Of a stretch of 64,000 nucleotides of DNA, positions 1 to 64,000 are shown in pieces. Location: positions 1,054,001-1,118,000 of the forward strand of contig NZ_CP141059.1 of NCBI RefSeq assembly GCF_034661235.1, in the 5' to 3' direction. The translations under genes were made by a program, and so were the position numbers. This DNA comes from Nocardioides bizhenqiangii. Lineage in GTDB: Bacteria; Actinomycetota; Actinomycetes; Propionibacteriales; Nocardioidaceae. The notes beneath the pieces are model-generated. The model saw only the letters and a program-made list of their open reading frames with translations. It did no database searches and was not told the DNA's origin. Position 1 is the stretch's first letter. Every line of letters begins with the position of its first letter.

Positions 1-3033
<3,033 letters not shown>

Positions 3034-3052
3034 GAGAGAAGGGGAGTCGAGC

Positions 3053-3727
3053 GTGAAGCACGTCGGCCGGACCCTGTCTGCGGTGGCCACGACGATCGGC
3101 CTCGCCCTCGTCGCCACCGGCTGTGCGAGCAACGTCATCGGCGACGACGGACCGCGGCCGGGCATCGCGGCAGCGGTCGAGGACACCGAGATCACGCTCG
3201 ACGAGCTGACCGCCGTGGTCGACGGGCTGTGCACGCTCCAGGAGACCAACCCCGACCCCGCCGCCGTGGGCACGAGCCGCGAGTACGCGCAGTCTCAGAT
3301 CTTGCAGCAGTGGATCGCCGCTCTGGTCGACGCCGAGTTCGCCGACGACCAGCAGATCGAGGCGACGGCGGAGGACCCCGGTCTCGAGCTCGCGCCCGGA
3401 TGGGACGACGTCGACGAGGACGACCGCGAGGCGCTGCAGGACTACGCCGACACGGTCCTCTACTCCTCGGCGGTCCGGCAGGAGGTCGAGGAAGGGGAGG
3501 CCCCGGATCCCGCCGACTACGACATCGCGATCAACCCGCGCTTCGACGTCAGGCTCGAGGGAGCCGAGTTCGTGCCCGCGGGCGAGCAGCTCTCGGTACC
3601 GGTGAGCGACGAGGCAGCGACCGAGATCGAGGCACCGACGCCCGAGGCGCTCCGGGAGCTCCCCGAGGACGAGCTGTGCGGCAAGCGACCCGACCCCGCG
3701 GCGGCGCCGCCGGTCCCGCTGGGCTGA
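3053..3727 (+). CDS. SurA-N-like secreted lipoprotein
   Basis: A 224-aa exported protein. The N-terminus has a lysine/arginine start, a hydrophobic segment and a lipobox ending in TGC at about residue 24, so a membrane-anchored lipoprotein is expected. The body resembles the helical N-terminal domain of SurA/PrsA-type chaperones (an A-AVEDTEIT-type opening followed by acidic helices), but no PpiC rotamase domain is seen. The GTG start at 3053 is preceded by GGGGAG. It sits 19 bp after mfd and just before mazG, a common actinobacterial order. A role in folding exported proteins is inferred from the family only. Confidence 0.75.
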   Translation: MKHVGRTLSAVATTIGLALVATGCASNVIGDDGPRPGIAAAVEDTEITLDELTAVVDGLCTLQETNPDPAAVGTSREYAQSQILQQWIAALVDAEFADDQQIEATAEDPGLELAPGWDDVDEDDREALQDYADTVLYSSAVRQEVEEGEAPDPADYDIAINPRFDVRLEGAEFVPAGEQLSVPVSDEAATEIEAPTPEALRELPEDELCGKRPDPAAAPPVPLG

Positions 3728-3740
3728 CGCCCGACCCGTG

Positions 3741-4346
3741 ATGGCGTCACCTCCCGACGACGCGCTCGCGGAGTTCGTCGCAGTCATGCGCCGGCTGCGG
3801 GCCGAGTGCCCGTGGAAGCAGCAGCAGACCCACCGGTCCCTCGCGCGCTACCTGCTCGAGGAGACCCACGAGACGCTCGAGGCGATCGACACCGGCGACG
3901 TCGAGCACCTGCGGGAGGAGCTCGGCGACCTCCTGCTCCAGGTCGTCTTCCACGCGGTGATCGCCGAGCAGGCGGGGGAGTTCGACCTCGACGACGTGGC
4001 GCGTGACATCACCGCCAAGATGCGGCGCCGCAACCCGCACGTCTACGGACCCCCTCACGACTCGGCCGGAGCGCCGCCCGATGCCGCGTCGGTCACCGAG
4101 GTCTGGGAGGCCATCAAGGCCACCGAGAAGCACCGCGACCGGGTCACCGACGGGCTGCCGCCCGGACTGCCGGCGCTGCTCTACGCCGACAAGGTGCTCG
4201 ACCGGCTCGAGCGGGCCGGCCAGTCGGTGGAGCAGCGCCCGACCGACGACCTCGGCGACCGGCTGCTCGCCCTCGTCGCGGAGTCGCGGCAGCGGGGAGT
4301 CGACCCGGAGCAGGCGCTGCGCGACGCCGTACGCCGCCTGCTCTGA
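3741..4346 (+). CDS. mazG: MazG family nucleoside triphosphate pyrophosphohydrolase
   Basis: About 201 aa. MazG hydrolyses NTPs and dNTPs to the monophosphate and pyrophosphate, cleansing the pool of non-canonical or excess nucleotides. The N-terminal half carries the family pattern: CPWKQQQTHRSLARYLLEE, then EELGDLLLQVVFHA with the conserved E-E-x-x-D metal-binding helix, then DDVARDITAKMRRRNPHVYG. GTG at 3738 and ATG at 3741 are both possible starts; ATG is preferred. It follows the lipoprotein by 13 bp and probably shares its transcript. Confidence 0.92.
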   Translation: MASPPDDALAEFVAVMRRLRAECPWKQQQTHRSLARYLLEETHETLEAIDTGDVEHLREELGDLLLQVVFHAVIAEQAGEFDLDDVARDITAKMRRRNPHVYGPPHDSAGAPPDAASVTEVWEAIKATEKHRDRVTDGLPPGLPALLYADKVLDRLERAGQSVEQRPTDDLGDRLLALVAESRQRGVDPEQALRDAVRRLL

Positions 4347-4423
4347 GCTGGTCTGGACCGGTCGAGCAAATTTAGCCATCCAGAGATTTGGTTTCGCTCC
4401 GGCGCCACAGCGCGCGGAGGACC

Positions 4424-6829
4424 ATGCGAGACATGCTCACCACCCGCTCCGTGGTGGCCTCGACGATCTTCGCCGCCGCTGCCGCACTGACCGTTGCGCC
4501 GCTCGGGACCGCAGTCGCGGACGACCCGAAGCCCAAGCCCCCTTCCGCCGCGTCGTCCGCGCCCGACTCGGACACGGCGCCCAGGCCGAGTCGCGACGCC
4601 GTCGCAGCGGCCGCAGCGGCCGACATCGTCACCGCCCGCGTGCCTCAGCTCCACCTCAGCCGCTACGACAAGGTGCACGCACAGGAGACCCTGCGGTCGG
4701 CCCAGCTCCGGTTCGTGCCCTACGAGCGCACCTACCGTGGCCTCCCCGTCGATGGCGGCGACTTCGTCGTGGTGGTCGACGGTGACGGCAACGTCGTCTA
4801 CACGAGCGTCGCCCAGACGGCGAAGGTCAGCCTGGCCGACGTCCAGCCCTCCGTCGCGGCCACGACAGCGCGCACCAGGTCCGCCGGCAAGGTCAACGAC
4901 GCCCGGCTCGGCCGCAGCCAGCTCGTGGTCCTGCAGCGAGGGTCCAGGTCCGACCTGGCGTGGCGGACCACGGCGACCGGCCGGCGTGCCGGCGAGCCCT
5001 CCCGGCTCGACGTGTACGTCGACGCGGACAGCGGCGAGGTGCTGCAGACCCTCGAGGGTGTCGCCTCCGGCGACGGCAACGCCGGCTGGTCGGGCCCCAA
5101 CCCGGTGCCGATCCAGACCCGCAAGGTCGGCAGCACCTACGAGATGACGATGAAGACCGCGCCCACGATGACCTGCCAGGACCTGGCGACGAACCTGACG
5201 TTCACCGGGCCCGACGACGTCTGGGGCAACGGCGACCCGACGAACAAGGAGACGGCCTGCGTCGACGCGCTCTACGGCGCGCAGCAGATGAACAAGATGA
5301 TGGCCAGCTGGTTGGGCCGCGCTGGCATGAACGGCAGCAATGGCTGGCTGCCGATGAGGGTAGGACTCGCCGCCCAGAACGCCTTCTACGACGGCACCCA
5401 GGTCCAGTTCGGCTTCAACCCCTCGGGGCAGTGGGTGTCCTCGCTCGACGTCACCGCTCACGAGTTCGGTCACGGCGTCGACCACCACACACCGGGCGGG
5501 ATCTCGCGGGGCAGCACCCAGGAGTTCATCGCCGACACCTTCGGCACCTCCACCGAGTGGTTCGACAACCAGCCCGCACCGCACGACGTGCGCGACTTCC
5601 TCATCGGCGAGGAGATCAACCTGGCCGGTCACAATGAGATCCGCAACATGGCCAACCCGTCGCTGGAGGGCCACCCCAACTGCTACTCGCCGGCCATGGA
5701 CACGAGCGACCAGGTGCACGCCAACGCCGGGCCGGGCGACCACTGGTTCTACATCGCCTCGCAGGGCACGAACCCCGCGAGCGGCCCGGTGAGCCCGACG
5801 TGCAACGCCACGACCCAGCTCGGGATCGGCATCCAGAAGGTGATGAAGGTCCTCTACACGGCGATGCTGATGAAGACCACCGCGTCGTCGTACCCGAGGT
5901 ACCGGGCGTGGACGTTGATCGCCGCCCGCCATCTCTACGGACAGGCGAACTGCACGGAGTTCAATCGGATCCGCGCGGCGTGGAACGCGGTCTCGGTGCC
6001 CGCCCAGGGTGATGAGGGCACCTGCACGAAGAACGCCGGCGGGGCGGCCGTCACCAACGCCACTGCACGCACGGCGACGGCAGGTTCGCCGTTCACGCCG
6101 TTCACGATGACCGCGACCGGTGGCACCGCGCCGTACACGTGGTCCGCCCTCGGGCTGCCGACCGGCCTGTCGATCAACCCGTCCACGGGGCAGGTGTCGG
6201 GCACCCTCAACAAGGACACGGCCGGGACCTGGGTCGTCGAGGTCACGGCAACTCCCGCGGCCGGAGCTGCCGGCAAGGCCTGGTTCACGTTCTACGTCGC
6301 GAGCCCCACGACGCCCGCGTGCTCCGGCCAGCGGCTCGGGAACTCCGACTTCGAGCTTCCGTCGGACGCGCCGTGGACGACCTTCGCCGGCAAGATCGGG
6401 CCACACGGAGCATCCCTGTCGAGGACGGGCGTCAAGCACGCCTGGCTCGGTGGCTACGGCAGCGGCCCGACCAACCACCTCGGGACGCGGATCGACACGC
6501 TGACGCAGTCCGTGACGGTCCCGGCGGGCTGCAAGGCGACGCTGGTGTTCTACGTCTGGTCGCTGACGGACGAGGACTCCTCGACCACGGGGTTCGACAC
6601 GCTGACGGTCAAGGCGGGCAACACGACGCTGCTGACCCGGAGCAACCTCGACGCGATCAACGTGGAGGCCTGCGGGTCCTGTCCGAAGACGTACGCCAAG
6701 GTGACCAAGGTATTGCCCGGCGGCCTCGCCGGGACGACGTTCGAGCTGTCGTTCAACACCAATGAGAACGACGTGTTGTTCACGAACTGGCACATCGACG
6801 ACGTGACGCTGAAGATCTCCCCACCCTGA
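4424..6829 (+). CDS. Secreted M4-like zinc metalloprotease with FTP propeptide and C-terminal binding domains
   Basis: About 801 aa. The ATG at 4424 follows GGAGG closely; a hydrophobic signal peptide ends near AVA-DD. A propeptide of FTP/PepSY type follows (FVPYERTYRGLPVDGGDF). The catalytic domain holds HEFGH at about residues 345-349 and a downstream QEFIADTFG that supplies the third zinc ligand, as in thermolysin/gluzincin enzymes. Behind it lies an Ig-like putative-binding repeat (GGTAPYTWSALGLPTGLS) and a final beta-rich domain starting GQRLGNSDFELPSD. It is expected to be exported, self-activated and to digest extracellular protein. It is monocistronic, and its promoter should lie in the short gap after mazG. 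Confidence 0.9.
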   Translation: MRDMLTTRSVVASTIFAAAAALTVAPLGTAVADDPKPKPPSAASSAPDSDTAPRPSRDAVAAAAAADIVTARVPQLHLSRYDKVHAQETLRSAQLRFVPYERTYRGLPVDGGDFVVVVDGDGNVVYTSVAQTAKVSLADVQPSVAATTARTRSAGKVNDARLGRSQLVVLQRGSRSDLAWRTTATGRRAGEPSRLDVYVDADSGEVLQTLEGVASGDGNAGWSGPNPVPIQTRKVGSTYEMTMKTAPTMTCQDLATNLTFTGPDDVWGNGDPTNKETACVDALYGAQQMNKMMASWLGRAGMNGSNGWLPMRVGLAAQNAFYDGTQVQFGFNPSGQWVSSLDVTAHEFGHGVDHHTPGGISRGSTQEFIADTFGTSTEWFDNQPAPHDVRDFLIGEEINLAGHNEIRNMANPSLEGHPNCYSPAMDTSDQVHANAGPGDHWFYIASQGTNPASGPVSPTCNATTQLGIGIQKVMKVLYTAMLMKTTASSYPRYRAWTLIAARHLYGQANCTEFNRIRAAWNAVSVPAQGDEGTCTKNAGGAAVTNATARTATAGSPFTPFTMTATGGTAPYTWSALGLPTGLSINPSTGQVSGTLNKDTAGTWVVEVTATPAAGAAGKAWFTFYVASPTTPACSGQRLGNSDFELPSDAPWTTFAGKIGPHGASLSRTGVKHAWLGGYGSGPTNHLGTRIDTLTQSVTVPAGCKATLVFYVWSLTDEDSSTTGFDTLTVKAGNTTLLTRSNLDAINVEACGSCPKTYAKVTKVLPGGLAGTTFELSFNTNENDVLFTNWHIDDVTLKISPP

Positions 6830-6937
6830 GTCTCGGCCCCAGTCAGGGAGGGGTCGCGCGTCCCCCACAGGTGCGCGACCTCTCCCCTCTCATCCCTCCC
6901 CGGGAACCGGGGCAGCGGCCCGCCCGTCCGAGGAGGC

Positions 6938-7462
6938 ATGAAACAGCTCCTGCTTCCGCTGGCCTCCCTGTCCGTGCTGGTCGCCGCGCTGGGTGCGTGC
7001 GGCGCCGATGACGGCGACGGTGGCACGGACGCGGGCTCCGACGGACTCGCGTCGGTCGAGCTGACGGAGGACCTCGGCTGCGGCTACGGGTTCGCCGTCT
7101 CCGACAAGGCCGAGCGGGCGCTGCTGAGCGTCCACCACAACGCCGAGCCCGGCGCGATCGAGCGCACCGTCTCCCTACCCGACCCTGCCTGGGACGCCCA
7201 GGTGCTGGTCGGCACCCACCTGGCCGCGAACTGGTGCAACGACCTGATCGAGGAACCCCAGGCCGAGGTCGACGAGACCTGGGAGATCGTCGAGGGCACC
7301 CTCGAGTTCGTCGGGGAGGTCCCGGCGACCGGCGACTCGCCCGCGGACCAGCCGGTGCGCGCCGAGCTGAGCGGGGTCGTGGCCCAGAGCCCTGACGGCG
7401 AGCGCGTCGAGCTCGGCGACCTCTCCCTGACCAACGGGGCCTGGGGATTCTTCGCCGGCTGA
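6938..7462 (+). CDS. Small secreted lipoprotein of unknown function
   Basis: A 174-aa protein with a signal peptide and lipobox LGAC at about residues 18-21, followed by an acidic Gly/Asp linker typical of actinobacterial lipoproteins. The body (VELTEDLGCGYGFAVSDKAERALLSVHH) has a small beta-rich look and two further cysteines. I do not recognise a family. AGGAGG stands only one base before the ATG, which is unusually tight, but no better in-frame start exists upstream. Confidence 0.7.
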   Translation: MKQLLLPLASLSVLVAALGACGADDGDGGTDAGSDGLASVELTEDLGCGYGFAVSDKAERALLSVHHNAEPGAIERTVSLPDPAWDAQVLVGTHLAANWCNDLIEEPQAEVDETWEIVEGTLEFVGEVPATGDSPADQPVRAELSGVVAQSPDGERVELGDLSLTNGAWGFFAG

Positions 7463-7489
7463 CCTCAGCCGCTCCGGCACAATGCAGCT

Positions 7490-7912
7490 GTGAATGCCGC
7501 CGTGCTCATCGTCCTGATCAGCATCCTCAGCGTGGTGGCGGCGATCGCATTCATCGGTGCCGTGCTGTGGGCGGTACGACGCGCGTCCCGTGACCGTGGC
7601 GCCGAGGTCCGCGCTGCTCATCCGGACGCCGAGCTCGGTCCGGAGCTGGGGCAGTACCGCGGCGGCACCGGCGACTTCCCACGCGCCCGCAACACCAGCT
7701 GGGTCGTCCTGACACCGACCACGCTCGTCGTACGCCCGATCCTCGGGAACGCCGTCGAGCTGCCGATCAGCGAGATCACCGGCACCCGGATCCAGCAGCA
7801 CTTCAACACGCACTGGAACGGTCGACCGGTCCTGGTGGTCGAGACCGGCCGCGGCGAGGTCGGGCTGACCGTCGGCAGCACCGACCGGTGGCGGACCGCG
7901 CTGGCTCGCTAG
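7490..7912 (+). CDS. Single-pass membrane protein of unknown function
   Basis: 140 aa with one N-terminal hydrophobic segment (about residues 4-28) and then a cytoplasmic-looking domain after RRASRDRG. The C-terminal domain (WVVLTPTTLVVRP, ISEITGTRIQQH, GRPVLVVETGRGEVGL) resembles small PH-like beta domains found behind membrane anchors; this is a pattern-based guess. The stop codon shares CTAG with the stop of the convergent LVIVD gene, so the two genes overlap tail to tail by four bases. Confidence 0.6.
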   Translation: MNAAVLIVLISILSVVAAIAFIGAVLWAVRRASRDRGAEVRAAHPDAELGPELGQYRGGTGDFPRARNTSWVVLTPTTLVVRPILGNAVELPISEITGTRIQQHFNTHWNGRPVLVVETGRGEVGLTVGSTDRWRTALAR

Positions 7913-9708
7913 TCGAGGGACTCCGCCAGGTCGATCAGGGCCTGCTTCAGCTCACCCTGGTCACCGGTGTCGTCGAGCAGCCGGATGGCGCTCTCGAGCT
8001 GGTCGACCGCGGACCCAGGCTGACCCTCGAGCTTTTCGGCCTTCTCGAGGTGCTTGCCGACCTTCTCGAGGGTCTTGCCGCTCAGCTCCCCGGAGCGGAC
8101 GGCCTGGTCGAAGTAGGCGCCGGCCACGTTGAAGCTCGGCTCCCACTCGATCATGGGCTGGTGCTGGCTGTTGAACTGCTCCAGCACGACCTCCCGCGCC
8201 GCGTCGATCTCGTTCTCCGACATCTGGTCGCTGGGCAGCAGGCCGAAGGTGTCGAACCCGCGCGCGATCTCCGTGCCGTAGATCTGGCCGTTGTACCAGT
8301 ACGTCGACCAGAGTCCCCCGAGGTTGAGGCCGTTGGGGTTCGGCACGTCGATCGGCCCGCGGTCGAAGTACGCGATCTCGACGGGGTTCGCCGTGTCGGT
8401 GAAGTCGATCACCGACATGCCGCCCTGGTACCAGGCCTGCACCAGGATGTCGCGGCCCGGCACCGGCACCAGGGAGGAGTTGTGGGCCACGCAGTTCTCC
8501 TGCGTCGTCTGCACGGCGGGCATCTTGAAGTAGCTGCGGAACTCCATCTCGTCGCCGACGATGTCGAACCACGCGTCCGCGCCCCACTCGGGCTGGTCGG
8601 TGGCCCGGCACCGCGCCGTCGTACCGCCACCCCACTCGTCGGTGAACATCACCTTGCTGCCGTCGTTGTTGAAGCTCGCCGAGTGCCAGTAGGAGAAGTT
8701 CGGGTCGGACACGGCGTCGATCCGGACCGGGTTCACCGGGTCCTCGGCGTCGAGGAGGATCCCGTTGCCTTGGCAGGCGCCGGCGACCAGCTCACGTGCC
8801 GGGAACGACGTCATGTCGTGGCAGGTGTTGGTGTTCGGGAGCGGCGAGTACGGCGTCCCCGAAGGGTGCAGCGTGCCGGACGGGGTGTTCTGCAGCCCGT
8901 TGAAGGCCCCGGTCAGCGGGTTCTTGAAGATCCGCGGCTGACTGACGATCTCCGCCGCGGCCGGGTCGTCCAGCGGGACCTTGATGACGTCGATCCGCCA
9001 TGGCGTCGGGTTGCCGGTGGTCACCGGGGCCTGGTTGTTGGTGTTGGCGTTCTCGCAGCCGGGCAGCTCGGCCGCCGACCGCACCGACGACGTGCCGGAG
9101 TTGTAGATGTAGATGTTGTCCGGGTCGTCCGGGTCGGTGACGATCGTGTGGGTGTGCGAACCGCGGCAGGTCTGCACGCCGGGAAGCTGGACCGGGTTGT
9201 CGATGTCGCTGATGTCGAAGATCCGCACTCCGCGGAACCGTTCCAGGTTCACCGGTCCGGGCGCGCCCTGGGTGCCGCAGTCGATCCGCGCCCGGGTCTC
9301 CTCCACGGAGATGAACAGCAGGTCGCCGTAAACGGACGGGTCACCCTGGCCGCCGGGGCAGACGAAGGACGAGCGCAACGTCGGGTTGGTCTGGTCGGAG
9401 ATGTCGTAGACCTGGAAGCCGTTGAAGTTGCCGGCGATCGCGTGGTCCCCGGTGAAGGCGAGGTCGGAGTTGACGAAGCCGAAGTTGCCGGGAGGGGCGT
9501 CGAAGGGCGCTACCCGCGGGTCGTTGTCGAGCAGCTCGATGTTGCTGCTTGCCTCCGACCAAGGGAAGTAGCCGGGCGCCAGTCCGACGCGCGGGTCCTC
9601 CTCGGCGAAGGCCGCTGCCGGGGCGAGGACCGCGACGAGGAGCGCCGTTCCTGCGAAGCCGATGAACCGCCGGTTGTTCTGGATGCCACGCCTGCGCAGG
9701 GATGCCAT
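7909..9708 (-). CDS. Secreted LVIVD-repeat protein
   Basis: About 599 aa. The start at 9708 follows a strong AGGAGG, and a signal peptide ends at AFA-EED. The body has repeated LVIVD-type blades, for example GFQVYDISDQTNP, GVRIFDISDIDNPVQL and MSVIDFTDTANPVEIAYFDR, which suggest a beta-propeller on the cell surface. A charged helical tail follows (GKTLEKVGKHLEKAEKLEGQ). It is divergently encoded from a DUF305 lipoprotein with 154 bp between them, a pairing I have often seen in actinobacterial genomes. No enzymatic motif is visible and its substrate is unknown. Confidence 0.85.
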   Translation of the reverse strand: MASLRRRGIQNNRRFIGFAGTALLVAVLAPAAAFAEEDPRVGLAPGYFPWSEASSNIELLDNDPRVAPFDAPPGNFGFVNSDLAFTGDHAIAGNFNGFQVYDISDQTNPTLRSSFVCPGGQGDPSVYGDLLFISVEETRARIDCGTQGAPGPVNLERFRGVRIFDISDIDNPVQLPGVQTCRGSHTHTIVTDPDDPDNIYIYNSGTSSVRSAAELPGCENANTNNQAPVTTGNPTPWRIDVIKVPLDDPAAAEIVSQPRIFKNPLTGAFNGLQNTPSGTLHPSGTPYSPLPNTNTCHDMTSFPARELVAGACQGNGILLDAEDPVNPVRIDAVSDPNFSYWHSASFNNDGSKVMFTDEWGGGTTARCRATDQPEWGADAWFDIVGDEMEFRSYFKMPAVQTTQENCVAHNSSLVPVPGRDILVQAWYQGGMSVIDFTDTANPVEIAYFDRGPIDVPNPNGLNLGGLWSTYWYNGQIYGTEIARGFDTFGLLPSDQMSENEIDAAREVVLEQFNSQHQPMIEWEPSFNVAGAYFDQAVRSGELSGKTLEKVGKHLEKAEKLEGQPGSAVDQLESAIRLLDDTGDQGELKQALIDLAESLD

Positions 9709-9862
9709 CGTCCCACCCTCCTGGAGTCGGCCAGCCCGAGAAAGTGCCGTGCGACATGGGGGGTCAGCCGTGGTTAGGATCAAACTAGACCCCGCTTTCC
9801 CAGTCCGCCAGACCTTCCCGCGGACCTTTCCCGTTGAATCGCGCGATCCCGGAGGCACGTTC

Positions 9863-10525
9863 ATGAGGACGACGCTTCGCCTGCTGGCGGCTGCCTCCGC
9901 GGCCGCGCTGGCACTGAGCGGGTGTACGTCGGACGGCGACGACTCCGAGCCTGAGTCGGACAGCCCGGTGGTCCAGCTGGGAGCACCCGGCGAGACCAAC
10001 CGGACGCTGTCTCCCGAGGAGGTCGAGGGGCTGGACCAGCCCGAGCACACCGAGGCCGACGTGGCGTTCGTGCAGAACATGCTTCCGCACCACCAGCAGG
10101 CGCTGACGATGACCGCGATGGTGGACGAGCGGTCGGCCTCGAGGAAGGTCGGTCTGCTGGCCGAGCGGATCGAGATCTCCCAGACCGACGAGATAGCCCA
10201 GATGGAGGGCTGGCTCACCGAGCGCGACGAGGCGCTGCCGGGCGAGCACGCCCACCACGGCGGCCACGCCGAGCTGATGCCGGGCATGCTGACCGGGCCC
10301 GAGCTCGCGCAGCTCCGCGCCGCCCGAGGGGAGCGCTTCGACCGGTTGTTCCTGAACTACATGATCCGCCACCACGAGGGCGCGGTCATCATGGTCGAGG
10401 ACCTGCTCACCGGTGAGGACGGCGGACAGGAGCCCGAGGTCTTCCAGCTCGCCCGTCACATCGAGTCCGACCAGCTGGTCGAGATCGCCCGGATGAAGCG
10501 GATGCTGGTCGACGGGTCGTCCTAA
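9863..10525 (+). CDS. DUF305 family lipoprotein
   Basis: About 220 aa, chosen from the ATG at 9863 because GGAGG lies at 9851-9855 and the product begins with a lipoprotein signal ending in LSGC. Two His-rich helices mark the DUF305/ferritin-like fold: FVQNMLPHHQQALTM and NYMIRHHEGAVIMVEDLL, separated by a His-rich linker (EHAHHGGHAE). DUF305 proteins are exported four-helix proteins, in some cases tied to copper handling; a metal-binding role is inferred. It is divergent from the LVIVD-repeat gene, with which it probably works. Confidence 0.88.
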   Translation: MRTTLRLLAAASAAALALSGCTSDGDDSEPESDSPVVQLGAPGETNRTLSPEEVEGLDQPEHTEADVAFVQNMLPHHQQALTMTAMVDERSASRKVGLLAERIEISQTDEIAQMEGWLTERDEALPGEHAHHGGHAELMPGMLTGPELAQLRAARGERFDRLFLNYMIRHHEGAVIMVEDLLTGEDGGQEPEVFQLARHIESDQLVEIARMKRMLVDGSS

Positions 10526-10561
10526 CCCTTCCTCCACAGCCTGCGAATCACCTCTCGCGTT

Positions 10562-10596
10562 CGGCGGCTCTGTCCTCTAACGTTCAGGAGCCGCCG
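10562..10596. terminator. Hairpin after the DUF305 gene
   Basis: CGGCGGCTC at 10562-10570 pairs perfectly with GAGCCGCCG at 10588-10596 over a 17-nt loop, 36 bp after the DUF305 stop and before cpaF. It could end the DUF305 transcript or structure the cpaF leader. There is no T-tract. Confidence 0.45.
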
Positions 10597-10620
10597 GATC
10601 TCATTCTCGGGAGAGTCGTC

Positions 10621-11922
10621 TTGGCCATGCTGCAGCCCACCCAGCCGCCACCGTCCGCCGTGCCCGAGCGTCGAGTCGCGGTGCTGCGCACGCAGGACGA
10701 CGTGGTGGGCCATCTCGACGAGGCGTTGCGTGCCGCCGTCCGACGCGACGGCCTCGACCCGCAGCGCGAGGTTGCCGCCGTACGACGGCTCGCGGAGACC
10801 CTGGTCCGCGACCACGACGACCGCAGCCTGACCGGAATGGTCGCACCTGTGGCCGACGTCGACGGCATGGTGGCCGAGCTGGTCGCCCGCGTTTCCGGCT
10901 TCGGTCCGCTGCAGCCGCTGCTCGACGACCCGACCGTCGAGGAGGTGTGGATCAACACGCCGGACCGGGTCTTCGTCGCCCGCAACGGTCGGCACGAGCT
11001 GACCAACCTGATGCTCACCGACGCCCAGGTCGCCGAGCTGGTCGAGCGGATGCTCAAGACCACCGGTCGCCGGGTCGACCTGAGTCGTCCGTTCGTCGAC
11101 GCGATGCTCCCGCAGGGGCACCGGCTCCACGTCGTGCTCCAAGGCATCAGCCGGGGTTTCTCGGCCGTCAACATCCGTAAGTTCGTGGTCCGCGCCTCTC
11201 GGTTGTCGGAGCTGGTGGACCTCCAGAGCCTGACGCCGTCGGCCGCGCTCTTCCTCGAGGCCTCCGTCCGGGTGGGGCTGAACATCCTGGTCAGCGGCGG
11301 CACCCAGGCCGGGAAGACGACGATGCTGAACTGCCTCGCGGCGGCGATCCCCGGTGGGGAGCGGGTGATCTCGGTCGAGGAGGTCTTCGAGATCCGCTTT
11401 CCCCATCCTGACTGGGTTGCGCTTCAGACGAGGCAGAACGGGCTCGAGGGCACCGGCGAGATCCGGCTGCGCGACCTGATCAAGGAGTCGCTCCGCATGC
11501 GGCCGAGCCGGATCATCGTGGGCGAGGTCCGCGCGGAGGAGGCGCTCGACCTCCTGCTCGCGCTCAACAGCGGATTGCCCGGCCTCTGCACGATCCACGC
11601 CAACAGCGCGCGGGAGGCGCTGACGAAGGCGTGCACGCTGCCGCTGCTCGCGGGCGAGAACATCTCGGCGCGGTTCGTGGTGCCGACGGTCGCATCGTCG
11701 GTCGATCTGGTCGTCCACCTCGAGGTCGATCACCGCGGTGCCCGCCGGGTCACCGAGATCGTCGCCGTGCCCGGCCGGATCGAGCAGGACATCATCGAGT
11801 CCGAGCCCGTGTTCGAGCTCCGCGACGGTCAGCTGCGGCGGGGCATCGGGATGGCCCCGCGAGTCGAGCAGTACGAGCGCGTGGGCATCGACGTACGACG
11901 TCTCCTCCACGAAGCAGAGTGA
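10621..11922 (+). CDS. cpaF: CpaF/TadA-type secretion ATPase of the tad (Flp) pilus
   Basis: About 433 aa. This hexameric cytoplasmic ATPase of the type IV pilus/type II secretion superfamily powers assembly of Flp-type pili. The N-terminal domain includes GFGPLQPLLDDPTVEEVWINTPDRVFVARNG. The Walker A box GGTQAGKTT is near residues 225-233, followed by an Asp box (VISVEEVFEIRFPH), a Walker B-like region (RPSRIIVGEVRAEEALDLLLALNSG) and a His box (CTIHANSA). The start is TTG at 10621 or ATG at 10627 behind GGGAG. tadB begins two bases after its stop. Confidence 0.93.
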   Translation: MAMLQPTQPPPSAVPERRVAVLRTQDDVVGHLDEALRAAVRRDGLDPQREVAAVRRLAETLVRDHDDRSLTGMVAPVADVDGMVAELVARVSGFGPLQPLLDDPTVEEVWINTPDRVFVARNGRHELTNLMLTDAQVAELVERMLKTTGRRVDLSRPFVDAMLPQGHRLHVVLQGISRGFSAVNIRKFVVRASRLSELVDLQSLTPSAALFLEASVRVGLNILVSGGTQAGKTTMLNCLAAAIPGGERVISVEEVFEIRFPHPDWVALQTRQNGLEGTGEIRLRDLIKESLRMRPSRIIVGEVRAEEALDLLLALNSGLPGLCTIHANSAREALTKACTLPLLAGENISARFVVPTVASSVDLVVHLEVDHRGARRVTEIVAVPGRIEQDIIESEPVFELRDGQLRRGIGMAPRVEQYERVGIDVRRLLHEAE

Positions 11923-11923
11923 C

Positions 11924-12506
11924 ATGGGTGCGCTGGTCGGTCTGGGGTTCGGGCTCGGAGCCCTGCTGATCTGGTCCGCATTCGCGACACCCCGGGCGCC
12001 TCGGCCGGAGACCCCGAAGGCAGGGCGTCTCGAGCAGATGCTGGGGGAGGCCGGCATGGGCGGGGTGGCGCCGCGGTCGATGCTGCTCTTGTGCTGCGCC
12101 GTCGGCGGGATCGTCTGCGTGGTCGTGCTCGTGGTCTCGCGCACCGCTCCGCTGGCGGTCGTGGTGGGTGGGCTGGCGGCCTACCTCCCGATCGCGGTGG
12201 TCGTCGGCCGGGTACGTCGGCGGCGGCGCGAGTTCGCCGAGGTCTGGCCCGAGGCCGTCGACGACCTGACCTCCGCGGTGCGGGCCGGGATGTCGCTGCC
12301 CGACGCGGTCGCCGCGCTGGCAGTCCGCGGGCCGGAGCCGCTGCGTCCGGCGTTCGAGGCGTTCGCCCTCGACTACCAGGTGTCGGGCCGGTTCGGGGAC
12401 TGCCTCGACCGGCTCAAGGACCGGCTCGGCGATCCCGTCGGGGACCGCGTGATCGAGGGCCTGCGGATCGCTCGAGAGGTCGGCGGTGGCGACCCGCTCC
12501 CCGAGA
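11924..12506 (+). pseudogene. tadB: tadB 5' part, cut by the integrative element
   Basis: TadB is an inner-membrane platform protein of the tad pilus (type II secretion F family). This fragment encodes the N-terminal membrane segments (GALVGLGFGLGALLIW; MLLLCCAVGGIVCVVVLVV; LAVVVGGLAAYLPIAVVVG) and the first cytoplasmic helical part up to GGGDPLPE (about 194 residues). At 12507 the sequence passes into the element; the frame then runs on through unrelated antisense integrase sequence to a stop at 12754, giving a 276-aa product with an 82-residue basic, Ser-rich tail. The missing C-terminal 94 residues are at 31447-31730. Excision would restore an open 288-codon gene. Confidence 0.9.
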
Positions 12507-14124
12507 TGGGTCGCAGGCTGTCAAGGTCGGCAAGCCCGCCTCCAGGGACGACTCCCTCGACACGCAGTCCGGGGTACTTGGTGTCGTCGAGCAGGGTCAC
12601 CCGGACGCGCAGCAGGCGCAGCACCTCGGCCTGTTGGTCGAGGTCGAAGTGCGGCAGGTTGGTCCGCGCCTGCTCGGCCAGTCGGGTCAGTGCAGAAACC
12701 CGCGACTCTTCGGCCTGTTCCACCTCGCGGTGCTGCTCCATCGTCGCCCGGTAGGCCCGCAGCGCTTCAATCTCAGCGTCGATCTGCTCTACAGCCGAGG
12801 CGAGCACGTTGGCATCCAGCCCGATCCTGAGGCATTCGGCCACCTTGTCGGTCTTGTTGCGCTCCAGCGTGGAGATCTTGGCGTCCAGCGAGCCCAGCGT
12901 CGCGGCTTCGGCAGGCGCGACATCAGCCCGCAGGTTGAGGTAGTCGGACGCCAGTCCGAGTAGCCGGTCGGGGTCTGACAGTGCCTCGCAGACCGCCCGC
13001 CATATGGCGGAGTCGAGCGCATCGGCGTTGAACCGAACGCAGGTGCACGGCTGGTAATCAGTGGCGCGCCACTTGCGGTTGCTGCATCTGTATTGCCGTG
13101 CGCGTTCCGGGCTGCTGATGCCGCCGAGCGTCCCGCCGCAGATGGTCGCAGCACCTCGGTTGGGGTAGGTCTTGGCGTCAGATTTCACCCCGTACGCGGT
13201 CGCGTCGAGCGCCCGCTGAACGGCTTCGAAAGTCTCGGTGTCGAGAGGTGGATCTGGGAGCTTAATGAGCACTGCATCTCCGTACTTCGGCTTGCCACCC
13301 TCCATCCGGGTGACCCGAGAGGCACTGCCGTCCGGGCGCTTCTGCGACTTGCGTGTCTCCTGGCCCCAATAGGTCTCGCCTACGAGAGCACGCTTTCGCA
13401 GCATCTCGCGGACCCGTTGGTGCTTCCACAACGCACCTGGCCGACCAGCGGTGCCGCGTCCCCGGTGGCCGAGCGAGTTCAGCAGGTTCGCGGCGTCCGC
13501 AGTCGAGCGGCCGTTCAGGACGGTCTCGACACACAATCGGATCACTTCGCGCTCCTCTGGGTCAGGAACAAGCTTGACGTCGTTGGCGGTGCCGGTCTGC
13601 TTCTTTCCCTTGCCCTCGATCTTCCAGCCGTAGGGGGCGGTCCCGCCCGGCCAGCGGCCTTGCCGCGCCATTTGGCGCATCGACCCGGCAACGCGCTCTG
13701 CGATGGTGTCGCGTTCCAACTCCGCGAACACGAACGAGACGCCGAGCATCGCCCGGCCCATCGAGGTCGTTAGGTCAGGCAGCGGGTCCTTGACGGAGAC
13801 GACCGCGACCCCGGCCTCAAGGAGGTTCTGAACTTCGGTCAGTCCATGCCGTGCGGTACGGGCGAACCGATCCAACTTCTTGACGACCAGCACGTCGAAC
13901 TCGCGGCGCTGAGCAGCGGCCAGCATCGCTCGCCAACCGGGGCGGTTCGGGTTCGTTCCGCTGATGCCCTCATCGACGTACTCATGCGCGGGGTCGATGG
14001 TCCAGCCGCGCTTGGCAATGAGTTCGCGTGTGTCGTGCGTCTGCTCGTCGAGCGAGAAGCCCTCGACCTGTTCCTCTGTGGAGACGCGCCGGTAGGTCGC
14101 CGCGCGCAACAGTTGGCCGGTCAT
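12373..14124 (-). CDS. int: Large serine recombinase (integrase) of the element
   Basis: A 583-aa reading frame in the integrated state. The N-terminal resolvase domain has the catalytic serine at residue 15 (ATYRRVSTEEQ), then DEGISGTNPNRPGW and VKKLDRFAR. The recombinase domain follows (GTAPYGWKIEGK, WKHQRVREML), then a cysteine-containing zinc-ribbon region (CGGTLGG, YRCSNRKWR, CTCVR) and a coiled coil (about residues 430-490). Codon 539 is the attL core, so the last 45 residues are antisense tadB. In the excised circle the frame would instead continue into the right-end sequence and stop at 31379-31381 after SSLPPAPGRTPFDLRFRVETAA, giving about 561 aa. The start overlaps the upstream stop as ATGA. 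It should catalyse attP x attB integration; excision normally needs a directionality factor. Confidence 0.96.
   Translation of the reverse strand: MTGQLLRAATYRRVSTEEQVEGFSLDEQTHDTRELIAKRGWTIDPAHEYVDEGISGTNPNRPGWRAMLAAAQRREFDVLVVKKLDRFARTARHGLTEVQNLLEAGVAVVSVKDPLPDLTTSMGRAMLGVSFVFAELERDTIAERVAGSMRQMARQGRWPGGTAPYGWKIEGKGKKQTGTANDVKLVPDPEEREVIRLCVETVLNGRSTADAANLLNSLGHRGRGTAGRPGALWKHQRVREMLRKRALVGETYWGQETRKSQKRPDGSASRVTRMEGGKPKYGDAVLIKLPDPPLDTETFEAVQRALDATAYGVKSDAKTYPNRGAATICGGTLGGISSPERARQYRCSNRKWRATDYQPCTCVRFNADALDSAIWRAVCEALSDPDRLLGLASDYLNLRADVAPAEAATLGSLDAKISTLERNKTDKVAECLRIGLDANVLASAVEQIDAEIEALRAYRATMEQHREVEQAEESRVSALTRLAEQARTNLPHFDLDQQAEVLRLLRVRVTLLDDTKYPGLRVEGVVPGGGLADLDSLRPISGSGSPPPTSRAIRRPSITRSPTGSPSRSLSRSRQSPNRPDTW
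12501..12513. other. attL, left junction of the integrative element
   Basis: Chromosomal tadB sequence ends and element sequence begins around TGGG at 12507-12510. Aligned with the right junction it reads GAGnTGGGnCG at both ends, the shared core being TGGG. The exact crossover dinucleotide of the serine recombinase lies within or next to this core, so the boundary is accurate to a few bases. Confidence 0.75.
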
Positions 14125-14546
14125 CGCGCGGCCCGGTTCTCGAACTCATTGGCGGCGACTTCTAGCGGGTCGCGGTAGCCGTCTGCGGCCCGCAGGACCT
14201 CGACGTTCGGCGCGACCCAGGCGAGCCACTCTGGGCCGAGCATCTCTGCAACGGCAGGCGCAGCAGCGAGTTGGGGTTCGCCGAGGGCCTGCACGACTCG
14301 CACCAGCTGCGCGCGACGGTAGGCGCGGGTCAGTGCGCCCCGCAGTCGCTGGTTATGGCCCGGCACGAACATCCGCTGCAACGGGCCCGGAGTGCCGCAG
14401 CCGCAGGTACAGAACAGCGGACGCAGATCGACCGTCGTTCTTGACTCTGAGGCAAGCCCAAAACGGGAAGGGTCGGGAACGGTAGACGCGGGGTATCTGG
14501 CCTGGCTTGAGCGCTCGGAGACGTCCGAACCGGGGGGTGTCTTCAT
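14121..14546 (-). CDS. Small protein with CTCGCG...FVPGHNQR motif
   Basis: 141 aa. The ATG at 14546 follows AGGAG. The stop overlaps the integrase start (ATGA), so the two are translationally coupled. The central motif CTCGCGTPGPLQRMFVPGHNQRLRG resembles that of the protein encoded at 14615-14923, suggesting a small zinc-binding or nucleic-acid-binding knuckle. The C-terminal half is helical and ends in acidic/Asn-rich sequence. Its place directly before the integrase makes a role in integration or excision control possible, but no known excisionase signature is seen. Confidence 0.7.
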   Translation of the reverse strand: MKTPPGSDVSERSSQARYPASTVPDPSRFGLASESRTTVDLRPLFCTCGCGTPGPLQRMFVPGHNQRLRGALTRAYRRAQLVRVVQALGEPQLAAAPAVAEMLGPEWLAWVAPNVEVLRAADGYRDPLEVAANEFENRAAR

Positions 14547-14565
14547 GGCTTCTCCTGCGGGTCTG

Positions 14566-14591
14566 GGCCGGGGCGGTCTCCCGCCCCGGCC
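14566..14591 (-). terminator. Strong hairpin between two minus-strand element genes
   Basis: GGCCGGGGCGG at 14566-14576 and its perfect complement at 14581-14591 form an 11-bp GC-only stem with a TCTC tetraloop. It lies after the stop of the 14615-14923 gene and before the 14546 start, fitting a terminator or attenuator. No T-tract follows. Confidence 0.55.
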
Positions 14592-14614
14592 TCTGGGTTG
14601 TCTGCTGGGCGGCG

Positions 14615-14923
14615 TCAAGCCGCGCTCTCGGCCTCGGCCTTCGCCCTCTGCGCCTTCGCCTCGGCGTTGGCCCGGACGCGCTCGGCCTTTGCCTGCAGCG
14701 CCTCGCTCATCCCGGCGAGAGCGGCAAGCGCGGCTTTGTCCTTCGGGTTGGCGGCGAGCGCGCGGCCGGTCGCGCCTGCGTGTCTCGCGTCGTGGCCGGG
14801 GCGGAACGAGGCGCGAGGCGAGACGGCCGCCCCGCAGCCGCAGCCGCAGGCGCGCGCCTCGGGCTCGGGGGTTGGGGCGGGGGTCCGTGCGGCCTTGGCG
14901 CGGGTGGGCTTGCTGGTCGTCAT
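14615..14923 (-). CDS. Small Ala/Lys-rich protein with CGCGCG...FRPGHDAR motif
   Basis: 102 aa. The ATG at 14923 is preceded by AAGGAGAA. The order is a basic N-terminus, the motif ACGCGCGAAVSPRASFRPGHD, then a long Ala-rich helix (ALQAKAERVRANAEAKAQRAK) with coiled-coil character. The cysteine/PGHD motif is one I have seen in small proteins of actinobacteria and their phages; its function is not known to me. It shares the motif with the protein at 14121-14546, so the two may be relatives by duplication. Confidence 0.7.
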   Translation of the reverse strand: MTTSKPTRAKAARTPAPTPEPEARACGCGCGAAVSPRASFRPGHDARHAGATGRALAANPKDKAALAALAGMSEALQAKAERVRANAEAKAQRAKAEAESAA

Positions 14924-15587
14924 GCTGGGTTCTCCTTGGTGTGCGGGTTGGGTTGGGCGGTTCGGGCCGGGAGGCCCGAGAGGACGGCGGCAGAGCGCCG
15001 AGAGGACAGGACCGGGGACCGAGGGGCGGACCCGGCGGGAGCGAGAGGCGAGCCACCCGACCCGACGACGCCCACGGGCGAGGGCACCGGGCGAGAGGGC
15101 GAGGGGCGAGGGGGCCGAGGGCGAGGGCCACACGGCAGCGGGCCAAGGGGACGAGAGGCGAGGGGGCGAGAGGCGAGGGGACGAGAGGCGAGGGGACGAG
15201 AGGCGAGGGGACGAACCCGAGCGTGCGAGGGGGCGAGGGCAGGGGAGCGGGGCGAGGCGAGGGCAGGGGAGGCCGACCCCGAACGGCCAGAGGCGGAGGG
15301 CGAGGGCGCAGAAGGCGAGAGGCCACACGCCCGCGGGGCCGAGGGGAGAGGGGCAAACGGGCCAGCCACCCGCGGCGCCCCCAGGCGAGAGGCCGACAGG
15401 CGACGGACCGAGAGGCGACCGGCGCGGGAGCCAGAGGCGAGCAGCGAGAGGCACCGGGGCGAGAGGCGAGGCGCCGACGCCGAGGGGGCGAGGCGCGCGG
15501 CCCGACCAGACCGAGCCCGCGAAAGGGCGAGGGCGAGCAGGCCGACGCCCACGGGCCTACGCGGGCCGGGCGCGGCGGGAGCCGGGC
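14924..15587. repeat. 664-bp purine-rich low-complexity stretch
   Basis: The plus strand is dominated by GAG, GGCG and GAGGG runs with few pyrimidines, especially 15060-15540. Frames are open on both strands only because stops are rare; their products are pure Arg/Gly/Pro or Ser/Pro/Arg repeats and I do not call them as genes. Many G-runs could form quadruplexes on the plus strand. The core is a 15-bp tandem repeat at 15151-15210. Confidence 0.65.
15151..15210. repeat. 15-bp tandem repeat, four units
   Basis: Four head-to-tail copies of ACGAGAGGCGAGGGG (the second begins with G). The units are adjacent with no spacers. Degenerate relatives extend on both sides. It might be an iteron-like or structural region of the element; nothing here proves that. 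Confidence 0.8.
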
Positions 15588-15953
15588 TCACGCCCGGGCC
15601 TCCGCTGCTTCGGCCTCCGTCGCACGGAGGAAGGACGCGACAGCGCCGTCCGCAAGCGGGCCTTCCGGGGCGGGGTCCGCGGGGTGCGTGAAGCCGGGCT
15701 GCGCGGCGTGCGCGGTGTTCGCGGCCTGCTCGGCTGCGCGGCACGCGGAGGCCCAAGCCCGGCGTGCGCGTCCTCCGGCGGCGGGGGCCTCCGACGCGGC
15801 AGCGAAGGCCGAAGCGGCGGCGGCGTCCGCACGGGCCACGAGGACGGCAAGCGCGGGGGTGCGCGGGGCCCCGGCGGCGGCGCGGACGGCGGCGGCGGAC
15901 GCGATGCGACGGCGTACGGCGGCGGGCGGGACGGGGGCGGAAACGGGGTTCAT
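15588..15953 (-). CDS. Small Ala-rich protein of the element
   Basis: 121 aa, about 40 percent alanine. The ATG at 15953 follows AGGAG with a six-base spacer, the same good signal used by its neighbours. The sequence is one long helix-prone stretch (VARADAAAASAFAAASEAPAAGG, ACRAAEQAANTAHAA) with two cysteines. No family recognised. It could be structural or DNA-binding; low-complexity composition makes homology unsafe. Confidence 0.5.
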   Translation of the reverse strand: MNPVSAPVPPAAVRRRIASAAAVRAAAGAPRTPALAVLVARADAAAASAFAAASEAPAAGGRARRAWASACRAAEQAANTAHAAQPGFTHPADPAPEGPLADGAVASFLRATEAEAAEARA

Positions 15954-16111
15954 GACGGGCTCCTGGCTGGAAGGAAAAAAACCCCATCAAAACACGCAAA
16001 AGGCCGCCTTCATAAGTCATTGGTCCGTCCCTCGGACGGCGTGTCGTGCGACCCCGCGGAGGGCGGTGCCTGCCCCCTGAGACCCAGGAGCGAGCCACCG
16101 GATCCGCGCTC

Positions 16112-16306
16112 TCATGACGCCCGACGACGTGCTCGCTCACGCTCACGCCATGCGGGGTCGAAGCGAAGGCGAGCTGCCTTGTAGTGCAGCAGGCACAAGC
16201 CCTTTGCTCGCTTCTCGCGGTCGCAGCCCGGCACGGCGCAAGGCTGCTTTGGCGGACCAAGCGGCAGCCTCAAGATCTCGTGCCAGTGGTCTTCGGCCCA
16301 AGTCAT
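16112..16306 (-). CDS. Small zinc-finger-like protein
   Basis: 64 aa starting MTWAEDHWHEIL. The ATG at 16306 overlaps the stop of the upstream gene (ATGA). Residues 23-40 carry the pattern CAVPGCDREKRAKGLCLLHY, a C-x4-C-x8-C-x2-H arrangement found in small phage and mobile-element proteins, then a basic tail (RERERARRRAS). It probably binds nucleic acid through a single zinc site. It ends the coupled operon 19116-16112; a hairpin (CCGTCC/GGACGG at 16025-16039) beyond its stop may terminate it. Confidence 0.65.
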   Translation of the reverse strand: MTWAEDHWHEILRLPLGPPKQPCAVPGCDREKRAKGLCLLHYKAARLRFDPAWRERERARRRAS

Positions 16307-16548
16307 GACAGCGAACTTCCTGCTTCGCGCGCGGAGGTTCGTGTCGCGTGAAACTGTCTCCCCAGACGAGCGGGCGGGAGCGGGGTCCGCCTGCTCCGCG
16401 TCCCGGTGCTCTCCGACGCACAACCTTTGAAGCGTGCCCAGGGCCGTGCCCCGTGCCCGCCCTCCGGGCGCGGCACGGCACGGCACGTGTGCCCGGTGTG
16501 CTCGGCACGTGCTCGGCACGCTGGGCACAATCCGCGTTTTGCGATCAT
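16303..16548 (-). CDS. Small CxxC/HxxxC zinc-ribbon-like protein
   Basis: 81 aa. Both ends show ATGA overlap: its start with the primase stop and its stop with the next gene, strong evidence for a real translated gene. The N-terminus MIAKRGLCPACRARAEHTGH continues to a cysteine two residues on, giving C-x2-C-x8-H-x2-C, a possible one-zinc module; the rest is basic and Arg/Ser-rich. The underlying DNA at 16480-16545 has repeated CGGCACG units. Confidence 0.6.
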   Translation of the reverse strand: MIAKRGLCPACRARAEHTGHTCRAVPRPEGGHGARPWARFKGCASESTGTRSRRTPLPPARLGRQFHATRTSAREAGSSLS

Positions 16549-18686
16549 GACGCCTCCTCTGGGCTGGTGCTCGGTAGCGTGGGCTGGTCGATCACGAAGT
16601 GCTCGTGGGTGTTGCCCTTGATGACCACCCGGAGCTCGCCCGCCACCTGCGCCCGCTCGACAAGGCGGTCGACGGCCGCGGAGCCGACGCCTGTCACGCA
16701 GCGCCGGACAGAGCGCGATCCGACCCCGGGGTTGGCCCGGACGAACTCCAAGATCTGCCGCAGCGTCTCTGCGTCCTTCGTCGGGCTCGGGCCCTTGGCG
16801 GCGCGAGCAGCCATCGCGGCGGCCTCGTCGCGCTCGATGCCGGTGAAGTCAAGCTCCAGCCTGCCGCCGCCCGACGTGACCTCGACCTTCCAGACATCGC
16901 CTTGCGTCATCTCGCCGAACCTGTCCTTGTGGCAAGTGATCAGGAGCGTCCCGGACCGTTGCTTGCTGAACGGCTCCTTGACCTCGATTCCGAACGCGGA
17001 GTCTGCGGCGCTGATCTTTGATCCGGCCCCACGCGCCCACCTGCGACCCTCATCGGACTTGACCACGTGGTCGATCACGACGACTGCCGGGTGGTGTCGC
17101 ATCCGAGCGACCGGCAGCAGCGCCCTGGCGATGAAGTCGGCAACGTCGCCGTTGTCGTTCTCCTTCCTGCCAGCCAGCGTCAGGTGTAGGGACGCCGAAT
17201 CCACGATCACCAGACGGGCACCGGTCGCTGCCACCTTCTCCACCAGCCGGTCGGCGTCGCGCAGGAGGTTCCGCCCGGACGGCTGCAAATAGTGGAGCCG
17301 TGCGCGATGCTCAGGACGCAAGCCGAGTGCGCGGAACTTGGCGGCCACGTCTCGGGCCGTTGTCTCCTCGTCAACCAGCAGCACGTGCCCGTTCTCGCGG
17401 ATGACGTCCATCGCCCAGCCGTAGCAGAGCACGCTCTTGCCGCTTGACGGGTCGCCGTAGAACCACGTCAGTGAGCCCTCGTAGATCAAGCCACCCTTGC
17501 CAAACCGAGGGATCGGCTCGGGCTCCTTGACCAGCAGGTCGCCCAGGTCCACGTCGTCCCAAGCGTCTGTCGACGCCACTGTCCGACTCGACGCGTCCTT
17601 TGGCCCGTAGACCGGTAGCAGCATCCCTCGTCCCATCCCTGATTCGATCGTTGCGAGCACGGCGCGTTGGCCGTCCTCGGCCCACAGCCCATTTGCCTTG
17701 CTGGCCTCTGTGAGTTCTTCTCGAACGGTCGCCTCGGCGAGTAGGCCGCCAGCGACCCGCCGGCCGAACTTGTAGGCGGTCGCGTTCAGTTGGTCGTTGC
17801 GGCTCCCGTTCGCTGTCGCGAGGCGTGCTATCTCGCGCTCAAGCCCGGCTTCGGCCCACCGCCGCCCGCGCTCGGTCGCTTCGCCCGATGCCGTCTCGGC
17901 GCGGAGCGGGGTGGTCTGCTTTGCCGGTGGTGGCGGACCAGTTGCCTCTGATCGTGCGAGACGTCCGACCCACGCACCGGGCAGATCTGGGAACTCGTCC
18001 GGGGTTGGCACTCGGTCGGCAACCTCACCGGACGGGTTGAACCAGATGTACTGATGGCCGGAGCCGTCCCGTGTGACGACGCTTGGCCAGACCACCGCAA
18101 ACCTGAGGTGCCATGCGATGACCTCGACATCGAGGCCGAGGTCGCGCCAGCAATGGCCAGTCGGCGTCTTGAACCACCGGATACCCGACACCGGGTCGTT
18201 AGGTCGGCTGGTGCTGCGCCAGGAGGCGGGGAGCGGACCACTCTCGCTCTCCGCGTCGGCCAAGGTCTGCGCGCCGACCTTCGGTTCGTAGGCGTCAACG
18301 TCGATGCCGATGATGCCGTCCTGCGGCACAAGCACGAGATTGGCCAAGGGCCTGCTTCGACACCAGTTGCCGACGACCTTCGGACTCGGGTACTTGCGGT
18401 TGTAGCCGTGGTACCCCGACAGGTTGGGCCGCTTGCCGCCCTCTGGGACTGGGATGGGCGCAACCCATCCCACCGCGAGGTACAGGGGCGCGGCCTGTCC
18501 GTAGCCCAGCGGAGGATCTGGTGTCTCCGCGACGCGGGAGGGGGTCTCCCGCGACCTCGTGCCCTGTGGCCGGGCCCGGAGCCCGCCGCGTGCGTGCTGA
18601 TTCGCGGGAGAACTGCTCTGCGAAGTAGATCCGATCGACGCGTTCTGGCCGGGTTCCGGTAGGGCGAATGTCTGGTGCTCGGTCAC
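16545..18686 (-). CDS. Primase-polymerase/RepA-type ATPase replication protein
   Basis: 713 aa, GTG start at 18686 overlapping the previous stop (GTGA). The N-terminal half looks like a bifunctional primase-polymerase domain: LYLAVGWVAPIPVPEGGKRP, then DGIIGIDVDAYEP with an acidic metal-binding pair, then the STSRPND region. The C-terminal half is an AAA_25/RepA-like ATPase with Walker A GDPSSGKS at about residues 410-418, LLVDEET, and a Walker B strand LVIVDSASLH, followed by a sensor-like IDHVVKS and a final winged-helix segment (LEFVRANPGVGSRSVRRCVTG). This should prime and unwind element DNA after excision or induction. Fused primase-ATPases of this type occur on integrative elements, satellites and phages. 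Confidence 0.88.
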   Translation of the reverse strand: MTEHQTFALPEPGQNASIGSTSQSSSPANQHARGGLRARPQGTRSRETPSRVAETPDPPLGYGQAAPLYLAVGWVAPIPVPEGGKRPNLSGYHGYNRKYPSPKVVGNWCRSRPLANLVLVPQDGIIGIDVDAYEPKVGAQTLADAESESGPLPASWRSTSRPNDPVSGIRWFKTPTGHCWRDLGLDVEVIAWHLRFAVVWPSVVTRDGSGHQYIWFNPSGEVADRVPTPDEFPDLPGAWVGRLARSEATGPPPPAKQTTPLRAETASGEATERGRRWAEAGLEREIARLATANGSRNDQLNATAYKFGRRVAGGLLAEATVREELTEASKANGLWAEDGQRAVLATIESGMGRGMLLPVYGPKDASSRTVASTDAWDDVDLGDLLVKEPEPIPRFGKGGLIYEGSLTWFYGDPSSGKSVLCYGWAMDVIRENGHVLLVDEETTARDVAAKFRALGLRPEHRARLHYLQPSGRNLLRDADRLVEKVAATGARLVIVDSASLHLTLAGRKENDNGDVADFIARALLPVARMRHHPAVVVIDHVVKSDEGRRWARGAGSKISAADSAFGIEVKEPFSKQRSGTLLITCHKDRFGEMTQGDVWKVEVTSGGGRLELDFTGIERDEAAAMAARAAKGPSPTKDAETLRQILEFVRANPGVGSRSVRRCVTGVGSAAVDRLVERAQVAGELRVVIKGNTHEHFVIDQPTLPSTSPEEAS

Positions 18687-18898
18687 CGGTCGTCGTCCTC
18701 CATGTCGAACAGGAGGGGACGGACCAGCACACGCACGGTCTCGCGGATCACCAGCACCATGTAGGGCGGATCGGTCAGCTGCTCGTGCACGTCGGGCCCG
18801 AACTCGCCAGGGATCATGGCGCGCACAGTGATGCGGGCTTTCGGATGGTTGGCGAACCAGTCGGCGTCGATGATCTTGGCGAACTTGTCAGCGCTCAT
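18683..18898 (-). CDS. Small conserved element protein
   Basis: 71 aa, coupled at both ends by four-base overlaps (ATGA at 18895-18898, GTGA at 18683-18686). MSADKFAKIIDADWFANHPK opens the sequence, with a hydrophobic central strand (YMVLVIRETVRVLVRPLL) and an acidic end (MEDDDR). The pattern of residues suggests a compact alpha/beta fold. No function known; its position suggests a helper for the primase downstream. Confidence 0.65.
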   Translation of the reverse strand: MSADKFAKIIDADWFANHPKARITVRAMIPGEFGPDVHEQLTDPPYMVLVIRETVRVLVRPLLFDMEDDDR

Positions 18899-19116
18899 GC
18901 CGCGTCACCTGGCACCGAGCCGGGGCAGAGGGAAGGATCCAGACCTCCGCCCCGGCATCGGCTTCCCGCGCGGGTGCCTACATCACCCACCTCCCCACTG
19001 CTGACATCGAGAGCATTGGGGGAGTCAAATAGCAGACGGAGAAGGCGGTCGTGATCGGACGTGGACAGCGTCTCCGTCGCGAAGTGCGCGGCGACGCGGT
19101 TGCTGGCAGATGACAT
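18895..19116 (-). CDS. First small gene of the replication operon
   Basis: 73 aa from ATG at 19116 behind AGGA; an upstream TTG at 19302 would give 135 aa but the added stretch is low-complexity. HFATETLSTSDHDRLLRLLF is helical; the C-terminal part (SGEVGDVGTRAGSRCRGGG) looks disordered. The stop overlaps the next start (ATGA), which supports translation. Function not recognised. Confidence 0.5.
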   Translation of the reverse strand: MSSASNRVAAHFATETLSTSDHDRLLRLLFDSPNALDVSSGEVGDVGTRAGSRCRGGGLDPSLCPGSVPGDAA

Positions 19117-19482
19117 TGGCGGTCCTGAACTTGAAGGACGCGAGCCGGGTGCGCACCGCAGGTTCACCGGCAAGGCAGTTGAGCTCTCCGCCCTGCGTGC
19201 CGCCTCTGCCTTAGTCCGATCGCCGTCGGCTACTCCGCCCTCTGCCAGGGCCGGAGCGTGGCTGCTGCCGCAAGTACACCATGATGGCGGAATCCGCCGC
19301 AAGGCGATCTGGACCCGCCCCGGGGGCCCCCACCACGCAGGCCAAGACCCCGGTCGGGGCTACCGAACCGGGGTCTTGGAATCAGGATCGGAGCCTCTGC
19401 CAGGAGCCACCGCCACCACCCAGGAAAGCATGCGGATTCAGCGGTCCACAATCCCGTGCAGGGTGTGCAGGGCGCTGGCGGT
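19117..19482. other. 366-bp intergenic region upstream of the replication operon
   Basis: No convincing gene. It holds a terminator hairpin at 19342-19379, a short palindrome GGCGGA-A-TCCGCC at 19286-19298 that could be an operator, and must contain the promoter of the minus-strand operon starting at 19116. Confidence 0.6.
19342..19379 (-). terminator. Terminator-like hairpin after the GIY-YIG gene
   Basis: A perfect 13-bp stem, CCAAGACCCCGGT at 19342-19354 against its complement at 19367-19379, with a 12-nt loop. It lies about 100 bp beyond the stop of the GIY-YIG gene and insulates the replication operon from the cargo. No long T-tract follows. Confidence 0.65.
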
Positions 19483-20082
19483 TCAAAGTTCTAGCCCGCG
19501 CTCCCGAGCCCACGTGCGGACATCGTCTGCCATCACGCGACGAGCGGTGCGCAGCACGGGGGACGGCGCGGACACCTTTGAGAGGTTCATCGGTGGCTGC
19601 AAGACGCCAAGCACCGAAGTCTCGACGGCGTCCAGATCGACGTTAGCCGGCTTCGACCAAACAGCGAGCTGCAAATGATTGAGCATCCAAGTCGTCAGCG
19701 CATTGTCATGCTCGGGCGACAGACCGTAGTTGGCGGGTCGCTCGGGGTTGTTCACATTCCTCGGCACACCTCGGAGGCCATGTTCCTCACGCAGGAGGGC
19801 GGCGAACGAGCGTCGGAGCGTAGACGATCCAGTCCTGCCGGACGCGAAGTGTGTCTTGATGTCACGCGAGACGAGGCTGCGCTCCGCTTTACCGACGTAC
19901 AGAGGCAAGTCGCTATCGGCGGAGCCAAGCTGGAGTTGACGCCAGACACCCTGCGAGCCGTACACCGCGTAGAGCCCAGCGGCGTCCGGGACCTGATCCT
20001 CCGCTTCCTTGATTCGGTGACGACGACCCGTCAGAAGGCTCGACAACGCAGCGTCGATGATCTGTTGCGGTGCTGGAGACAT
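19483..20082 (-). CDS. GIY-YIG family nuclease-like protein
   Basis: 199 aa. The N-terminal third carries the GIY-YIG signature, GLYAVYG at about residues 36-42 and LYVGKAERSLVSRD at about 61-74, with the Arg and downstream residues (GRTGSSTLRRSFAALLREEHG) spaced as in the nuclease fold. The C-terminal part (LTTWMLNHLQLAVW, VETSVLGVLQPPMNL) continues the domain. Members in actinobacteria are often found in restriction or defence settings. It follows the gene at 20096-20509 by 13 bp and is probably co-transcribed. The substrate is unknown. Confidence 0.78.
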   Translation of the reverse strand: MSPAPQQIIDAALSSLLTGRRHRIKEAEDQVPDAAGLYAVYGSQGVWRQLQLGSADSDLPLYVGKAERSLVSRDIKTHFASGRTGSSTLRRSFAALLREEHGLRGVPRNVNNPERPANYGLSPEHDNALTTWMLNHLQLAVWSKPANVDLDAVETSVLGVLQPPMNLSKVSAPSPVLRTARRVMADDVRTWARERGLEL

Positions 20083-20095
20083 GCCTGGCGAGTTC

Positions 20096-20509
20096 CTACT
20101 TGCTCACTCGAGACCAGCCGTTGCGCCACTTGCGAACCTGCTCGGGGTAGATCGCGGAGTGCTTGCTGTTGGGGTTCTTCGGTCGCACCCCGCCCTTGCT
20201 GGCCACGAAGTCATCATGACGCTTGCGCACGTCAGAACGGAGCTTGTCGCCCGGGCAGATGTAGAACTCACGAAGGCCGTCGGTCACGTCGACCAGCAGG
20301 TAGAAGCCGAGGTTGTCAGAGGTGAACTGGTCGACGTCCGCAATCTGCCAAGCGCCCTTGGCCGCGACGAGGATGCGAGCCTTATGACCGTTGATCTCCA
20401 CGAACGTGCTCGGTCCTACCACTTTGGCTGGCACTCCTCGCAGGAGAGCTTGTGCGACGGCGAGATGTCGGCCCGCTTGGTGCACTTGTTGATTCGTAGG
20501 CTTCGCCAT
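20096..20509 (-). CDS. Small protein, possibly restriction-endonuclease-like
   Basis: 137 aa, start ATG at 20509. The order VEINGHKARILVAAKGAWQI, then FYLLVDVTDGLREFYICPG, then VRKRHDDFVASKGGVRP resembles small proteins seen next to mobile-element nucleases; the E...K spacing recalls PD-(D/E)XK-type folds, but the catalytic signature is not clear enough to claim. It is divergent from the 20567 gene across a 57-bp gap and lies directly upstream of the GIY-YIG gene, suggesting a two-gene unit. Confidence 0.6.
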   Translation of the reverse strand: MAKPTNQQVHQAGRHLAVAQALLRGVPAKVVGPSTFVEINGHKARILVAAKGAWQIADVDQFTSDNLGFYLLVDVTDGLREFYICPGDKLRSDVRKRHDDFVASKGGVRPKNPNSKHSAIYPEQVRKWRNGWSRVSK

Positions 20510-20566
20510 CCTGTGATGCTAGTGAGAGGACGTCGCTCGTTGGCGACATCGGCGAAGATCGTCCAC

Positions 20567-21958
20567 ATGACCGAGCGGACCGTAAATGCGCGACAACTGG
20601 AAGTCCTCAAGTGGATCGTTGACGGCTGTCCCGAAGGGGTCATGACCGGAACCACACACAAGACCACGGCGGTAGCACTTCAAGGTCGCCGACTCGTCAA
20701 GGTGTCGAAGAAGGGCGGCGTATGGAGGGCGGAGCCGACCGATGCCGGGCGCCAATTCCTTGCGACCGGGGCGTATCCGGCCGGACATTGGTCAGCTAGC
20801 CGCGAGTCGCCGGCCCGGTTGATCCCGACTGCGGCGGCTAAGCCCGCGAAGCCGTCAACCCAACCGAAGGTCACCGGTCTACGGCCTGTTGACCAGATGA
20901 TCGCGGACTTGATCAAGGCGGGCGGCGAAGTAACGGTCGAGGTCGACAACAACCGCCAGGGTTACTGGGAAGGTCTGGCGTCGTCGGCGACGCGGTACAA
21001 CAAGGTCCCTAGCGGGAAGTTGCTCAAGGTCACGCGCGGCAAGGCCTGGAGCGAGCGGATTATCAGGCTCGAAGATCCACCCGAGTGGATGACCGCCGTG
21101 CTCGATCCGATCCACGTCTCGGAACAGCTACGCAACCCGCACCCAGTGGTGAAGGCGATCCGAGGGGATCGCGAACGATTGACGATAAGGCGTGACGTGC
21201 GTGTCCGTGCGCTGCGGATCCTGGATGCGCTCGCGAAATCAGCGCAGGCACGCGACTACGAGGTGACCGCACCCAAGGCCGAGTCTGGCTACCGCCATGC
21301 GAAGGGCTATCTCAACGTCACAATCAACGGACACCCAAACGTTGTCGACATCGAGGAACTGAAGGATCGCGTCCCCCATGAGCCAACCGCACATGAGTTG
21401 CGGGAGAAGGAGCGCTACTCGTGGACCCGCATCCCGGACTACGACCACGTGCCATCAGGTCGGCTGCAGATCCGCCTACTCCGGGAGTCGGCGGTTCGCC
21501 AGGATGCCTTTTCGGACACGAAGACGATCAACCTCGAGAACAGATTGCCCGTCGTAATGCAGGAGTTGGAACTGCGAGCGGCTGCTGCCGAAGAGCGGAC
21601 ACAGCGCCTCGAACGCGAACGGCAGGAGCGTCAACGACAGTGGGAACAGGTTCGCGACGAGGCTATCGTCCAAGCACGGCGGCTGCACCGTGCGAGGGTG
21701 CTGAGTCGACAGGTCGAACTGTGGAGGCAGGCCGAGGAGGTCGACTCCTACCTCGCCGTCGTGACTGAAAAGGTCGAGCGTCTGCCAGACGGAAGCGAGA
21801 AGCGGGCAGCGACCGAGTGGCTGGCCTGGATCCGGGACTACCGCTCCCAGCTTGATCCGACCGACCAGTCCCTGTCTATGCCGACCGATCCAGAGTTCAC
21901 AGGGGAAGTTCTCAAGCCATTCATGCGCGGACTGTCGCCCTATGGGCCGGGCTGGTAG
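20567..21958 (+). CDS. Conserved actinobacterial protein with winged-helix N-terminus
   Basis: 463 aa from the ATG at 20567; the frame is open further upstream but overlaps the divergent gene. Residues 1-70 look like a winged helix (TERTVNARQLEVLKWIVDGC, ALQGRRLVKVSKKGGVWRAEPT). The middle holds beta-rich repeats (DNNRQGYWEGLASSATRYNK; GRLQIRLL). The C-terminal third is a long charged coiled coil (EERTQRLERERQERQRQWEQ) ending near MRGLSPYGPGW. I recall similar proteins scattered in Streptomyces and Nocardioides genomes without a function. It overlaps the convergent nuclease-like gene by 38 bp. Confidence 0.7.
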   Translation: MTERTVNARQLEVLKWIVDGCPEGVMTGTTHKTTAVALQGRRLVKVSKKGGVWRAEPTDAGRQFLATGAYPAGHWSASRESPARLIPTAAAKPAKPSTQPKVTGLRPVDQMIADLIKAGGEVTVEVDNNRQGYWEGLASSATRYNKVPSGKLLKVTRGKAWSERIIRLEDPPEWMTAVLDPIHVSEQLRNPHPVVKAIRGDRERLTIRRDVRVRALRILDALAKSAQARDYEVTAPKAESGYRHAKGYLNVTINGHPNVVDIEELKDRVPHEPTAHELREKERYSWTRIPDYDHVPSGRLQIRLLRESAVRQDAFSDTKTINLENRLPVVMQELELRAAAAEERTQRLERERQERQRQWEQVRDEAIVQARRLHRARVLSRQVELWRQAEEVDSYLAVVTEKVERLPDGSEKRAATEWLAWIRDYRSQLDPTDQSLSMPTDPEFTGEVLKPFMRGLSPYGPGW

Positions 21959-22604
21959 TCAGCCACTCGGTGGACGACCAGACGTAGATCGTCTCCGATT
22001 CGATGAGCCGCGAGCATCGCGCATGGACGGTCGGAGCGCTGTCGAGAGTCCAGCGTGATAGCGCCTTGAGAGCGGTGCCGGGGAGCCCCCGAACTACGTC
22101 AGGATCAAGGACGGTCGCCTCGCCTGGCGCGACGCCGAGGGTTACCTGATGCCGCTCCGCGACCCCATCGAGGTAACGGCGCATCCGGTTGGAGAGCAGT
22201 TGGACGCACCAGCGGTCGTCGAACTCGGGCGGCATGGTCGTCAGCCGGTAGAAGTCCTTCAACACCTCGCCAAGGTGCTGCGTCCACGCGGCATTGGTCT
22301 CGCGCGGCTCGCGCGGGAACTTGAACTCGATCGCTGTCCAGGTCGGCTCCGAAAGCACGAGGTCCACGGCATCCGGGACGCCAGGGCGACGCCACTCGGT
22401 CACGATGTGCGCCGGGCTTACGCCCGCGGTGACGAGCTCCTGAACCACTGCGAAGCGCAGCACGTCTTCGGTCAGTAGGTCCTGCAGGCCCACCGCTCGA
22501 TGTTTGTCGAGGTGGGCAGCCGTGGAGGACCACAGAACGTCCCAATCGACGGCGGGAGACGTGGGCACGGCTGATTGTCGCGTGCCCACGTCCCCGCTGT
22601 TCAC
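21921..22604 (-). CDS. PD-(D/E)XK nuclease-like protein
   Basis: 227 aa from a GTG start at 22604, eight bases after the upstream gene. The core shows the restriction-fold pattern: DAVDLVLSEPTWTAIEFKF, in which Asp is followed by E-x-K on the next strand, preceded by a helical arm (LLTEDVLRFAVVQELVTAG). The start region is read through a perfect 12-bp hairpin (22558-22592), so a later start is possible. It is probably co-transcribed with the 22612-23163 gene and overlaps the convergent 20567-21958 gene at its 3' end. A DNA-cleaving function is inferred from motif only. Confidence 0.65.
   Translation of the reverse strand: MNSGDVGTRQSAVPTSPAVDWDVLWSSTAAHLDKHRAVGLQDLLTEDVLRFAVVQELVTAGVSPAHIVTEWRRPGVPDAVDLVLSEPTWTAIEFKFPREPRETNAAWTQHLGEVLKDFYRLTTMPPEFDDRWCVQLLSNRMRRYLDGVAERHQVTLGVAPGEATVLDPDVVRGLPGTALKALSRWTLDSAPTVHARCSRLIESETIYVWSSTEWLTTSPAHRATVRA
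22558..22592. repeat. Perfect 12-bp hairpin inside the nuclease-like gene start
   Basis: GACGTGGGCACG at 22558-22569 pairs exactly with 22581-22592 over an 11-nt loop. It is translated as DVGTRQSAVPTS near the N-terminus, or it lies in the leader if the gene starts later. It may act as an attenuator between the two genes. Confidence 0.55.
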
Positions 22605-22611
22605 GAACTCG

Positions 22612-23163
22612 TCAGAGTGCGCCCGACTCCTGAAGCACCTTCATGGTCGCAAGCACCGCGTCATCTCGATACTGCGTCTCGGAAGCCACGGCCCGAACGA
22701 TCTGAACGACATCGCGAGCTGCAACAAGGCCGATCGGCTTCCCCGCGACGCGCTGCTCTGAACACCATTCGCGCACGCGTTTCTCATGGCCGTTGGCGAA
22801 CTTGCCTACGTACAACCGCATTTCGACCTGGCCCTCGTCGTAGCCGAAGCGCTCGGCTGCCTGCCGGACGACGCTGTCGCGGACACGCAGGTTGTTGAGG
22901 AGTGTGTAGCGCTTGGCGTACTGCGCCGATTCGCCGTTGAGGTGGTGATAAGCAACGCCGTACGAGCCGAAGTAGGACTTCACGCTCGCGAGCACGAGCC
23001 GGTCGACCCTGGCTCCGATCAGGTCGACTTCGAAGCCGTGGGTCTGGAACTCGGCGTGCATGGTCTTGCGCGTCTGCAACCGGACCGGGAACTTGTGTCC
23101 GCCGCTGACGATGAGGTTCTCGGTCTCCATGGCGAGCGAGACGAACTGCTCGAATGCTTCCAT
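22612..23163 (-). CDS. Conserved protein divergent from an XRE regulator
   Basis: 183 aa from ATG at 23163. The central part reads FQTHGFEVDLIGARVDRLVLASVKSYFGSYGV; the D followed at distance by a V-K pair on a strand recalls a PD-(D/E)XK core, but the acidic residue before the lysine is missing, so this is only a resemblance. The C-terminal half (RLYVGKFANGHEKRVREWC, GKPIGLVAARDVVQIVRAV) is alpha/beta. It is divergent from the XRE gene across a palindromic operator, a layout of self-regulated modules. Confidence 0.65.
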   Translation of the reverse strand: MEAFEQFVSLAMETENLIVSGGHKFPVRLQTRKTMHAEFQTHGFEVDLIGARVDRLVLASVKSYFGSYGVAYHHLNGESAQYAKRYTLLNNLRVRDSVVRQAAERFGYDEGQVEMRLYVGKFANGHEKRVREWCSEQRVAGKPIGLVAARDVVQIVRAVASETQYRDDAVLATMKVLQESGAL

Positions 23164-23212
23164 AGGCTCGCCACCTCGCTTCCCGTCGGCATGGTGAAGG
23201 TTCCTGCACGAT

Positions 23213-23230
23213 AGTGAAGATCTCTTCACT
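23213..23230. promoter_or_regulatory. Palindromic operator between divergent genes
   Basis: Perfect inverted repeat AGTGAAGA-TC-TCTTCACT, 25 bp before the XRE start (23256) and 50 bp before the divergent start (23163). The arm length and two-base spacer fit the binding site of a small XRE dimer, so self-regulation of both genes by the 23256 product is likely. Confidence 0.7.
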
Positions 23231-23255
23231 GCGCTGAGGACTCGCCGCCGATGGG

Positions 23256-23501
23256 ATGAACGGCGTGCCGAACCCGATCCGAGAGCCCAACTTTCAGGCG
23301 CTCCGGATCCAGTTCTCGCGGTTGCGGAACGAACACGGCTGGTCCTACGACGAGTTGGCTGATCGGACCGGCATCACCCGACGAACGCTCATCTCCATCG
23401 AGACCGGCCAGACAAACGGGTCGCTCGACACGTGGTTCCGACTGGCACAGGCGTTCGGCATGCCGTTGGGGGACCTGCTCGCGCCACTAGGCAGCGACTG
23501 A
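23256..23501 (+). CDS. XRE family helix-turn-helix regulator
   Basis: 81 aa, essentially a single HTH domain: FSRLRNEHGWSYDELADRTG, then ITRRTLISIETGQTNGSLDTW, then FRLAQAFGMPLGDLLAPLG. It is like the controller proteins found next to restriction-modification genes, which delay nuclease expression until methylation is complete. It precedes the type III mod gene by 112 bp in the same direction and is divergent from 22612-23163. A palindrome at 23213-23230 is its probable operator. Confidence 0.88.
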   Translation: MNGVPNPIREPNFQALRIQFSRLRNEHGWSYDELADRTGITRRTLISIETGQTNGSLDTWFRLAQAFGMPLGDLLAPLGSD

Positions 23502-23613
23502 GAATCAGCGCTGAGCCGCGTACTTCTCGGGCGTTCGCGAGCATGCGTCTGGTGTCCTCGTTAGAGTCGCCGAATGTCGGGGAGGAGGGTCCTCGCTGGC
23601 GAGGAGGGTCTAC

Positions 23614-25533
23614 GTGAGCAAGTCCCTGCTGGAGCAGTTGCCCAACATCGTCGCCGCTGGCAAGCGCCAGGCCGCGCAGATTCTTGAGCAACTCGACGGC
23701 GACCACCGCGTCTCGCTTCAGACTCGCGAACTTGTGATCCCCGGCCGCGACACCTCCGGTGCAGATCTGTTCGCCGAGGAGTCGAGGGCAGAAGCCGAAG
23801 GTGTAGTGGCGGGCGGCTTCGGGGCCATGAACCGGCTGATCTACGGCGACAATCTCCTTGCGATGGCGGCGCTCCTAGCTGGCAACGATGAGACTCCGAG
23901 TTTGCGAGGGAAGATCGATCTCATCTACATCGATCCGCCGTTCGACTCAAAGGCCGACTATCGATCGAAGATCGTCCTGCCCGGGGCAACACTCGACCAG
24001 AAGCCAAATATCTTGGAGCAGTTTGCCTACTCCGACACCTGGGCGGACGGAAGCGCCTCGTTCCTGGGCATGCTGACGCCGCGGCTCGCACTGATGCGCG
24101 AACTGCTCTCAGACAGCGGGAGCATCGTCGTTCACACGGACTGGCACGTTGGTCACTACGTGAAAATCCTCCTCGACGAAATCTTCGGCAAGGACAACTT
24201 TCGCAACGAGATTGTTTGGCACTACTACAACAAGCTTCAAGGAAACGTCGGTCGGTTTGCATCGAACCACGACGTCCTATTCGCATATAAGAAGCTGAAC
24301 AATCCCGTTTACAACGTGATCCGCGAACTGCGCGACAAGCCGAAGCGTCAGCAAAAGCGGGCTTGGGACCCCGCGACGAAGACCCTGAAGCAGGCGCGCG
24401 ACGAGCAGGGAAACTTGATCTACTACGAAGACACGCATCGCATGCTCGATGATGTCTGGCGCCTGCCCTACATCATGCCAGCCGACAAGATTCAGAAACT
24501 GAACTATCCGACCCAGAAGCCGGAGACCCTTCTTGCGCGAGTAATCGAGTCTGCCTCCAACGAGGGAGATCTCATCGCCGACTTCTTCGTCGGGTCTGGT
24601 ACGACGGCGGCCGTGGCTGAACGCCTTGGGCGGCGGTGGGTCGCCACCGACCTTGGCAAGCCATCGGCGATGATGACACGCAAGCGTCTGGTAGATCTGA
24701 ACGCGCAGCCGTTCTTGTACCAAGCCATCGGGGACTACCAGGTGGAGCAGGCACGGTCAACGCTCGGACGGTCCTTCCGCATTGGAGATCTGGCACGCGT
24801 TGTGCTGGACATCTTCGGAGCGCTGCCGCTCCCACCTGAGGAGAACGTCAACGGCAGCCTCGGACGGCTTCCGCACTCACGAACGCTTGTGTACGCCGAT
24901 AGCCCATCCAAGCTCACGACGGTCTCGACACTCCGACGAGCACGGGGCTACCGCGACGCCAAGATGGGCGGGTTCGACAAGGTCATCGTCCTCGGCTGGA
25001 ACTTCTCGGCTGGAATAGGTCACGACATCAGCGCACTATCGGACGACCGCCTGGAGGTGCTTGTCATCCCGCCGGATCTTCTCGACCGATTGAAGAAGAA
25101 GGGTGCGGACAAGATTGCGGGTGAGGTGCGCTTCTCAAGCCTGCAGTACCTTCGCGCCACCGTTGAGCAGAGGCTGGCCGCCCCGGACGGCGAAGTGCTC
25201 CGGGTTGTGTTGGACAACTACCTTCTGCTCTCGCCTGACGCGATCAATCTCGACGCGAAGAACCGTGAAGCGCTACAGAAGGTGATGAACAGTGAGCCGC
25301 TGGCGCTAATCGAATACTGGGCGGTCGATCCCGACTATGACGGTCAGGTGTTCCGCTCGGTTTGGCAGGACTACCGCGGCAACACCGAGAACGACAACGA
25401 CCCGCTGCGCGTGGTCACTAGGGCGCAGATCGAGCTTCCACCGAAAGACGGGTCCCGTACGGTGTGTGTTCGGGCAGTCGACGTGTTCGGCTTCGAGTCC
25501 GAGGTCGTCATTGAGGACGTGGATCTGCCGTGA
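23614..25533 (+). CDS. mod: Type III restriction-modification DNA methyltransferase (Mod)
   Basis: 639 aa. GTG start behind GAGGAGGG. This subunit recognises DNA and transfers a methyl group from S-adenosylmethionine to adenine. The catalytic motif IV is DPPF (DLIYIDPPFDSKADYRS) near residue 106; the SAM-binding motif I lies later (DFFVGSGTTAAVAERLGRRW) at about 327-346, the beta-class order typical of type III Mod. FAYSDTWADGSASFLGMLTPRL and FGKDNFRNEIVWHYYNK are further hallmarks. The C-terminal half includes the target recognition and Res-contacting parts. The stop overlaps the res start. Confidence 0.95.
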   Translation: MSKSLLEQLPNIVAAGKRQAAQILEQLDGDHRVSLQTRELVIPGRDTSGADLFAEESRAEAEGVVAGGFGAMNRLIYGDNLLAMAALLAGNDETPSLRGKIDLIYIDPPFDSKADYRSKIVLPGATLDQKPNILEQFAYSDTWADGSASFLGMLTPRLALMRELLSDSGSIVVHTDWHVGHYVKILLDEIFGKDNFRNEIVWHYYNKLQGNVGRFASNHDVLFAYKKLNNPVYNVIRELRDKPKRQQKRAWDPATKTLKQARDEQGNLIYYEDTHRMLDDVWRLPYIMPADKIQKLNYPTQKPETLLARVIESASNEGDLIADFFVGSGTTAAVAERLGRRWVATDLGKPSAMMTRKRLVDLNAQPFLYQAIGDYQVEQARSTLGRSFRIGDLARVVLDIFGALPLPPEENVNGSLGRLPHSRTLVYADSPSKLTTVSTLRRARGYRDAKMGGFDKVIVLGWNFSAGIGHDISALSDDRLEVLVIPPDLLDRLKKKGADKIAGEVRFSSLQYLRATVEQRLAAPDGEVLRVVLDNYLLLSPDAINLDAKNREALQKVMNSEPLALIEYWAVDPDYDGQVFRSVWQDYRGNTENDNDPLRVVTRAQIELPPKDGSRTVCVRAVDVFGFESEVVIEDVDLP

Positions 25534-28448
25534 ATGCGTTGTTCCCGCTTGCGGCTGGCCTTTCGGCGCAAGTCGATCCGCAGGTCGAGGACCTGATAGC
25601 CGGCCTAGAGCCTGAGCTCCTCGGCCAGGTCACCGCAACAACGGCCGAGTTGCTTCGCTTCTGGTTTCAGCAGGACTACTGCGACGTACGGGACCTCAAC
25701 TTCCACGAAGGTCAGCGCAGAGCCATCCTGCATGTCATCTACGCCCATGAAGTTGTGGGCGCGAAGACTCTGGGCGAGCTGTACCAGGCAGTGGCGCCCA
25801 ACGCCATGCTCGATGGCGGGGTCCTCGGCGAGGTGACCCGGGACCGTCACCAACACCCGAAGTACGCGGCGAAGATGGCCACCGGGACCGGCAAGACTTG
25901 GGTGCTCAACGCCCTCCTGGTCTGGCAGTACCTCAACAAGAAGGCGACGCCTGACGATGAGCGCTTCACTAGCAACTTCCTGCTCGTCGCGCCTGGTCTC
26001 ATCGTGTACGACCGGTTGCTCGATTCCTTCCAGGGCAAGACCATCGACGGCATCCGTGACTTCACCACGAGTGACATTCATCGACAGCAGGCTCTATTCA
26101 TCCCCGACAACTACCGTCAGTCGATATTTGGCTTCCTTCAGTCGTCAGTGGTCACCAAGACTGACATTGGTCGGAAGGTCACGGGCGGGGGCATGGTCGC
26201 CATCACCAACTGGCACTTGCTCGCTGGCGTCGAAGATCCAAACTTCCTTGACGAGGATGGCGTCGAGGCTCCGGGTAGCGACATCGACGGCAAGGCTGCC
26301 GTGGAGAGCCTCTTTCCGCTTACTCCAGGCACGTCCAAGGGCAACTCGCTCGACGTGCTAGATCGGCGGTTCGCACGTGGTGGGCCGTTGCAGTTCCTAG
26401 TCGATCTTCCCGACCTCATGGTCTTGAACGACGAGGCACACCACATACACGAGGTTCGCTCGGCGGGAGAGGTCACGGATGTCGAGTGGCAGAAGAGTCT
26501 TCTGGAGATCGCAGCGCCGAAGGGCCACAGGTTCATCCAGGTGGACTTCTCCGCAACCCCGTACAACGAGGTCGGCAGTGGCAAGAAGAAGGGGAGGCAG
26601 TACTTCCCTCACATTGTGGTGGACTTCGACCTAACCAGCGCGATGAAGGCTGGCCTGGTGAAGGCGCTCGCCCTCGACAAGCGCAAGGAGGTCGCGGCCC
26701 TGCCGCTCGACTTCCGTTCAGAGCGTGACGACGCGGGCAACGTGGTCGGGCTGTCGCAGGGACAGAGAGTGATGCTTCAAGCCGGGCTGACCAAGCTCCG
26801 CATCCTCGAAGAGCAGTTCGCTAAGACCGATCCAGACAAGCACCCAAAGCTCCTGGTGATCTGCGAGGACACTAACGTCACCCCGCTCGTTGAGGACTTC
26901 CTCGTTGAGACTGGGATGGGGGCCGACGACGTACTGCGGGTGGACTCTGGCAAGAAGGCCGAGCTGGCGGCTAAGGATTGGGAGCCGATTCGCGAGCGGC
27001 TGTTTGATGTCGACCGACACTCAACGCCGCGCGCGATCGTCTCGGTGCTCATGCTTCGCGAGGGCTTCGACGTGTCGAACATCTGCGTGATCGTCCCTCT
27101 CAGGAGCTCGCAGGCCTCGATCCTGCTGGAGCAGACCGTAGGCCGCGGTCTGCGGCTGATGTGGCGAGGCGACGAGACGATCGATGAGCTAAAGCAGGAG
27201 ACTCGCGAGCGCATCGCGAACGGCCAGGAACCAAACAACTATTTTGACGTCTTGTTCGTTGTGGAGCATCCGGCGTTCGAGGAGTTCTATAAGGATCTGA
27301 TCGCCGAGGGCCTGGCGGGAACGGTCGGCGACGACGCAGATGAGACGAACCCGCGCGGTGACCTGGAAAGTGTCGATCTCAAGCCGGGGTATCAGGCCTT
27401 CGACTTCGAGATTCCAGTGATCCTGCGGGACGCCGACGAGGAGTTGAAGGCCCCGAGCCTCGACCCGATGGTCTTGCCGCCTAGCAAGTACCCGATCGAC
27501 TTTCTGATCCGGCAGATCGGCAAGGGCGATCAGTTCGCGTCACACGATCAGCAGAGCGGCACCCAGTACGGCGACTACCGGGTCGAGGGCGGCATCCTGA
27601 CAGCAACCGGCTACAACGACTATCTGTCCCGCATGACCAACCGCATCACACACGCTCTCGGCGCCAATATCACCAAGAGCGCAGCCAAGTTCAAAGAAGT
27701 GAGTCAGTTCCCGATTCTCCAAGCGCACCGGCCCCTGCTGGTGGGCTGGCTGGATGCCTACATCCGCGGGCGCTTGTTCGGCAAGGAGTTCGACCCCCAC
27801 CAGGACGAGAACTGGCGGGTGCTCATGGTCGACGATGTCGCGCAGCACGTCGCCGGGGTGTTTGCAACAAGGCTTACCGAGCTTCAGGAGAGTGTGAAGG
27901 CAAGCGAAGCCAAGGTGCGCCACATCTTGCTGTCCGAGGTCAAGACGATCCCCGTGCGATCGACCTCATTCCTAGAGGTCAGGAAATGCATCTATCCGAA
28001 GCTCCCGATCCCGACGTACAAGGGTGGCTTGGAGCGCCGGTTCGTTCAGTGGGTCGAGAAGGACACGAAGGTTGAGGCGTTCTGCAAGATCCATGAACAC
28101 CGCCACCATGTGATGCGCCGCCCGTACTTGAAGGCGGACGGAATGCCGGCCCAGTACTCGCCGGACTTCATCGTGCGAACTGGGGACGCTATCTATGTGG
28201 TAGAGACGAAGGCCCAGTCGGCGCTCTCCGATGAGAATGTCCGGCGCAAGGAGCGCGCTGCGCTCACGTGGGTCGAGCAGATCAACACTTTAGAGCCGCA
28301 CCACCGCATGGACGTTTCGTGGTCGTACGTGCTGCTGGGCGAGGAGTTCGTCAAGAGCTGGGAGTCGAAGGGCATGCGTGCCTCTGAAGCTTTGGAGATG
28401 GCGCGCCTTCGTCGTCCCGACGATCCTGGCCAGACCACAATCTTCTGA
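25530..28448 (+). CDS. res: Type III restriction enzyme, Res subunit
   Basis: 972 aa, GTG start overlapping the mod stop (GTGA). Res is the ATP-dependent translocase/nuclease that acts with Mod on unmethylated sites. Seen in order: Walker A MATGTGKTWV at about residues 116-125, the DEAH-like box LNDEAHH at about 300, FSATPYNE, the second RecA lobe with LREGFDVSNICVIVPLR and QTVGRGLRL, and a C-terminal endonuclease domain YSPDFIV...YVVETKA, the PD...E-x-K pattern. Length is normal for the family and the gene looks intact. Confidence 0.95.
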   Translation: MNALFPLAAGLSAQVDPQVEDLIAGLEPELLGQVTATTAELLRFWFQQDYCDVRDLNFHEGQRRAILHVIYAHEVVGAKTLGELYQAVAPNAMLDGGVLGEVTRDRHQHPKYAAKMATGTGKTWVLNALLVWQYLNKKATPDDERFTSNFLLVAPGLIVYDRLLDSFQGKTIDGIRDFTTSDIHRQQALFIPDNYRQSIFGFLQSSVVTKTDIGRKVTGGGMVAITNWHLLAGVEDPNFLDEDGVEAPGSDIDGKAAVESLFPLTPGTSKGNSLDVLDRRFARGGPLQFLVDLPDLMVLNDEAHHIHEVRSAGEVTDVEWQKSLLEIAAPKGHRFIQVDFSATPYNEVGSGKKKGRQYFPHIVVDFDLTSAMKAGLVKALALDKRKEVAALPLDFRSERDDAGNVVGLSQGQRVMLQAGLTKLRILEEQFAKTDPDKHPKLLVICEDTNVTPLVEDFLVETGMGADDVLRVDSGKKAELAAKDWEPIRERLFDVDRHSTPRAIVSVLMLREGFDVSNICVIVPLRSSQASILLEQTVGRGLRLMWRGDETIDELKQETRERIANGQEPNNYFDVLFVVEHPAFEEFYKDLIAEGLAGTVGDDADETNPRGDLESVDLKPGYQAFDFEIPVILRDADEELKAPSLDPMVLPPSKYPIDFLIRQIGKGDQFASHDQQSGTQYGDYRVEGGILTATGYNDYLSRMTNRITHALGANITKSAAKFKEVSQFPILQAHRPLLVGWLDAYIRGRLFGKEFDPHQDENWRVLMVDDVAQHVAGVFATRLTELQESVKASEAKVRHILLSEVKTIPVRSTSFLEVRKCIYPKLPIPTYKGGLERRFVQWVEKDTKVEAFCKIHEHRHHVMRRPYLKADGMPAQYSPDFIVRTGDAIYVVETKAQSALSDENVRRKERAALTWVEQINTLEPHHRMDVSWSYVLLGEEFVKSWESKGMRASEALEMARLRRPDDPGQTTIF

Positions 28449-28486
28449 CTCCGCAGGGGCCGACGCACCGGCCCGGGCGTGACGGA

Positions 28487-29680
28487 TTAGAACAGGCCGC
28501 TCGACGGGTCATCCCGGCCCGGCTGGTCCTGGATGGCGTCGATGACTCCGGTGATCTGAGCGTGGTACAGCCACGAGAGGTTGCCCTCTTTCTCGAGGTC
28601 GCCAGCCACCTGAACGACGCTCCCCTGGTCGTGGGCATTGAGCGCGCGGTGGTAGTCGTCTTGGCCGAGGTGCACCCGGAGCTTGTTCGCTGGCTGCCCC
28701 GACAACGTCGTTATGCCGATGACTCCAGGACCACCAGCGTCGGACCGACTCAGCAGGTGGACCGTTCCGCTCGCGGTGACCCGGCGCGAAGGCTCAGGCC
28801 GCACTAGTTCGTTCGCGGCGCGTTCCAGCACCGGTACGACCGATGCCGCGAATGTGAACTCCTGTTCGTACGTCTGGAGTTCAGCTGGGTCTGGCTCCCA
28901 CGTCACCGTGATGCTGGCGTAGTCGGAGTTCTGAGCAATGCGCTTGATCGCGGTCACTGACTCGTAGGAGAGAGCTAGTTCCGGGGACTTGAACGCTGAC
29001 AGGCTGTTGCTTGTTCGGTAGTGGTCAATCGCTTCGGTTGCTGACGATAGCGATTCGACGATGGTTCGCGAGACCTCGCGACTTGCCACCGCATCCGTGT
29101 CGCCGAAGAGCGCGGCCTCGTCGGCATCTTTGCGTCCGCGCAACGGAATCGCACCGTTCACCGGAACGTAGGCTCGGACCACATAGCTGCCGACCTCTGT
29201 CTGACCCATCATCACCTCGTCAAGGAAGCGATTGGCAAAGCGGCCGTACTTGTTGCCGAAGTACGTGAGGCGCTCTCGCGCTCCCTTCGCCCCGGCGACC
29301 AGCAAGCCGCGTGCAGACGCGACTAACGTTTCTCCCTCCTCCCACTGGATCCATCCTTTCGGCGCCGCAGTCTCCTTAGCGAAGGCGAACTGATCCGTCG
29401 GAGACGTCGTGAGCCGACTGAGCAGTGTGAACGCCGCCGAGTCACTCGGCAGGTTCCGAAGCACATCGACGGCATCGCGCATCAACTCCGGAAAGTCAGG
29501 AGCCTCGGTTTCGAGCGGGACCAGCAGCGACCGCATGCGAGGACCGAGTTCGTCGCCGGGTGGACGGAAGCGGATGTACAGATCTCCCCGACTACTGACC
29601 TGCTGCCAGCCGGAATCGCGAAGGAGCTGGATGAGACGGCGGGGACTGGGGAGCGCGGACTCAGGCTGTTGGGAGGTCAC
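28487..29680 (-). CDS. Unknown protein paired with a DUF4365-like gene
   Basis: 397 aa from the GTG at 29680, whose first bases overlap the stop of the upstream gene (GTGA). The product opens SPRRLIQLLRDSGWQQV, continues with helical and beta segments (GESYVVRAYVPVNGA-like strands, EVSRTIVESLSSATEAID), and ends with a beta-barrel-like segment KLRVHLGQDDYHRALNAHD then GSVVQVAGDLEKEGNLSWLY, which may be an OB-type fold. No enzyme motif recognised. It always needs to be read with 29677-30201 because of the coupling; together they look like a two-gene cargo module next to a restriction system. Confidence 0.65.
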   Translation of the reverse strand: MTSQQPESALPSPRRLIQLLRDSGWQQVSSRGDLYIRFRPPGDELGPRMRSLLVPLETEAPDFPELMRDAVDVLRNLPSDSAAFTLLSRLTTSPTDQFAFAKETAAPKGWIQWEEGETLVASARGLLVAGAKGARERLTYFGNKYGRFANRFLDEVMMGQTEVGSYVVRAYVPVNGAIPLRGRKDADEAALFGDTDAVASREVSRTIVESLSSATEAIDHYRTSNSLSAFKSPELALSYESVTAIKRIAQNSDYASITVTWEPDPAELQTYEQEFTFAASVVPVLERAANELVRPEPSRRVTASGTVHLLSRSDAGGPGVIGITTLSGQPANKLRVHLGQDDYHRALNAHDQGSVVQVAGDLEKEGNLSWLYHAQITGVIDAIQDQPGRDDPSSGLF

Positions 29681-30201
29681 GGAGCGAGTCCTCCCTCGAT
29701 GCGATCCAGGATGCCGGTGAGCGCGGCGGCATCGAACACATTGGCAGCAGGTACCGACACCGTGGGCTTGTCCGCCTCGCTGGTCATGCCCTCCATGTTC
29801 AGCCAGTAGCAGCAGTGTCGCAGCAGCATCGCGCGGTGGTGTGTGTAGGTCCATCGGCTCTGGTCCTTGTGCACCACCATCAGGATCAAGATGTGCTTCT
29901 GAAGCCCTCGTGGCATCACCAGTGAGTCAAATGCCGCGCGGCTTTTGAACTGGTAGCTGAGGTGAGTGGCTCCGGTCGGCATGGAGATGCCTGTTGTGCT
30001 CTTGAGTTGAGCCTTGACCGAGATTTCTTCGGACGACGCGACGGGCTGACGGACTAACTCGACGTCGTACTTGTGGTTGTCGCGGCTGGTCCACTGCGCT
30101 GACACCCCGCAGGTCGCGGCGACAGCCGACACATATCCTTCCTGGAGTTGCTCCATGGCGTCGGTGAAGGTGCGCTCGACCACCTTGATCAGACCGGACA
30201 A
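29677..30201 (-). CDS. DUF4365-like protein
   Basis: 174 aa, TTG start at 30201 behind GGAGGG with a good spacer. Residues 20-70 carry VSAVAATCGVSAQWTSRDNH, DVELV and ISVKAQLKSTTG. In DUF4365 proteins the matching D...(E/Q)-x-K residues belong to a PD-(D/E)XK-like nuclease core; here the pattern is D-V-E-L-V then V-K-A-Q-L-K. The rest is FKSRAAFDSLVMPRGLQKHI, LILMVVHK and HCCYWLNMEG, as in the family. The gene leads a two-gene transcript with 28487-29680. Confidence 0.72.
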   Translation of the reverse strand: MSGLIKVVERTFTDAMEQLQEGYVSAVAATCGVSAQWTSRDNHKYDVELVRQPVASSEEISVKAQLKSTTGISMPTGATHLSYQFKSRAAFDSLVMPRGLQKHILILMVVHKDQSRWTYTHHRAMLLRHCCYWLNMEGMTSEADKPTVSVPAANVFDAAALTGILDRIEGGLAP

Positions 30202-30626
30202 CTCTTTACCCTCCCGCGACTGCGGCGATGCTAGTTGCCAGAAGGCGCACGCGATGGGGTTTCGGTCATCACAGGGTGCTCCAGCAGGACGGCGCGGCGG
30301 CGATGGATGACGTGGAGATGGTCATCCGCAAGGACAACAAGATCAACTTCGGCAAGATCCAGCGTGAGATTCTTCGATTCACAACGGTGGAGTCATGTTT
30401 CCGCAGGTCAGCGCGCTAGCGGCCGTCGTTTGGTTGTCCGGCTACACACCTGAGTGCACATCGTATCCACAGACTCAACGCCACTTATCCACTGCTCATC
30501 CACGGGTTATCCACAGTGCCTGTGGACGGCGGGCTTCCACTCGTCGGCGACAGTGCGCACCATCGTGTTCAGATCGTGCCGAAGTACATCGGTGTAAGTA
30601 CCGGTTAGACCTGTTCAAAGGAGTTG
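30202..30626. other. 425-bp intergenic region with origin-like sites
   Basis: Starts with the promoter of the DUF4365-like pair and holds a cluster of DnaA-box-like sites at 30463-30529. A 38-codon frame at 30303-30419 (MDDVEMVIRKDNKINFGKIQ...) may be a gene remnant or a tiny gene; there is no clear ribosome site. Composition is more AT-rich than elsewhere in the element. Confidence 0.5.
30463..30529. other. DnaA-box cluster, candidate replication origin of the element
   Basis: Within 67 bp there is one perfect TTATCCACA (30507-30515) and close relatives GTATCCACA (30463-30471), TTATCCACT (30485-30493) and TCATCCACG (30496-30504), all in one direction, plus TGTGGACGG (30521-30529) reversed. 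DnaA boxes are known to mark bacterial and plasmid origins. With a primase-ATPase on the same element this suggests replication after excision. Confidence 0.6.
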
Positions 30627-30782
30627 GTGGCATTGAGCCCGGAGTGGGTGAGCGCCGTTGGGCTCGTTGCCCTTGGCGGCATCAGATTGGGATGGGACAT
30701 GTGGCGACACCGCAAGTCGAAGGCCGAAGCGGAGGACAAGCCTGGACATGACGAGGGCGAGCCACCCGCAGCCGCTGCCTGA
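30627..30782 (+). CDS. Small membrane-like protein, 51 aa
   Basis: GTG at 30627 (or TTG at 30633) behind AAAGGAG. The product has one short hydrophobic segment (VSAVGLVALGGIRLGW) and a charged tail rich in Glu, Lys and Ala. It is the only plus-strand gene at the right end of the element and the DnaA-box cluster lies just upstream. Size and composition would suit a small phage- or element-type membrane protein; nothing more can be said. Confidence 0.4.
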   Translation: MALSPEWVSAVGLVALGGIRLGWDMWRHRKSKAEAEDKPGHDEGEPPAAAA

Positions 30783-30816
30783 TCTGCTGTCGGTTGGCCC
30801 GCCCTATCAGAAAAGG

Positions 30817-31245
30817 TCAGGAGTCGGGGTCTACGCCCCGAACCAGAGCCTCCTTGGCCGTCTGCTCGGAGTGGCCGAACGAGTAGTTGGCCGAGTTGTT
30901 GCCACCCGGCGTCCCAGAAAGCTCGTCCCAGGCTGCGTTGAATTCGGCCTCGCTGACGTGCGGAGCGCGACCGATCCCGACCCCCTCGCGTTCGAGGATG
31001 CCGTACAGCCGCTTTTGCGCTTCGGCGGCGTTCCACCCATTCTCCCGCGACGCGACGAGGAACCTCGACGCGAGCGCCTGCTGCCTCCCATCGCCGTCAA
31101 GGAGCGGTCGAACCATGTAGATCAAGTCTGAGTCGACCCCCATCTGCAGGTAGTAGTGGTAGTCGATGTCGAAGTTCTCGTCGTCGCCGGTCACCTTGCG
31201 ACCGTCCGCGGTCACGTACCGGATGTCCTTGCCGTTCTTCGTCAT
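30817..31245 (-). CDS. Element protein of unknown function at the right end
   Basis: 142 aa. The ATG at 31245 follows AGGAGAAGTA, a strong signal; the longer upstream frame is not needed. The N-terminus (YVTADGRKVTGDDENFDIDYHYYLQMG) is acidic and aromatic; the C-terminal half (AEAQKRLYGILEREGVGIG, EAEFNAAWDELSG) is helical. No family recognised. It is the last gene before attR and transcribed inward, so its promoter lies within the last 200 bp of the element. Confidence 0.65.
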   Translation of the reverse strand: MTKNGKDIRYVTADGRKVTGDDENFDIDYHYYLQMGVDSDLIYMVRPLLDGDGRQQALASRFLVASRENGWNAAEAQKRLYGILEREGVGIGRAPHVSEAEFNAAWDELSGTPGGNNSANYSFGHSEQTAKEALVRGVDPDS

Positions 31246-31446
31246 TACTTCTCCTGGTGTCTCGTAAGTGCTGGTGGTCCTGCCGGGGCCGAGCCCCGGG
31301 TGGCTGGCCCTGCGGTCGCGGGCGGTGCCCTCCCGCTTCGTCCGCGAGGCGGGGGAGGGCGGGCCATTCCTGGCTCTCTCATGCCGCCGTCTCCACGCGG
31401 AAGCGCAGGTCAAATGGGGTGCGACCTGGCGCCGGTGGCAGGGAGC
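31246..31446. other. Right end of the element, between last gene and attR
   Basis: No complete gene. Contains an imperfect hairpin (GCCCTCCCGC at 31327-31336 with GCGGGGGAGGGC at 31349-31360). The minus strand of 31379-31446 encodes the C-terminal end and stop codon that the integrase gene would use in the circular form. Confidence 0.65.
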
Positions 31447-31453
31447 TGGGGCG
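31441..31453. other. attR, right junction of the integrative element
   Basis: TGGG at 31447-31450, within GAGCTGGGGCG, matches the left junction core. To the right the tadB reading frame resumes without loss or gain of bases. The distance between the cores is 18,940 bp. Confidence 0.75.
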
Positions 31454-31730
31454 GTTGTTGCGCAACCTGTCTTCGTATCTCCGCGACGACCTGCGCACCC
31501 GGTCGGAGCTCGAGGCGCGTCAGTCGTGGACGATCAACGGGGCGAGGCTCGCGGTCGCTGCGCCGTGGGTGGTCCTGCTGCTGATGGCGTTCCAGACCGA
31601 GGTGATCACGCGCTACCGGTCGGCCACCGGCGCCCTCGTCCTCGTCGCCGGGGCCGCCGCGTGCGTGTTCGCCTACCGGCTGATGATGAGGATCGGTCGG
31701 CTCCCCACCGAGCGGCGGGTGTTTTCATGA
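31447..31730 (+). pseudogene. tadB: tadB 3' part, separated from its start by the element
   Basis: Encodes the C-terminal 94 residues of TadB: GRLLRNLSSYLRDDLRTRSE, then LEARQSWTINGARLAVAAPWV and two membrane segments (VVLLLMAFQTEV; GALVLVAGAAACVFAYRLMM). The stop overlaps the tadC start as ATGA. There is no start signal of its own at the junction; an upstream GTG at 31257 in the element is in frame, with no proof it is used. The 5' part is at 11924-12506. Confidence 0.9.
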
Positions 31731-32662
31731 CGCCGGCAGCATGGGGTGCAGTGCTGGGCGGCGCCGTCGCGCTGGGCCTGCTGCTGGTCGCGGCGCGGGT
31801 GGCCGCCGTACTCCGGCCACAGCTCGAGGCGCGCGTCCTGCCCTACGTCCGCGACCTGACGACGACCTATCCGGTTCATGTGGGTCGCGACGGTGAGCCC
31901 CGGTCGGCACTCGTCGCCCTGGCGGCGCCGATGCTGCGGTCCGCGGCCGACCAGGTCGAGCGGGTGCTCGGCGGTGCCCCGTCCGTACGACGCCGGCTCG
32001 CCCGTGCCGGACTCGAGCGGACGGTGCACGACTTCCGCGTCGAACAGGTGCTGTGGGGACTCGCCGGCTTCGCCGTGACCGCGGCGTTCTGTGTCCTCAG
32101 CGCGCTCTCGCGCCCCGGCAACCCGCTGCCGCTCGTCCTTCTCTGCGCGGTGGGATTCGTCGCCGGCGTGCTCGCCCGTGACCAGCACCTGACCGCCCAG
32201 GTGCGCAGGCGGGAGCGGGCGATCGTCGAGGAGTTCCCGACCGTCGCGGAGCTGTTGGCGCTCGCGGTCGCAGCGGGGGAGGGGCCGGTGTCCGCCCTCG
32301 ACCGGGTCGTCCGCCGGTCGCGGGGTGCATTGTCCGCCGATCTCGCGGCGGTGTTGGCTGCCATCCGCACGGGGGAACCGGTCGCCGATGCGTTCGACGG
32401 GCTGGCCGCGACGACGGGAGTGCCGATCGTCGCGCGGTTCGCGCATGGTGTCGCAGTCGCCGTCGAGCGCGGCACGCCGCTGACCGACGTGCTTCACGCG
32501 CAGGCCGGCGACGTCCGCGAGGCCGGCCGCCGTGAGCTCATCGAGCAAGCGTCGCGCCGGGAGATCGTGATGATGGTGCCCGTCGTCTTCATCGTGCTGC
32601 CCGTCACCGTCGTCTTCGCGTTCTGGCCCGGCCTGGTCGGCCTCTCGTTGACCGCACCCTGA
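31727..32662 (+). CDS. tadC: TadC-type inner-membrane platform protein of the tad pilus
   Basis: 311 aa, start overlapping the tadB stop (ATGA). A type II secretion F family protein: an N-terminal membrane segment (AVLGGAVALGLLLVAARVAAVL), two central ones (VLWGLAGFAVTAAFCVLSAL; LPLVLLCAVGFVAGVLA), the conserved cytoplasmic helices VEEFPTVAELLALAVAAGEG, ALDRVVRRSRG and FAHGVAVAVERGTPLTDVLH, and a C-terminal hydrophobic end. TadB and TadC should form the platform on which CpaF acts; with tadB cut, the complex is unlikely to be made. Confidence 0.92.
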   Translation: MTPAAWGAVLGGAVALGLLLVAARVAAVLRPQLEARVLPYVRDLTTTYPVHVGRDGEPRSALVALAAPMLRSAADQVERVLGGAPSVRRRLARAGLERTVHDFRVEQVLWGLAGFAVTAAFCVLSALSRPGNPLPLVLLCAVGFVAGVLARDQHLTAQVRRRERAIVEEFPTVAELLALAVAAGEGPVSALDRVVRRSRGALSADLAAVLAAIRTGEPVADAFDGLAATTGVPIVARFAHGVAVAVERGTPLTDVLHAQAGDVREAGRRELIEQASRREIVMMVPVVFIVLPVTVVFAFWPGLVGLSLTAP

Positions 32663-32699
32663 CCTCACCCCTTCGGATCCGTCTCGGGAAGGAACATTC

Positions 32700-32885
32700 A
32701 TGGAACCAATGCTCACCATCTGGGTGTGGTGCTCAGTGCGCCTCCGGCCGCGTGACGATCGCGGTGACGTCCCGGGCTGGGTGCTCATCACCGTGATGTC
32801 GGTCGGGCTGGTGAGCGCTCTGCTCGCGTTCGCCCGCCCGGCCCTGGTCGGCATGCTCCGCACCGCCCTCAACTCCGTGCAATGA
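32700..32885 (+). CDS. Flp-pilin-like small membrane protein
   Basis: 61 aa. The ATG is behind GGGAAGGAA. One hydrophobic helix (GWVLITVMSVGLVSALLAFA) lies after RGDVP, and the tail MLRTALNSVQ is short, giving the size and layout of tad-locus pilins. The Glu and Tyr pair normally found after the prepilin cleavage site is missing, so it may be a minor pilin or a derived form. The stop overlaps the next start (ATGA). Confidence 0.6.
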   Translation: MEPMLTIWVWCSVRLRPRDDRGDVPGWVLITVMSVGLVSALLAFARPALVGMLRTALNSVQ

Positions 32886-33274
32886 CCCGACGGCCGCGGC
32901 CCGGCCAACGAGGCTCCGCGGTCGTCGACTTCGTTCTCGTGGTCGTCGTCCTGGCTCCGCTCGTGGTCGGGCTGATGCAGGTCGCGCTGGTGCTGCACGT
33001 GCGGGCCACCCTCGCTGCCGCAGCGTCGGACGGTGCTCGCTACGCGGCGACCGCTGATCGCGGACCCGCCGACGGCGTCGCCCGCACCCGGTCGCAGATC
33101 GACACCGCGATCGCCGGACGGTTCGCGCAGGACGTCGAGGTGCGGCAGGCCGCGGTCGACGGGCTTCCCGGTGTGATCATCACGGTCACCGCCGAGGTGC
33201 CGGCGCTCGGGATCGGCGGGCCGGCAGTGCGGTTCTCGGTATCCGGTCGCGCTGTCGAGGAGGCGCTGGCGTGA
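32882..33274 (+). CDS. tadE: TadE-like pilus assembly pseudopilin
   Basis: 130 aa. RGSAVVDFVLVVVVLAPLVV, in which the usual Glu of TadE is Asp, followed by the characteristic LVLHVRATLAAAASDGARYAAT. A single N-terminal transmembrane helix leads to an exported domain. Coupled to both neighbours by four-base overlaps. TadE proteins are minor pseudopilins processed by the prepilin peptidase; no peptidase gene is present in this locus. Confidence 0.82.
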   Translation: MTRRPRPGQRGSAVVDFVLVVVVLAPLVVGLMQVALVLHVRATLAAAASDGARYAATADRGPADGVARTRSQIDTAIAGRFAQDVEVRQAAVDGLPGVIITVTAEVPALGIGGPAVRFSVSGRAVEEALA

Positions 33275-33717
33275 GGGACCGCAGAGACGAGGGCGGCAGC
33301 GCGCTCGTGGAGCTGGTCTGGCTCGGCATCCTGCTGCTCGTGCCGCTGCTGTGGATCGTGCTCTCCGTCTCGGAGGTGCAGCAGGGCGCATTCGGCGTCA
33401 CCGCCGCCGCTCGCTCCGCTGGTCGCGCCTACGCCCTCGCCCCCGACGACGCGTCCGGCCAGCGGGCGGCCGAGGAAGTCGCCCGTCGCGCGCTCGCCGA
33501 CCAGGGCCTCGAGGGCGCGCCGTTGACGGTGACCGTCACGTGTACACCGTACCCCGGCGACTGCCACAACGGCACCTCGGTGATCACCGTCCGGGTCCGG
33601 TCGAGCGTCGAGCTGCCGCTGCTGCCGGACGCGCTCGGTGGTGGCGCTCCGCGGTTCGCGCTCGACGCCACCCACTCGGTGCCGATCGGCCGCTACCAGG
33701 AGGTCGACGGTGGTTAG
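33271..33717 (+). CDS. Second TadE/TadF-like pseudopilin
   Basis: 148 aa, GTG start overlapping the previous stop. GGSALVELVWLGILLLVPLL is the TadE-type membrane segment, followed by QGAFGVTAAARSAGRAYALAP. Two cysteines (CTPYPGDC) in the exported domain may form a disulphide. Probable minor pseudopilin of the Flp pilus. The next gene starts 8 bases before this one ends. Confidence 0.82.
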   Translation: MRDRRDEGGSALVELVWLGILLLVPLLWIVLSVSEVQQGAFGVTAAARSAGRAYALAPDDASGQRAAEEVARRALADQGLEGAPLTVTVTCTPYPGDCHNGTSVITVRVRSSVELPLLPDALGGGAPRFALDATHSVPIGRYQEVDGG

Positions 33718-34159
33718 GCCCACCAGGCGGAGGGACGAGCGCGGACAGACCAGCGTGATCATCATCGGTTTCGCGCTGGTCGTCCTGCTGGTGGTCGTCG
33801 TCGTGGTCGACGCCGGCGCCGCCTACCTCAAGCGGCAGAGCCTCGACTCGCTCGCCGACGGCGCCGCGTTGTACGGCGCAGACGCCGCCGCCGAGGGGCG
33901 CGACGTCTACTCCGGCGGACTCGGCCACGACGACCTCGACCTCAGTGCCGGCGTCGCCCGCACGGCGGTGCATGACTACCTCCGCTCCACAGGGGCGTAC
34001 GACGCACACCCCGGCCTCCGGGTCTCCGTCGCGGTTCGCGGCGACCGGGTCGTGGTCGAGATCGACGCGCCCGTCGACCTGCCGCTCAGCCTGCCCGGCG
34101 GTCCGGAGCGGCCGACCGTGGGCGCGACCGGCTCGGCCGTCGTACGCCCGGAGGCATGA
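33710..34159 (+). CDS. TadG-like pilus assembly protein
   Basis: 149 aa from the GTG at 33710, behind AGGAGG and overlapping the previous gene. ERGQTSVIIIGFALVVLLVV is the membrane anchor, followed by VVDAGAAYLKRQSLDSLADG and AALYGADAA, the signature of TadG/Flp-assembly proteins. Much shorter than full TadG with its von Willebrand domain, so it is the short actinobacterial version. Last gene of the tad operon; a hairpin follows at 34174-34205. Confidence 0.78.
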   Translation: MVRPTRRRDERGQTSVIIIGFALVVLLVVVVVVDAGAAYLKRQSLDSLADGAALYGADAAAEGRDVYSGGLGHDDLDLSAGVARTAVHDYLRSTGAYDAHPGLRVSVAVRGDRVVVEIDAPVDLPLSLPGGPERPTVGATGSAVVRPEA

Positions 34160-34173
34160 CGAGCAACGACCGG

Positions 34174-34205
34174 CGACGTCAGTATCGGAGTCGATACCGA
34201 CGTCG
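34174..34205 (+). terminator. Hairpin after the tad operon
   Basis: CGACGTCAGTATCG at 34174-34187 pairs with 34192-34205 (13 of 14 bases) around a GAGT tetraloop, 14 bp after the TadG-like stop. It is the likely transcription end of the tad operon, although there is no T-tract. Confidence 0.65.
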
Positions 34206-34249
34206 GCTGTTCAGCCGCGGGTCAGCGGGGCGGGTCGTACGTTCGGAGC

Positions 34250-35638
34250 ATGCGCTTCCGTCGCGCCGGCCTGGCAGCGATCGGTGGGGGGTTGCTGGGC
34301 CTGGCGGCCGCCACCACTACCACCGCGCCGCTCACCGATGCGTCGCCTCCCGCGGCAGCGGTCGTCACCACGACGACGTCGACGGCGATCGCCGATACCT
34401 ACGTCGCAGAGTTCAACAAGGGGGCCAACTTCGGCGCTCGCGACATGCTTGCTGTCGATGCATCCGCCGTCCAGCGGACGTTCATCAAGTTCACCCTTTC
34501 CGGCATCACCGAACCGATCACCAGCGCCAAGCTGCGCCTGCACGTCAACGACATCTCCGGAGCCGGCAGCAACAGCGGAGGCACCTGGGCGTTGATGTCG
34601 GACACGACCTGGACCGAGACCGCGGTCACCTACAACAACCAGCCCGCGATCGACGGCGCCACGCTCGGCACCGTCGGCCCGGTCGCGCGCAACAGCTGGG
34701 TCGAGATCGACGTCACCGCCCACATCGCCGGCGACGGCACCTACAGCATCGGCGGTACGTCGAGCAGCGCGGACGGCGCCGAGTACGACTCGCGGGAGAC
34801 CGGTGCCACCGCACCGCAGTTGGTGATCACGACCGGCACGCCTCCGCCGGCCGACCCCGTCATCGTGGGCGCCGGTGACATCGCTACCGCCGGATCGGGA
34901 GACACCAAGACAGCGGCTCTGATCAACGCTCTCCCCGACGCCGCCGTGTACACGACCGGCGACAACAGCCAGGGCAACGGAACGGCGGAGGAGTTCGCGG
35001 CGCACTACGAACCGAGCTGGGGTGTGTTCAAGGCCCGGACCCGTCCGGTCCCAGGGAACCACGACTACAAGACACCGGGCGCCACCGGCTACTACGACTA
35101 CTTCGGCCCGCTGGCCGGCCCGTCGGGACTGGGTTACTACTCCTACGACATCGGTGAGTGGCACCTCGTCGCGCTGAACTCCGAGATCACGATGGCCAAG
35201 GGATCGGCCCAGGAGGTCTGGCTGCGCAACGACCTCGCCCTCAGCACGAAGCCGTGCACCCTCGCGTACTGGCACCGCCCGCTGTACACCTCGGGCGCCA
35301 CGCACAAGCCGGCCATCGCCACCAGACCGCTGTTCCGGGCGCTCTACGACAACAACGCCGAAGTGGTCCTGAACGGACACAACCACCAGTACGAGCGCTT
35401 CGCCCCGATGGACCCGTTCGGTGTCCCGGACGCGACCCGCGGCATCCGCCAGTTCGTCGTCGGCACGGGCGGAGCGAGCCATTACGCATTCGGCACCGTC
35501 CAGCCGAACAGCGAGGTTCGCGACAACGTGGCGTACGGCGTCCTGAAGCTCACGCTGCGCGCCGCCAGCTATGACTGGGAGTTCATCCCGATCGCCGGCC
35601 AGACCTTCACCGACAGCGGCAGCGGCGCATGTCACTGA
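34250..35638 (+). CDS. Secreted metallophosphoesterase with N-terminal DNRLRE-like domain
   Basis: 462 aa. Signal-like N-terminus rich in Thr/Ala. Residues about 45-200 form a beta domain of the DNRLRE type (DTYVAEFNKGANFG, RTFIKFTLSGI, TWTETAVTYNNQP). From about 205 the calcineurin-like phosphatase fold follows with its metal-binding motifs: GAGDIA, TTGDNSQG, PGNHDY, YWHRPLY and NGHNHQYER. It should be exported and hydrolyse phosphate esters outside the cell; purple-acid-phosphatase-like proteins have this layout. Gene is monocistronic. Confidence 0.9.
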   Translation: MRFRRAGLAAIGGGLLGLAAATTTTAPLTDASPPAAAVVTTTTSTAIADTYVAEFNKGANFGARDMLAVDASAVQRTFIKFTLSGITEPITSAKLRLHVNDISGAGSNSGGTWALMSDTTWTETAVTYNNQPAIDGATLGTVGPVARNSWVEIDVTAHIAGDGTYSIGGTSSSADGAEYDSRETGATAPQLVITTGTPPPADPVIVGAGDIATAGSGDTKTAALINALPDAAVYTTGDNSQGNGTAEEFAAHYEPSWGVFKARTRPVPGNHDYKTPGATGYYDYFGPLAGPSGLGYYSYDIGEWHLVALNSEITMAKGSAQEVWLRNDLALSTKPCTLAYWHRPLYTSGATHKPAIATRPLFRALYDNNAEVVLNGHNHQYERFAPMDPFGVPDATRGIRQFVVGTGGASHYAFGTVQPNSEVRDNVAYGVLKLTLRAASYDWEFIPIAGQTFTDSGSGACH

Positions 35639-35763
35639 GTCAGTCGAGCTCGGTGACGGCGGCTCGCGCAGCCGAAATATCGTCATAGTCGGCAGGCTCC
35701 GGCGGACAAGATCAGGCGTACCTTCGAGGGAGGAGGGGCTGAGCAACTCGAAGGGAAAGCACG

Positions 35764-36120
35764 ATGACATCAGCGAAGCAGAGCATTGACTCACCCCACG
35801 AGACGAGGCCGTTCAAGGCGCACGGTCACATGGACGTCGTCACGCTCGGCGACTTCACCCTGGGGCGGGGTGTCTTCGAACCGGGCTGGCGCTGGTCCGA
35901 GGACGTCAAGCCGATCGCCGGTACTGACTCCTGCCAGACCCACCACACCGGCTACTGCCTGTCCGGGCAGATGACGATCCGGTTCGACGACGGCACGGAG
36001 GTGACAGTCGGCCCCGGCGACGTGATGGTGGCAGAGCCCGGGCACGACGCCTGGGTCGTCGGCGACGAGCCGTGCATCCTCCTCGACACCGGCATCGCCG
36101 CGTACGCGAAGCCGGCGTGA
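35764..36120 (+). CDS. Cupin-domain protein
   Basis: 118 aa, ATG behind GAAGGGAAAG. A single cupin barrel: LGRGVFEPGWRWSEDVKPI, then THHTGYCLSGQMTIRFDDG and VGPGDVMVAEPGHDAWVVGD. The paired His residues of the first motif suit a metal site. Cupins of this size are often small-molecule binding or modifying proteins; the ligand is unknown. It stands alone and ends 12 bp before the convergent secreted protein. Confidence 0.85.
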   Translation: MTSAKQSIDSPHETRPFKAHGHMDVVTLGDFTLGRGVFEPGWRWSEDVKPIAGTDSCQTHHTGYCLSGQMTIRFDDGTEVTVGPGDVMVAEPGHDAWVVGDEPCILLDTGIAAYAKPA

Positions 36121-36132
36121 GATCGTCGCCGG

Positions 36133-37107
36133 TCACTCGAACTCGGTGACCGTGGAGCCGATCTCGTAGACCGGGAAGGAGATCTCCCAGTCGGAGGTGA
36201 GCGGGTCGATCGCACCCTGCGGCGCGCCGTTGTAGGACCAGCTGCCGTCCCAGCGGGCGCTGGCCTCGACGGTCGCCGCGTCGGACGGGCTGGGGAAGGT
36301 CAGCGTGCAGTCGCTCTCACCAGCGGATCGCGTCCACTCGGTGCCGCCGTCCTCGCACACGACCGAGCCGGCGCCTTCGGAGAAGTACTCGACATTGGTG
36401 AGCGACAACTCGACGGTCGCCGACCACGGTCCAGCGCTCGCGGTGACCGAGCCCTCGGTCGGGAGAGCACCGTCGAGCCAGAACCAGGTGGGCCAGTTGA
36501 CGACCGAGCCGTTGTCGCTCCGCTCCTGCGGGTTCCAGACGAACTCCGGATCGGGGACGGTGATCGCCTCCATCGCCGCCGCGAGCAGCACCTCGCCGGG
36601 GACGGGAGGGATCGGGGGCGACCCGCCCGCCTCGACGTAGACCGAGTCGTGGGTGCGGAACCACTCCTCGGCGAACTCGAAGAAGTCGTCGATGTCCTCG
36701 AAGGTCGCGCTGGAGCAGGTCGCGCCGTACCAGTGGCCCTCCGTGTCGTCCTTGTAGCGCTGGTAGCCCGGGTGCGGCTCGTAGTTGCCGATGCCGCCGG
36801 TGCGGTGCCAGAGCCTCGCGGCTTCGCCGGAGTCGACCCACTCGGCGTACTCCTTGCCGGTGTAGCCCGCGTCGTACCAGCACGGCGTCGGCAGGCTGAC
36901 CGTGGTCGTGCCAGACGATCCGGCGGAGCCGGCGCCGACGAAGGACCCGCTCACGGTGATCGTGACGGTGCCGCCGCTGGACGACGTGTCGCCGCAGTTG
37001 TCGGTGCCGACGCCGCAGGCGCTGGCGGGTTCGACCGCCGCGCCGAGCGCGATGGCACTGCCGGCCATGGCCAGCACGGCCGTCGATCGGAGCACGGACT
37101 TCAGCAT
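36133..37107 (-). CDS. Secreted protein of unknown function
   Basis: 324 aa. Start at 37107 behind AGGAGGG; signal peptide ending at ASA-CGVG. The mature part is acidic and Trp/Tyr-rich, with several Cys (CGVGTDNCGD, CWYDAGY, TCSSATF, VVCEDGG, DCTLTF) likely paired outside the cell, and a C-terminal beta-rich portion (SARWDGSWSYNGAPQG). No family recognised. The start overlaps the end of the lipoprotein gene 37101-37721 by 7 bases, so the two are co-translated and probably function together. Confidence 0.7.
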   Translation of the reverse strand: MLKSVLRSTAVLAMAGSAIALGAAVEPASACGVGTDNCGDTSSSGGTVTITVSGSFVGAGSAGSSGTTTVSLPTPCWYDAGYTGKEYAEWVDSGEAARLWHRTGGIGNYEPHPGYQRYKDDTEGHWYGATCSSATFEDIDDFFEFAEEWFRTHDSVYVEAGGSPPIPPVPGEVLLAAAMEAITVPDPEFVWNPQERSDNGSVVNWPTWFWLDGALPTEGSVTASAGPWSATVELSLTNVEYFSEGAGSVVCEDGGTEWTRSAGESDCTLTFPSPSDAATVEASARWDGSWSYNGAPQGAIDPLTSDWEISFPVYEIGSTVTEFE

Positions 37108-37721
37108 GTTCCCTCCTGGGTCGCGGCCTCGGTGACGGTCCACGAGCCGTCGATCTGGGTGACGATCACGCGGAACGGCACCCGGGCGGGGCCGTCGGGG
37201 GCGGACGCGGAACCGCCCTCGACGAATCGCAGCTCGGTGCCGTCGAGGCAGAGGTCGAGGCCGAGCAGGCCGCCGTTCGTCTCGACGTCGTCGAAGGTGG
37301 CGACCGACGTGCCGCGGTAGTAGGCGTCGTGATCCTGCAGGTAGGTCGCCGTGGACTGGAAGGTCGCCACCACCTGCTCGGCGGCGTTCTCGCTCACCAG
37401 CGGGTTCATCTTCGCCTCGCGCGCCAGCTGGAGCCGGCCGCGGTCGAACGCGACGAAGACCTCGAGCGCGACGCGGTAGCTGCCCTTCAGGTCCGGCAGG
37501 CCGTCGTACTCGAGGCCGACGTCGGGATAGCTGGTAGGAATCGGCTTCGGGCCCTTGGGCGCCGACGTCGTCGGCTCTGTCGACCCGGTCGCCTCCGAGC
37601 TCGGCTCGAGGTCGGGCGAGGTCGCGCTCGACGGGTCGCCGTCATCGCCGCCGCACGCGAGGAGCCCGGCTGCGAGCACGGCCAGGGTGGCTGCCGACGC
37701 GGCCGCCCGAGATGGCGTCAT
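37101..37721 (-). CDS. Secreted lipoprotein of unknown function
   Basis: 206 aa with a signal peptide and lipobox LLAC near residue 23, then a Ser/Thr/Glu/Pro linker. The domain that follows (GLPDLKGSYRVALEVFVAFD, TFQSTATYLQDHDAYYRGTS, FRVIVTQIDGSWTVTEAATQ) resembles small extracellular domains of other actinobacterial lipoproteins. Upstream partner of the 36133-37107 gene with a short overlap. Confidence 0.72.
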   Translation of the reverse strand: MTPSRAAASAATLAVLAAGLLACGGDDGDPSSATSPDLEPSSEATGSTEPTTSAPKGPKPIPTSYPDVGLEYDGLPDLKGSYRVALEVFVAFDRGRLQLAREAKMNPLVSENAAEQVVATFQSTATYLQDHDAYYRGTSVATFDDVETNGGLLGLDLCLDGTELRFVEGGSASAPDGPARVPFRVIVTQIDGSWTVTEAATQEGTC

Positions 37722-37827
37722 TGGAGCTCTCCGTGGATCCCGAGTCGCTCCGGTTGACCCGGAGCCGATGCTCAGGACTTTATCCCGCTGCGGACGACGT
37801 CAAACAAGCGAGGTACGACGAATGGGC

Positions 37828-39066
37828 TCAGTCCGTCTCGTCGTCATCCGCGTCGTCCTCGCAGCCGGGCCGGTCGTCGGTCGGCAGCTCGGTGGGGGCG
37901 TCGGTCGGGTCGGTCGCGTCGGTCGGGCTGTCGGTGGGGGCAGCCGTCGCAGTGTCCGTCGGCTCCGGCGTCGCCGTGTCCGTCAGCTCGGTGCTGGCCT
38001 CGTCCGTCGGCTCATCGGTGTCGGTGGGGCACGACGGGTCGGGGCGGTCCGTCGGGTCCCTCGGCGGGTGCGTCGAGGACGGCGGGTTGGGCGAGGGCGA
38101 CCATGTGACCGGGTCGGTCGCGGTCGCCGAGGGGGGATCGGACGCGGTCGGGCCGTCGGACGGCACGGGGTTGCGCGCGTTGACCGGCACGTTGGTCGGC
38201 AGGTCGGTCGGTACGTCGACGGGCGTGTCGGCCGGGATGACGACCGGGTCCGAGTCGTAGGACTGGCTCATCTGGGTCCGGTACGCGCGGTCGGTCGCGA
38301 GCACGGTCTCGATGAAGGTCCGGTCGTCGTTGATCCGTCGTACGGCGTCGATGCGCCCGGCCCGGCGGCGCAGGTCGTCGTCGCCCGAGCAGAGCAGCAC
38401 CGAGACCGCGAGCGCCGCGTCGTCGATGTCGTGGGGGTTGCGCCGGCCGTCGTCGTCGCTGTCGACGCCGACCACGGCCCAGGTTGCGGGTGAGAGCTGC
38501 AGCGGGCCCACAGGCCGGTCGAAGCGGCCGTCGCCGTCGAGGCGCCCGGCGTCGCTGTCGGGGATCCGCTTGCCGTCACGACCCACCAACGGCTTGCCGG
38601 CGTACTGGGGCCGCATCCGGCCGCTCTCGTCGAGCTCGCTGCCGGCGGTGGTGCCGTGGCCGCTGACCACGTGGCCGACCGCGGCCACCAGCGTCCACTC
38701 GAGGTGGCACCGCTTGTCGGCGCTGCCGAGGACTGCGGCGGCGCGTTGGTAGGCGGCCAGGGCCGTGCTGGGCACGGCGTCGAGCTGGACACCGTCGGCC
38801 ACGACCACCGCGACGTCGGGGATGCCGACCGGGACGTCCTGGACCTCGACGGGCGGCGCCAGCGGCAGTTCGGCCTCGGTCGTCGCGGTCGTGGTGGCGT
38901 CCGCCGAGGACGGAGCTTCAGCGCGCGGAGTGGCGTTCGTGAGCGTCACCGCGGCGGCGGTGATGGTGACAGAGGTGAGGGCGAGCGCGGACAGCACGGA
39001 CGTCAAGACCGCGCGCCTGACGGCGCTGCCGGACCGCACCGGCGCATTGCGGTGTCGCGCTGCCAT
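37828..39066 (-). CDS. Lytic-transglycosylase-like secreted protein with Thr/Pro/Asp tail
   Basis: 412 aa from the ATG at 39066 behind AGAGG; a GTG 9 bp upstream is also possible. An N-terminal membrane/signal helix (AVLTSVLSALALTSVTITAA) is followed by a MltB-like lytic domain: STALAAYQRAAAVLGSADKR, CHLEWTLVAAVGHVVSGHG, PVGPLQLSPATWAVVG and DIDDAALAVSVLLC. The catalytic acid position reads LEWTLVAAVG. The last 140 residues are a low-complexity tail of PTD, PTDT and similar repeats, possibly a wall-spanning region. It should cleave peptidoglycan glycan strands during growth. Confidence 0.8.
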   Translation of the reverse strand: MAARHRNAPVRSGSAVRRAVLTSVLSALALTSVTITAAAVTLTNATPRAEAPSSADATTTATTEAELPLAPPVEVQDVPVGIPDVAVVVADGVQLDAVPSTALAAYQRAAAVLGSADKRCHLEWTLVAAVGHVVSGHGTTAGSELDESGRMRPQYAGKPLVGRDGKRIPDSDAGRLDGDGRFDRPVGPLQLSPATWAVVGVDSDDDGRRNPHDIDDAALAVSVLLCSGDDDLRRRAGRIDAVRRINDDRTFIETVLATDRAYRTQMSQSYDSDPVVIPADTPVDVPTDLPTNVPVNARNPVPSDGPTASDPPSATATDPVTWSPSPNPPSSTHPPRDPTDRPDPSCPTDTDEPTDEASTELTDTATPEPTDTATAAPTDSPTDATDPTDAPTELPTDDRPGCEDDADDDETD

Positions 39067-39166
39067 CAATTCCACCTCTTGGTCGTATCCAAGGATGCAA
39101 CGAGATCAACGTCCCGCATACAGCAAACGTCACAAAATCATCCGAATGGTCAGTTCTCGGACAGGT

Positions 39167-40015
39167 TCAGGCCCCGTCCTCGAGGAGTCCGAGCGCGATC
39201 AGGTCGGTCAGGGGGTCCGTGACGCTGCACGACCCGTAGGAGGTGAACCAGCGGCGGGCGCCGGCGACGTCGAGCTCCGTCGCCTGCGCGACGAGTGACG
39301 CCGGGTCGCGCTCCTCCAGCGCTGCGACGGCGTCGGCGACGGGGGTGCCGTCGAACAGGAGCCGGGTCGTGACCAGCACGTTGAGGAAGCCGTGGTGCTC
39401 GAACCCGGTGTCGCCGGCGGTGTGCCGGACGGCGTGGTGCAGACCGGCGGTGCACTTGAAGGGCGTCTCGCGGTCGAGCGCCGCGTCGATCCAGCGGGCG
39501 AGGGCGTGGGCGGGTGGGAACGCGTCGGGGCTGAGGCCGCCGGTCCGGAACTTCAGCCGGAAGCCGCTCCCGGCCACCACGTCGGCCGCAGCGAGCCACG
39601 ACCCGGTCGCGGCGACGTGCGGCAGCTCGACGTACACGGGGACCTCGGGGTCGAGCACGCCCGCGGCGTGTGCGGCGTCGACGGCGGCCGCGACCCGGTG
39701 GGCGTTGCCCGGCAGGTCGTCGAGGTCGGCCAGGGCGACCTCCAGGCCGGCGAGGTCGGTGGGGGACCGGCCGCACAGGGTGGCGGCGCCGCCGACCGAG
39801 CCGGCGCCGCCGGTCAGCACCACGGAGACGGCCAGCCGGGCGTCGATCTGCGGGACGTCGACGTCCTTGACGACCAGGGGCCCGACCAGGGCGGCGTACC
39901 ACTCCTCGCGCCGGGCGACGTGAGCCGCCACGGCTTCCGGGAGCGGGAGGTCGCCGGGCGGGAACATCGCGGCGTCGTCGACGAGCCCGACCCAGGGCTG
40001 CGGCACTGTGGACAC
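39167..40015 (-). CDS. Conserved actinobacterial protein of unknown function
   Basis: 282 aa, GTG start. Leading sequence WVGLVDDAAMFPPGDLPLPE, alternating hydrophobic strands (VYVELPHVAATGSWLAAADV), and FKCTAGLHHAVRHTAGD with two His-rich spots suggest a TIM-barrel-like soluble enzyme. I do not recognise a catalytic family. It is divergent from prfB with 76 bp between starts. Confidence 0.7.
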   Translation of the reverse strand: MSTVPQPWVGLVDDAAMFPPGDLPLPEAVAAHVARREEWYAALVGPLVVKDVDVPQIDARLAVSVVLTGGAGSVGGAATLCGRSPTDLAGLEVALADLDDLPGNAHRVAAAVDAAHAAGVLDPEVPVYVELPHVAATGSWLAAADVVAGSGFRLKFRTGGLSPDAFPPAHALARWIDAALDRETPFKCTAGLHHAVRHTAGDTGFEHHGFLNVLVTTRLLFDGTPVADAVAALEERDPASLVAQATELDVAGARRWFTSYGSCSVTDPLTDLIALGLLEDGA

Positions 40016-40091
40016 ACGCCCACCTTAGGAGCCCGCCGCCGACCGGCCACGAATGGCCGCGGGGTGTGCCCGGCCCGTAACCTTGACTCTT

Positions 40092-41207
40092 GTGGCAGGC
40101 CCCGAGTACGACACCGACATCAAGCAGCTCACCGCGACGATGCACACGATCGAGCAGGTGCTCGACATCCCCGCGATGAAGCGCGAGATCGACGACCTCG
40201 GTGTCCAGGTGGCCGCTCCGGACCTGTGGGACGACCAGGCCAACGCGACCCGGGTGACCGGTCGGCTGTCCATGCTCCAGGGCGAGGTCGACCGCTTCGA
40301 GGCGCTCAAGGGCCGGATCGCCGACCTCGAGCTGATGGTGGAGCTCGCCAACGAGGAGGGCGACCAGGAGTCGCTCGCCGAGTCCGAGGCCGAGCTCGCC
40401 AAGATCAAGAAGGCCGTCGAGGCCCTGGAGATCCGCACCCTGCTCTCCGGTGAGTACGACGAGCGCGAGGCGATCGTGTCCATCCGCGCCGGCGCCGGCG
40501 GGGTCGACGCCGCCGACTTCGCCGAGATGCTGATGCGGATGTACACCCGGTGGGCCGAGCGCAACAACTACACCGTGGAGGTCTACGACGTCTCCTACGC
40601 GGAGGAGGCGGGCATCAAGTCCGCCGAGTTCGCGATCCACGCGCCGTACGGCTACGGCACCCTCTCCGTCGAGGCCGGCACCCACCGTCTGGTGCGGATC
40701 AGCCCGTTCGACAACCAGGGCCGCCGCCAGACCTCCTTCGCCGCGGTCGAGGTGGTCCCGTTCCTCGAGCAGACCGACGAGATCGAGGTCGACGAGAACG
40801 AGATCCGGGTCGACGTCTTCCGTTCGGGCGGTCCCGGCGGCCAGTCCGTCAACACCACCGACTCCGCGGTCCGGCTGACCCACATCCCGACCGGCATCGT
40901 CGTCAGCTGCCAGAACGAGAAGTCACAGCTGCAGAACAAGGCCTCGGCCATGGTGGTCCTCAAGGCCAAGCTGCTCGCGGTCAAGAAGGCCGAGGAGGCC
41001 GCGCTCAAGAAGGACCTCAAGGGCGACGTGCAGGCCAGCTGGGGCGACCAGATGCGCAACTACGTGCTGAACCCCTACCAGATCGTCAAGGACCTGCGCA
41101 CCGGCTACGAGAGCGGCAACCCGCAGGCCGTGTTCGACGGCGACCTCGACGACTTCCTCGAGGCCGGCATCCGCTGGCGCCGCGGCGCCGAGAAGGCCGA
41201 CGCCTGA
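40092..41207 (+). CDS. prfB: Peptide chain release factor 2
   Basis: 371 aa. RF2 releases finished proteins at UGA and UAA. The codon-recognition tripeptide SPF is present ([12 protein letters not shown]) and the catalytic GGQ lies in [20 protein letters not shown]. The frame is continuous from the GTG at 40092; there is no in-frame UGA near codon 26, so the programmed +1 frameshift used by many bacteria is absent here. In many actinobacteria ftsE follows directly; here about 6.4 kb of other genes lie between. Confidence 0.97.
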
Positions 41208-41230
41208 CCTAGGGCAGGTCTCCGCACGCC

Positions 41231-41419
41231 CTAGCGGTCGGCGGCGTCGTAGACGACCTCCGCGACGGCGAACGCGACCAGGACAGAGATCGCGCCCACC
41301 AGGTCGCGGGCCGCAAGCAGGCCGAAGGCGATCAGCGCACCCGTCGCCCGCCACGCGCCACGGGGCGGGAACCGGTCGTGCCAGCGGTGCGCTGCGCGGT
41401 GGTGTTGCAGGACACTCAT
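41231..41419 (-). CDS. Small membrane protein with operator-controlled promoter
   Basis: 62 aa from the ATG at 41419, behind GGAGG with a five-base spacer. One or two hydrophobic helices (ATGALIAFGLLAARDLVGAI, SVLVAFAVAEVV) follow a His/Arg-rich start. Unknown function. A perfect 8-bp inverted repeat with a 5-bp spacer lies 18-38 bp before the start codon and overlaps a TTGACT -35-like sequence, suggesting repression by an unseen regulator. Confidence 0.65.
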   Translation of the reverse strand: MSVLQHHRAAHRWHDRFPPRGAWRATGALIAFGLLAARDLVGAISVLVAFAVAEVVYDAADR

Positions 41420-41436
41420 GACTGCCTCCAAGCCTG

Positions 41437-41457
41437 TTGACTACTAACTGTAGTCAA
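41437..41457. promoter_or_regulatory. Palindromic operator overlapping a TTGACT promoter element
   Basis: TTGACTAC and GTAGTCAA flank TAACT. The arms are perfect complements. The sequence contains TTGACT on both strands, so a repressor bound here would block RNA polymerase. It lies upstream of the minus-strand small membrane gene. The cognate regulator is not in the immediate neighbourhood. Confidence 0.7.
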
Positions 41458-41492
41458 TAAGTAGACAAAAGGCCAGGAAGTGTTCCTCCCAG

Positions 41493-42215
<723 letters not shown>

Positions 42216-42225
42216 TGGTCCACCT

Positions 42226-43335
42226 TCACTGGCCGACCTGTCGCATCAGCGCGCGCGCCCTGCGGTGCAACACGTGCGAGCCGAGCCAGTAGTTCTTGAA
42301 CTTCGGGTTGGTCGTCTGCTTGTGGTGGTAGCGGTAGTAGATCTGCTGCAGGATCACCGCCAGTCGGAACAGGCCGAAGACCTCGTAGAACGCCCACTGC
42401 TCGTCGGTGAGCTCGAGTCCGGTCCGCGAGCAGTAGTAGTCGACGACCTCCTTGCGCGTGAGCATCCCGGGCGCGTTGGACGGCTGCATCCGGAACCGCT
42501 GGTAGAGCGCGGCATCGCCGGCCTCCACCCAGTAGGAGACGACGGAGCCGAGGTCCATCAGCGGGTCGCCGAGGGTGGCCATCTCCCAGTCGAGGAGCGC
42601 GACCGGCTTGGTCGGGTCATCGGGGTCGAAGACCACGTTGTCGAGCCGGAAGTCGTTGTGGATCAGGCAGGTGCCCACGTCCGCCGGCTGGGTCTCGTCG
42701 AGCCACCGCATCACCCGCCCCCACGACGGCACGTTCCAGGTCTTCACCTTCCCGAACCGGGCGATCCAGCCGCCCACCTGGCGGGCGACGTACCCCTCGC
42801 CCTTGCCGAGGGACTCGAGGCCCGCCTCCGCAGGGTCGACGGAGTGCAGGGCGACCAGCAGGTCGAGCACGTTGGTGCAGAGCTCGCGGACCTGCTCGGG
42901 CGGCAGGTCCAGCCCCAGCTCACGGCGCGGGATGTGCCCCGCGACCCGGTCCATCACATAGAACTCGGACCCGATCACCGACGGGTCGCCGCAGTAGCCG
43001 ACCATCGTCGGGACGTACGGGAAGACCGGCGCCAGCGACTCCTGGATCCGGTGCTCACGCCCCATGTCGTGCGCGCCCTTGGCCTTCGTGCCACCCGGCG
43101 GGCGCCGCAGGATCAGGTCCCTCTTGGCGCCCTTGGTCCCTGAGCCTGTCGAAGGGGTCGAGACCTCCTGCTCGACCCGCAGCAGGTAGGTCAGGTTCGA
43201 CGCCCCGCCGCTGAACTGCCGAACCTCCGCGATCCGCCCGGGCACCTTTTCCTGCAGCCACGCCTCGACGGCGGGGACGTCGAACGCATCCTCCTCGCGG
43301 ACCTCCTGCGCGCCTGCGACGCCGGATCCGCTCAC
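42226..43335 (-). CDS. Aminoglycoside-phosphotransferase-like kinase of acyl-CoA catabolism
   Basis: 369 aa, GTG at 43335 overlapping the previous stop (GTGA). The APH fold shows the catalytic loop HNDFRLDNVVFD and the metal-binding LLDWEMATLGDP. Proteins of this group, like the N-terminal part of eukaryotic ACAD10/11, stand beside acyl-CoA dehydrogenases and are thought to phosphorylate hydroxy-acyl-CoA intermediates; the order here fits. The stretch EVSTPSTGSGTKGA after the first beta strands is encoded by a dispersed repeat at 43135-43165. Confidence 0.88.
   Translation of the reverse strand: MSGSGVAGAQEVREEDAFDVPAVEAWLQEKVPGRIAEVRQFSGGASNLTYLLRVEQEVSTPSTGSGTKGAKRDLILRRPPGGTKAKGAHDMGREHRIQESLAPVFPYVPTMVGYCGDPSVIGSEFYVMDRVAGHIPRRELGLDLPPEQVRELCTNVLDLLVALHSVDPAEAGLESLGKGEGYVARQVGGWIARFGKVKTWNVPSWGRVMRWLDETQPADVGTCLIHNDFRLDNVVFDPDDPTKPVALLDWEMATLGDPLMDLGSVVSYWVEAGDAALYQRFRMQPSNAPGMLTRKEVVDYYCSRTGLELTDEQWAFYEVFGLFRLAVILQQIYYRYHHKQTTNPKFKNYWLGSHVLHRRARALMRQVGQ
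43135..43165. repeat. GGTCTCGACCCCTTCGACAG-type dispersed repeat inside a coding gene
   Basis: On the minus strand this reads GGTCTCGACCCCTTCGACAG and continues to GGACC, 31 bp in all, a form I have seen many times between genes in Nocardioides-like genomes. Here it is translated in frame within the phosphotransferase gene. It is related to the arms at 586-635 and 50739-50809. Confidence 0.7.
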
Positions 43336-44099
43336 GTGAGCCTCCGGACGACAGGCATCGGGAGGTTCCTGAGGGCGAAGCCGAGCGGGACCCACGGCCA
43401 GGCCGGGACGAGCGCCTTCTCCTTGCGCTTCTCGATCGCGTTGACCATCGCCCGCACCCCGGTCTCGGTGTCGACCATGAACTTGGTCCGCTGGGCGACC
43501 TTCTCGTTCATCTCCGAGCGGATGTAGCCCGGGTAGATGATCGAGACGTCGATGCCCTTGGCCTTCACGTTCTCGTTGAGCAGTCCCTCGGCGAGGGCGG
43601 CGACCCCCGCCTTGGTGGCGGCGTACGTCGTGATCGTCTTGCGCATGCCGCGCATCGCGGAGGCCGAGGAGATCATGACGAGATGGCCCCTCGTCCCGGC
43701 GGCGGCCTGGGCGCGGAAGATCTCCATGGCGGCCTCGGTCTGGGCCAGCGCCGCGACGAAGTTCGTCATCGCCGTCGCCTTGTTGGCGTCGTAGCGGCCG
43801 GTGCCGAGGGGCGCGCCCTTGCCGAGCCCGGCGTTGATGATGACGCGGTCGATGGTGCCGAGCTCCGAGGCGAACTCCTTGAACACCGCGAACACCGCGT
43901 CGTCATCGTTGACGTCGAGCGGCTTGACCGCAACCGTCACGTCGGGGTGCGCGGCGACGATCTCGGCCCGCAGTGCCTCGAGTCGCTCGGTGCGCCGCGC
44001 GCAGAGCGCGAGGTCGTAGCCCAGCGCCGCGAACTGCCGCGACATCTCCTCGCCCAGCCCCGAGCTCGCTCCGGTGATCAGGATCGTTCCCTTGCTCAT
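43332..44099 (-). CDS. Short-chain dehydrogenase/reductase
   Basis: 255 aa. NAD(P)-binding TGASSGLG at residues 9-16, an NAG-type motif (INAGLGKGAPLG), catalytic Ser in MISSASAMRG and YAATKAG (Y-x3-K). C-terminal membrane-associating stretch (VPAWPWVPLGFALRNLPMPV). Coupled to both neighbours by ATGA/GTGA overlaps. Likely oxidises or reduces a lipid intermediate in the same pathway as the acyl-CoA dehydrogenase. Confidence 0.9.
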   Translation of the reverse strand: MSKGTILITGASSGLGEEMSRQFAALGYDLALCARRTERLEALRAEIVAAHPDVTVAVKPLDVNDDDAVFAVFKEFASELGTIDRVIINAGLGKGAPLGTGRYDANKATAMTNFVAALAQTEAAMEIFRAQAAAGTRGHLVMISSASAMRGMRKTITTYAATKAGVAALAEGLLNENVKAKGIDVSIIYPGYIRSEMNEKVAQRTKFMVDTETGVRAMVNAIEKRKEKALVPAWPWVPLGFALRNLPMPVVRRLT

Positions 44100-44905
44100 G
44101 CTTTCTCCTCTGTCATCGCGAAGATCCGGGCGGCGAAGCTGCGCTGCTGGCGGTCGTAGAGCGGACGCATCGTCCGCTTCGTGAGGACGGCGATCCGGGC
44201 GGGGCGGTCGGGCACGATCACCATCTGCTTCTTGTCGATGCCGGCCATCACCGCGGTCGCGATCTGGTCGGCGGTGTAGGGCGACTTCTCGATCAGCCGC
44301 GTCGCGATCCTGTTGGCGACCGGGTCGCTGCCGGTGATCGACGACGCGAGGGGCGTGCGCACGAACCCGGGACACACCGCCGAGACGAAGATGCCGAACG
44401 GGTCGAGCTCGTAGGAAAGGGTCTCGCTGAGTGCGACGACGCCCGCCTTCACCGCGGTGTACGACGCCATTGCTGGCGGGTGCACCAGCCCGGCGAGCGA
44501 GGCGGTGTTGACGATGTGCCCGCTGCCCTGCGCCTTCATCATCGGCACGAAGGTGCGGCAGCCGCGCACCACGCCGAGCAGGTTGATGTCGATCACCCGC
44601 TGCCACTCGTCGATCCCGACGACGTCGATCCGGCCGCCGGCCGCGATACCGGCGTTGTTGACGAGGACGTCGAGGCCGCCCCAGTGCTCCTCGACCCAGG
44701 CGAGCGCCGCGGCCCAGTCGTCGTCCGAGGTCACGTCGAGCTCGATCAGCTCGGCTCCGTCGACGAGGTCCCGGTCGACCGGAGGCTGGACGTCGGCGAT
44801 GACGACCTGGTCGCCGCGCCGGAGGAACTCGGCGACGAACGCCGCACCGAGCCCGGACGCGCCGCCCGTCACGAGCACGCGGCGACCGCCTTTGGGGTGC
44901 GTCAT
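44096..44905 (-). CDS. Short-chain dehydrogenase/reductase
   Basis: 269 aa. TGGASGLGAAF, NNAGIAAGGRID, catalytic NTASLAGLVHPPAMASYTAVKAG (S...Y-x3-K). A second SDR next to a first one; the two are different in sequence beyond the shared fold. ATGA overlaps on both sides show a single transcript with the acyl-CoA dehydrogenase. Likely acts on a hydroxyacyl or sterol-derived substrate; not determined. Confidence 0.9.
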   Translation of the reverse strand: MTHPKGGRRVLVTGGASGLGAAFVAEFLRRGDQVVIADVQPPVDRDLVDGAELIELDVTSDDDWAAALAWVEEHWGGLDVLVNNAGIAAGGRIDVVGIDEWQRVIDINLLGVVRGCRTFVPMMKAQGSGHIVNTASLAGLVHPPAMASYTAVKAGVVALSETLSYELDPFGIFVSAVCPGFVRTPLASSITGSDPVANRIATRLIEKSPYTADQIATAVMAGIDKKQMVIVPDRPARIAVLTKRTMRPLYDRQQRSFAARIFAMTEEKA

Positions 44906-46164
44906 CGCGAGACGCCGTACTTCATCAGCTCGAGCCGGGCGATGAGTCCGAGGTGCACCTCGTCCGGACCGTCGGCGAAGCGCAGCGAGCGGGCACCGGT
45001 CCAGGCCGCCGCCAGCGGGAAGTCGTCGGTGAGGCCGCCGCCACCGTGGATCTGCATGGCGAAGTCGATGATGTCGAGGGCCATCCGCGGCGCGGCCACC
45101 TTGATCTGCGAGACCTCGCTGATCGCGTTCATCGAGCCGCCGACATCGAGCTTCCAGGCGGCGTTGAGCACGAGCAGCCGGGTCGACTCGATCGCGATCC
45201 GGGCCTGCGCGATCCGCTCCCTGTTGCCTCCGAGGTTGACCAGCGGCTTGCCGAACGCGACCCGGTCGGTGCCGCGCTGGCAGGCGAGCTCGAGGGCCTT
45301 CTCCGCCAGGCCGATCAGCCGCATGCAGTGGTGGACGCGGCCCGGACCGAGCCGGCCCTGGGCGATTGCGAACGCCTCGCCGGGACCCGCCACGAAGTTC
45401 CCGATCGGCACCCGGACGTCGGTCAGTGACACCTCCCCGTGGCCGTGCGGCTCGTCGAAGAACCCCATCGTCGAGAGCATCCGCTCGACCTTCACCCCGG
45501 GGGTGTCGCGCGGCACCAGCACCATCGAGTGGCGGTGGTGGCGGTCGGCCTCGGGATCGGTCAGTCCCATCACGATGAAGATCTCGCAGTCGGGATGGCC
45601 GACCCCGGTGGAGAACCACTTGCGGCCGTTGAGCACGATCTCGTCGCCGTCGACGACGGCGCTGAGCTCCATGTTGGTGGCGTCGGAGGACGCGACCCCG
45701 GGCTCGGTCATGAGGAACGCGCTGCGGATCCGGCCGTCGAGCAGCGGGTCGAGCCACTCGTCCTTCTGGGCCTGGCTGCCGTACTTGAGCAGCACCTCCA
45801 TGTTGCCGGTGTCGGGCGCGTTGCAGTTGAAGACGTACGGCGCGATGAACGACCGGCCCATGAGCTCGGCGATCGGTGCGTAGTCGACGTTGCTGAGGCC
45901 GGTCCCTCCGAGAGTCCCGTACTTCTCGGCGTAGGGGCCCTCGTGGCCGGCGGGGAGGAAGAGGTTCCACAGGCCCCGCTTCCGGGCCCTTGCCTGGAGC
46001 TCGGCCATCACCGGCAGCTCCTGCCACTGCTCGCCCGCGCCAGCGTCCCGCCGGCGCTTGATCTCGTGGTGGTAGTCGGCCTCGACCGGCTCGATCTCGC
46101 TCTCGATGAATTCCTTGACGAGGTCGCTGAGCTCGGCCGCCCGAGGGGAGGGTGCGAAGTCCAT
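44902..46164 (-). CDS. Acyl-CoA dehydrogenase
   Basis: 420 aa, ATG at 46164. FAD-dependent alpha,beta-dehydrogenation of an acyl-CoA. Seen: N-terminal helical domain (LSDLVKEFIESEIEPVEADY), middle domain MTEPGVASSDATNMELSAVV and GRKWFSTGVGHPDCEIFIVM, and a C-terminal helical domain with QIHGGGGLTDDFPLAAAW. First gene of a tight five-gene minus-strand operon (dehydrogenase, SDR, SDR, kinase, phosphatase), divergent from its probable TetR regulator with an operator in the 27-bp gap. Confidence 0.94.
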   Translation of the reverse strand: MDFAPSPRAAELSDLVKEFIESEIEPVEADYHHEIKRRRDAGAGEQWQELPVMAELQARARKRGLWNLFLPAGHEGPYAEKYGTLGGTGLSNVDYAPIAELMGRSFIAPYVFNCNAPDTGNMEVLLKYGSQAQKDEWLDPLLDGRIRSAFLMTEPGVASSDATNMELSAVVDGDEIVLNGRKWFSTGVGHPDCEIFIVMGLTDPEADRHHRHSMVLVPRDTPGVKVERMLSTMGFFDEPHGHGEVSLTDVRVPIGNFVAGPGEAFAIAQGRLGPGRVHHCMRLIGLAEKALELACQRGTDRVAFGKPLVNLGGNRERIAQARIAIESTRLLVLNAAWKLDVGGSMNAISEVSQIKVAAPRMALDIIDFAMQIHGGGGLTDDFPLAAAWTGARSLRFADGPDEVHLGLIARLELMKYGVSR

Positions 46165-46182
46165 GGGTTGACCCTCGCACAC

Positions 46183-46201
46183 TATTGAGCAATGCTCAAT
46201 A
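46183..46201. promoter_or_regulatory. TetR operator overlapping the regulator start codon
   Basis: Perfect inverted repeat TATTGAGC-AAT-GCTCAATA. The ATG of the TetR gene (46192) is in its centre; the divergent acyl-CoA dehydrogenase starts 18 bp away. Binding here should repress both the operon and the regulator. If the TetR ATG is used, its mRNA would be leaderless or nearly so; a GTG at 46204 is the alternative start. Confidence 0.8.
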
Positions 46202-46767
46202 ACGTGTCCCGCACTCGGCTCAGCCAGGACGAGCGGCGTCGCCAGCTGCTCGGGATCGGCCTGCGGATGCTGGTCGAGAAGCCGATCCAGGACCTCTCCC
46301 TGGACGCCGTCGCGGCCGAGGCGGGGATCTCCCGCGGACTGCTCTTCCACTACTTCCCGACCAAGACCGACTACTACGACGCGGTGGTCGGTGCGGCTCT
46401 GCGGCGCGTGCTGCGCAACGTCTCCCCGGACCCGGGCGTCGACCCCGCGACCGCGTTGCGGCACTTCGTGGAGCGCTTCTACGCGCAGATCGAGCGCCGC
46501 CGTGAGTTCTACCTGGCACTGGTCTTCGGCAGCGGCGCGATCTCGGTCGGGGGAGAGGGCATCGAGTCGCACCGGATGACCGTCGCCCGGCGCGTCGTCG
46601 ACGCGATGGGTCTGGACCCCACTGCTACTCCGGTCGTGCACGGCTGGACGGCGTACGTCGAGGACCGCGCGCTGCTGTGGTCCGGCGCCCCTGCGGCCGA
46701 GCGGGCACCGCTCGAGGACGAGGTCGGGCACTGCTGCCGGGCGCTCGGCACGCTGCTGGTCGCGTAG
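46192..46767 (+). CDS. TetR family regulator of the lipid-catabolism operon
   Basis: 191 aa. The N-terminal DNA-binding domain has the usual helices: RRRQLLGIGLRMLVEKPIQD, then LSLDAVAAEAGISRGLLFHYFPTK. The C-terminal half is the ligand and dimer domain (FVERFYAQIERRREFYLALV). Located divergently from the acyl-CoA dehydrogenase with a shared palindromic operator. An acyl-CoA is the likely inducer, by analogy with other regulators of such operons. Confidence 0.92.
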   Translation: MLNNVSRTRLSQDERRRQLLGIGLRMLVEKPIQDLSLDAVAAEAGISRGLLFHYFPTKTDYYDAVVGAALRRVLRNVSPDPGVDPATALRHFVERFYAQIERRREFYLALVFGSGAISVGGEGIESHRMTVARRVVDAMGLDPTATPVVHGWTAYVEDRALLWSGAPAAERAPLEDEVGHCCRALGTLLVA

Positions 46768-46792
46768 CGCACACCTCTCGAGACCCGTGACG

Positions 46793-47428
46793 CTAGTCGG
46801 AGACCGACGCTGCCTCGGCGACGGCCACGCACCAGCGGCCGGCGCGGTCGAGCAGCTCGTTGTCGTCGAGATCGGCAGGCGCCGCCAGGCTGCAGGCGAG
46901 CCAGGCGTCGCCGAACAGGCCGCGGAAGGACGCCCATCGGCGGTCGCGGGCCGGACAGATCAGCGCCAGGCTCGGCGCGCCGTACGCCGGTGCCGTGGTC
47001 GCCCGGCTGCACGAGGGCCGCGTCGCCTCGTCGACCAGCTCGGTCGCGCGCGACCGGGTCACGGGCGGCGCGAACAGCCAGGCTCGGGCCTCGGTGCCGC
47101 GCCTCCCCTCGATCCGGCAGCCATACTCGTGCGCGACGTCCTCGAGACCGGGCGCCATCTCCGCGGACTCCCCGTTGGCGTAGGCCGTGGTCGGGCCGGG
47201 CCTGCCGTCGAGCGCCTCGGTCAGCGCCTCCTCCGGCAGCCGGTCGCAGAACGGCGCGCGGCTCAGCGCGACCGCCGACGTGTCGTAGTCTGCCAGGGCG
47301 GTCGATCTGTACGGCGGCGCCTCCGACGACGTCGCGGGCGGGTCCTCGTCGAGCAGGACCACGCCTGCCGCCACCGGGAGCGCGGTCACCACGGCGGCGA
47401 GCAGCATCCATCGCAGGGGCCCCGGCAC
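46793..47428 (-). CDS. Membrane-anchored or secreted protein of unknown function
   Basis: 211 aa with an N-terminal hydrophobic segment ([20 protein letters not shown]). The outer domain has six cysteines ([52 protein letters not shown]), which suggests disulphide bonds outside the cytoplasm. The pattern recalls DUF3558-type lipoproteins but there is no lipobox. It is isolated and convergent with the TetR gene. Confidence 0.6.
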
Positions 47429-47670
47429 GCGGCCACTTTAGGGTGCGGCTCCTCGACCCGCGCCTGCTGCGCGACCTTTCCGGCTCGATCTGGCTGCGTT
47501 GGCGTCGATCGATGGGCTGCCAAGCACGTCTTCACTCCGCCGCCTTGCCAGATCGGCCGGAAACGCCGCTCGCGACGGCGCCGGTCGAGGAGCCCCCCTC
47601 GGTCACGCCCGACGCTCCGAGACGGCCGGCGTTGTGCCTTTGGTTGCCGTCCTGGCGTACCGTCTGGTCA

Positions 47671-48360
47671 GTGATTCGCTTCGAGAAGGTCACCAAGAAC
47701 TACCCCGGTCCCGGCAAGCCGGCGCTCGACCAGGTGACGGTCGACATCGACAAGGGCGAGTTCGTCTACCTCGTCGGACAGTCCGGTTCGGGGAAGTCGA
47801 CCGCCCTCCGGCTCGTGCTCCGTGAGCTCCGCCCGACCACCGGTCGGGTGTACGTCGCCGGCAAGGAGATCAACCGGATGGCCGGGTGGAAGGTGCCCCG
47901 GTTGCGCCGCCAGGTCGGCACCGTGTTCCAGGACTTCCGGCTGCTCCCCAACAAGACCGTCGCGGAGAACGTCGCGTTCGCCCTCCAGGTGATCGGCAAG
48001 TCGCGCCGCGAGATCAACCGGGTGGTGCCGGAGACGCTCGAGGTCGTCGGTCTCAAGGACAAGGCAGGTCGGATGCCCGACGAGCTGTCCGGCGGCGAGC
48101 AGCAGCGGGTCGCGATCGCCCGCGCCTTCGTCAACCGGCCGATGATCATCATCGCCGACGAGCCGACCGGCAACCTCGACCCGCAGACGTCGGTCGGGAT
48201 CATGGGCCTGCTCGAGGACATCAACGAGCGCGGCACGACCGTGGTGATGGCGACCCACGACCACGGCATCGTCGATCAGTTCCGCAAGCGCGTGGTCGAG
48301 CTCGAGCAGGGCAAGGTCGTGCGCGACGAGGCGGCCGGGAGCTACGGCTTCCAGCACTAG
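47671..48360 (+). CDS. ftsE: Cell-division ATP-binding protein FtsE
   Basis: 229 aa. ABC ATPase with Walker [10 protein letters not shown] (residues 36-44), Q-loop [10 protein letters not shown], signature LSGGEQQR, Walker [10 protein letters not shown] and His-loop ATHDH. FtsEX is a transmembrane signalling ABC complex that activates peptidoglycan hydrolases at the septum. GTG start at 47671. ftsX and an M23 peptidase follow, the typical partner set. The 242 bp before it (47429-47670) hold no gene and should carry the promoter. Confidence 0.96.
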
Positions 48361-48432
48361 CCAGGCCAGCCCGGGTCAGCACCGCCGTACGCGCCGCCAT
48401 CGACGACCGCACCATCAGGAGACACCACCCAC

Positions 48433-49374
48433 ATGCAGCTCCGCTACGTCTTCACCGAGCTTCGCTCCGGCCTCCGTCGGAACCTCTCGATGCACATCGC
48501 CGTGATCCTCACCCTGTTCGTCTCACTCACGCTCGCCGGATGCGGGATGCTCCTGCAACGCCAGGCGGACAAGACGGCGGAGACACTCGGCAACGAGCTC
48601 CAGATCCTGGTGAACCTCTGCGTCGTCGACGATCCGTCGGACAGCCCGAACTGCAGTGGCGGCGCCGTGACCGACCAGCAGCTCCGGGAGGTCGAGCGGG
48701 CGCTCGAGGCGAGTCCCGAGGTCGAGTCGATCGAGTTCCAGAGCCAGGAGGAGGGCTACGAGAGGGCCCAGGACATCCCGGAGCTGCAGGACTTCTTCGA
48801 GGGCCAGGACCCCGTCATCACCCTCGAGGACTGGCCGCCCCAGTACTGGGTGACGCTCGCGGACCCGCAAGAGGCGGAGGGCGTGAAGAGCGCGGTCACC
48901 GGCCTCGACGGCGTGGCCGGCATCAAGGACCAGCGCGAGCAGCTGGAGCCGGTGTTCGGGATCATCGATGCCCTCAAGTACGGCTCGTGGATCGGCTCCG
49001 GGCTGCTGCTGCTCGCCTCGTTGCTCCTCGTCGCCAACACCATCCGGATCGCGGCGATGGCGCGCCGGCGCGAGATCGGCATCATGCGGCTGGTCGGCGC
49101 GTCGACCCTCTACATCGCGCTCCCGTTCCTCCTCGAGTCCCTGGTGACAGCGATCATCGGCGTGGCTCTCACGGCCGGCGCGCTGGCGGCGTTCGTGAAG
49201 TTCGCGATCATGGACGGGCTCGAGGGAGCGATCCAGTTCGTGCCGTGGATCGGGTGGGACGACTACGTCGAGGCCCTCATCGGCACCGTGCCCGTCCCCG
49301 GCATCGTGATCCTGGGCCCGGCCCTGACCCTGATCCCGACACTCCTGCTGACCCGCAAATACATCAAAGTCTGA
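48433..49374 (+). CDS. ftsX: Cell-division permease-like protein FtsX
   Basis: 313 aa. Four membrane helices in the family layout: one at the N-terminus (HIAVILTLFVSLTLAGCGML), a large extracellular domain (about residues 40-170), then three C-terminal ones (GSGLLLLASLLLVANTIRI; LPFLLESLVTAIIGVALTAG; PVPGIVILGPALTLIPTLLL). ARRREIGIMRLVGAS is the conserved cytoplasmic coupling helix. The extracellular domain should contact the M23 protein encoded just downstream. Confidence 0.95.
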   Translation: MQLRYVFTELRSGLRRNLSMHIAVILTLFVSLTLAGCGMLLQRQADKTAETLGNELQILVNLCVVDDPSDSPNCSGGAVTDQQLREVERALEASPEVESIEFQSQEEGYERAQDIPELQDFFEGQDPVITLEDWPPQYWVTLADPQEAEGVKSAVTGLDGVAGIKDQREQLEPVFGIIDALKYGSWIGSGLLLLASLLLVANTIRIAAMARRREIGIMRLVGASTLYIALPFLLESLVTAIIGVALTAGALAAFVKFAIMDGLEGAIQFVPWIGWDDYVEALIGTVPVPGIVILGPALTLIPTLLLTRKYIKV

Positions 49375-49428
49375 TCCCGCGCGGATACGGTCGAGGCGTT
49401 CACTTCCCCGAACAAGATTGGTTGATCC

Positions 49429-50739
49429 GTGCGCTCCTTCCCCGGCGCCCCGTCCGACTGTCCTGCCCGATCACCTCTCCGTCCGTCCCGTAGTCAGCGC
49501 GTCGCCGCGCTGGTCGTGGGCGCCGTCGCGATCGGCAGCTTCGCGGTCCCCCAGGCGTTCGCCGACGACGAGGACGACCTGCGCGAGCAGAGGGAGCAGG
49601 TCCAGGACCAGATCCACCAGGCGAACGACGACCTCCAGGAGGCCAGCCGCGCCGTCTCGCGCTCCACGCGCCGCCTCGAGCGGGCGACGACCCGGCTGGG
49701 CGATGCCCGGGTCCGGTTGCAGCGCGTCCGGAGGGACCTCTGGGACGCCCGGGCCGAGCGGGAGCGCCTGGCCCGCGCGCTGGTGCGCGCCGAGGCCAGG
49801 CTCGACCGGGTCGCCGCCTCGCTGCGCGCGGCCCGCGCCGACGTCGCCGACCAGCGGGACCTGCTGCGCACCACGGTGCTCGGGATGGAGACCCAGGACG
49901 ACGCCGAGCTGGCCGTCCTCGACGCGATCACGTCGTCGGGCTCGATCGAGGAGCTCCTCACCGCCCGCACCGCCGGCACGATGATCCTGGGCCGCGAGGA
50001 CCAGGCGCTCACCGCCTACGAGGCGGCCGAGGCGGCGCTCGCGGACTGGAAGGACGAGGTCCGCGACGCCCGCGACTCCGTCGCGGAGCAGAAGGAAGCG
50101 GCCCGGCAGAACCTGCTCAGCATCCGCGGCCTCTTCGGCGACGCGCGCGACACCCGCGCCGAGATCGCCCGGCTGGTCGACCGGTCGCGGGAGGCCCGGC
50201 GCGCGGCAATCAAGGCCCGGCAGCGGGACCGGGCGGCGATCCAGCGACTGAAGAGCCGTGAGGCGCGGATCAAGCGCGAGATCCTCCGCCTTGCCGCGCA
50301 GGCCGCCCAGCAGAACGACGCGCCGACGTACAGCGGCTCCACCGACGGCCTCCTGCAGACACCTGTCAGCGGGCCGGTGACCTCACCGTTCGGTTGGCGG
50401 ACGCACCCGATCTACGGCTACTGGGGCCTCCACGACGGCACCGACTTCGGCGCCGGGTGCGGCGCCCAGCTGTGGGCGGGGGAGTCCGGCACCGTCATCA
50501 ACACCTACTACGACGAGGTCTACGGCAACCGGCTCTACCTCTCTGTCGGCACGGTCAACGGTGCCAACCTGACGCTGGTCTACAACCACCTGTCCAGCTA
50601 CCAGGTCTCCGAGGGCGCACACGTCGGCCGCGGCGACGTCGTCGGGTACGTCGGCTCCACCGGCTGGTCCACCGGCTGCCACCTGCACTTCACGGTGCTG
50701 CGCAACGGCGAGCCGGTCGACCCCATGAACTACCTGTAG
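49429..50739 (+). CDS. FtsEX-linked M23 family peptidoglycan peptidase with coiled coil
   Basis: 436 aa, GTG start. Signal peptide ending near AFA-DDED, then two long coiled coils (about residues 45-160 and 190-300), then an LytM domain with zinc ligands HDGTDFGAGC and HLHF. This is the EnvC/RipC layout: the coiled coil binds FtsX and the peptidase is switched on at division. It lies 54 bp after ftsX. A REP-like repeat begins at its stop codon. Confidence 0.93.
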   Translation: MRSFPGAPSDCPARSPLRPSRSQRVAALVVGAVAIGSFAVPQAFADDEDDLREQREQVQDQIHQANDDLQEASRAVSRSTRRLERATTRLGDARVRLQRVRRDLWDARAERERLARALVRAEARLDRVAASLRAARADVADQRDLLRTTVLGMETQDDAELAVLDAITSSGSIEELLTARTAGTMILGREDQALTAYEAAEAALADWKDEVRDARDSVAEQKEAARQNLLSIRGLFGDARDTRAEIARLVDRSREARRAAIKARQRDRAAIQRLKSREARIKREILRLAAQAAQQNDAPTYSGSTDGLLQTPVSGPVTSPFGWRTHPIYGYWGLHDGTDFGAGCGAQLWAGESGTVINTYYDEVYGNRLYLSVGTVNGANLTLVYNHLSSYQVSEGAHVGRGDVVGYVGSTGWSTGCHLHFTVLRNGEPVDPMNYL

Positions 50740-50809
50740 GTCTCGACGAGCTCGACCAGCAAGGGCCGGCGTCGGGCGCAACGGTTTGGTGGTCGAGCCT
50801 GTCGAGACC
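50739..50809. repeat. REP-like palindromic repeat between M23 peptidase and smpB
   Basis: Arms of 24 bp, 50739-50762 (GGTCTCGACGAGCTCGACCA...) and 50786-50809, pair with about 20 of 24 bases over a 23-bp loop. Same family as the mfd and phosphotransferase copies. The first G is also the last base of the M23 stop codon. It could terminate transcription or be a site for REP-type processing. Confidence 0.75.
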
Positions 50810-50847
50810 CCTGTAACCCGGTTGCGGCCTCCTGGGAGAATGGTGGG

Positions 50848-51354
50848 ATGGCCAAGCAGGGGAAGGGCGCTCCGAAGGACGCGGGCGAGTCGCGCAAGAT
50901 CGTCGCGTCCAACCGGAAGGCGCGCCACGACTACCACGTCGAGGACGTCTTCGAGGCCGGCCTGGTCCTGCAGGGCACCGAGGTGAAGTCGCTGCGGCTC
51001 GGCCGGGCCAACCTCACCGACGGGTTCGTCGACATCGACGGCGGCGAGGCCTGGCTGCACGGGGTCCACATCCCCGAGTACTCCCAGGGTTCCTGGACCA
51101 ACCACGCCGCCCGCCGCAAGCGCAAGCTGCTGCTCCACCGCACCGAGATCGAGAAGATCGAGCGCAAGGTGAGCGAGAAGGGCCACACCGTCATCCCGCT
51201 CTCGCTCTACTTCGTCAAGGGCAAGGCGAAGATCGAGATCGGCCTGGCGAAGGGCAAGAAGTCCTGGGACAAGCGGCAGTCGATCGCCTCCCGCGAGTTC
51301 GACCGCGAGAAGGAGCAGGAGCTCGGCCGCCGTCTGAAGGGCCTGAGCGACTGA
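50848..51354 (+). CDS. smpB: SsrA-binding protein SmpB
   Basis: 168 aa. Binds tmRNA and brings it to stalled ribosomes. Conserved stretches: [37 protein letters not shown]-like [11 protein letters not shown], and the basic C-terminal tail [20 protein letters not shown]. Lies 73 bp before the tmRNA gene, a classic arrangement. Length is normal. Confidence 0.97.
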
Positions 51355-51360
51355 CCACCG

Positions 51361-51373
51361 CCCCGCTGCGGGG
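51361..51373 (+). terminator. Small hairpin between smpB and tmRNA
   Basis: CCCCGCTGCGGGG forms a short stem soon after the smpB stop. Stem is only 5-6 bp and has no T-tract, so it is a weak candidate. Confidence 0.35.
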
Positions 51374-51427
51374 AATCCAATGCGCGTTCTGACGGTTGCA
51401 TCCGTAAGATGGACTCACAACTCAAGA

Positions 51428-51792
51428 GGGGCTGATCGGTTTCGACTTGGGACGTTAGTTCCAGGGGAAGCGGGTCGAGGAGCCAGCGTCATCTCGTAAA
51501 CGATCGCTGGAAACTAATAACTGCCGACAACAAGCAGTCCTTCGCTCTCGCCGCCTGAGCGGTGATCGAAGCGTCAGACAGGGCATCCGTCTCCGTCCCT
51601 GATCCTGGCGTCGACTAGGAGACTCGCTGGCCAGACCTCCGTCGGGAGGGTCGGCCGGGACTCAATCCCGACTAGGCCTGTCGGCGACGTGTCAGTGCGA
51701 GCGCCGGGGCCGATAAGACGTCATCACTGACTGCACCCGGAGAAGACCTGGTTCGACGCTCGAGGACGCGGGTTCGATTCCCGCCAGCTCCA
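51428..51792 (+). ncRNA. ssrA: tmRNA (ssrA)
   Basis: The 5' end GGGGCTGATCGGTTTCGAC and 3' end GGTTCGATTCCCGCCAGCTCCA form the tRNA-like domain (acceptor GGGGCTG with CAGCTCC, a T-arm GCGGGTTCGATTCCCGC). The internal frame at 51523-51558 encodes the tag ADNKQSFALAA followed by UGA. CCA is not encoded in full. Working with SmpB, it rescues ribosomes stuck at the end of broken mRNAs and marks their products for proteolysis. Confidence 0.96.
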
Positions 51793-51808
51793 CGTTGAAT
51801 TGCGCGAG

Positions 51809-51899
51809 CGTGTCGCAGACGGTGCGCCACCGCACGGACCATCGCTTCGCTCGGCCCGCGGGCGGCGCACCGTGCGGGCTTCGCCCGCGGTGCGACACG
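51809..51899. repeat. Imperfect 91-bp hairpin after tmRNA
   Basis: CGTGTCGCA at 51809-51817 pairs with 51891-51899, and CCGCACGG at 51830-51837 pairs with 51870-51877. It may be a tmRNA terminator or a palindromic repeat. The whole gap between the tmRNA and the next gene (51793-52033) has no gene. Confidence 0.45.
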
Positions 51900-52033
51900 C
51901 TGCCGCGCCGCGGTTGACGCCCCGCGGACTTGCGGCTGCTTGGCGGCTTGCGGTCCGCGGTGCCCGGTGGCGCTCGGGTTCAGGCCCCGGCGGCCACTCA
52001 AGTCCGCTGCGCACGCGTGCCAATATTCACCCC

Positions 52034-52279
52034 ATGGAGTCCGACCTCGATCTCGTGCCCAGGCTGAGGGGCAGTCTCGCGATGGGTGCGTCGGCGTACG
52101 GCGCGAGCGCCATCGGTGCCGCTGCCGTCGGCGCTCTCGCCATCGGAGCGGTCGCCGTTGGCGCGGTCGCCATCGGTCGGCTGGCCCTCGGCGAGGGGCG
52201 GATCAAGAAGCTCGTCATCGACGAGCTCGAGGTCAAGGTGCTCCGGGTCGGCTCGGTCGAGAGCCTCGACTCGCCCTAG
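52034..52279 (+). CDS. Small Ala/Gly-repeat protein
   Basis: 81 aa. Repeating Ala-Ile/Val-Gly units (ASAIGAAAVGALAIGAVAVG, AVAIGRLALGEG) of period five to six, then a charged end IKKLVIDELEVKVLRVGSVE. The repeat could form a small beta-helix-like sheet or a glycine zipper in a membrane. No family is certain. Its stop codon lies at the start of a 23-bp inverted repeat. Confidence 0.6.
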   Translation: MESDLDLVPRLRGSLAMGASAYGASAIGAAAVGALAIGAVAVGAVAIGRLALGEGRIKKLVIDELEVKVLRVGSVESLDSP

Positions 52280-52440
52280 GAGCCCGCTGAACAGTCCGCC
52301 CTGCTGCGCGACGCCCCGCGGGCGCGCCGCGGCGTTGCCGCCGCTCGGAGATGGGCCGACAGCGCCGTCGCGACCGCGCCTTGCGGAGCACCCCGCGGAT
52401 GCGACGCTCGCGACGGCCGGATTGTTCAGCGCACTCCTAG
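52276..52440. repeat. 165-bp element with 23-bp terminal inverted repeats
   Basis: Left end 52276-52298 begins CTAGGAGCCCGCTGAACAGT and right end 52418-52440 is its reverse complement at 20 of 23 bases. No coding gene in between. Both ends include the stop codons of the two convergent genes (52277-52279 and 52437-52439). Size and layout resemble a miniature inverted-repeat element; a shared terminator is the other reading. Confidence 0.6.
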
Positions 52441-53096
52441 CGACTGGCAGCCCGGTTGATCGCCTCGGCGACCGGGGTCTCTCCGGACACGAGGTTCCAC
52501 TGGTGGCCGATCGTCGCCGAGCGGTCGAGCACGGCGGCCAGGACCGCCGCGACGTCCGCGCGCGGGATGGATGCCCGCGAGACCTCGGGCCCGAGGGCCA
52601 CCAGGCCGGTCGGCGCCTCGTCGGTGAGCCGGCCCGGCCGGATGATCGTCCAGTCGAGGTCGGATGACCGCAGCGCGGCATCGGCGTCGCGCTTGGCCTC
52701 GACGTACGCGCGCCACACGTCACTGGTGTCGTCCGCGACCGGGCGGTCGACGTCGATCGCCGAGACCTGCACGAACCGCCGGATCCCGGCCAGGCCCGCG
52801 CCCTCGATGGACTTCAGCGACCCTTCGAGATCGACCGTCCGCTTGCGCTCCTTGTTGCCGTCCGGGCCACCACCAGCGGCGAACACCACCGCCTCGCACC
52901 CGTCGAACGCACGGCCGAACGCGTCGGCGTCCTCCCGCTCGATGTCGAGCAGCCGGACTTCGGCGCTCGCGGCCTCGAGCTCGGCGCGGTGGCTCTCGCT
53001 GCGCACCAGCGCCACTGGTCGGTCACCCGCCGCCACGAGAAGTGGATGCAGGTGACGGGCTATCTGGCCGTGGCCTCCGACGATCGCGACTCGCAT
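52437..53096 (-). CDS. Atypical SDR, NAD(P)H-binding protein
   Basis: 219 aa. The N-terminus has the Rossmann motif VAIVGGHGQIARHL, and the sequence continues EVRLLDIEREDADAFGRAFD, CEAVVFAAGGG, FVQVSAIDVDRP and WTIIRPGRLTDEAPTG, the NmrA/YwnB-like atypical SDR pattern. There is no Y-x3-K pair in the usual place, so it may be a redox sensor or reductase. Stands alone, convergent with the small repeat protein. Confidence 0.85.
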   Translation of the reverse strand: MRVAIVGGHGQIARHLHPLLVAAGDRPVALVRSESHRAELEAASAEVRLLDIEREDADAFGRAFDGCEAVVFAAGGGPDGNKERKRTVDLEGSLKSIEGAGLAGIRRFVQVSAIDVDRPVADDTSDVWRAYVEAKRDADAALRSSDLDWTIIRPGRLTDEAPTGLVALGPEVSRASIPRADVAAVLAAVLDRSATIGHQWNLVSGETPVAEAINRAASR

Positions 53097-53177
53097 GTCA
53101 CCAACGTAGTCGCGCTCGCCGATGACCGTTCATCGTCCGCTCAGCGGACCGCCACCTCGGGCTGGTCGGCTGCGCCC

Positions 53178-54335
53178 ATGACATCTCGGTTCCACCCCCT
53201 GCCCAAGCGCGCCCTCCTGGTCGCCTCCGCCCTCACCGCTCTCGCGCTCGCTCCGGTCGTGAGCACCGCTGACGCGGCTCCCGTCGACAAGCTCGGGGCG
53301 CGGTCCGCTCCCACGGCCCGTACGGTCGCCCAGTACGACGAGCCGCTGGTCTTCGCCCACCGCGGCGCATCCGGGTACCGGCCCGAGCACACCCTCGCTG
53401 CCTACCAGTTGGCCGTCGAGCAGGGCGCGGACTACATCGAGCCCGACCTGGTCTCGACCAAGGACGGCGTGCTCGTCGCGCGCCACGAGAACGAGATCAG
53501 CGGCACCACCGACGTCGCCGACCACCCCGAGTTCGCCGACCGCAAGACGACCAAGACCATCGACGGCAACCAGGTCACCGGTTGGTTCACAGAGGACTTC
53601 ACGCTGGCCGAGCTCAAGACCCTCCGCGCCAAGGAGCGGCTGCCGCAGGTCCGGCCGGGCAACACGACGTACGACGGCCTCTACGAGGTCCCGACCCTGA
53701 AGCAGGTGCTCCGCCTCGTCGACCGTCTCGAGGACCGCACCGGCCGCACCATCGGCGTCGCGCCCGAGCTCAAGCACTCGACCTACTTCGACTCCATCGG
53801 GCTCTCGATGGAGGTGCCGCTGGTCGAGACCCTCGAGGACTTCGGGCTCGACGAGGACGACTCGGCTGTCGCGATCCAGTCCTTCGAGGTCACCAACCTC
53901 AAGGAGCTCAACCGCATGACCGACGCGCCCCTGGTGCAGCTGCTGGACGCGGCCGGGGGTCCGTTCGACCTCAAGCCGCAGGGCGTCACCTACGCGAGCA
54001 TGCTGACGAAGAAGGGCATCAAGCGGATCGCGACGTACGCCGACTGGCTCTCGCCCAACAAGAACTGGGTCCTGCCGCGCGACGCTGCCACCGGCGCGAC
54101 CGGCGAGCCGAGCAACGTCGTCGCTCTGGCACACAAGGCCGGCCTGCCGGTCGTGATCTGGACGCTCCGCGCGGAGAACCAGTTCATGGCGACGAACTTC
54201 CGCATCGGCACGGACCCGAACGCGTACGGCGACCTGGCCGCCGAGATCACGGCGTTCCTCGATGCCGGGGTGGACGCGTTGTTCACCGACCACCCCGACC
54301 TCGGGGTCGCAGCGCGCGACGTCTGGGTGGGGTGA
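53178..54335 (+). CDS. glpQ: Secreted glycerophosphodiester phosphodiesterase
   Basis: 385 aa from ATG at 53178 with a signal peptide ending near ADA-APV. The GDPD motif is complete: FAHRGASGYRPEHTLAAYQL, GADYIEPDLVSTKDG and VARHE, giving the His, Glu and Asp residues for calcium and catalysis. It releases glycerol 3-phosphate and an alcohol from glycerophosphodiesters outside the cell. Followed by the HIT gene after 22 bp. Confidence 0.93.
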   Translation: MTSRFHPLPKRALLVASALTALALAPVVSTADAAPVDKLGARSAPTARTVAQYDEPLVFAHRGASGYRPEHTLAAYQLAVEQGADYIEPDLVSTKDGVLVARHENEISGTTDVADHPEFADRKTTKTIDGNQVTGWFTEDFTLAELKTLRAKERLPQVRPGNTTYDGLYEVPTLKQVLRLVDRLEDRTGRTIGVAPELKHSTYFDSIGLSMEVPLVETLEDFGLDEDDSAVAIQSFEVTNLKELNRMTDAPLVQLLDAAGGPFDLKPQGVTYASMLTKKGIKRIATYADWLSPNKNWVLPRDAATGATGEPSNVVALAHKAGLPVVIWTLRAENQFMATNFRIGTDPNAYGDLAAEITAFLDAGVDALFTDHPDLGVAARDVWVG

Positions 54336-54357
54336 CCCCTGCTCTAAGGTGCGACGC

Positions 54358-54774
54358 ATGGCCGGGTGTGTCTTCTGCGAGATCGTCGCGGGGGACACCC
54401 CGGCCGACGTCGTGATGGACGAGCCGGAGCTGATGGCGTTCCTCGACCGGCGTCCGGTGTTCAAGGGCCACGTGCTGCTCGTGCCTCGGGTGCACGTGGT
54501 GACGCTGCCGGATCTGCCGACCGGCCTCCGCGACGGCTTCCTGGCCGCCCTCCAGCGGCTGGCGACGGCCATGGTCGACGGGCTCGGTGCGCAGGGCAGC
54601 TTCGTTGCGATGAACAATGTGGTCAGCCAGTCCGTGCCGCACCTGCACTGCCACGTCGTACCCCGGACCAAGGGCGACGGTCTCCGAGGCTTCTTCTGGC
54701 CGCGCACCAAGTACGCCGCCGACGAGGCCGCGTCGTACGCCGACCGGCTCCGCCGGACCCTCGCGGCCGGGTGA
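54358..54774 (+). CDS. HIT family nucleotide-binding hydrolase
   Basis: 138 aa. Full HIT domain: CVFCEIVAGDTPADVV at the N-terminus with a CxxC-like zinc pair, FKGHVLLVPRVHV, and the active site HLHCHVVPR. Such enzymes hydrolyse dinucleoside polyphosphates or nucleoside phosphoramidates. It comes 62 bp before the FabG-type reductase gene. Confidence 0.93.
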   Translation: MAGCVFCEIVAGDTPADVVMDEPELMAFLDRRPVFKGHVLLVPRVHVVTLPDLPTGLRDGFLAALQRLATAMVDGLGAQGSFVAMNNVVSQSVPHLHCHVVPRTKGDGLRGFFWPRTKYAADEAASYADRLRRTLAAG

Positions 54775-54835
54775 ACCGGCCGGGCCGTAAGGTGTCGAGT
54801 CGCCAACGCGAGAAGACGAACAGCGAGGAACAGCC

Positions 54836-55606
54836 ATGGGTCGTTTCGACGGGCGGGTCGCCGTCATCACCGGAGCAGCGCGGGGGATCGGGTTCGGCAC
54901 TGCCACCCGGTTCGCCGAAGAAGGCGCTTCGGTCGCGATCGTCGACCTGGACGGAGGCGCAGCGAGCGAGGCGGCCGCCAAGCTGTCCGTGGCCGACGGC
55001 GCCAAGGCGATCGGCGTCGGCGCCGACGTCTCCGACGCTGCCTCGGTCGACGCCGCGATCGAGCGGGTCGTCTCCGAGCTGGGTGGGATCCACATCCTCG
55101 TGAACAACGCCGGCATCACCCGCGACAACCTGCTCTTCAAGATGACAGAGGACGACTGGGACCTGGTCATGGGCGTGCACCTCAAGGGCGCGTTCCTGAT
55201 GTCCAAGGCCGCTCAGAAGCACTTCGTCGAGCAGAAGTACGGCAAGATCGTGAACATCTCGAGCATCTCCGCGCTCGGCAACCGCGGGCAGGCCAACTAC
55301 TCGGCCGCCAAGATGGGCGTGCAGGGCCTCACCCGCACGCTCGGCATCGAGCTCGGCCCGTTCGGCATCAACACCAACGCGGTCGCACCGGGCTTCATCG
55401 CGACGGAGATGACCGACGCGACCGCCGCCCGGCTCAAGCTCGACGTCGACGAATTCCGCCGGCTCAACGCGGAGGCCAACCCGGTCCGCCGCGTCGGCTT
55501 CCCGGAGGACATCGCCGCTGCCGTGTGCTTTCTCGCCAGCGACGAGGCGTCGTACATCACCGGTCAGACGCTGTACGTCGACGGCGGCATCAGCCTCGGC
55601 ACCTGA
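54836..55606 (+). CDS. fabG: 3-oxoacyl-ACP reductase-type SDR
   Basis: 256 aa behind GAGGAA. TGAARGIGFG, NNAGIT, catalytic NISSISALGNRGQANYSAAK (S, Y-x3-K) and VAPGFIATEM, closely matching FabG proteins that reduce 3-oxoacyl-thioesters with NADPH in fatty acid synthesis or the reverse in degradation. The gene is not in a fab cluster, so the true substrate may be another acyl compound. Confidence 0.88.
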   Translation: MGRFDGRVAVITGAARGIGFGTATRFAEEGASVAIVDLDGGAASEAAAKLSVADGAKAIGVGADVSDAASVDAAIERVVSELGGIHILVNNAGITRDNLLFKMTEDDWDLVMGVHLKGAFLMSKAAQKHFVEQKYGKIVNISSISALGNRGQANYSAAKMGVQGLTRTLGIELGPFGINTNAVAPGFIATEMTDATAARLKLDVDEFRRLNAEANPVRRVGFPEDIAAAVCFLASDEASYITGQTLYVDGGISLGT

Positions 55607-55731
55607 TCAATGACACGCCGGGCGGCCGGCCACCGCGGCTGGTCAGCAAGGCGCACACTGGGGGACGGTCGCAAAGTCGACCATTTCACTGCAAGTTCAG
55701 AAGACAACCACAACGACGATCGGAGTACGTC

Positions 55732-56757
55732 GTGCGTGACGCGCGCCAGCTCATCCGCATCACCGCCCTCCTGACCGCCCTCAGCCTCGGGCTCGCCGCC
55801 TGCGGCGGCGACGACGGCGAGGGGGACAGCGGCGGCGACGAGCCGAAGTCGTCCGCCAGCAAGAAGGCCGACCCCGCCACCTGGCCGCTGACCGGACTCC
55901 CGGTCAACGGCGGCGGCTCGGCGGAGCAGGACCACCCCGTCCTCGTCCTCAAGCTGGACAACACCGAGGCGAGCGCGCCCCAGCTGGGGCTCTCGCACGC
56001 CGACCTCGTCGTCGAGGAGCTGGTCGAGGGAGGCATCACCCGGCTCGCGGCGATGTACTACTCCGACATCCCCGGCGACGTCGGCCCGGTCCGGTCCATG
56101 CGCGCCAGTGACATCGGCATCGTCGCGCCGGTCGACGGCGCGATGGTCACCAGCGGCGGCGCGGCGCAGACGGTCGAGCGGATCGTCGACGCCGGCATCC
56201 GGATCTTCAACGAGGGCAGCCCGGGCTTCTACCGCGAGAGCAGCCGGAGCGCGCCGTACAACCTCTTCACCGACATGGGCAAGGTCGCCAAGGCGGCCGA
56301 GGACGGCAAGGACGCCACGCCGGCCGACTACCTGCCGTGGGGCACCGAGGGCGACCTCCCCGCCGGCAAGCCTGCCAACACCCTGACGGCCGACTTCGGG
56401 TCGCACGCCACCAACTGGACGTTCGAGAACGGCAGCTACGTCAACCAGAACTCGTACGCCGCCGACGGTGACGAGTTCCCCGCGGACAGCGTGCTCGTGC
56501 TCCGCGTCGACGTCGGTGACGCCGGCTACACGGATCCAGCGGGCAACCCGGTGCCGGAGACGATCTTCGAGGGCTCGGGCAACGCGTTCCTCTTCCACGC
56601 CGGCAAGGTCGTCGAGGGCACCTGGTCGAAGGACGAGCTCAGCTCGGCCCTGTCGCTCGAGACCAAGGACGGCAAGCTGAAGGTGCCCGCCGGCCGGGTG
56701 TGGATCGAGCTGGTCCCGATCGATGCCAAGGGCGGCTCACTCACCTACGGGAAGTAG
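55732..56757 (+). CDS. DUF3048 lipoprotein (YerB-like)
   Basis: 341 aa, GTG start, lipobox LAAC at about residue 23. DUF3048 pattern: WPLTGLPVNGGGSAEQDHPV, LVLKLDNTEASAPQLGLSHA, DLVVEELVEGGITRLAAMYY, GPVRSMRASDIGIV and a C-terminal half with VEGTWSKDELSS. Proteins like this are anchored outside the membrane; the function is not established. Confidence 0.9.
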   Translation: MRDARQLIRITALLTALSLGLAACGGDDGEGDSGGDEPKSSASKKADPATWPLTGLPVNGGGSAEQDHPVLVLKLDNTEASAPQLGLSHADLVVEELVEGGITRLAAMYYSDIPGDVGPVRSMRASDIGIVAPVDGAMVTSGGAAQTVERIVDAGIRIFNEGSPGFYRESSRSAPYNLFTDMGKVAKAAEDGKDATPADYLPWGTEGDLPAGKPANTLTADFGSHATNWTFENGSYVNQNSYAADGDEFPADSVLVLRVDVGDAGYTDPAGNPVPETIFEGSGNAFLFHAGKVVEGTWSKDELSSALSLETKDGKLKVPAGRVWIELVPIDAKGGSLTYGK

Positions 56758-56792
56758 GCCGTGACGGCCTCCTCGACCAGCGGGTCGTGACG

Positions 56793-57512
56793 TCAGTCCC
56801 CGGCGATGGAGCCGGGGGCCGGCGTGAGGGTGGTGGGCATGTCGACGCCTGCCTCGACCATCATCTGCACGCCGGCGAGCAGGAAGGCGATCGCGCCCTC
56901 CACGCGCTCGGCGGCCTCCTCGGGGTCGGCGGCGGTGGCGACGGACTCGCCGGCCGACGACATCGCGCCGAAGAAGATCCGGGCGTAGGTCTGCAGCATC
57001 GGCTCGTCGAGATCCCACTTCCCGGCCTCGAGCACCGAACGGACGATGTCGAGCACGTTGGCGAAGGTCGAGCGCTCCTCCTGCTCGCGGAACCGCTCGT
57101 AGCCGAGCACGGCGGGACCTTCCTGGATGACGATCCGCCGGTAGCCGGGCTCCTGCACCACCTCGAGGAAGGCGCGGAGTCCCTCCAGCGCCTTCACCCA
57201 CGGGTCCTTCTGACCCTTCAACGCCTTCTGGATCCGCTTCGCGGCGTCGTTCTCGACCCGTTCGAAGACCGCCTCGAAGAGCGCTTGCTTGCCCGAGAAG
57301 TGGTGGTAGAGGGCACCCTTCGTCACCCGGGCTCCGGCGACGATGGCGTCGAGCGAGGCGGCGGCATAGCCGTGCTCGGTGAAAAGCACCTCAGCCACGT
57401 CGATCAGCGCGCGCTTGGTCGAGGCGGAGTACGCCGCCCTGCGCGTGGCCCCCGGGACGTTCGGCACCTTCGGCACCTTGGGGACCAGTCTCGAGACTGA
57501 AGCCTTGGTCAC
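56793..57512 (-). CDS. TetR family transcriptional regulator
   Basis: 239 aa from GTG at 57512. The DNA-binding part reads STKRALIDVAEVLFTEHGYA and SLDAIVAGARVTKGALYHHFSGK. An unusual leader VPKVPKVPNVPG precedes it, encoded by a short GGCACCTTC-type repeat. The ligand domain is C-terminal (RIFFGAMSSAGESVATAADP). No clear target operon beside it; the gene across the gap (57749) is divergent and could be one. Confidence 0.9.
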   Translation of the reverse strand: MTKASVSRLVPKVPKVPNVPGATRRAAYSASTKRALIDVAEVLFTEHGYAAASLDAIVAGARVTKGALYHHFSGKQALFEAVFERVENDAAKRIQKALKGQKDPWVKALEGLRAFLEVVQEPGYRRIVIQEGPAVLGYERFREQEERSTFANVLDIVRSVLEAGKWDLDEPMLQTYARIFFGAMSSAGESVATAADPEEAAERVEGAIAFLLAGVQMMVEAGVDMPTTLTPAPGSIAGD

Positions 57513-57748
57513 CGCGCCAGCATATGTCGTACGTCACGTCTGACTGTCGCGGCTGTGACGTGCGTCCGTGGCGCCCGCCACACCGCGCGGCGAAACAGCG
57601 AAACCGCAGGTCACACCGTGTTTGGGATCACGCGCGCCGGTCTTTGGCGTACCCGGATTCGGACGCATACTGTCAGTACGTACCAACGGTATGTCGTCTG
57701 GCTCTCTCATGGGGACTGGCTGCCGTTCACACCAGTAAGGAGCTGACC

Positions 57749-58282
57749 ATGACCTGGAAGGCCTTTCACAACCGCGGCGAGACCCTTCGCGCCGTTATCG
57801 CCGAGTCGGCGGTCCGTCGGGACGGAATCCTCCCGATGGACGTCCCCGGCGTCGCCGAGCACTTCAGAGACGAGCTGGACCTCCTCGGTGCCCTGCAGAT
57901 CAAGTGGCACACCCGCCTGGCAGGCCACATCGAGAGCGAGCTCTCCGTGCAGCCGATGGACCTCCGCGCCGCCGTGGTGGCCGGATGGGCCCGCACTGCG
58001 GAGGAGCTGCCCGGTGTCCGCATGATCGTCGACCACTACCGCTCGCACCCGGTCGACGACGCGATGGCGCAGGCCGTCGTCCGGATGACCGCGAAGGAGC
58101 ACCACTTCCTCGCTGCGATGGCCGGCCGTGCCAGCGTGACGCGCGAGGAGGGCCACGCCGTCGGCGCCGAGATCGAGAAGGTCGCCCGGAACACCCGGGC
58201 CCGCGTCCCCGCGGTCGACGTCGTCGACGAGGAGCCGCGCCGCCCGTTCATGGAACGACTGCGCGCCGCCATCGCCGCCTGA
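57749..58282 (+). CDS. Conserved protein of unknown function
   Basis: 177 aa from ATG at 57749 behind AAGGAG. All-helical: AFHNRGETLRAVIAESAVRR, VAEHFRDELDLLGALQIKWH, MAQAVVRMTAKEHHFLAAMA. His/Glu pairs recall ferritin-like or hemerythrin-like helical proteins but no metal motif is complete. A strong terminator lies after it. Confidence 0.65.
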   Translation: MTWKAFHNRGETLRAVIAESAVRRDGILPMDVPGVAEHFRDELDLLGALQIKWHTRLAGHIESELSVQPMDLRAAVVAGWARTAEELPGVRMIVDHYRSHPVDDAMAQAVVRMTAKEHHFLAAMAGRASVTREEGHAVGAEIEKVARNTRARVPAVDVVDEEPRRPFMERLRAAIAA

Positions 58283-58318
58283 TCCACCCCAGAGCAACCC
58301 GGCTCGGCCGGGACCCCA

Positions 58319-58375
58319 GCAACAGCCCCGGGACCGACACCTCCCTCCCTCCCTCGTCGTCCCCGGGGCTGTTGC
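58319..58375 (+). terminator. Terminator after the helical protein gene
   Basis: GCAACAGCCCCGGGAC at 58319-58334 pairs with GTCCCCGGGGCTGTTGC at 58359-58375 with one bulged base, around a pyrimidine-rich loop. It is 36 bp past the stop. Stem of 16 bp and clear position make this a good terminator. Confidence 0.75.
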
Positions 58376-58410
58376 CCATTTCCGGGAGCATCAGGACGCG
58401 CGGATCGGGA

Positions 58411-58992
58411 ATGATGGAACACGTGAACAACACGGTCGGCGGCCTCGAAGCCGGGATGCTGCTCCTGGCCAGCCCGGCCCTGCTCGACCCGAACTTCGTC
58501 GACGCCGTCGTGCTGCTGCTCGACGTCAACGACGAAGGTGCCCTCGGCGTGGTGCTCAACCGCCCGAGCGCGCTGCCCGTCTCCGAGGTCCTCGCGGACT
58601 GGGGTGACGTCGTCGAGGAGCCGGAGGTGCTCTTCCAGGGCGGCCCGGTGTCGACCGACGGCGCCCTGGCCGTCGCGCTGGCCAGCCCCGGCGGGGAGGA
58701 CGCCGTCGGCTTCCGGTCGGTCACGGAGCGGTTGGGGCTGCTCGACCTGGACACGCCGACCGAGCTCGTCACCGGCACCGTGGAGCGGCTGCGGATCTTC
58801 GCGGGCTATGCCGGCTGGGGCGCCGGACAGCTCGAGGAGGAGATCGCGGAGGGCAGCTGGTACGTCGTACCCGGCCGACCCGAGGACGTCTTCCGGCTCG
58901 ACACCCGGGATCTGTGGCGCGACGTCATGCGCCGTCAGCCGGGCGACCTGGCGTTCCACGCCACCCGCCCGGCCGACCCTGATTTGAACTGA
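58411..58992 (+). CDS. YqgE/AlgH family protein (UPF0301)
   Basis: 193 aa (start 58411, 58414 or GTG 58423). Family pattern: GGLEAGMLLLASPALLDPNF, ALGVVLNRPSALPVSEVL, VLFQGGPVSTDGALAVAL and IFAGYAGWGAGQLEEEIAEG, then SWYVVPGRPEDVF. Function unknown in actinobacteria; in pseudomonads a relative affects alginate regulation. It is the first of three same-direction genes with DUF3039 and the helicase. Confidence 0.9.
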   Translation: MMEHVNNTVGGLEAGMLLLASPALLDPNFVDAVVLLLDVNDEGALGVVLNRPSALPVSEVLADWGDVVEEPEVLFQGGPVSTDGALAVALASPGGEDAVGFRSVTERLGLLDLDTPTELVTGTVERLRIFAGYAGWGAGQLEEEIAEGSWYVVPGRPEDVFRLDTRDLWRDVMRRQPGDLAFHATRPADPDLN

Positions 58993-59013
58993 CCCCTGAA
59001 CTAGAGTGGATCC

Positions 59014-59283
59014 GTGACTCAGATCGGCTTCTCGACAGAAACGGACGTCCGCGAGGACCGCCGTACCGTCCCGACCGACGAGGGTGACCACGAGCGCTTC
59101 TCGCACTACGTCGAGAAGGACAAGCTCACCGAGGCGATGGTGATGGGCACGCCGGTGCGTGCCCTCTGCGGCAAGGTCTGGGTGCCGAGCCGGGCCCCGG
59201 AGAAGTTCCCGGTCTGCCCGGAGTGCAAGGACATCTGGGAAGGCCTCAAGGACGGCCCGTCCGACCCAGGCTCCGACGAGTGA
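59014..59283 (+). CDS. DUF3039 small zinc-binding protein
   Basis: 89 aa. Typical DUF3039: FSHYVEKDKLTEAMVMGTPV, ALCGKVWVPSRAPEKFPVCP and ECKDIWEGL. Conserved H, C, C-x2-C give a zinc ribbon. The stop overlaps the helicase start (GTGA), so the pair is co-translated as in related genomes. Function unknown. Confidence 0.9.
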   Translation: MTQIGFSTETDVREDRRTVPTDEGDHERFSHYVEKDKLTEAMVMGTPVRALCGKVWVPSRAPEKFPVCPECKDIWEGLKDGPSDPGSDE

Positions 59284-61079
59284 CGGGCGGCGACCCTCAG
59301 TCGCCAGTCGCCCCACGCAACGCTCTCCCTCCGGCCTGGCCGGAGCGAGCGGCTTGGGGCACGGCGCCCTCGCTCCGCGCGTGGCAGGAGGCGGCGCTGG
59401 GTGACTACCTCGAACGGTCCCCGCGCGACTTCCTGGCCGTCGCGACGCCCGGCGCCGGCAAGACGACCTTCGCGCTCTCCGTCGCCGCCGAGCTGCTCGG
59501 GCGGCGCCAGGTCGACCGGCTGATCATCGTCGCGCCCACCGAGCACCTGAAGCTGCAGTGGGCGGAGGCCGCGGCCAAGGCGGGGCTCCCGATCGATCCG
59601 ACGTACTCGGCCGGCAAGGGCAAGATCAGCAGCGACTACGTCGGCGTCGCCGTCACGTACGCCGGCGTGGGCGTCAACCCGCTCGCGCTGCGGATCCGGA
59701 CCGAGCGGTTCCGGACCCTGGTGATCCTCGACGAGATCCACCACGCCGGCGACGCGCTGAGCTGGGGCGAGGGCGTGCGGGAGGCGTTCGAGCCCGCGAC
59801 CCGTCGGCTGGCACTCACCGGCACGCCGTTCCGCTCCGACGTCAACCCGATCCCGTTCGTCACCTACGCGCCCGCCGCTGACAAGGGAGCCGGCGTCCTC
59901 GTATCTGTCCCCGACTACACCTACGGCTATGCGCAGGCGCTGGCCGACCACGTGGTTCGGCCGGTGCTGTTCCTGGCCTACTCGGGCGAGATGCAGTGGC
60001 GCACCCGCGCCGGCGACGAGGTCGCGGCCACCCTGGGCGAACCGCTGACCAAAGACATGACGGCCCACGCGCTGCGGACCGCGCTGGACCCCGAAGGCTC
60101 ATGGATGCCGGCGGTCCTCCAGGCCGCCGACAAACGGCTCTCCGAGGTACGCCGGCACGTGCCCGACGCCGGCGGCCTCGTGATCGCCACCGACCAGGAC
60201 TCGGCCCGGGCCTACGCGAAGCTGCTGAAGGCGATCACGGGCGCATCCGCCACCATCGTGCTGTCGGACGAGAAGGCTGCGTCCAAGCGGATCGCGGAGT
60301 TCGGCGCGAACGACAGTCGCTGGATGGTCGCCGTACGCATGGTGTCGGAGGGGGTCGACGTGCCCCGGCTGGCGGTGGGCGTCTACGCGACGACCACGTC
60401 GACGCCGCTGTTCTTCGCCCAGGCCGTCGGCCGCTTCGTCCGGGCTCGCAACCGCGGCGAGATCGCCTCGGTGTTCCTGCCCTCGGTGCCCCGGCTGCTC
60501 GAGTTCGCCTCCGAGCTCGAGGTCGAGCGCGACCACGTGCTCGGCCGGAAGGTCGCCAGCGACGACGACATCTTCGCCGCCGAGGACGACCTGCTCGCCA
60601 GGGCTCAGGCGGGGGAGTCGGCGTCCGCCGAGGAGCAGGCGCTGCCGTTCGAGGCGCTCGGGTCGCACGCCCGCTTCGACCACGCGTTGTACGACGGAGC
60701 GGCGTTCGGCCACGAGGGCGAGGTGCACGTCGGCTCGGACGAGGAGATGGACTTCCTCGGCATCCCGGGTCTCCTCGAGCCCGACCAGATGAAGGACCTG
60801 CTGCGGCAGCGCCAGTCCGACCGGGCGAAGACCCGGAAACCGGCGGTGGCCCCTGACAGCGTCGAGCGGGTGGCGACCCATGAGCAGCTCGCCCTCATGC
60901 GCAGGGAGCTCAACGGGCTGGTCTCCGCCTGGAACCACCGCACCGGCCAGCCGCACGCGATCACCCATGCCGCCCTCCGCAAGGAGTGCGGAGGGCCGGC
61001 CGCCGCGATCGCCAACGCCGAGCAGCTGCGCGCCCGGATCGACCGGATCAGGGAGTGGGCGATGCGGCGGACCTCCTAG
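59280..61079 (+). CDS. DEAD/DEAH-box (SF2) helicase
   Basis: 599 aa, GTG at 59280 overlapping the DUF3039 stop. Helicase motifs: ATPGAGKTTFALSVAAELL (Walker A), VILDEIHHAGD (motif II DEIH), LTGTPFRSD (motif III), and MVSEGVDVPRL with FFAQAVGRFVRARN (motifs V and VI). C-terminal helical tail (RQRQSDRAKTRKP). It is the actinobacterial helicase always found with DUF3039; the substrate is unknown but duplex nucleic acid is expected. Confidence 0.92.
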   Translation: MTGGDPQSPVAPRNALPPAWPERAAWGTAPSLRAWQEAALGDYLERSPRDFLAVATPGAGKTTFALSVAAELLGRRQVDRLIIVAPTEHLKLQWAEAAAKAGLPIDPTYSAGKGKISSDYVGVAVTYAGVGVNPLALRIRTERFRTLVILDEIHHAGDALSWGEGVREAFEPATRRLALTGTPFRSDVNPIPFVTYAPAADKGAGVLVSVPDYTYGYAQALADHVVRPVLFLAYSGEMQWRTRAGDEVAATLGEPLTKDMTAHALRTALDPEGSWMPAVLQAADKRLSEVRRHVPDAGGLVIATDQDSARAYAKLLKAITGASATIVLSDEKAASKRIAEFGANDSRWMVAVRMVSEGVDVPRLAVGVYATTTSTPLFFAQAVGRFVRARNRGEIASVFLPSVPRLLEFASELEVERDHVLGRKVASDDDIFAAEDDLLARAQAGESASAEEQALPFEALGSHARFDHALYDGAAFGHEGEVHVGSDEEMDFLGIPGLLEPDQMKDLLRQRQSDRAKTRKPAVAPDSVERVATHEQLALMRRELNGLVSAWNHRTGQPHAITHAALRKECGGPAAAIANAEQLRARIDRIREWAMRRTS

Positions 61080-61206
61080 GGCCGAGCGCGTCTACGGCGC
61101 CGCCGGTTTTGGCCAGCCGTCGTCGGCTCACTGGCGGCGACGGCCGGCACCGCCTCCCGCCGCGCTGCCGGCCGCGTCCTGAGTGGGCGAGTGAGTGATC
61201 CACCCC

Positions 61207-61245
61207 ACAGGCAAGGCTTACCTAACTTAGGTTAGGCTCACTCGC
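61207..61245. promoter_or_regulatory. Two adjacent DtxR/IdeR-type iron boxes
   Basis: Compared with the 19-bp consensus TWAGGTTAGSCTAACCTWA, the site at 61207-61225 matches 14 positions and the site at 61227-61245 matches 14; CCTAAC-TTAG-GTTAGG is symmetric in the middle. They end directly before the start of the siderophore ABC operon, so iron-loaded DtxR/IdeR should repress it. Confidence 0.8.
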
Positions 61246-61246
61246 T

Positions 61247-62065
61247 GTGACGACTGCGACGACGGACATCGGTGCCCTGGCGGGGCACGAGCTCGTGCTG
61301 GGCTACCAGCGCACCACGGTCGTGCACGGCGTCTCGGTCCGGCTCCAGGCCGGCGCGGTGACGGCGCTGATCGGTCCGAACGGCAGCGGCAAGTCGACCG
61401 TGCTCCGGTCGCTGGCCCGGCTGCAGCCGGTCGCGGGCGGCCGGGTGACGGTCGGCGAGGTCGACGCCTCGCCGCTGAGCGCGAAGGAGTTCGCGCGCCG
61501 GGTCACCCTGCTCTCGCAGTCGCGGCCGCATCCGTCCGGCCTGTCCGTGCGCGACGTCGTCGCCTTCGGCCGGCACCCGCACCGGCGTCGGTTCGCCGGA
61601 CTTTCCGACGACGACCGGCAGGCGATCGACCACGCGATGAGCGTGACCGGCGTGACGTCGATGGCGGGCCGTTCGGTCGACCAGCTCTCCGGCGGCGAGC
61701 TGCAGCGCGTCTGGCTGGCGACCTGCCTCGCCCAGGACACCGACGTGCTCCTGCTCGACGAGCCGACCAACCATCTCGACCTCCGCTACCAGGTGGAGAC
61801 CCTCGATCTGGTCCGCGACCTCGCGGACCACCACGGGACGGCGCTCGGCGTCGTCCTCCATGACCTGAACCATGCTGCCGCCGTGGCGGACCAGGTCGTG
61901 CTGCTGGACCGGGGCAAGGTCCGCGCCGCCGGCACGCCCGTCGAGGTACTGACGCCTGCGCACCTCTCCGAGGTCTACGGCCTGCCCATCCGCTGCCTGG
62001 TCGACCCCGAGACGGGCGCCGTGCGGGTCGAGGCCCAGAGCAGCCACCACCAGCGGCGCCGCTGA
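61247..62065 (+). CDS. Iron-siderophore ABC transporter ATP-binding protein
   Basis: 272 aa, GTG start. Walker A GPNGSGKST, signature LSGGELQRV, Walker B VLLLDEPTNHLD. FecE/FepC type: single ATPase that powers ferric-siderophore import with the binding protein and permease encoded next. Expression should be iron-repressed through the boxes just before the start. Gap to the next gene is 40 bp. Confidence 0.95.
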   Translation: MTTATTDIGALAGHELVLGYQRTTVVHGVSVRLQAGAVTALIGPNGSGKSTVLRSLARLQPVAGGRVTVGEVDASPLSAKEFARRVTLLSQSRPHPSGLSVRDVVAFGRHPHRRRFAGLSDDDRQAIDHAMSVTGVTSMAGRSVDQLSGGELQRVWLATCLAQDTDVLLLDEPTNHLDLRYQVETLDLVRDLADHHGTALGVVLHDLNHAAAVADQVVLLDRGKVRAAGTPVEVLTPAHLSEVYGLPIRCLVDPETGAVRVEAQSSHHQRRR

Positions 62066-62105
62066 CCGACAGGTCAGGGCGCCCGCACCCAACAGTGAGG
62101 AACCG

Positions 62106-63131
62106 ATGAAGACACGATCGATCGCGGCCGCCCTGACGGCGCCGCTCGCGCTGCTGATGGTCGCCTGTGGCACCACCGACTCCGAGGGCGGCAACGCCGA
62201 GGCGCCGGAGGCGAACGACTCGGCGGACTGCGCGGACGACACCACCGAGACCGCGGACGGTCCGGTGAGCATCACCGACTCCTACGGCCGCACGGTCGAG
62301 CTCGACAAGCCCGCCGAGCGGGTCGCTGTGCTCGAGTGGCAGCAGACCGAGGACCTGCTGACGCTGTGCCTCACCCCGGTCGCGGTGGCCGATGCCGAGG
62401 GCTATGCGACCTGGGACACCGCCGAGGAGCTGCCCGCGGGCGTCACCGATGTGGGCACCCGCGGCGAGCCCAACCTCGAGACCCTCTTCGGGACGAACCC
62501 CGACCTGGTGATCGTCGAGGCCTACACGGCCGAGGACGAGATCATCAAGCAGCTGGAGCAGTACGACGTCCCGGTGCTCGCCACCAAGGGCGCGGACGCG
62601 GCGGACCCGGTCCAGAACATGCTCGACACCTTCGAGCTGATTGCCGCGGCGACCGGCCGTGAGGAGCGCGCCGACGTCGTGGTCGACGACTTCAACGCCT
62701 CGCTCGAGGAGGCGAAGGAGGAGCTGGCCGACGCGGACGTGCCCACCGACTCGTTCGTCTACTTCGACGGCTGGATCCAGGGCGGCAACGTCGCGATCCG
62801 TCCCTTCGGCCAGGGGTCGCTGATGGGTGAGCTCGGCGAGGAGCTCGGGCTGACCAACGCCTGGGAGGGCGAGGTCGACCCGGCGTACGGGCTCGGCCAG
62901 ACCGACATCGAGGGCATGAGCGAGGTCGGCGACGCCACCTTCTTCTACACCGGCACGACCGACCCGGCGGGTGACATCAACGCCGAGCTGGCCAAGAACC
63001 GGGTCTGGAACCAGATCCCGGCGGTCGAGGACGGCCGGTCCTACGCGTTCCCCGAGGGCATCTGGACCTTCGGCGGCCCGCACTCCGCCCAGCAGGTGAT
63101 CGACGCGTACGTCGACCTGCTGACGCAGTAA
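62106..63131 (+). CDS. Iron-siderophore ABC transporter substrate-binding lipoprotein
   Basis: 341 aa. Lipobox VAC at about residue 21, acidic linker, then a FepB-type periplasmic-binding fold: GRTVELDKPAERVAVLEWQQ, TDVGTRGEPNLETLFGTNPD, LVIVEAYTAEDEIIKQLEQY and a C-terminal half with SYAFPEGIWTFGGPHSAQQV. Anchored outside, it captures the ferric siderophore and hands it to the permease. The ligand type cannot be told from sequence. Confidence 0.95.
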   Translation: MKTRSIAAALTAPLALLMVACGTTDSEGGNAEAPEANDSADCADDTTETADGPVSITDSYGRTVELDKPAERVAVLEWQQTEDLLTLCLTPVAVADAEGYATWDTAEELPAGVTDVGTRGEPNLETLFGTNPDLVIVEAYTAEDEIIKQLEQYDVPVLATKGADAADPVQNMLDTFELIAAATGREERADVVVDDFNASLEEAKEELADADVPTDSFVYFDGWIQGGNVAIRPFGQGSLMGELGEELGLTNAWEGEVDPAYGLGQTDIEGMSEVGDATFFYTGTTDPAGDINAELAKNRVWNQIPAVEDGRSYAFPEGIWTFGGPHSAQQVIDAYVDLLTQ

Positions 63132-63158
63132 CGGGCCCTGCGGTAGACGGGACGAGGA

Positions 63159-64000
63159 ATGGTGGTCGAGCAGCAGCTGCCGGAGAGCCGGGTGGCACGG
63201 TCTCCTGCGGCCGAGCGACCGGGGCTGGGACGCGTCGGCGTCCTCAAGGGGACCAGTGCCCTGGTCGTGCTCGCCACCTTCCTCGTCCTGGTCTCCGGCT
63301 GGCACCTGACCCAGGGCACCTCCGCGGTCGGGGCGGGCGACCTGCTCCGCTGGGCGACCGGGCAGGGCACGACCGAGTCGGGCGACATCCTGCTCGGCTC
63401 CCGCGTCCCGCGGCTGGCGGCAGGTATCGCGGTCGGCTTCGCCCTGGGCGTGGCGGGTGCCCTCCTCCAGTCGTTGGCGCGCAACGCGCTGGCGTCGCCC
63501 GACACCCTCGCCGTCACCGGTGGTGCTTACCTGGCCGTCACCGTGGTGGCCGCCTTCGGCCTGTCGGTGCCGCTGTGGGCGTCCGGCCTGACTGCCTTCG
63601 TCGGCGGGATCACCGCTGCGGCGGTGGTGCTCGGCCTCGCGGGCGGTGCCGGCACGTCGACGACCCGGCTGGTGCTGGCCGGCTCCGCGGTGGCGCTGGC
63701 GCTGCAGGCGGGAACCTCCACCCTGCTCATCCTCTTCGACGAGGAGACCACGAGCCTCTTCGCCTGGGGGAGCGGCTCGCTCAGCCAGCTCGGGCTCGAC
63801 GCGTTCCAGCAGGCCGCGCCCGTCGTGCTCCTCGCCACGGGGTCCGCCCTCCTGCTGGCCCGCCGGCTCGACCTGCTCGGGCTGGGCGACGACGGCGCCG
63901 CTGCGCTCGGCGTACCCGTCCGGAGCACCCGCGCCCTCGGGACCGTCCTGGCGGTGCTGCTGACCGCCGCCAGTGTCACCCTCGCCGGTCCGATCGGGTT
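63159..64000 (+). CDS. FecCD-type siderophore permease, 3' end outside the window
   Basis: 280 codons visible, ATG at 63159 near GAGGA (GTG at 63162 is an alternative). Hydrophobic helices with the family core SRVPRLAAGIAVGFALGVAG and LLQSLARNALASPDTLAVTG, GGAYLAVTVVAAF, then SLFAWGSGSLSQLG. Seven to eight membrane helices are seen before the window ends. The third gene of the iron-uptake operon; whether it is a single FecCD unit or a fused pair of permeases cannot be told. Confidence 0.93.
   Translation, partial: MVVEQQLPESRVARSPAAERPGLGRVGVLKGTSALVVLATFLVLVSGWHLTQGTSAVGAGDLLRWATGQGTTESGDILLGSRVPRLAAGIAVGFALGVAGALLQSLARNALASPDTLAVTGGAYLAVTVVAAFGLSVPLWASGLTAFVGGITAAAVVLGLAGGAGTSTTRLVLAGSAVALALQAGTSTLLILFDEETTSLFAWGSGSLSQLGLDAFQQAAPVVLLATGSALLLARRLDLLGLGDDGAAALGVPVRSTRALGTVLAVLLTAASVTLAGPIG

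Follow-up and report, generated by a model that had tools for sequence, protein, structure and literature searches.

A serine-integrase element within tadB of Nocardioides bizhenqiangii that probably targets DNA uptake through Tad pili

The skin element and the elements of active lysogeny sit in coding genes, and their excision restores the interrupted gene exactly. The element in tadB described here resembles them in its insertion into a coding gene and in the exact restoration predicted upon excision, whereas regulated or developmental excision is a property of those systems and the present element is known from its sequence. Mobile elements also insert into the competence genes comK, comYC, comFA and comM (Croucher 2016, PMC4774983). 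As described there, such insertions share with ours that they are integrase-driven, recurrent and convergent and affect genes for DNA uptake or processing, comM being common to both. In contrast to those elements, insertions here fall mainly in the actinobacterial Tad (Flp) pilus cluster and the enzymes are serine integrases; the role of tad in transformation is taken from Micrococcus luteus. A survey of large serine recombinase targets (PMC10083194) likewise reports convergence on conserved coding genes with an enrichment of competence genes, and the terms pilus, secretion system and Nocardioides are absent from its main text. Searching the literature for tadB together with serine integrase returned no related paper, and among the matches listed for the tad locus together with serine recombinase none contained the tad term, a statement confined to these matches. 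In actinophages with integration-dependent immunity (PMC9262239, PMC8092301, PMC6109161), attP lies within a gene whose C-terminus is altered by integration, as is the case here, and the unintegrated product often has an ssrA-like -AA end. However, the altered gene of these phages is the repressor and their integrase belongs to the tyrosine family, whereas here the tail of the serine integrase itself is exchanged.

The window, i.e. the whole analysed stretch of 64,000 nucleotides, contains tad cluster 1 with a tadB gene that is split by a serine-integrase element, as originally predicted; the left end of the element encodes a large serine recombinase (Resolvase domain, E 2e-35; Recombinase domain, E 1.3e-11). 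Both halves of tadB are in the same frame with few signs of decay in either, and the intact gene is indeed lost with the element in place. The relevant features are:

10621..11922, + strand: T2SSE gene tadA, preceding the split tadB in tad cluster 1
11924..12490, + strand: 5' part of tadB, 189 codons, ending in ...REVGGG
12461..12522, no strand: attL, centred on GA at 12491-12492
12493..31444, no strand: integrated element, 18,952 bp with one GA copy counted, delimited by relatives and attP symmetry
12509..12515, no strand: attP arm GGTCGCA at the left end of the element
31413..31474, no strand: attR, centred on GA at 31443-31444
31420..31426, no strand: attP arm TGCGACC at the right end of the element
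31443..31730, + strand: 3' part of tadB, from GAG (E) of ELGRLLRNLS through the stop codon
31724..32662, + strand: tadC (T2SSF) of tad cluster 1

Intact tadB genes of relatives and the symmetry of attP place the crossover at the GA dinucleotide (12491-12492 / 31443-31444). When both strands were read, the motif around the joint was matched in 49 of 51 tadB loci of relatives (the other two fell outside the search pattern; an earlier one-strand reading gave 13/29). The spacing from VGGG to GRLL is exactly two residues in all 49, and in 34 of them the joint reads REVGGGELGRLLRNLS. The 7-bp inverted arms of attP are each exactly 16 bp from GA, and the symmetry extends to 17 of 30 arm positions, a value obtained by 0.12% of the element's 62-mers. 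Among 196 genomes with a tadB match, including at least two (G055, G243) with a distant match only, split tadB was sought in those whose best match was weak. Uninterrupted tadB is present in G050, G154 and G167 with 83–87% identity over query residues 1–284; a search for such empty-site genomes had been suggested as a check. The features of a large serine recombinase element that were examined are all present: Resolvase and Recombinase domains, a 2-bp core in attL and attR, an empty site in relatives and a symmetric attP.

The original prediction assumed a TGGG core, an element of 18,940 bp and an empty frame of 288 codons. This joint was ruled out because relatives lack the codons it would add: DPLPEM is encoded in none of the 49 motif-matching loci, all of which fit the GA joint, and the TGGG match is due to chance. 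The GA borders give 18,952 bp and an empty tadB of 284 codons plus stop, with attB predicted as GGTGGC-GA-GCTGGGG. The proposed exactness of tadB restoration upon excision holds, but its position shifts from TGGG to GA.

The location of attP also affects the integrase gene:

12373..14124, − strand: gene of the large serine integrase, 583 aa in the integrated state, last residues from antisense tadB
31379..31442, − strand: stranded 3' end of int; the circular-form Int would run on here, ending in SLPPAPGRTPFDLRFRVETAA (565 aa)

According to our reading of the sequences, attP lies inside the integrase gene in this element and in those of two other genomes, G098 and G232, and integration changes the C-terminus of Int. 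Since attP is within int, integration replaces a conserved -E[VT]AA tail by a tail from antisense tadB. The Int tail matches the XXXAA form described in PMC8092301. Among the loci compared it was seen in the elements of the window, G098 and G232, but in none of nine others (G220, G023, G119 and six loci from the class), as far as the stretches examined reached, the far ends of some elements lying beyond them. Two metagenome integrases, P0002 and P0004, bear the attP-form tail, and hence unintegrated relatives exist. Possibly, the exchange at integration removes a degron. Only tentatively do we extend this to a model in which the segment [FA]DL[RG]FR[VIL]E[VT]AA of circular Int would be an ssrA-like degron that is stranded at integration. 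A stable antisense-tadB tail and the separation of int from the right-end gene of the element would then let the integration state set the stability and direction of Int, while insertion would shut off DNA uptake through Tad pili.

The G098 integrase (55% identical) uses the same tadB site, and the G232 integrase (52% identical) lies in the tadA gene of cluster 2, where the core is again GA and the attP arms are centred on it; a symmetric attP is visible in both elements. Matches to the integrase were obtained in 2 of 391 genomes order-wide and 8 of 394 class-wide, with its own genome and G232 counted in. Close relatives were found neither in named genomes (a single distant match) nor in viral contigs (6 matches at 25–38% only) nor among 1,158 phage records (best-placed matches all below 60%). 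In G119, a large serine recombinase lies approximately 3.5 kb inside the insert, so another enzyme may have produced this insert. The genome of the present element contains three Resolvase-domain genes (E ≤ 0.001), two large and one small. Of the two large serine integrases one is located in tadB1 and the other in tadA2, i.e. one per tad cluster, and the small gene lies inside the tadA2 insert.

The backbone and cargo of the element comprise:

14121..14546, − strand: backbone gene beside int, with counterparts in two elements, G098 (63%) and G232 (51%)
16112..16528, − strand: small HNH-like gene, PHROG E 2e-5, G232 homologue 49%
16545..18686, − strand: primase-polymerase with AAA ATPase, G232 homologue 38%
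21921..23501, no strand: cargo block also carried by the G098 element, encoding an HTH protein (71% identical) besides two unknown proteins (74% and 88%)
23614..25533, + strand: type III restriction-modification methyltransferase (mod)
25530..28448, + strand: type III restriction subunit (res)
28487..29854, − strand: PDC-M02B, candidate defence system, PADLOC E 5.5e-105
29677..30201, − strand: PDC-M02A / DUF4365, PADLOC E 1.7e-56
30817..31245, − strand: 142-aa backbone gene at the right end, of no known family, G098 homologue 31%, G232 homologue 33%

The primase-polymerase homologue of G232 matches a G098 protein at 46%, and a direct comparison of the window with G098 gave no match at 1e-8. 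Among plasmids, 15 records were retrieved with this protein, none with 80% query coverage. In the circular form the right-end gene is predicted to follow int, in the same orientation, after approximately 130 bp; in a large protein database it matched only itself. Several backbone and cargo genes had no known family in the scans, and an FtsK/TraB-like transfer protein, the mark of actinomycete integrative and conjugative elements, was not matched among the element proteins scanned, a subset of the possible reading frames.

Our survey of the genus covered 208 genomes, 96 of which together contain 139 large serine recombinases (PF07508, E ≤ 1e-8). A total of 107 were examined, 7 chosen non-randomly and 100 drawn at random from the other 132, in regions of ±8 kb around the integrase, some of which were ended by contig ends. 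A tad gene was considered truncated if its nearest best tblastn match lacked more than 25 residues on the integrase-facing side; comM truncation was judged from the listed matches. By these definitions a truncated tad gene adjoins 32 of the 100 random integrases, compared to an expected 1.6%, a figure that we estimated from the sizes of cluster and window. Three adjoin an apparently untruncated tadC or tadE, and five a truncated comM. The remaining 60 have no tad gene and no truncated comM beside them; one of these 60 (L261) is next to an intact comM. The non-random integrases are all in tad genes (7/7), a biased figure because tad genes or the integrase had led to them. When clustered at 50% identity, the integrases form 56 groups, 21 of which have at least one member in a truncated tad gene (24/56 if the three untruncated neighbours are taken in), and the largest cluster with a tad member holds 8 integrases, only 2 of them in tad. 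Since the integrases fall into 5 clusters at 30% identity, independence is claimed at 40–50% only. A tad site had been regarded as unusual; instead, no target class that we found for the large serine recombinases of the genus is larger than tad genes, in a tabulation that covered a part of all targets. Recurrent, convergent insertion across the group, a feature of competence-disrupting elements, is seen for tad and comM. Two entries deserve mention: L198 was tabulated as tadA2, yet tadA1 is the better match, and L203 and L266 share one tadA1 fragment with an integrase on either side.

In Micrococcus luteus, transformation requires both tad clusters, and loss of tadB causes a more than 100-fold drop (PMC4322843). 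Since DNA uptake depends on Tad pili in this organism, the best reading is that the elements disable transformation, as proposed for the insertions in comK, comYC and comM. As read from the sequence and from relatives, the 18,952-bp integrative element, annotated with a primase-polymerase module and defence genes, was inserted into tadB of cluster 1 by its own large serine integrase via the GA crossover. While it resides there tadB is not intact, and it belongs to a large and varied set of serine-integrase elements in the genus whose targets are tad genes or comM. A broken Tad competence pilus or ComM would block natural transformation, which would otherwise swap the island for a neighbour's empty allele; the gain of the element would be staying put, not switching. 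We assign a probability of roughly 60% to the view that targeting evolved to block transformation through loss of the Tad pilus or ComM.

Alternatively, disruption might bring no benefit, serine integrases simply settling on conserved dispensable coding sequence of which tad offers several motifs. Breakpoints in tadA1 do recur at approximately residues 114, 221–234, 258–278, 311–330 and 347–350, and several integrase clusters each prefer one of these places. However, the paralogous ATPase gene tadA3 adjoins none of the 100 sampled integrases (it occurs in one region, non-adjacent; tadB2/tadC2 in none), although all 13 genomes that were searched again have a tadA paralogue of 41–46%, a candidate tadA3. 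Moreover, comM is targeted repeatedly, and the link to transformation is the sole thing it has in common with tad. We consider this explanation unlikely. Even less probable is the removal of a phage receptor, by which loss of the Tad pilus would protect host and element alongside the restriction and defence cargo. Elsewhere, some phages are known to exploit Tad-type pili, and the type III restriction system and PDC-M02 of the element would suit such a role, but comM is also targeted and we know of no receptor role for it. The pilus switch of the original prediction, i.e. regulated excision that gives back tadB when pili are needed, is very improbable: exact restoration, the unintegrated relatives indicated by P0002 and P0004 and the little decay of either tadB half are compatible with it, but a recent insertion explains the undecayed halves equally well, no directionality factor was recognised in family scans of the element proteins, the second tad cluster is likewise broken by another element, and, with no positive support for a switch, the repeated choice of tad genes by integrases of many kinds fits a lasting disruption better.

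Tad pilus loci are best known for adhesion. If disabling of DNA uptake is the correct reading, they would be among the main places where mobile elements and DNA uptake come into conflict across a large group of soil actinobacteria, and Nocardioides is predicted to be naturally transformable through Tad pili. The att sites provide new, well-delimited sets of serine integrase, attB and attP, and the tail swap makes it simple to test for control of a serine integrase by the integration that it performs.

The window lies at positions 1,054,001-1,118,000 of a single-contig genome of 4.55 Mb and is annotated with the gene order tadA, tadB, tadC and a TadE gene, tadB being interrupted by the element (window 12493-31444). 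A large serine recombinase gene was found at the left end of this element, which confirms that tadB is cut by a serine-integrase element. The joint differs from the TGGG of the original prediction. With both strands read, the motif around the joint was matched in 49 of 51 relatives' tadB loci, VGGG and GRLL being separated by two residues in all 49; this spacing had first been noticed in 13 of 29 loci with one strand read. The DPLPEM codons that a TGGG joint would produce are absent from all 49 motif-matching loci. Homology with relatives extends on the left side up to GGTGGCGA and begins on the right side at GAGCTGGGG, hence the two sides overlap by exactly GA (12491-12492 and 31443-31444). 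With this core the restored TadB has 284 amino acids, the same as in close relatives, instead of 288 codons, and the element measures 18,952 bp rather than 18.94 kb. The arms of attP, TGCGACC and GGTCGCA, are each located exactly 16 bp from GA. Symmetry extends to 17 of the 30 arm positions; 62-mers of the element average 8.2, and 0.12% of them reach 17.

The reading frame of the integrase (Int) is open across attP and attL alike. The integrated form comprises 583 aa with a C-terminus read from antisense tadB, and the predicted circular form 565 aa ending in FDLRFRVETAA. The circular-form tails of two related elements, from genomes G098 (ADLRFRIEVAA) and G232 (FDLGFRLEVAA), agree with it. Pairwise among the three, the 12 tail codons including the stop show 3-4 synonymous and 3 non-synonymous differences, which suggests, on few sites, conservation at the protein level. 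A search with the tail pattern matched only these three elements, each at the far end; it was not found in 9 other integrase loci, for some of which the far end lies outside the fetched stretch. In mycobacterial prophages with attP inside the repressor gene, ssrA-like tags are written XXXAA (PMC8092301), whereas here the -AA tail, a candidate degron, is on Int. The window also contains a tmRNA gene (51428-51793; tag ADNKQSFALAA), a useful comparison for the -E[VT]AA integrase tail.

Matches to Int at E <= 1e-40 were found in 4 of 215 genomes of the genus, the window's own included.

Integrases related to Int in other genomes
G098: 55% identical to Int, inserted in tadB at the same place as in the window, GA core, element of 17,854 bp
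G232: 52% identical to Int, inserted in tadA of another tad cluster, GA core, element of 9,522 bp
G220: 34% identical to Int, in the same tadA as G232 at about the same residue

The window, G098 and G232 elements have in common the integrase, the integrase-adjacent gene and the right-end gene; similarity of a primase-polymerase/AAA protein connects the G232 element with that of the window and with that of G098. The cargo is unlike, apart from a three-gene block of window and G098 (window 21921-23501), made up of genes for two unknown proteins and one HTH protein, 71-88% identical to their counterparts. Since the integrases are only 55% identical, this block is possibly recently exchanged cargo. 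The window element further carries a type III restriction-modification system along with PDC-M02A and PDC-M02B. Its region 14550-16100 is very GC-rich, and low-complexity reading frames overlap there in both orientations.

Excision had been proposed as a switch for pilus assembly. Two metagenome proteins, P0002 and P0004 (77% and 74% identical to Int), end in the tail predicted for attP read-through, and P0003 and P0005 in the antisense-tadB tail. The attP-form tails imply that unintegrated relatives exist; they show mobility and not pilus regulation. For the 5'/3' halves of tadB dN/dS is 0.157/0.090 versus G050, 0.118/0.085 versus G154 and 0.219/0.157 versus G167, the 5' half being somewhat raised in the last case; the tadC values are 0.133, 0.161 and 0.165. 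This comparison gives little sign of tadB decay, which would fit recent insertion and continuing selection alike.

Matches to tadB at E <= 1e-12 occur in 196 of 215 genomes, at least two of them distant. Clear insertions are those of the own genome (G000), G098, G023 and G119. The G023 element (L040:5654-17046, 11 kb) is inserted in tadB some 40 codons farther downstream and has a serine integrase of its own; by eye some of its proteins resemble phage capsid and small-terminase proteins. In G119 (L101, L109, L110, L102) tadB has an insert of about 46 kb near codon 224; a large serine recombinase lies within it, about 3.5 kb from one end, and the opposite end bears a small resolvase-like gene. 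The tadB matches of G164 and G100 each fall into two neighbouring frames, which suggests a frameshift without an insert.

In tad cluster 2 of the own genome, an insert at 199,736-213,270 splits tadA (tadA2); its left end holds a large serine recombinase different from Int. The genome has three Resolvase-domain genes, the two large ones being the integrases of the tadB and tadA2 inserts and the small one lying within the latter; by eye, this insert (G000:C1:199736-213270, L143) also holds an apparent methyltransferase gene. When 13 of 208 genomes, picked mainly for weak tadA2 matches, were searched again, four had further splits (G123, G145, G220, G246) and G117 a probable one; G044, G206, G191 and G236 gave a single part or parts on separate contigs. 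The tadA of tad cluster 1 (tadA1) is apparently cut by two serine integrases, with a middle fragment between them, in G220:C23, G004:C54 and G240:C2.

Across 208 genomes, PF07508 was found at 139 places, spread over 96 of them. Seven of these integrases were known beforehand via tad genes or Int, all seven in tad genes; a random 100 of the remaining 132 were retrieved together with 8 kb of flanking sequence on either side. A tad homologue was within reach in 35 regions. It adjoins the integrase in truncated form (lacking more than 25 residues on the integrase-facing side) in 32 and apparently untruncated in 3. Insertion in a tad gene is therefore not unusual, contrary to the original prediction. 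Our estimate of the chance expectation is about 1.6%, giving 32 of 100 a P of ~1.7e-32 for independent draws, which these are not fully. Grouped at 50% identity, the 107 integrases examined fall into 56 clusters, of which 21 include an integrase in a truncated tad gene (13 of 29 at 40%, 1 of 5 at 30%), but of the 8 integrases in the largest cluster represented in tad, only 2 lie there. Several clusters prefer particular places in tadA1, e.g. residue 114 (five integrases) and 347-348 (four). The paralogue tadA3 is present in one of the 100 regions, not adjoining the integrase.

Among 129 flanking reading frames of 65 tad-free regions, assigned to Pfam families, Mg-chelatase/ComM and DprA have 2 members each. 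A ComM search found truncated comM adjoining the integrase in five regions (L192, L213, L269, L275, L277) and intact comM in L261; both DprA genes adjoin broken comM. Examined integrases lie in truncated tad or comM in 3/3 cases in G220, 2/2 in G004, 2/2 in G000, 3/4 in G240 and 2/3 in G102. Micrococcus luteus transformation requires both tad clusters (PMC4322843), comM is a known mobile-element target whose insertions are thought to block transformation (PMC4774983), and competence genes are enriched among large serine recombinase targets in general (PMC10083194). The first two join tad and comM through transformation. In our analysis, the target pattern would thus speak more for a block to DNA uptake than for loss of a receptor or for neutral settling.
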